NCBI GenBank assembly: GCA_031274075.1
Contig: JAISQQ010000076.1
Location: 1 to 17,244 of the forward strand
DNA length: 17,244 nt
Source: Accumulibacter sp.
GTDB taxonomy: Bacteria > Pseudomonadota > Gammaproteobacteria > Burkholderiales > Rhodocyclaceae
Direction: 5' to 3'
The notes under the pieces were generated by a model, which saw nothing but the letters and a program-made list of their open reading frames with translations, did not search any database and had not been told where the DNA came from. Numbering within the stretch: position 1 is the stretch's first letter; every line of letters starts with the position of its first letter. Shown here piece by piece: positions 1 through 17,244 of this stretch. The translations under genes and the position numbers were made by a program.

Positions 1-10
1 CGCTCCCGTT

Positions 11-901
11 GTGGCGGCGGAAATCTCCGTCCCGGCGCAGGCCTTCGTGCTGGCGCTGGTGCTGGCCGCGCACGGCGCGGTCGCCGCGCTGGCGCTGCGC
101 GTGCAGGCGTCGCCGCAAAGCTTGCCGAGGCCATTGGTGATACAGGCGCGCTGGATCGAGGACGCGCCGTCCGCGGGTGGACAGGCGGAAACGGAAAGCG
201 CCATGCCACAAGCCGCGGCTTCGCTGCCTGCGGCGCTGTCCTCTTCCGCGCCGCCTTCGGTTCCGCCGCCCCCAGAGCCGCCGCCCCCAGAGCCGCCGCC
301 CCCAAAGCCGACGCTTCCAGAACCACAGCTTCCGGCTCCACCGCTCCCGGTTCCACCACCTCCGGAGCCTCCGCCGAAAGTAAAGCGCCCACCGCGCGCG
401 AAGCCTCCGCTCCCGGTGGCGAAACCCGCGCCCGTGCCGAATGCCGAATCCGCGCGCCCTGCCACGACGGAGCAAGCCGTGTCCGAATCTCGGCCAGAAG
501 CCGGGGCAACGCTCGCCGGGTCCGCCGCGTCCGGGCCTCGATGGATATCCGGGCCATCGGGGCCGCCAGGGCCGGCTACCGGGCGACCCGCCAACGGCGC
601 GCCGGGGCCGGCGGCCTACACCGAACCCAATTTCCGGGCGAAATACCTCTCCAACCCGCCGCCCGCCTATCCGCCCGCCTCGGTGCGCCGGCAGGAAGAG
701 GGCACGGTGATCCTGAAGGTGCGCGTGACCGCCGATGGCCGCGCCGACGAGCTTTCCGTCGACCAAGGCAGCGGTTTCGCGCGCCTCGACCAAGCCGCCG
801 TCGACGCGGTGCGGCACTGGCGTTTCGTCCCCGCCCGGCGGGGAGAAGAGAACGTTCCCGGCTGGGTGAGGGTGCCCGTCCGCTTCAGTCTGGAGCAATG
901 A
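11..901 (+). CDS. tonB: TonB energy-transducing protein
   Basis: Couples the inner-membrane proton motive force, harvested by ExbB-ExbD, to outer-membrane TonB-dependent receptors. Seen: an N-terminal hydrophobic anchor (about residues 10-30) with the TonB-typical histidine in LAAHG (His21). A proline-rich periplasmic spacer follows (about 80-145), including three tandem 15-nt units at 263-307. The C-terminal TonB domain (about 200-296) has YPPASVRRQEEGTVILKV, then LDQAA and WRFVPAR, and ends VPVRFSLEQ. The GTG at 11 is the first possible start in view, but the frame stays open to the left edge, so the true start may lie upstream. The anchor begins about 10 residues in, as is usual for TonB, so little can be missing. 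Its partners exbB and exbD follow after a 704-bp repeat-rich gap. The family call is secure; the receptor served is not in the window. Confidence 0.93.
   Translation: MAAEISVPAQAFVLALVLAAHGAVAALALRVQASPQSLPRPLVIQARWIEDAPSAGGQAETESAMPQAAASLPAALSSSAPPSVPPPPEPPPPEPPPPKPTLPEPQLPAPPLPVPPPPEPPPKVKRPPRAKPPLPVAKPAPVPNAESARPATTEQAVSESRPEAGATLAGSAASGPRWISGPSGPPGPATGRPANGAPGPAAYTEPNFRAKYLSNPPPAYPPASVRRQEEGTVILKVRVTADGRADELSVDQGSGFARLDQAAVDAVRHWRFVPARRGEENVPGWVRVPVRFSLEQ
263..307 (+). repeat. Three tandem 15-nt units in the tonB spacer
   Basis: Three consecutive copies of CCGCCGCCCCCAGAG (the third has one change) lie in frame and encode PPPPE, PPPPE and PPPPK. The unit is a multiple of 3, so copy-number change would lengthen or shorten the proline spacer without shifting frame. 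Confidence 0.9.
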
Positions 902-973
902 AATGTTTCGATCCAGATCCGGCAGGCCGGACCAAAGCATGGAAGGGCTTGGAAGTTGTTTGCGAGCTTCTCT

Positions 974-1055
974 GGGAGCGCGGGGCACTAGCCCCGCGAC
1001 AGCGGCGGCAGTGTCATGGCGCGGGTTAAAAACGGCGCGGGCGCTCCGCGCTCCC
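974..1055 (+). repeat. Palindromic REP/BIME-like element, copy A
   Basis: It starts GGGAGCGCGGGGC and ends GCGCTCCC, with an inner GCGGGGC...GCCCCGC hairpin. The flanks are conserved too. The left tail TGTTTGCGAGCTTCTC resembles the left tail of copy D and, inverted, the right tail of copy C. The right flank (about 1056-1082) is the inverted counterpart of 1413-1440 beside copy C. The full unit is therefore about 125 bp, and A and C are in opposite orientation. Confidence 0.8.
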
Positions 1056-1123
1056 CAAGGCCATCGCACGCTCTCCATGAACCTAAAGTCGACCTGTGCG
1101 CGTGAAAACAGCGACGCTTCCGC

Positions 1124-1203
1124 TGGGAGCGCGGGGCTTCCGCCCCGCAATGACCGGGAGAGTGACGCCACCGCTGTTGCGGGCCAGAAGCCCCGCGCTC
1201 CCA
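1124..1203 (+). repeat. Palindromic REP/BIME-like element, copy B
   Basis: Same family as copies A, C and D: TGGGAGCGCGGGGC at the left end, and CCGCTGTTGCGGG followed by CCCCGCGCTCCCA at the right end. It is more diverged in the middle and lies between the oppositely oriented copies A and C. Confidence 0.8.
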
Positions 1204-1261
1204 GGTTCTTTCCATGTCACGCAAGGCGCCGCACGATTCAAGGGCCGTCGAATACGGTGAG

Positions 1262-1278
1262 CGGCGGCTGCGCCGCCG
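1262..1278. repeat. Hairpin CGGCGGC/GCCGCCG
   Basis: A perfect 7-bp stem with a 3-nt loop. The same stem, with a different loop, recurs at 13958-13974. In both places a heptamer tract lies nearby. Confidence 0.75.
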
Positions 1279-1321
1279 GAGAGAAGGACCGGCGGGAGGC
1301 GCTGCGCTTTCCCGCACTACG

Positions 1322-1356
1322 TTTCAGGGATCAGGTGTCAGATGTCAGGTATCAGT
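1322..1356 (+). repeat. Heptamer tract H1 (5 units)
   Basis: Five 7-nt units of the form NNTCAGN in perfect register (for example TGTCAGA then TGTCAGG). Read in the phase used for the whole family, the unit is RKRWCAG. Confidence 0.8.
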
Positions 1357-1440
1357 ACTCTTGTGAACGCGAAGCGCCCGGTAATCACCGCCATTTTCGC
1401 GCGCACGGGCCGATTCATGGAGAGAGTGCGATGGCCCTCT

Positions 1441-1520
1441 GGGAGCGCGGGGCGCCAGCCCCGCAACAGCGGCAATGACACCACCGCCGCTGTTGCGGGG
1501 CTGGTGTGCCCCACGCTCCC
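1441..1520 (-). repeat. Palindromic REP/BIME-like element, copy C
   Basis: The clearest copy. The left arm 1441-1472 and right arm 1487-1520 are near-perfect reverse complements, separated by about 14 nt, so the 80-bp unit could form a long cruciform or RNA hairpin. Each arm contains its own inner hairpin (GCGGGG...CCCCGC). Its flanks show it is inverted relative to copy A. Confidence 0.85.
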
Positions 1521-1605
1521 GGAGAAGATCGCAAACAGGCCCTCACACCCCTTCCGGGCACGATTATCCCCTGAAGGGGAAGTTTCCAACTGGAGTTAGT
1601 CTTCG

Positions 1606-2364
1606 ATGAACCTATCCGAATCCGCCTTTGGTTTTTCGCACTTTCTCGCGCAGGCCGACGCCGTCGGCCTTGCCACCTTCGCCGTGCTGGCGCTCATGTC
1701 GGTCGCCTCGTGGTATCTGATCGCCGTCAAAGGCTGGCAGGCGGCGGCCCTCCGGCGACGGCGGCGGGCGTTTCTCGCCGCCTTCCGCCGCGTCCGCCAT
1801 CCCGCCGAAGCCCGGCAGTTGTGGGAACGGGGCGGAGCGGACGATCCTTTCGCCCGCCTGCTCGGCGAGGGGCTGCTGGCCTGCCGCCTGGTCGGGCAGA
1901 CGGCGAGCGACGAGCGCGCCTTCGCCATGGCCGCGCCCGACGACTTCGTCGCCGCCGCGCTGGAACGAGGCGTCGCCAACGAATCGCGCCGCCTGGAAGG
2001 AGGACTCGCCGCCCTCGCGTCGATCGCCGCCACCGCGCCGTTCGTCGGCCTGCTCGGCACCGTCTGGGGCATCTACCACGCGCTCTTGTCGATCGGGATT
2101 TCGGGGCAGGCCAGCCTCGACAAGGTGGCCGGGCCGGTGGGCGAGGCGCTGACCATGACCGCCTGCGGCCTGTTCGTCGCCATCCCCGCGGTGCTCGCCT
2201 ACAACGCCTTCGTCCGCCTGAACCGCGGCTTGTGCGGCGAGCTGGAAAACCACGCGCACGAAGTGTTCGGCCTGCTCGGCATCGGACGGCAGGCGTCGTC
2301 GCTGGATCTCGTCGAATTCTCCGCCGCCAACGCCCATCCGGCGCGGCTCGAAGGAGCGCGCTGA
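1606..2364 (+). CDS. exbB: ExbB/MotA/TolQ-family proton channel subunit
   Basis: Inner-membrane channel component that, with ExbD, converts proton flow into TonB energisation. Seen: 252 residues with three membrane segments at about 20-40, 136-160 and 180-202, and a large cytoplasmic segment between the first two, as in ExbB. The family core is present: ATAPFVGLLGTVWGIYHAL before the second loop, then GPVGEALTMTACGLFVAIPAVLAYN. ATG 1606 is preceded by GGAG at 1592-1595 (spacing 10). It is followed after 2 nt by exbD, so the two are co-transcribed. TolQ is less likely because tonB lies upstream and no tolA/tolB is present. Confidence 0.93.
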   Translation: MNLSESAFGFSHFLAQADAVGLATFAVLALMSVASWYLIAVKGWQAAALRRRRRAFLAAFRRVRHPAEARQLWERGGADDPFARLLGEGLLACRLVGQTASDERAFAMAAPDDFVAAALERGVANESRRLEGGLAALASIAATAPFVGLLGTVWGIYHALLSIGISGQASLDKVAGPVGEALTMTACGLFVAIPAVLAYNAFVRLNRGLCGELENHAHEVFGLLGIGRQASSLDLVEFSAANAHPARLEGAR

Positions 2365-2366
2365 CC

Positions 2367-2764
<398 letters not shown>

Positions 2765-2780
<16 letters not shown>

Positions 2781-2799
2781 CGGGTGACGGGTGACAGCA
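2765..2799 (+). repeat. Heptamer tract H2 (5 units)
   Basis: Five 7-nt units in register (phase GACRGGT, equivalent to GTGACRG). It overlaps the 3' end of exbD and supplies its stop codon. Shorter, inverted matches (H3) lie at 2945-2962. Confidence 0.85.
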
Positions 2800-2805
2800 T
2801 TTTTT

Positions 2806-2838
2806 ATAGGTTGGGGTGAGCAAAGCGAACCCCAACGT
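2806..2838. repeat. REP-like palindrome GTTGGGGT/ACCCCAAC
   Basis: An 8-bp perfect stem (2810-2817 with 2829-2836) around GAGCAAAGCGA. The whole 33-nt unit recurs inverted at 3000-3031, with one indel and a few substitutions. It lies 26 nt after exbD and could act as a transcription or mRNA-end structure, but there is no T-run. Confidence 0.8.
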
Positions 2839-2944
2839 TGCCGAGCAAGGAGGAATTTTCGAGCCGAATTCATTCACCTGAATCAGGGGACAGAGGTTAA
2901 GTGACAGCAAGGTAAAAACATTGGGACGGTGCCACCGCCTGCTT

Positions 2945-2962
2945 GTCACCTACCCGTCACCT
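2945..2962 (-). repeat. Degraded heptamer tract H3
   Basis: GTCACCTACCCGTCACCT. On the other strand this reads AGGTGAC, GGGT, AGGTGAC: two H2-type units with a partial unit between them. Its orientation is opposite to H2, so H2 and H3 bracket the palindrome at 2806-2838. Confidence 0.6.
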
Positions 2963-2999
2963 GCCCCTTCCTCCTGTTTTCTGAAACCCGAACGGCTTT

Positions 3000-3031
3000 A
3001 CGTTGGAGTTCGCTTCACTCATCCAACCTAT
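3000..3031. repeat. Inverted copy of the GTTGGGGT palindrome
   Basis: Reverse-complement match to 2806-2838 (ATAGGTTGG at one end, CCAACGT at the other). With that copy it forms a widely spaced inverted pair in the gap between exbD and the nitrilase gene. Confidence 0.75.
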
Positions 3032-3037
3032 ATCTTG

Positions 3038-3065
3038 CTGTCTTCTGTTCTCTGTCCTCCGATTT
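3038..3065 (-). repeat. Heptamer tract H4 (3-4 units)
   Basis: CTGTCTT, CTGTTCT and CTGTCCT in register, then a weaker CCGATTT. It ends 3 nt before the ATG at 3069. It is the inverted counterpart of H5, which starts right after the stop of the same gene. Confidence 0.75.
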
Positions 3066-3068
3066 GAC

Positions 3069-4034
3069 ATGATCCCTATGATGATGACCTTATCTGTGAC
3101 ACCCAAAACGCCGGCCCGGCGTCCGGTGCGCGATCCGTTCCGTAGGCCGCTCCGGCTCGGGATGGCGGGAGCGCTGGCGACGACGCTGGTGTGCCTTTCG
3201 GCCGCCGTGTTCGCCGCCGGGACGCCGCCGGACGCAAAACCAATGGACGGCGAGCACCGTGCTGGCGTCAAGGCGTCCGGCGCGACGCGCATCGCCCTGT
3301 TGCACCTGGACGCGGTTCCGGGCGACGTGGCCGGCAACCGCGCCCGCGTCGAGGCCGGAATCGCCGAGGCGGCGCGGCAGGGCGCCGATTGGGTGATGAC
3401 CCCCGAGCTGGCCGAGACGGGCTATAACTTCGCCAAGCGCATCGGCACCGGCTGGATCGAGCCTTTCCCCAGCGCCTGGATTCGCGCCCTGGCGGCACTG
3501 GCCCGCGACGAGCGGGTGGCGCTGTTCATCGGCTTTGCCGAACGCGACGGGCGCAGCGGGGAGCTGCACAACAGCGTGGCGGTCATCGACCGCGCCGGCG
3601 TCATCCTGGGCGCCTACCGCAAGCGCTTCCCGATGCACGGCAGCGCCGAAGCCTGGTCGCGGCCTGGCGGCGACCAGGCGCCTTTCGTCGTCGATGGCGT
3701 TCGGGTCGGCCTGCTGATCTGCGCCGACGCCTACGACCCGGCCTTCGCCGAACGACAGCGCGCGCAGGGCGCGGCGATCCTGCTGTCGCCGGCCAACTGG
3801 CCGCCGCTCGGCGACGTGGGGCCGAAGAGCACCTGGGAGGACCGCTCGCGCGAGACCGGGCTGCCGCTGGTGGTGAACAACCGCACCGGCGTCGAGCCCG
3901 AACTGGATTTCTCGCAAGGGCAAAGCGCCGTCAGCGTCGGCGGCCAGCGGCTGTTCTCGTTCAGTTCGCCGCAATCGCGAGTGTTCTACGTCGATTGGGA
4001 CGGCAGGCAGGGATTCTCGATTGTGATGCCGTGA
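3069..4034 (+). CDS. Carbon-nitrogen hydrolase (nitrilase superfamily) with N-terminal export signal
   Basis: Predicted to hydrolyse a non-peptide C-N bond (amide or nitrile); the substrate cannot be read from the sequence. Seen: the Glu-Lys-Cys triad of the nitrilase superfamily in its usual motifs, TPELAETGY (Glu113), AYRKRF (Lys185) and GLLICADAYDP (Cys218), numbered from ATG 3069. Residues 25-51 look like a signal peptide (RRPLRLG, then a hydrophobic run ending AVFAAG). The RRPLR start weakly resembles a Tat signal. This is unusual, since most family members are cytoplasmic. There is no clear ribosome-binding site, and ATGs at 3078, 3081 and 3084 are alternative starts. An in-frame TTG at 3003 is rejected because it would translate repeat DNA. 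Whether it serves the TonB/chelatase locus or is a passenger is unknown. Confidence 0.8.
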   Translation: MIPMMMTLSVTPKTPARRPVRDPFRRPLRLGMAGALATTLVCLSAAVFAAGTPPDAKPMDGEHRAGVKASGATRIALLHLDAVPGDVAGNRARVEAGIAEAARQGADWVMTPELAETGYNFAKRIGTGWIEPFPSAWIRALAALARDERVALFIGFAERDGRSGELHNSVAVIDRAGVILGAYRKRFPMHGSAEAWSRPGGDQAPFVVDGVRVGLLICADAYDPAFAERQRAQGAAILLSPANWPPLGDVGPKSTWEDRSRETGLPLVVNNRTGVEPELDFSQGQSAVSVGGQRLFSFSSPQSRVFYVDWDGRQGFSIVMP

Positions 4035-4062
4035 CCAGAAGACAGAAGACGGAGGACAGAGG
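4035..4062 (+). repeat. Heptamer tract H5 (4 units)
   Basis: It begins with the base after the nitrilase stop codon. The four units in register are of the type AAGACAG, AAGACGG, AGGACAG. A short related fragment (CAGAAGACAGAG) follows at 4115-4126. Inverted partner of H4. Confidence 0.85.
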
Positions 4063-4076
4063 ACCGTAATATTTGC

Positions 4077-4091
4077 GGGCGCGAAGCGCCC
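4077..4091. repeat. Hairpin GGGCGC-GAA-GCGCCC
   Basis: A perfect 6-bp stem with a GAA loop between tract H5 and its fragment at 4115-4126. A decayed relative, AACGCGAAGCGCCCGGTAAT, lies at 1366-1385 just after tract H1, so hairpin and heptamers seem to travel together. Confidence 0.7.
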
Positions 4092-4131
4092 GGTGACTGG
4101 ATTGTCTTTGTGATCAGAAGACAGAGTTGTA

Positions 4132-4248
4132 GTAGGGCGGATGCAATCCGCCGCTCGTTCTTTTGCCGCAGGCGAAACCTGCGGCAATCCTGAATCAATG
4201 CGGCGCTTCGCGCCGGAGCGTACCACCGGCGGATTGCATCCGCCCTAC
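4132..4248. repeat. Inverted-repeat element upstream of the chelatase gene
   Basis: Positions 4132-4153 and 4227-4248 are perfect 22-bp inverted repeats (outer end GTAGGGCGGATGC). Inside are a hairpin GCCGCAGG/CCTGCGGC (4165-4185) and a small GGCGC/GCGCC stem (4202-4214). There is no coding potential. It lies 49 bp upstream of the chelatase start, so its structured RNA would fall in the 5' leader. Confidence 0.85.
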
Positions 4249-4283
4249 CAAACCACGCGCCATGTTCTGGGAGGAGCCATCTG

Positions 4284-4290
4284 AAAGGGA
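4284..4290 (+). promoter_or_regulatory. Ribosome-binding site of the chelatase gene
   Basis: AAAGGGA, 7 nt before ATG 4298. It decides for this start over the in-frame ATG at 4262. Confidence 0.7.
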
Positions 4291-4297
4291 TTTTGGC

Positions 4298-7200
4298 ATG
4301 GAAAAAAAACAGCACACCATCGTCGTCATCGACGCCACCTCCACGCATCTGCCGCCGCTCGGGCGCGCCGCGGCGGCGCTGTCGCCGGAGGAGGCGGCGT
4401 GCCTGCGCGTGGTCGCGGCGGGCCGGGAGGATCTTTTCGACGCCCGGCGCGTCGCGGCGATGGCCGGGACGATCCGCGCGGCGTCGGCGCTGATCCTGCT
4501 GCCGCACGGCGGCGAGCGCTCGATTCCCGGCGTCGGGACGCTGGCCGAGGCGGCCCGCGGGAGGCTGATCCACGTCCAGGCCAGCGGCATGTCGCCGGAG
4601 GACGTCGAACTGGCGCAGGCGCTCGGCAGCGATTTTGGATCGGAAAGCTACGCGCGCCGCCACGCCTACCTGCGCGAAGGCGGCGTGAACAACTTGCGCG
4701 GCCTGCTGCTGGCGCTGGCGCGCGAACTCGGCTGCGATCTGCCGCCGCCGCCCGCGCCGGAAAAACTGCCGCGCGAGGGTATTTATCACCCCGGATGGCC
4801 GGGCGGATCGCGGGACCGCGACGCCTATCTCGACTGGGCCAAGGATCGCGCGGCGGCGGGCGCGGTGGCGGGCTTGCCAGCGGGTTTGCCAGTAATCGGC
4901 CTGTGGTTCGGGCAGTACGCCTGGCAGAACGGCGACCTGGCGGTGTTCGACGCGCTGATCGGCGAAATCGAAGCGCAGGGCGGCGTGCCGCTGGCGGTCT
5001 TTCACCACCGCTTCCGCGACGCCGAGCTGGGTAACATGAGCGTGGCCGAAGTCGCCGATTTCTTCTTCAAGCGCGACGGCGAGACGCTGATCGAGGTGCT
5101 GCTTTCGCCGATGGGCTTTTCGCTGACCCAGGCCACGCCGGGATCGGAGCACGTATTGCCCGGTCTCGACGCGCCGGTGCTGCAACTGATCCTGACCTAC
5201 AATCCGCGCACCCAGTGGGAGGAGACGGAACAGGGCGTGTCGCCGATGGACGTATCGGTCAACATCGCGCAGCCGGAATTCGACGGCGCGATCATCGGCA
5301 CGGTGGTCGGCACGCGCGACGACGCTGGCGCCGATCCGGCGACCGGGGCGCGCCTGCTGAACCACCAGCCGGTCGAGGAACGCTGCCGCCATGCCGTGAA
5401 ATGGGCGATGAACTGGGCACGCCTGCGGCGCACGCCGCCCGCCGAACGCAAGCTGGCGATCATTTTCCACCAGTATCCCCCGCGCAACGACCAGTTGGGC
5501 TGCGCCGCCGGCCTCGATTCGTTCGAGAGCGTCAAGGCGCTGCTCGAACGCATGCAGGCCGAGGGCTACGACATCGGTCGCCGCTTCGAAAGCGGCGAGG
5601 CGATCGCCTTCGAGCTGATCGACCGCCTGACCGGCGACCGGCGCTACCTGCCGCCGGAGCGGATGGCCGAACGCGCCGCGGCGGCCATCGACACCCCGAC
5701 CGCGTTGCGCTGGCACGCCGAACGCGGCGCGAAGATGCGCCGGGAGATGGACGAGAAATGGGGACCGGCGCCGGGCGTCACCTTCTGTCATGACGGCAGG
5801 CTGCTGGTCGGCGGCATGCTGATCGGCAAGGTCTTCCTCGGCGTGCAGCCGCCGCGCGCGCGCCTGGAAGAGGCCGACGAGCCGTCGCTGCAGCCGGACG
5901 GGCAGACTATTCACGATCCCTTCCTGCCGGCCACGCACCACTACCTCGGGTATTACCGCTGGCTGCGCGAGGAATTCGGCGCGCACGCCGTCATCCACGT
6001 CGGCACGCACGGTTCGCTCGAATGGCTGCCGGGCAAGAGCGCGGGGCTGTCGCGCGACTGTTATCCCGACGCGGCGATCGCCGATCTCCCGCATTTTTAT
6101 CCGTACATCATCAACAATCCCGGCGAGGGCACCCAGGCCAAGCGGCGCTCGTACTGCGTCATCCTCGACCACATGATTCCGCCGCAGACCAAGGCCGGCA
6201 AGACCGAGACCTTCCAGCGGATCGAGGATCTGCTGGACTCGGCCTGCCAGGCGCGGCAGGAAGACCCGGCCAAGCTGACGCTGATCCTGGAGAAGGTCTG
6301 GAAGCTGGCGGCCGAGGCGCATCTCGACGCCGACGTCGGCATGACGCGCGAGCAGGCCGAGGCCGAGCCGTCGGCGTTCTTCGGCAAGCTGCACGCCTAC
6401 CTGGACACCGTCGACGTAAGCTCGATCAACGACGGCCTGCACACGCTGGGGCAAGTGCCGCCGGCGCCGCGCTTCAACGAGACGATGGTGCATCTGACGC
6501 GCCTCCCGAACGGCGAGGTGGCTTCCCTGTGGGACGCGATTGCCGCGGCGCGCGGCTTCGACGGCGAGGATCTGCGCGACCATCCGGGCGAACTCGTGCC
6601 GGCGCTCGGCCAGACCAAGGGGCAGATCCTCGGCCAGATTCTCCGGGACGCGCGCGCCGCGTTCGACGCCCTCGACGACGCCGCCTGGAGCGACGCGGCG
6701 ATCGCCGCCGAGACGCGCGCGCGCTTCGACGGCTCGACGCGCGTGCGCGAGGTGCTGTGTTTCGTGCGCGACGGCATCCGGCCCAAACTGCGGCGGATCA
6801 CCGACGAGATCGACTACACGCTCCACGGCCTCGACGGCGGTTTCGTTCCGCCAGGAGGATCGGGCAGCCCGACGCGCGGGCGCGTCGACATCCTGCCGAC
6901 CGGGCGCAATTTCTTCTCCGTCGATCCCTTCAAGATTCCCACGCCCGAGGCCTGGGAGGTCGGCGTGCGCCAGGCCGACGCGCTGGTCGAGCGCTACCGG
7001 CAAGACGAAGGCAGGGCGCCGCGCCAGGTCGGCATGGTACTCTGGGGCGTGCCGACGATGAGCACACGCGGCGACGACCTGGCGCAAATCCTCTACATGA
7101 TCGGCGTGCGTCCCGTATGGAACCGGCACAGCGGCCGGGTCGACGGCGTCGAGATCATCCCGCTGGAAGAGCGCGACTACCCGCGCATCGACGTCACCGT

Positions 7201-8140
7201 CCGCGCCTCCGGCTTCTTCCGCGACGCCTTTCCCAACCTGATGACGATGATCGACGGCGCGGCGCGCATGGTCGCGGCGCTCGACGAACCGCCGGAAATG
7301 AACCCGCTGGCACAGAACGTGGCCATCGATTACGCCGACCTGATCAAGGCCGGGCTGTCGGCGGAAGACGCCGAAAAGCGCGCCACCTTCCGGGTTTACT
7401 CCGACAAGCCCGGATGCTACGGCGCGGGCGTCGCCGACCTGCTCGACAGCGGCCGCTGGAAGGAACTCGGCGATCTGGGCGAAATCTACATTTCCTGGGG
7501 CGGCTACGCCTACGGCCAGGGCGCGTATGGCGAGGCGCGCCAGGACGATTTCCGCCGCCGCATGGGCCAACTGGACCTGACGGTAAAAAACGAGGCGACG
7601 CGCGAGTACGACATTTTCAGTTGCGTCGACTTCAACAACTACCACGGCGGCATGAACGCGGCGGTGAAAACGGTGAGCGGCCAGTACGCGCCGAGCTACT
7701 CGGGCGATTCGTCCGACCCGCGCAAGCCGCGCATTCGCTCCAGCGAAGAGGAAGGCCGCTTCATCTTCCGCACGCGCGCGCTCAACCCCAAGTGGATCGA
7801 AGGCATGAAACGCCACGGCTACAAGGGCGCGGGCGACCTGTCGCGCCTGGTCGACATCTGCTACCAGTGGGACGCCTCCTCCGACATCCTGGAGGACTGG
7901 CAGTACAAGGAACTGGCGAAGACCTACGCGCTCGACCCGGAAATGCAGCGCTTCTTCAAGTGCCACAACCCCTACGCCTTGCACAACATCGCCGAACGCC
8001 TGCTCGAAGCAATCGCGCGCGGCCTGTGGGAAACCCCCGGAGCCGACAAGGACGCGCTCGAAGCCCTGCTGCTCGACGCCGAAGGCGCGATCGAGGACGC
8101 GCTGGCAGAGGGAATGCGCGCGGCGGATGGCGAGGCGTGA
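4298..8140 (+). CDS. cobN: CobN/BchH-type (class I) chelatase large subunit; cobaltochelatase or HmuS-like
   Basis: CobN inserts cobalt into hydrogenobyrinic acid diamide with the AAA+ partners CobS/CobT. BchH/ChlH loads magnesium into protoporphyrin. HmuS-type relatives beside TonB systems have been described as removing iron from haem. Seen: 1280 residues, the usual CobN size. The family core is HVGTHGSLEWLPGK (567-580), followed by CYPD and INNPGEGTQAKRR. The C-terminal core is YHGGMNAAV (His1116), then SGDSSDPRKP, NPKWIEGMKRHGYKGA and ERLLEAI. There is no signal peptide or membrane segment, so it is probably cytoplasmic. ATG 4298 has AAAGGGA at 4284-4290 (spacing 7); an in-frame ATG at 4262 lacks such a site. 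No chelatase AAA+ subunit and no cobalamin gene is in view. The superfamily is certain; the metal and tetrapyrrole are not, so the gene symbol is provisional. Confidence 0.88.
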   Translation: MEKKQHTIVVIDATSTHLPPLGRAAAALSPEEAACLRVVAAGREDLFDARRVAAMAGTIRAASALILLPHGGERSIPGVGTLAEAARGRLIHVQASGMSPEDVELAQALGSDFGSESYARRHAYLREGGVNNLRGLLLALARELGCDLPPPPAPEKLPREGIYHPGWPGGSRDRDAYLDWAKDRAAAGAVAGLPAGLPVIGLWFGQYAWQNGDLAVFDALIGEIEAQGGVPLAVFHHRFRDAELGNMSVAEVADFFFKRDGETLIEVLLSPMGFSLTQATPGSEHVLPGLDAPVLQLILTYNPRTQWEETEQGVSPMDVSVNIAQPEFDGAIIGTVVGTRDDAGADPATGARLLNHQPVEERCRHAVKWAMNWARLRRTPPAERKLAIIFHQYPPRNDQLGCAAGLDSFESVKALLERMQAEGYDIGRRFESGEAIAFELIDRLTGDRRYLPPERMAERAAAAIDTPTALRWHAERGAKMRREMDEKWGPAPGVTFCHDGRLLVGGMLIGKVFLGVQPPRARLEEADEPSLQPDGQTIHDPFLPATHHYLGYYRWLREEFGAHAVIHVGTHGSLEWLPGKSAGLSRDCYPDAAIADLPHFYPYIINNPGEGTQAKRRSYCVILDHMIPPQTKAGKTETFQRIEDLLDSACQARQEDPAKLTLILEKVWKLAAEAHLDADVGMTREQAEAEPSAFFGKLHAYLDTVDVSSINDGLHTLGQVPPAPRFNETMVHLTRLPNGEVASLWDAIAAARGFDGEDLRDHPGELVPALGQTKGQILGQILRDARAAFDALDDAAWSDAAIAAETRARFDGSTRVREVLCFVRDGIRPKLRRITDEIDYTLHGLDGGFVPPGGSGSPTRGRVDILPTGRNFFSVDPFKIPTPEAWEVGVRQADALVERYRQDEGRAPRQVGMVLWGVPTMSTRGDDLAQILYMIGVRPVWNRHSGRVDGVEIIPLEERDYPRIDVTVRASGFFRDAFPNLMTMIDGAARMVAALDEPPEMNPLAQNVAIDYADLIKAGLSAEDAEKRATFRVYSDKPGCYGAGVADLLDSGRWKELGDLGEIYISWGGYAYGQGAYGEARQDDFRRRMGQLDLTVKNEATREYDIFSCVDFNNYHGGMNAAVKTVSGQYAPSYSGDSSDPRKPRIRSSEEEGRFIFRTRALNPKWIEGMKRHGYKGAGDLSRLVDICYQWDASSDILEDWQYKELAKTYALDPEMQRFFKCHNPYALHNIAERLLEAIARGLWETPGADKDALEALLLDAEGAIEDALAEGMRAADGEA

Positions 8141-8189
8141 ATGCGCGGCGGCCAGTGACAGTTTTTTAGAACCTGTTTGCGATTTTTCT

Positions 8190-8278
8190 CTCCGAGAGCG
8201 CGGGGCACCCGCCCTGCTTTTGACCCGCGCCATGACACTACCACTGCTGTTGCGGGGCTGGTGCCCCGCGCTCCCGGA
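8190..8278 (+). repeat. Palindromic REP/BIME-like element, copy D
   Basis: Same family as copies A-C. It starts at the left with AGAGCGCGGGGCACC and ends at the right with CTGCTGTTGCGGGGCTGG and GTGCCCCGCGCTCCC. It has the CCTGTTTGCGAT-type left tail seen beside A and C. It is the only copy outside the tonB-exbB gap. Confidence 0.8.
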
Positions 8279-8341
8279 GGTGGCCCGGACAGAGGCTTTC
8301 ATAATGGGCTTGTCTGTGAAGTATCCTGGAAACCGCGTCTG

Positions 8342-8367
8342 CCGCTCGTTATTCCGGGAATTTCAAA
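8342..8367 (+). repeat. Left direct repeat bracketing the R-M island
   Basis: A 26-bp sequence starting CCGCTCGTTATTCC and ending GGGAATTTCAAA, containing the palindrome ATTCCGGGAAT. It matches 13312-13337 in the same orientation with one mismatch (T or C at the ninth base). The two copies start 4970 bp apart. Confidence 0.85.
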
Positions 8368-8480
8368 CGAATAATAGAACGAATAATAGGTGACAGACCA
8401 CGATTAAATTTTGGACTAGAGAAGAAAAATGGATGGAAAGGAAATTTGTCGTGGTCTGTCCCATTATTTCGCTATTATTT
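8366..8480. mobile_element. MITE-like palindromic element, left copy
   Basis: A long imperfect inverted repeat. The left arm has two tandem 12-mers AACGAATAATAG (8366-8389), then GACAGACCACGA. The right arm, read inverted, gives AACAAAATAATAG, then GGGACAGACCACGACAAATTT. There is no coding content. Its left arm (to TTAAATTTTG) is related to 13235-13270 at the other end of the island. It could also serve as a two-way terminator between the convergent chelatase and nuclease genes. Confidence 0.65.
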
Positions 8481-8482
8481 TG

Positions 8483-9589
8483 TTAAACGGTCTGCTCCAA
8501 TGCCTCCCAAGCAGTCAGCAACGGACATGCTGGCCATGCTTGTGCAAGCGTCGCCATATTAGTGATAGCACGTCGCAAGCCGCGACCAATCGTGGGCAAT
8601 TTCCGCGACATTTCAAGCAGTACTCCATATTCACGGCTGTTGGGCATCAGAAGCATATAGTCGAAACATCTCACCTGGCGCTCGCAAAAAACTAGCAATG
8701 GCGGGGAAGCCGGATCCGGATAGTCCAGCCCTTTCGCAGCCGCAATCTCGATCTTGTGATTTCTGTTGGTCTGGGAGAAGACGACCGGCCTCACCTCTTC
8801 CTCCCCACGCAAGCCTGTGGCATCGATGGACGTCAAGTAGACCCGCTGGGCGGCAACGTTGGTTACACAGAAGTACTGCTCCGTGATCTGCGTGTTGAAA
8901 TGCACCTGGGACCATCGACCGCCTGCCGCGGGAACTTGCGGGAGCAGGACGCGGTCAAACCCCTCCCCGCGAGGGGAAGGCGCTCGGACTCTCGTGGGCC
9001 TCGGTTGTGGCGCTCGCGGGCGCGGAACACCGGCAATAGGACGCACGACATTGAGTGCCGCCCCCTCAAGCGCCGCCTGATCGATGCGCCGAATATCCGC
9101 CTCGTGTCGTGTGATGAATGCGTCCAGCGAAGATAGGTCGAATACCTCCTGCTGTCCTCCGCTGATAACGCTATAGCCTTCGAAGTTATGCCTCAGACCA
9201 CCAGGCGTCAGATTGCCAGAACCCACGATCAGCTTCTTGCGTCCATCGGAATAGCCAAAATGCGAAATTTTGGGGTGGAACAATCCACTGCTGGTGTTCC
9301 AGAAGACCTTGGGATGAAAATGCCGATGCCTCGCTTCGAGTGCTTGCATACGCTCCAGTGTCTGTCGGTTGGTCACGGCATCGATGCCGACGATGAGGTC
9401 GATCTCTCCGCCACGCTGCATGAATTCATGAACGACCGGATCTTCGATGAGTTGGTCCACACCGCCGCGCGTCGCAAAGGCGTACATGCCGCGCCACGTC
9501 GTGGCGTCGACAGCGGCGCCGATGATGGCCTCGTACAGATAGCGCGTCCCCGGATCAGTAGGGTCCTGCAGGCAGAACTCGAAGTCCAT
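8483..9589 (-). CDS. PLD-fold restriction endonuclease, BfiI-like (predicted)
   Basis: Predicted DNA-cleaving part of a type II restriction system. Seen: 368 residues. The N-terminal phospholipase-D-type nuclease domain (about 1-150) has one active-site set: HPK (His105, Lys107), GSGNLTPGG (Asn126) and NFEGY (Glu137). From family knowledge, BfiI-type enzymes have a single such set, work as dimers without metal ions, and (as I recall) use His105. A proline/arginine-rich linker (about 185-230) leads to a C-terminal domain that would be the DNA-recognition part, possibly B3-like as in BfiI; I cannot confirm that fold by eye. ATG 9589 has GGAGGGG just upstream, and the gene starts 18 nt after the second methyltransferase stop. 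Alternative: a defence nuclease with another role, such as DrmC-type. Confidence 0.72.
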   Translation of the reverse strand: MDFEFCLQDPTDPGTRYLYEAIIGAAVDATTWRGMYAFATRGGVDQLIEDPVVHEFMQRGGEIDLIVGIDAVTNRQTLERMQALEARHRHFHPKVFWNTSSGLFHPKISHFGYSDGRKKLIVGSGNLTPGGLRHNFEGYSVISGGQQEVFDLSSLDAFITRHEADIRRIDQAALEGAALNVVRPIAGVPRPRAPQPRPTRVRAPSPRGEGFDRVLLPQVPAAGGRWSQVHFNTQITEQYFCVTNVAAQRVYLTSIDATGLRGEEEVRPVVFSQTNRNHKIEIAAAKGLDYPDPASPPLLVFCERQVRCFDYMLLMPNSREYGVLLEMSRKLPTIGRGLRRAITNMATLAQAWPACPLLTAWEALEQTV

Positions 9590-9607
9590 GTCCCCTCCGT
9601 TGATGAT

Positions 9608-10531
9608 TTACTGCTGCCTGAATGCTTGGGCATAGGCCGGCAACGAGTCCGGCTCCATGATGCCACCGGCGAGCCCCTCGACCAGCCTCTTGTATGGCTG
9701 CACCTTTGGCCCGGAAGTCCTGGTGCGCGGGGGTTTCGCGAAAATAAGAATGTACTCATGTACATTCTTGAAGAGGAAGTTTGGCGGATAGGGATAGCTG
9801 CCGAAGATGGGACGCTGGGTACCGGAAGACCCCCATTTTCCGCCAGTAGCATCCTTCGACCAAATGATCTCGTTGATCATCACGAAACCGATCTGGCGCA
9901 ACAGCACGGCGAAATCGGTTGCCAGCGGAAACGTGAGCAGGCCATGGTCAGTGTGCTGGTTGACGTTGGCGGTCACGACGCAGAGCTTTCGACCCGGTGT
10001 CAGGACCCGATAGCATTCCTCGAAGACTGGCCGGATGCCTTCGATGAAGTCGCTGTAGCGCTCGATCGTTCCGAGATTCCGTTTGCTATCACCGTAATCG
10101 GCCTTGTTCCAGTAGGGCGGACTGGTCACGACAAGACCCACGCTATCGCTCTCGACGAAATCCATCTTGCGACTGTCGCCGTTGACCACGACGAGCGGCT
10201 CTAAATCCGCTCCATGACCGTTGTGCAGCTTTGCGCAGTCATTTTTGATGATCTTCGTGTAGCCTGCGTTCTGATCTACGCAGATGGCACGGCGGCCCAA
10301 CGGGATGGCTGCCCTGGCAGTGGTTCCGGTTCCGGCGAAGGGGTCCAGCACGGTTTCACCATAAAAGCTGAACAGCTTGGTAAGCCGATGCGGAATCTCA
10401 AGTGGGAATACAGCGGGATGGTCTTCATGACTCGTGTTGGCAATCGACCATACGGTCTTGGTGTAGTCCCGCCACTCCTCCTTGGTGAGCTTGCTTTTTT
10501 CCTTGTCCTCGGCCGACGGTTTGTGGCTCAT
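9608..10531 (-). CDS. DNA methyltransferase, SPPYW type (probably N4-cytosine)
   Basis: Predicted protective methyltransferase of the R-M system. Seen: 307 residues. An HPAVFPLEIPHRL segment (motif X region, 38-50) runs into the AdoMet-binding motif I, LDPFAGTGTT (62-71). TSPPYW (136-141) is motif IV; SPPY with tryptophan is typical of N4-cytosine methylases. Motif I precedes motif IV, the reverse of the usual beta-class order. ATG 10531 is chosen because GAGAGG at 10541-10546 lies 9 nt before it and it leaves a 16-nt gap after the upstream gene. The longer frame from 10579 would overlap that gene. Middle gene of a three-gene operon. Confidence 0.85.
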   Translation of the reverse strand: MSHKPSAEDKEKSKLTKEEWRDYTKTVWSIANTSHEDHPAVFPLEIPHRLTKLFSFYGETVLDPFAGTGTTARAAIPLGRRAICVDQNAGYTKIIKNDCAKLHNGHGADLEPLVVVNGDSRKMDFVESDSVGLVVTSPPYWNKADYGDSKRNLGTIERYSDFIEGIRPVFEECYRVLTPGRKLCVVTANVNQHTDHGLLTFPLATDFAVLLRQIGFVMINEIIWSKDATGGKWGSSGTQRPIFGSYPYPPNFLFKNVHEYILIFAKPPRTRTSGPKVQPYKRLVEGLAGGIMEPDSLPAYAQAFRQQ

Positions 10532-10540
10532 GAAATCGAT

Positions 10541-10546
10541 CCTCTC
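10541..10546 (-). promoter_or_regulatory. Ribosome-binding site of the SPPYW methyltransferase
   Basis: GAGAGG on the - strand, 9 nt before ATG 10531. It selects this start over the one at 10579. Confidence 0.6.
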
Positions 10547-10547
10547 G

Positions 10548-12740
10548 TTATCTTTCGGTGCCCGGCGATGTTCGCGCACGGGTCACGCCCTCGCAGAACC
10601 GTTCCAGTTCATGGGTAAATTCGAATGGCAGGCCAAGTGCTCTGACGAGTAGCGCGTCGATCTTGCTGCGTAGTGGTGAAGTCACAGCTGAGAAGCCGAG
10701 TGACGTCTTGCCACGGTTGCGGCTGACGATAGGGCTGACCGATATCTCGCTCCAGAGCAACGCGCCCAACTGCGCCAACTCCGTTGCATGTTCAGCGCAA
10801 TCAAGCACTCCACCGACAGGTATCGTCTCGATGACGTGTTTGGATACGTGAAAACCATCACCATGAACATGCCACCACCAGAACGCGAATCGGCTGCTGA
10901 GCAACGCGAAAATTTGGAGGGTAACCTCCGGCGATGGGCATGCGATAGCCTGCAATGGGTTCTCGGTGAACACGTTTTCGTCACTCAATGAATGCGACGT
11001 GGGACGCAGGAAAACACTGAGGAAGTTGTATGCGGTGGCGGCAACGAAAACCGTCTTGGCATCGATCTCCCGCATCGCTTGTTCAAGCGTCGCGCGACCA
11101 ATATGCGGCGTGGCATGCACAAGCGTGTATCGCAATTCGACCAAGCGCGCCAGAACCTCGGACTGCATCGCGCCTTCGAGTTTAGGAATGCCCAACCGGA
11201 TGTCGGCATTAATCGGTGTGAAATTGATGCCTGCCAGCATACGGGCCCGGTCGTTACCGCGCCACTTCCGCAATGGCCCGGTCGAAATACGGACGTCGGA
11301 TTCGCAGCCCTGTCGCACCCACAGCGCAATGGCGTTGCGCGTTTTCACATCCTCCCCGAAGAGCGCATGCGGCTCACGGTCGAAGAAGGCGAATTGCCAG
11401 TGCCCGGGTGTGCGCGCAAGGAGACGGCGTAGCGCCAGAAACTGGCGACTCGTGTTGGACGCCAAGGAAAGCGGCAAGACCATCGCGCCACCATGCGCAT
11501 CAGGTGCCGTCAGTCGCGTCATCTGCTCAACGAACAACGGGTATATGTCGGAGGTCGATTTCGGCGCCGCTTGGAACGTCTCGAAGCGCTTGCTCAACGA
11601 GAGAAAATCGGTGGTATCTCCAAGACTTGCGTAGGGCGGATTTCCGATGACGACACGCGCACCCTCTGCGATCTCGGGAAACACGGCCTGAAACCCGATC
11701 GGCCCCGACGGCGGAAGCTCGCCTTCTACCTCGGGCAGCGTACCCGCTTTCAACGCTGCCCGGCACGCCAGGCGTGCGATGCGTTCGGGGTCGTCATGGG
11801 GCACGGCCCTGCCCGGATCAAGGCGCAGCGTGTCCATGTGCACGAGGTTCAGGCGCAGTGCGTGCCAAGCCGCTACCGGTGCAAGACCTCGCGCCTCCAC
11901 CGACTCGAAACTGTCGACCAGAACGACTAGGGCCGCAGCATTAATGGCCCACGGATCAACATCCGCTCCATACAGGTATGAGCATGCAAGATCGAATGCA
12001 TCGACACCTGGATGCCGACGTTTTAGCTCGGTCAGGACTGCCCGCAGGAATACGCCGCTTCCACATGCCGGATCGAACATTGTCAGCGGCATAGCATCGT
12101 CGCTCAGGCTCTGGACGATGCGTTCGGCCATGAAAGCGGCGACATCGGCTGGCGTGTAAAACACGCCATCTGCCTTCTTGCGCGCCCGCGCCGACGCCGT
12201 TTCCGGCCGGAGCATGACGCTCATGCGGCTGCCTTCGCCATGAGGATCGAGAACGTAGGGCAGCAGTTCTAGCAGCGCTTGGCGATTGGCAATGCCGTGC
12301 AGCGCCACCTCGGCTTCCACGCGCACGCGGTCGGGTACCAGGGAGATGAGCCCGGCTTGGGTGATGCCACCGAGAAACCAAATCTCGGCCTCGACCAAGG
12401 TCGCATTTTCTCGCAGACGTCCAGTAGCCACGCCCGCCGTCCATGCGCCCACCGCCATCCATGCAGCCAGATCTTTTGGCGAGCGCAATTGATGGGATCC
12501 AGGCTCGACTCTGCGCCGTACATACAAGCGATGCCAAACTGCATCAGCCGACTCTGCCGACAAGGCACCAGACAGAAGCGCAGAGGCTTGACGCATAGGT
12601 GCGCCATACTGCTCTGCGATGGTTGAAAGCACATGCCCTTTGCGCGGCACGGCCAAACTCACTGTTTGCTGTTCAGGTTCCGACTGGCCATCCAATGGCA
12701 TTTGCAAATCTAGTGTAGTGTTGCGCGCTAATTGAACCAT
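10548..12740 (-). CDS. N6-adenine DNA methyltransferase, NPPY type, with C-terminal recognition domain
   Basis: Predicted modification enzyme. Seen: 730 residues. The N-terminal region (1-185) has no motif I recognise. The gamma-class N6-adenine core follows: GVFYTP (192-197), FDPACGSGVFLRAV (motif I, 222-235), YGADVDPWAI (motif II) and IGNPPY (motif IV, 365-370). The C-terminal half ends in a target-recognition-like region with FAFWWWHVHGDGFHVSKHVIETIPV-type spacing (aromatic cluster, then HVSK and TIPV), as in type IIG and type I-like enzymes. I see no nuclease motif in it. It is followed by the SPPYW methyltransferase and the PLD nuclease with gaps of 16 and 18 nt. Two methylases of different type suggest a non-symmetric target. 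ATG 12740 lacks a clear ribosome-binding site. Confidence 0.83.
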   Translation of the reverse strand: MVQLARNTTLDLQMPLDGQSEPEQQTVSLAVPRKGHVLSTIAEQYGAPMRQASALLSGALSAESADAVWHRLYVRRRVEPGSHQLRSPKDLAAWMAVGAWTAGVATGRLRENATLVEAEIWFLGGITQAGLISLVPDRVRVEAEVALHGIANRQALLELLPYVLDPHGEGSRMSVMLRPETASARARKKADGVFYTPADVAAFMAERIVQSLSDDAMPLTMFDPACGSGVFLRAVLTELKRRHPGVDAFDLACSYLYGADVDPWAINAAALVVLVDSFESVEARGLAPVAAWHALRLNLVHMDTLRLDPGRAVPHDDPERIARLACRAALKAGTLPEVEGELPPSGPIGFQAVFPEIAEGARVVIGNPPYASLGDTTDFLSLSKRFETFQAAPKSTSDIYPLFVEQMTRLTAPDAHGGAMVLPLSLASNTSRQFLALRRLLARTPGHWQFAFFDREPHALFGEDVKTRNAIALWVRQGCESDVRISTGPLRKWRGNDRARMLAGINFTPINADIRLGIPKLEGAMQSEVLARLVELRYTLVHATPHIGRATLEQAMREIDAKTVFVAATAYNFLSVFLRPTSHSLSDENVFTENPLQAIACPSPEVTLQIFALLSSRFAFWWWHVHGDGFHVSKHVIETIPVGGVLDCAEHATELAQLGALLWSEISVSPIVSRNRGKTSLGFSAVTSPLRSKIDALLVRALGLPFEFTHELERFCEGVTRARTSPGTER
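12708..12719 (+). promoter_or_regulatory. Half of a 12-bp inverted repeat, candidate operator
   Basis: ATCTAGTGTAGT, inside codons 8-11 of the NPPY methyltransferase gene. It is the exact reverse complement of 12800-12811. The pair straddles the start of the R-M operon. Confidence 0.5.
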
Positions 12741-12799
12741 ACAAAACTCAATGAATACAAAGTGTTATCGCTGATTAAAAGCTCTATTAAGAACGAAAT

Positions 12800-12811
12800 A
12801 CTACACTAGAT
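12800..12811 (-). promoter_or_regulatory. Other half of the 12-bp inverted repeat, candidate operator
   Basis: ACTACACTAGAT, in the AT-rich 105-bp gap between the ribbon-helix-helix gene and the methyltransferase gene. It lies 60 bp upstream of the methyltransferase ATG, where a promoter is expected. The neighbouring RHH protein is an obvious candidate binder; this is inference. Confidence 0.5.
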
Positions 12812-12845
12812 GGTGGTCAGATTCGACGTACACGACACTCACTTT

Positions 12846-13046
12846 TTATTCCTTGCCAGCAAGCAGCGGCCACTGCTCGTTGACGTACTTTTCAGAAGCA
12901 TCCCGGACGACCCAAGCCACAGATACCTTCTTGTCTCTGGCGATTTTTTCTAGCGTCTCGTATAGATCGCTTGGAAAACTAACCGACGCCCTGATGCTCT
13001 TTGGTTCAGTCGTTGGTGGCGTTACCTGCAGTGCTTGCGTCGTCAT
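12846..13046 (-). CDS. Ribbon-helix-helix (CopG/Arc-type) DNA-binding protein
   Basis: Predicted small dimeric regulator. Seen: 66 residues. The strand IRASVSFP (18-25) carries alternating side chains. A helix follows, DLYETLEKIARDK (27-39), then a turn KVS and a second helix, VAWVVRDASEKYV (43-55), the classic RHH pattern. ATG 13046 is chosen because GGAGG at 13054-13058 lies 7 nt before it; the open frame upstream to 13190 has no such site and no RHH character. It lies 105 bp upstream of the methyltransferase operon on the same strand, so it may time expression of the R-M genes. No toxin gene is adjacent, so an antitoxin role is less likely. Confidence 0.8.
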   Translation of the reverse strand: MTTQALQVTPPTTEPKSIRASVSFPSDLYETLEKIARDKKVSVAWVVRDASEKYVNEQWPLLAGKE

Positions 13047-13053
13047 CAGCGAT

Positions 13054-13058
13054 CCTCC
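13054..13058 (-). promoter_or_regulatory. Ribosome-binding site of the RHH gene
   Basis: GGAGG on the - strand, 7 nt before ATG 13046. It decides the start of this short gene. Confidence 0.75.
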
Positions 13059-13234
13059 GGACAATTGCATCACATTACACCACATCGGTGAACGAACGGC
13101 TAGTCTTAAATGCAATCGAGGCATCCGCCATACGTATCGCTTGTCGGTTGGTTGCGGGTCCTCTTGGCGTTCTGCTGCCAAGAAAAGCAAGAGATCGGAA
13201 TCCGCCTATTCGGGACGCCGTGTTGCAGAAGATC

Positions 13235-13306
13235 AAGAAATGATAGGGGATAGACCACGATTGAATCTTGAAATTAACCGTATTATTTGACGCCCTATTA
13301 TTTGGC
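13235..13306. mobile_element. MITE-like element, right copy (partly decayed)
   Basis: 13246-13270 matches 8389-8413 at 21 of 25 positions (core AGACCACGATT). The upstream part AAGAAATGATAG matches the left copy's AACGAATAATAG. The right half has two TATTATTTGRCG units in the inverted sense, as in the left copy's right arm, but it lacks the inverted GACCACGA block. It lies just inside the right direct repeat. Confidence 0.6.
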
Positions 13307-13311
13307 GTCGT

Positions 13312-13337
13312 CCGCTCGTCATTCCGGGAATTTCAAA
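13312..13337 (+). repeat. Right direct repeat bracketing the R-M island
   Basis: 25 of 26 bases match 8342-8367. Its last bases (TTTCAAA) include the stop codon of the DUF2284 gene (complement of 13333-13335), so this end of the island abuts the 3' end of that gene. Confidence 0.85.
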
Positions 13338-13929
13338 TGACTCTGATCCATTCTTCTGGAAATTCGATTTGTTTCACACTGAAAAATCCGCTTACCAGCG
13401 TAAGGTATTCCGGAAGAACGCCGTCCTTGCTCCATTTCAATTCGATATTCAACAACTCTGCCGAGGTTTTGCCGATATCGAAACCAAAGGATTCAAGCGA
13501 CGGACGGGTTCTTTCCGGAGCGACGCAGGCTTGTCCCTTGATACGGGCGCACGTACCCGCTGGACAGACATGACACGTGCCCGCGAAGAACGCCTTGCCG
13601 ACGGGATATTGTCTCTCCAGCTCCAACAGCGTTCCATCCAGACCGGGACGGACTTTCTCCAGGATGGCGCAGGCCGTTTCTTTACACGCTTCCCAGCCCT
13701 TGTTCTCCTTGATCGTGTTTTCATCCAGAACGATTTTTGTTCCGATGATATACGCCCTCTCATAAGGAGAAATATATTCCTCGGTATCGAACTCGAATGG
13801 AGGGCACGACCAGCAGGCGTTGTAGCGCTTGCACGCCTTGCAATACTCCATGAACCGCGGCGCATCGCGATAACCCTTGACGTAATCCACCAGTTTTATT
13901 TCGGAGACGAGATGGCTGACGTTGTACAT
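13333..13929 (-). CDS. DUF2284 predicted metal-binding protein
   Basis: Function unknown; members are described only as predicted metal-binding proteins. Seen: 198 residues with two cysteine clusters. The first is CKACKRYNACWSCPPF (Cys30, 33, 39, 42), the family hallmark. The second is CHVCPAGTC followed by a fourth cysteine (Cys119, 122, 127, 135). Together they could hold metal or an iron-sulfur cluster. There is no signal peptide or membrane segment. It starts 8 nt after the radical SAM stop codon, so the two are co-transcribed. By eye its GC is clearly lower (about 50-55%) than that of the radical SAM gene beside it (about 70%). The stop codon lies inside the right direct repeat of the R-M island. 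There is no good ribosome-binding site, because the leader is heptamer tract H6. Confidence 0.82.
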   Translation of the reverse strand: MYNVSHLVSEIKLVDYVKGYRDAPRFMEYCKACKRYNACWSCPPFEFDTEEYISPYERAYIIGTKIVLDENTIKENKGWEACKETACAILEKVRPGLDGTLLELERQYPVGKAFFAGTCHVCPAGTCARIKGQACVAPERTRPSLESFGFDIGKTSAELLNIELKWSKDGVLPEYLTLVSGFFSVKQIEFPEEWIRVI

Positions 13930-13935
13930 GGCAGG

Positions 13936-13949
13936 GATCAGATGTCAGT
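13936..13949 (+). repeat. Heptamer tract H6 (2 units)
   Basis: GATCAGA and TGTCAGT in register. On the - strand this gives the TGA stop of the radical SAM gene (13938-13940) and sits in the leader of the DUF2284 gene. Inverted partner of H7 across the hairpin at 13958-13974. Confidence 0.65.
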
Positions 13950-14996
13950 CCAGTTACCGGCGGCTTTGCCGCCGCATGAATTACTGATCCCTGATCCCTG
14001 TCCTCTGTCATCTGACCCCCGAAACAGCCGCATCAGACAGTCGAGCCGGCTGGCGCGCGGCGAGAGCAGGGCGAGCGACGGGCAGCGGTCGCGGCAGGCG
14101 GTGGCGGCGCACGCGCCGCACGCCGAGGTGTCCGGCGGCAGGCCGCGGCGCAAGCGGGCGTAGTCCGGCGCACTCGCCGTGCCGCAGCGGTATTCCGGCC
14201 GGCCGGCGAGCGAGGCGCAGGGGTAGAGGGCGCCGTCGGCGGTCAGCGCCGCGCCGAGGCCGGATTCGCTCGGGCAATGGCTGGAGTTGCCGGCGCTCCC
14301 GCCGCAGTCGGCGGCGGCCAGTTCGCGCAAACGGAGCGGCGATTGGCGTCGGCGGTTGACCCATTCCAGGCGCTCGGCGAGCGCGGCGAAGGCCCGGCGC
14401 AGGGCGGACGGCGAGGCGAGGTCCTGTTCGCGGGCGCGGCCGGCCGGGCGCAGGATGTCGAGGCCGAGCGAACGCGCCTGCGCGAACCCGGCGAGCAGCA
14501 GGCCGAGATCGGGCAGGGCGGCGACCGTGTCGCGGCAAACGACGGCGGTGACGCCGAATGGAATGCCCGCCGCCTCCAGCCGGGCGAGGCCGCGCAGCAC
14601 GTCGCCGCCGCGCCCGCGCACGCGGTCGTTGACCGCCGGCGGGCCGTCGAGGCTGACGCCGACGGCCAGACGATGACGCTTGACGAGATCGATGAAGCTC
14701 TGGTCGATGGCGACGCCGTTGGTCTGCACGCCGATGCGCGCGACGCCGAGGCCGCGCGCCTGTGCGATGACGTTTTCGACGACACGCGGGACGAGCAGCG
14801 GTTCGCCGCCGGCGATCTGCACTTCGGCGCCGGGACCCAGCCCGAGATTCCTCGCGGCGGCGGCGAAGGAGCGTTCATCGAGATTGACCTCCGGCACGTC
14901 GCCCGCGCTCATGTAGCAGTAGCGGCAGCGCAACTGGCAGCGCGTCGTGACCCAGACGACAAGCAGCCTGATGGCTATTGGAGGGAGAAAGGGCAT
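13938..14996 (-). CDS. Radical SAM protein with SPASM-type C-terminus
   Basis: Uses a [4Fe-4S] cluster and S-adenosylmethionine to start radical chemistry; the substrate is not identifiable. Seen: 352 residues. The cluster motif CQLRCRYC gives Cys20, 24 and 27. AGGEPLL (62-68) is the SAM-contacting GGE motif, followed by QTNG. The C-terminal domain has many cysteines (231, 241, 260, 271, 293, 296, 301, 305, 320) in a SPASM-like array for extra clusters, as in peptide- or protein-modifying and some haem-pathway enzymes. The last roughly 26 residues (from about 327) are encoded by heptamer tracts and a hairpin, so the natural C-terminus probably ended near CLMRLF. ATG 14996 lacks a clear ribosome-binding site. 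The gene is co-directional with DUF2284 downstream and the ABC genes upstream. Confidence 0.88.
   Translation of the reverse strand: MPFLPPIAIRLLVVWVTTRCQLRCRYCYMSAGDVPEVNLDERSFAAAARNLGLGPGAEVQIAGGEPLLVPRVVENVIAQARGLGVARIGVQTNGVAIDQSFIDLVKRHRLAVGVSLDGPPAVNDRVRGRGGDVLRGLARLEAAGIPFGVTAVVCRDTVAALPDLGLLLAGFAQARSLGLDILRPAGRAREQDLASPSALRRAFAALAERLEWVNRRRQSPLRLRELAAADCGGSAGNSSHCPSESGLGAALTADGALYPCASLAGRPEYRCGTASAPDYARLRRGLPPDTSACGACAATACRDRCPSLALLSPRASRLDCLMRLFRGSDDRGQGSGISNSCGGKAAGNWTDI
13958..13974. repeat. Hairpin CGGCGGC-TTT-GCCGCCG inside the radical SAM 3' end
   Basis: A perfect 7-bp stem, the same as at 1262-1278, flanked by tracts H6 and H7 in opposite orientation. The whole H6-hairpin-H7 block (about 13936-14018) is read as the tail of the radical SAM protein. 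Confidence 0.75.
13984..14018 (-). repeat. Heptamer tract H7 (5 units)
   Basis: Five CTGWYCN units in register (CTGATCC twice, then CTGTCCT, CTGTCAT, CTGACCC). Same consensus as H4 and the reverse complement of the H1/H6 units. It lies inside the radical SAM frame. Confidence 0.85.
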
Positions 14997-15274
14997 GGCA
15001 AAACCAGGGCTATCGCATACGCAAATGTCGTAAACACCAAAAATCTTTTATATTCAAGTCGTTATGTGCCGGCGAAAAGGTCTTTCGCCGCGCATGAAGA
15101 AATGAACCCAATCGTCGGGCCTCCCAGGAAACCCAGCCGGCCTTCCCGACGCAAACCGCCGAACGCCTTCCATCGGCCTGTCTGCTCCCTAAAAGTCATA
15201 CGCGATCGCCCTGGACTCGTCATAATAAATTGAATATAAACGCCTTCTTTCAACTACTTACAGGCTCAAAGCCG
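14997..15274. other. 278-bp gap between radical SAM and ABC permease genes
   Basis: No gene is seen. An 11-bp perfect inverted repeat TTTATATTCAA (15047-15057) / TTGAATATAAA (15230-15240) sits near the two ends. The left copy, 51 bp upstream of the radical SAM start, is AT-rich and could be part of its promoter. A small GGCT/AGCC stem at 15263-15273 follows the permease stop; it is too short to call a terminator. Confidence 0.6.
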
Positions 15275-16057
15275 TCAATCGCGGGCATGATCGACGGAGG
15301 AGAGCGCGAGGATGAAAAACAGCGCGGTGGCGGCGGCGAGGAGGGCGAAGTTCGCGGGGTCGGCGGGCAGGCCGAGGGACGCGCGGCGGAGGGCGTCGGC
15401 GGCGTGCGTCAGCGGCAGCAGGTAGACCAGGGTCTGCGCCCATCCGGGCAGGTTCTCGACCGGGAAGAGCGTGCCGCCGAGAAAGGACATCGGCGTGATG
15501 ACGAAGGACACCAGCAGCGCCTGGTCGGCGTGCGACTTGACGATCATCGCCAGGAACACGCCGAGCGAGGCGAAGGCGGCGGCGTTCAGCGCGGCGGCGA
15601 GCAGCAGGCAGGCGTCGACCCGGACGCCGATGGAGAAGACGAAGGCGATGGCGAGAATCGCGGCGACGCCCAGGGCGGCGCGCGTAACGCCGGCGCAGAC
15701 TTCGCCGAGCACGTAGGCGGCGCTGCCGATCGGCGACGCCTGGAATTCCTCGAAGACGTGCAGGTAGAAGCGCGCGACGTTGATTTCGCCGGCGATGCCG
15801 TAGGCTTGCGTCATGCTGGTCATGGCCACCAGGCCGGGAAGCAGGAATTCGAGATAGCTTCGGCCCGGCAGCGGCGAATGCGATCCCATCGCCGTGCCGA
15901 AGGCGACGAGGTAGAGCAGCGGCGGCACCATCATCGAAGCCAGGTGGCGGAAGAAGCGCCGGCGCAGCAGCCGCGTCTCGCGCAGGTAGACGGCGACGAA
16001 ACCGTTCCAGCCATTCCAAACATTCCAAACATTCCAACCGTTCCAGCCGTTCAGCAT
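15275..16057 (-). CDS. ABC-2 type transporter permease (NodJ-like)
   Basis: Membrane half of an ABC exporter with the ATPase encoded just upstream; the cargo is unknown. Seen: 260 residues with about six hydrophobic segments (near 38-56, 70-88, 117-145, 150-172, 180-198 and 238-253). It has the ABC-2 signature region FLGGTLFPVENLPGWAQTL before the last segment. ATG 16057 overlaps the ATPase stop as ATGCTGA and has AAAGGAG at 16066-16072 (spacing 8), so this start is well supported and the two are translationally coupled. Odd: residues 3-19 are WN-containing triplets (GWN/VWN) encoded by a degenerate 9-nt tandem repeat (16001-16051), ahead of the normal cytoplasmic start. The overall length is typical for the family. 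Confidence 0.87.
   Translation of the reverse strand: MLNGWNGWNVWNVWNGWNGFVAVYLRETRLLRRRFFRHLASMMVPPLLYLVAFGTAMGSHSPLPGRSYLEFLLPGLVAMTSMTQAYGIAGEINVARFYLHVFEEFQASPIGSAAYVLGEVCAGVTRAALGVAAILAIAFVFSIGVRVDACLLLAAALNAAAFASLGVFLAMIVKSHADQALLVSFVITPMSFLGGTLFPVENLPGWAQTLVYLLPLTHAADALRRASLGLPADPANFALLAAATALFFILALSSVDHARD
16001..16051 (-). repeat. 9-nt tandem repeat encoding WNG/WNV
   Basis: On the + strand the units are GTTCCAGCC, ATTCCAAAC (twice), ATTCCAACC and GTTCCAGCC, followed by a shortened one. The 9-nt period preserves the reading frame, and the variation is mostly at the codon giving Gly or Val. Confidence 0.85.
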
Positions 16058-16905
16058 GGTGGCGGCTCCTTTCCGGTCATGCGCAGGAAGGCGTCTTCCA
16101 GGCTGACGCGGCGCAGCGTGAACGCGCCGCTGGAAACGCTGGCTGCGTGGTTTGCCGCATATTTTGCCGCGCCGTGGTCGGAAAAGTAATCGCTGCGCAG
16201 GCCGTCCTGGCTTGGCCGGTCGACGGCCCATTCGCCGACCCTGGTTTTCAGCGCCGCCGGCGTGTCGAGCGCGCGCAGCCGGCCGGCGTCGAGGAAGGCG
16301 ACGCGGTCGGCAAGGAATTCCGCTTCCTCGATGTAGTGCGTGCTCAGGAAGATCGTCGCGCCGTCGGCCTGGATGCTCTTGATCAGGCCCCACAGACGGC
16401 GGCGGATGTCGGCGTCGAGGCCGGCCGTCGGCTCGTCGAGAAAAAGGACTTTCGGGCGGTGCATCAGGGCGCGGGCGATCATCAGCCGCCGCTTCATGCC
16501 GCCGGACAGGGTGGCGACGCGCTGGCCGCGGCGCTCGCCGAGATCGACGTAGGCGAGCAGTTCCCGCGTTTGCCGCGCGCGCTCGTCCGCCGGCATGCCG
16601 AACAGGCGGCCGTGGATATCCATGTTGTCGGCCAGCGACAGCTCGTTATCGACGTTGGCGTGCTGGACGACCAATCCGCACTGCCGCCGGGCGGCCCGCG
16701 GATCGGCCTCGATGTCGACGCCGCCGATGACCGCGCGGCCGCCGGAAAGGCGGGTCAGGCCGGCCAGGATGCGGATGGTGGTCGATTTGCCCGCGCCGTT
16801 CGGTCCCAGGTAGGCGAACAGTTCGCCGGGCTGGACATGCAGGCTGACCCCGGCCAGCGCCAGGCGTTCGCCGTAGCGCTTTTGCAGCTCTTCCAGGACG
16901 ATCAT
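16051..16905 (-). CDS. ABC transporter ATP-binding protein
   Basis: Powers the ABC-2 permease encoded next. Seen: 284 residues with Walker A GPNGAGKST (34-42), Q-loop Gln81, signature LSGGM (133-137), Walker B VLFLDEP (153-159), D-loop GLD and switch His190. It resembles the CcmA/NodI-type exporter ATPases, with a C-terminal tail after residue 225. ATG 16905 lacks a good ribosome-binding site. The frame stays open a little upstream, but the protein start MIVLEELQKRYGE is normal for the family. The stop overlaps the permease start by 7 nt. What it exports, and whether it works with the radical SAM/DUF2284 genes downstream, is not shown. Confidence 0.92.
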   Translation of the reverse strand: MIVLEELQKRYGERLALAGVSLHVQPGELFAYLGPNGAGKSTTIRILAGLTRLSGGRAVIGGVDIEADPRAARRQCGLVVQHANVDNELSLADNMDIHGRLFGMPADERARQTRELLAYVDLGERRGQRVATLSGGMKRRLMIARALMHRPKVLFLDEPTAGLDADIRRRLWGLIKSIQADGATIFLSTHYIEEAEFLADRVAFLDAGRLRALDTPAALKTRVGEWAVDRPSQDGLRSDYFSDHGAAKYAANHAASVSSGAFTLRRVSLEDAFLRMTGKEPPPC

Positions 16906-16974
16906 CCTAGAAACCGCAGATGGACGTGCCCGGATGGGCCGTCCCGGAGCGTGCTGGCAAGGCGCGACGATGCG

Positions 16975-16990
16975 GCAGGCTCATGCCTGC
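16975..16990. repeat. Hairpin GCAGGC-TCAT-GCCTGC
   Basis: A perfect 6-bp stem in the 158-bp gap between the partial gene at the right edge and the ABC ATPase gene. It is followed on neither strand by a T-run, so it is not called a terminator. Confidence 0.6.
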
Positions 16991-17063
16991 AAAGAGGAGC
17001 AACGCGGCCCGTGCGTCTCGGGGCGGTACAGGATGAGCCCCCACGCTCACCTCTGCGGTAGGT

Positions 17064-17244
17064 TCAAGGTTTTTCCAGACGAGGCAGTTCGGCCAATCGC
17101 AATGCCGCAATTCGTTCGCTTTCGACCACGCGAGCCAGAACGAGCGCATCCCGCAGATTCAGTTTCAGCATGGCCTGACCGCCGATGTAGCCCGCCAGGG
17201 CGCTTGTGGCACGGTGCTCGATCTCGTCGGCGCTCGTCAGGCCG
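17064..17244 (-). CDS. 3' end of an unrecognised gene (partial)
   Basis: The last 59 codons of a gene entering from the right edge, ending at TGA (complement of 17064-17066). The translation includes TSADEIEHRATSALAGYIGG and LKLNLRDALVLARVVESER, and ends LPRLEKP. It is rich in Ala/Leu/Arg, probably helical, with core-like GC-rich codons. I do not recognise the family. It runs in the same direction as the ABC genes, 158 bp upstream of them. Confidence 0.5.
   Translation of the reverse strand, partial: GLTSADEIEHRATSALAGYIGGQAMLKLNLRDALVLARVVESERIAALRLAELPRLEKP

Follow-up and report, generated by a model that had tools for sequence, protein, structure and literature searches.

The degenerate heptamer tracts (RKRWCRG) of the window, by which we mean the whole 17,244-nucleotide stretch of Accumulibacter DNA analysed here, belong to a dispersed palindromic family: most tracts that can be placed make up the arms of a composite inverted-repeat element, in which an inward-pointing heptamer arm is followed by a GC-rich hairpin core and an inverted arm (Table 1). 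The first-pass annotation had treated these tracts as tandem repeats standing alone, a description that is not supported; its observation that they occur in both orientations and adjoin short hairpins is confirmed and accounted for by the inverted-arm architecture. Arms mostly consist of four to five heptamers, elements measure about 100-190 bp, and there are three main core lengths (about 35, 57-60 and 103-110 bp). The family is probably a non-coding, intergenic one that was once copied and now occupies stable sites, the contents of which are exchanged via the arms.

Within the window, three tracts hold four to five exact RKRWCRG units (1328-1355, 2770-2797 and 13984-14018), two exact units each are found at 3045-3058 and 13935-13948, and the four units at 4039-4066 have no more than one mismatch each. 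Runs of at least three exact units number three, and runs of at least four units with at most one mismatch number five, while neither type occurred in 60 first-order Markov shuffles. Six of the seven tracts originally listed were recovered; the seventh is the weak tract of Table 1, which failed both scans. The core of E5, the complete copy, differs from the class A core consensus at 9 of 35 positions, and the DNA fold of 13935-14018 combines an arm-arm stem with the core hairpin (z = -4.6 and -4.5 for the two strands); the start codon of the DUF2284 gene (13927-13929) overlaps the outer edge of its left arm. The E1 core is not among the core matches with at most 11 mismatches and has no excess fold (z = +0.9). 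Arm E2 provides the stop codon TGA (2778-2780) of exbD, and the signature of the hairpin beside it recurs at four of seven tract sites, those at which two sister species are compared below.

Table 1. Heptamer arms, cores and associated hairpins in the window
Feature	Position	Strand	Description
E1 arm	1321-1355	+	five units
E1 core, presumed decayed	1356-1389	.	class-A-like, GCGAAGCGCCCGGTAAT; right arm absent
E2 arm	2763-2797	+	overlaps exbD 3' end (ExbD domain found)
Hairpin adjoining arm E2	2805-2837	.	hairpin of a different kind; TATAGGTTGGGG...CCCCAACG
Weak tract	2945-2962	-	without at least two exact or at least three one-mismatch units
Second copy of TATAGGTTGG hairpin	3001-3034	.	diverged, inverted; adjoins arm E3
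E3 arm	3038-3065	-	four units, at most one mismatch each
E4 arm plus core	4035-4101
E4 left arm	4035-4066	+	directly 3' of nitrilase (CN_hydrolase) stop TGA 4032-4034
E4 class A core	4067-4101	.	2/35 mismatches to TAATATTTGCGGGCGCGAAGCGCCCGGTAACTGAA
E4 right arm, presumed decayed	4102-4130	-	without regular inverted units
E5 complete copy	13928-14025		arm, core and inverted arm
E5 left arm	13928-13948	+	two exact units at 13935-13948, outer unit degenerate
E5 core, 35 bp	13949-13983	.	hairpin CGGCGGC-TTT-GCCGCCG, seen in DNA fold
E5 right (inverted) arm	13984-14025	-	five exact units and one degenerate

The checks proposed with the first-pass annotation (genome-wide excess, shared consensus, position and orthologous gaps) were carried out and all came out in favour of a real family. 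The source genome (3.18 Mb) contains 359 overlapping four-unit RKRWCRG matches (188+171), against 8 (2+6) for the reversed pattern. Stretches not selected for tracts, in that contigs with known four-unit matches had mostly been removed beforehand, hold 55 runs of at least three NNNWCRG units in 255.7 kb of genome G012 (1-5 in five shuffles) and 30 in 137.6 kb of G025 (0-3 in five shuffles). These counts, far above those of shuffled sequences or of the reversed pattern, uphold the initial view of one degenerate heptamer family in which units are mixed within a tract and the period is kept. No single heptamer dominates in G012 or G000, each of which has at least 10 unit types seen at least nine times each, the commonest making up 116 of 481 and 100 of 464 units, respectively. 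Carriers fall into two lineages of one genus, as judged among other things from an rpoB tree; five are strong (G000, G001, G004, G012 and G025), and similar architecture was found in G000, G012 and G025, with some in G001 and G011. The arm-core motif is absent from all 398 other genomes sampled from the order. A few mixed-unit tracts occur in three other genomes (G059, G077 and G591), where the nine loci inspected include one inverted pair, 14 bp apart in G077, and no element core. A phage origin was considered and rejected, as two element patterns had no match in viral contigs, a set from which a near genome may be missing.

The architecture is apparent from the arrangement of neighbouring tracts. 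In the stretches read first, neighbours no more than 160 bp apart form 24 pairs in G000 and 26 in G012, of which 23 and 19, respectively, are head-to-head and none is tail-to-tail; the spacer is 34-36 bp in 18 of the 23 G000 pairs, and in G012 it is 57-60 bp in 9 of 19 and 103-110 bp in another 9. At a looser cut (at least two units), head-to-head, ++, -- and tail-to-tail neighbours number 39, 13, 9 and 6 in G000, 109, 100, 100 and 32 in G012, and 48, 30, 32 and 12 in G025, and the frequency of same-direction neighbours at this cut indicates that many copies are partial or mosaic. Class A cores found via their arms number 27, in 19 variants, with 8 identical; in a separate set of 29 class A copies, gathered by the inner core, the constancy of that inner core is by construction. 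Unit order recurs in the arms of the 59-bp class (class B; 41 elements in G012 and 29 in G025, chosen by spacer length). Since the initial unit counts demanded WCRG in most units and cannot show conservation of CAG, they were repeated with core-anchored arms. On the B1 side of G025 the frequencies of C, A and G are 0.99, 0.98 and 0.99, with 0.8-1.6 bits at positions 1-4; in class A they are 0.85, 0.75 and 0.88, and the contrast with other positions is weak (position 6 carries 1.18 bits, like positions 1 and 3). Class C arms keep positions 3 and 4 too and often have CTG. The recurrent unit order of class B, together with a CAG that is kept while other bases vary, points to copied elements rather than products of slippage. 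As RNA, arm and core together form a stem-loop that is far more stable than the folds of shuffled sequences (mean z of -9.3, -5.4 and -6.1 in sets of 20, 33 and 26 elements). Compensation maintaining the pairing of arms gives a clear signal in class A alone: matching of arms within an element, compared with shuffling, has a z of 3.3 in class A, is weak in class B of G012 (1.9) and is not seen in G025 (-0.8).

Among 89 orthologous gaps of two sister species, tracts are present in both species at seven, in only one at none and in neither at 82 (Fisher p = 1.5e-10), and the gene order of orthologues runs on across tract sites. Contents differ at all seven shared sites, a small sample from draft genomes in which repeats may be misassembled, and three (L275/L402, L277/L295 and L311/L155) carry a different core class. 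The outermost unit AGTACAG is common to both species at L275/L402, the core is reversed behind a shared outer flank at L283/L294, and one arm is nearly unchanged at a second L311/L155 site. Gap length differs by a median of 205 bp at the seven tract sites, versus 18 bp at 39 tract-free gaps of at least 60 bp. In the model that we favour, the family would formerly have spread as a non-autonomous copied element, the present-day sites would be old and stable, and the heptamer arms may act as short stretches of homology at which recombination exchanges, inverts or loses cores, whole elements and sometimes small genes. CAG would then be kept as the portion that every arm has and that pairs across the stem. 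Contents may instead have changed as composite ancestors lost different parts, and a putative benefit to the cell, such as the protection or termination of transcripts at the 3' ends of genes, would be secondary. Exchange is deduced here from differences in content, and a similar picture would result from independent re-insertion at preferred sites.

A functional RNA structure at gene ends, kept by selection as a transcript end, RNase barrier or regulator site, is conceivable, although we consider it rather unlikely. Tract midpoints are mostly outside called genes (21/100, 27/272 and 13/133 within them), and of the earlier statement that tracts touch stop or start codons, the part on stops is clear in two of three genomes, in agreement with an RNA role, and the part on starts is not borne out. 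At gene 3' ends, no more than 6 nt separate the stop from the outer edge of the tract block in 38 of 130 cases in G012 (14.4 expected), 16 of 44 in G025 (7.0 expected) and 13 of 48 in G000 (10.7 expected), and the same edge test at 5' ends gave chance values (5/92, 2/32 and 5/44, with 4.8, 1.7 and 5.0 expected, in G012, G025 and G000, respectively). A special stop-codon preference was discarded, TGA being 76 of 97 stops beside tracts versus 0.67-0.71 in all called genes. Convergent gaps are enriched in stretches partly selected for tracts (35/61 versus 76/353 other gaps, p = 6e-8, in G012; 12/25 versus 26/153, p = 0.001, in G025), and the unselected stretches gave 5/13 versus 13/101 and 4/12 versus 4/53; however, there is no such enrichment in G000 (9/22 versus 37/98, p = 0.81). 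The replacement of cores by other classes at the same sites also argues against an RNA role, as does the lack of any Rfam match in the window. An intrinsic terminator (a GC stem followed by a T run) found no support: the window has 16 terminator-like sites, no excess over the 15.9 of shuffles, the cores of E4 and E5 have none, and a single weak site overlaps the edge of the TATAGGTTGGGG hairpin.

Also unlikely is an active non-autonomous transposon of the MITE or REPIN type, mobilised in trans by a RAYT/Y1 or other transposase. Its copy number (in G000 the class A core pattern has 131 matches), its mostly non-coding location and the likeness of the inverted arms and hairpin to REPINs as outlined in PMC3116915 are what such an element would display. 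However, the Y1_Tnp domain (PF01797), present in 18 of 28 genomes of the genus, is absent from G000, G004, G012 and G025, drafts that are 86-95% complete; the fifth strong carrier, G001, has three matches, so that the Y1_Tnp scan leaves a RAYT link unsupported in four of five. Furthermore, no target-duplication signal emerged in three sets of 27, 40 and 26 elements, although one may be hidden by ends that are not sharply defined, and the lack of any gap occupied in just one species is at odds with the presence/absence pattern of MITEs.

That the tracts are STRR-like heptamer microsatellites made by slippage is improbable. Some are indeed long and locally uniform, as the nine consecutive AGGACAG units of G012 (L142), and most other heptamer arrays listed in the phylum sample look single and uniform. 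The four-to-five-unit mode, the recurrent mixed unit order at a fixed distance from the core and the head-to-head pairing nevertheless contradict slippage for most tracts, as the first-pass annotation had anticipated; local slippage within long arms is likely. An assembly or binning artefact is highly improbable: assemblers fail at repeats and the genomes are fragmented (474 contigs in G000), but architecture is alike in the separate genomes named above, contigs of G012 reach 141 kb, and orthologous gene order is continuous across the sites.

For intergenic heptamer repeats of bacteria, known from earlier work, there is no agreed mechanism. Those described here now have an anatomy as arms of a hairpin element: inner and outer ends can be told apart, cores fall into several classes, the distribution within one genus is patchy, and sites stay while contents change. 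Comparisons of close strains can therefore test where the elements came from. Should the arms be recombination joints, this would explain the fast rewriting of gaps beside otherwise conserved genes, including the gain and loss of small genes.

Cyanobacterial STRR heptamers are uniform, intergenic tandem repeats with a seven-base period that are not known to form palindrome arms. The likeness to them drawn in the first-pass annotation is loose, holding for period and intergenic location and not for the units, which here are mixed and form head-to-head palindrome arms instead of uniform runs without an inverted partner. ERIC and other MITE-like intergenic repeats are imperfect palindromes of about 100-130 bp that, to our knowledge, have no heptamer period; compared by description only, they share with the present elements the intergenic imperfect palindrome and differ in this period.

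The closest published match found is the Xanthomonas (GGGAATC)n or (GGGANTN)n family, for which mixed heptamers, a clear four-unit preference and convergent pairs (70 and 75 cases of two close repeats) are already published (Rehm et al., 2015; PMC4692102). Re-phased, its unit becomes GAATCGG, close to the GAATCAG of the arms here. Most downstream Xanthomonas repeats are on the coding strand and at most 50 bp away from the stop, G-quadruplex formation has been proposed and their surroundings are described as more stable, and the available text of that paper describes no conserved hairpin core (PMC4692102). In contrast, the elements here have cores, most of their units are devoid of the G runs that a G-quadruplex needs, and gaps with tracts vary more than tract-free ones. 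Three consecutive GAATCGG units do not occur in G000, and the Xanthomonas-type unit was found in one of 369 genomes of the class (source genome included), with four overlapping matches. TAACTGA direct repeats, a further heptamer relative, are known from Beggiatoaceae, Cyanobacteria and Bacteroidetes; the Beggiatoaceae sets are intergenic and of two to six units, and in the portion of the report available the sets are mostly of one uniform heptamer and for the most part directly precede start codons, one of 170 being inverted (MacGregor, 2015; PMC4679880), unlike the mixed inverted arms here. In classes A and B, one edge of the core carries TCAGTTA, the reverse complement of TAACTGA. It is tempting, albeit quite doubtful, to see in the heptamer repeats of unrelated bacteria one grammar (approximately N-D-R-W-C-N-G) and the arms of one widespread class of exchangeable elements, the heptamer being the joint where hairpin cores or small genes dock at fixed sites behind stops, possibly via one conserved enzyme. 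The re-phased units would be RKRWCAG here and, elsewhere, GAATCGG (Xanthomonas), ATAACTG (Beggiatoa) and GGGACTG (Nostoc). This re-phasing was done post hoc; a random heptamer matches the consensus in one of its 14 phases in about 16% of cases (hand estimate), and another Nostoc form, GGGGATT, departs from it.

REPINs, according to the available text, are two inverted repeats that form a hairpin and are dispersed outside genes (PMC3116915). The present elements likewise have inverted pairs forming a hairpin; they differ in that a RAYT-type gene is undetected in most strong carriers and the arms are heptamer arrays. With intergenic heptamer repeats of the Xanthomonas, Nostoc and Beggiatoa kind, they share an excess over chance and a mostly extragenic location.

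The degenerate seven-base tandem repeats reported by the first-pass annotation are real and far above chance in the window, with the exception of the weak tract at 2945-2962. The excess is genome-wide: in the window's own genome (G000; a 3.18 Mb draft of 474 contigs, 88.7% complete), four in-register RKRWCRG units give 188 forward and 171 reverse matches (overlapping), versus 2 and 6 for a control with the order of positions reversed. This reversed control also matches often in the tract-free relatives G032 and G056 (26; 36 and 37): both contain seven-base arrays of other kinds.

Most tracts form the arms of a larger element in which a GC-rich hairpin core separates one arm from its inverted counterpart, an architecture that is well supported. 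A tract finder run on 306 kb of G012, which has G025 as sister species, and 227 kb of G000 (stretches picked for holding tracts, plus the window) returned 93 and 87 tracts, with four or five units in 60 and 57, respectively. Neighbouring tracts at most 160 bp apart are head-to-head in 19/26 (G012) and 23/24 (G000) pairs, and tail-to-tail in none of these 26 and 24. Head-to-head spacers measure 34-36 bp in 18 of the 23 G000 pairs, and 57-60 bp and 103-110 bp in 9/19 each in G012. At a looser two-unit cut, same-direction neighbours are common, most so in G012 and G025, and we read these as partial and mosaic copies. Starting from the arms, 27 of the 35-bp class A cores were located in G000; they fall into 19 variants, and eight are identical to TAATATTTGCGGGCGCGAAGCGCCCGGTAACTGAA. 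A set of 29 copies gathered by the inner core itself carries arms on one or both sides, and the loop in most of them is GAA or TTC. Matches to the class A core pattern number 131 in G000, six in G011 and one in G001, with none in 25 other genomes of the genus. The class B edge of G012 and G025, ATCAGTTAGCGGCGGC, resembles TTCAGTTACCGGGCGC of class A; both contain TCAGTTA (the reverse complement of TAACTGA), and (T)TCAG is the commonest outer end of the arm.

When arms are read outward from the core, no heptamer being required, CAG is better kept than the first four bases, most cleanly in class B of G025. In class A this contrast is weak, position 6 being as variable as positions 1 and 3, and in class C positions 3 and 4 are kept as well. 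Class B unit order recurs, with GTATCAG fourth and GAATCAG third from the core on one side and ATGTCAG third on the other, while class C arms are mainly AGGACAG/AAGACAG. Slippage alone does not produce such patterns. RNA folds of the elements lie well below those of dinucleotide shuffles (30 per element). The window also holds other inverted repeats: further copies of the GGGAGCGCGGGGCGCCAGCCCCGC/GCGGGGCTGGTGTGCCCCACGCTCCC hairpin are probably present, since three ORFs encode similar peptides, and the GGGCGGATGCAATCCGCC/GGCGGATTGCATCCGCCC pair looks like a further dispersed palindrome.

Features of the window and of tract sites compared between G012 and G025 (L-numbers are stretches of these two genomes)
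Feature	Position	Observation
ORFs	window 988-1317, 903-1478, 8127-8393	similar peptides
Presumed decayed element	window 1321-1389	no fold excess (1321-1392)
GGGAGCGCGGGGCGCCAGCCCCGC ... GCGGGGCTGGTGTGCCCCACGCTCCC	window 1441-1520	longer inverted repeat, another hairpin repeat
Arm at exbD	window 2763-2797	exbD frame enters arm (2763-2780), which provides last codons and stop
Arm and core after nitrilase	window 4035-4101	nitrilase stop codon immediately 5' of tract
GGGCGGATGCAATCCGCC and GGCGGATTGCATCCGCCC	window 4135-4152 and 4228-4245	inverted, about 75 bp between; span 4135-4245
Complete element	window 13928-14025	core 13949-13983; DNA fold z -4.6 (13935-14018)
Radical-SAM frame	window 13938-14996	likewise ends within element (13938-14025)
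Shared site	L275/L402	class B vs class C
Shared site	L277/L295	class B vs class C
Shared site	one L311/L155 site	class A vs class C + HTH-type gene
Remaining four shared sites		mixed changes; one arm nearly unchanged at one site
Small HTH-type gene	L155 10069-10365	at element site in one species, missing from matching gap of the other
MqsA-like antitoxin-type gene	L284 4051-4449	in G025 copy of L284/L296, missing from matching gap
Eighth site (nucleotide alignment)	L283/L294	same outer flank, core orientation opposite; Sel1-repeat gene in G012

Genes were called with a purpose-written simple tool rather than standard software. Tract blocks have their outer edge at most 6 nt from a stop codon in 38/130 cases in G012 (14.4 expected under uniform placement in the gap) and 16/44 in G025 (7.0 expected); G000 has no clear excess (13/48, 10.7 expected), and the same edge test gave none at start codons. 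Convergent gaps are enriched for tracts in G012 and G025, where many stretches were picked for tracts, and not in G000; unselected stretches trend in the same direction, in small numbers.

The four-unit pattern matches 8/59 genomes searched as relatives, G000 included. Five are strong carriers (G000, 359 matches; G001, 109; G012, 73; G025, 51; G004, 33), all within a single genus of 28 genomes, the remaining 23 of which comprise 22 with zero and G011 with one; outside the genus, G031 has one match and G036 two, both uniform arrays. A looser pattern finds 18 matches in G011, 10 in G021 and none in G015, G017, G020 or G009. In an rpoB phylogeny covering 24 of these 28 genomes, the strong carriers are placed in two lineages (G000, G001 and G004 with G011, G015 and G021; G012 and G025 with G017), and three changes are needed. 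The combined arm-core motif occurs 86 times in G000 and in 0/398 other genomes of the order, drawn without the rest of the genus. Five-unit WCAGNNN arrays occur in 38/398 genomes of the phylum (G000 included), mostly single and uniform among those listed. The five strong carriers are drafts of 2.2-3.2 Mb (75-95% complete), and 15 of the 22 tract-free genomes of the genus measure 3.3-5.2 Mb.

G012 and G025 share about 92% DNA identity (aligned pieces of at least 250 bp and above 75% kept). Among 89 orthologous neighbouring-gene gaps, tracts occur in both species in seven, in one only in none and in neither in 82 (39 of them at least 60 bp long); the stretches were partly picked for tracts, which inflates the share of tract sites and should not mask one-only sites. 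With core classes set by short signature patterns, contents differ at all seven shared sites. At the eighth site the opposite core orientation could reflect either an inversion or a composite site that has undergone loss. That sites are stable and their contents change speaks against free transposition at present and favours either exchange or, at composite sites, differential loss; with eight sites in draft genomes as its basis, exchange is the likeliest mechanism.

Among the open-licence papers listed, none describes the arm-core element in its title or the opening of its abstract. The inverted hairpin design is common to REPINs (PMC3116915) and the elements described here; a point of difference is that a search for RAYT-type genes detected none in four of the five strong carriers. 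For TAACTGA sets, MacGregor (2015; PMC4679880) gives one inverted among 170. The nearest precedent for the heptamer tracts is the Xanthomonas heptamers of Rehm et al. (2015; PMC4692102), with mixed units, a four-unit mode and, for two genomes, 70 and 75 pairs in convergent orientation.
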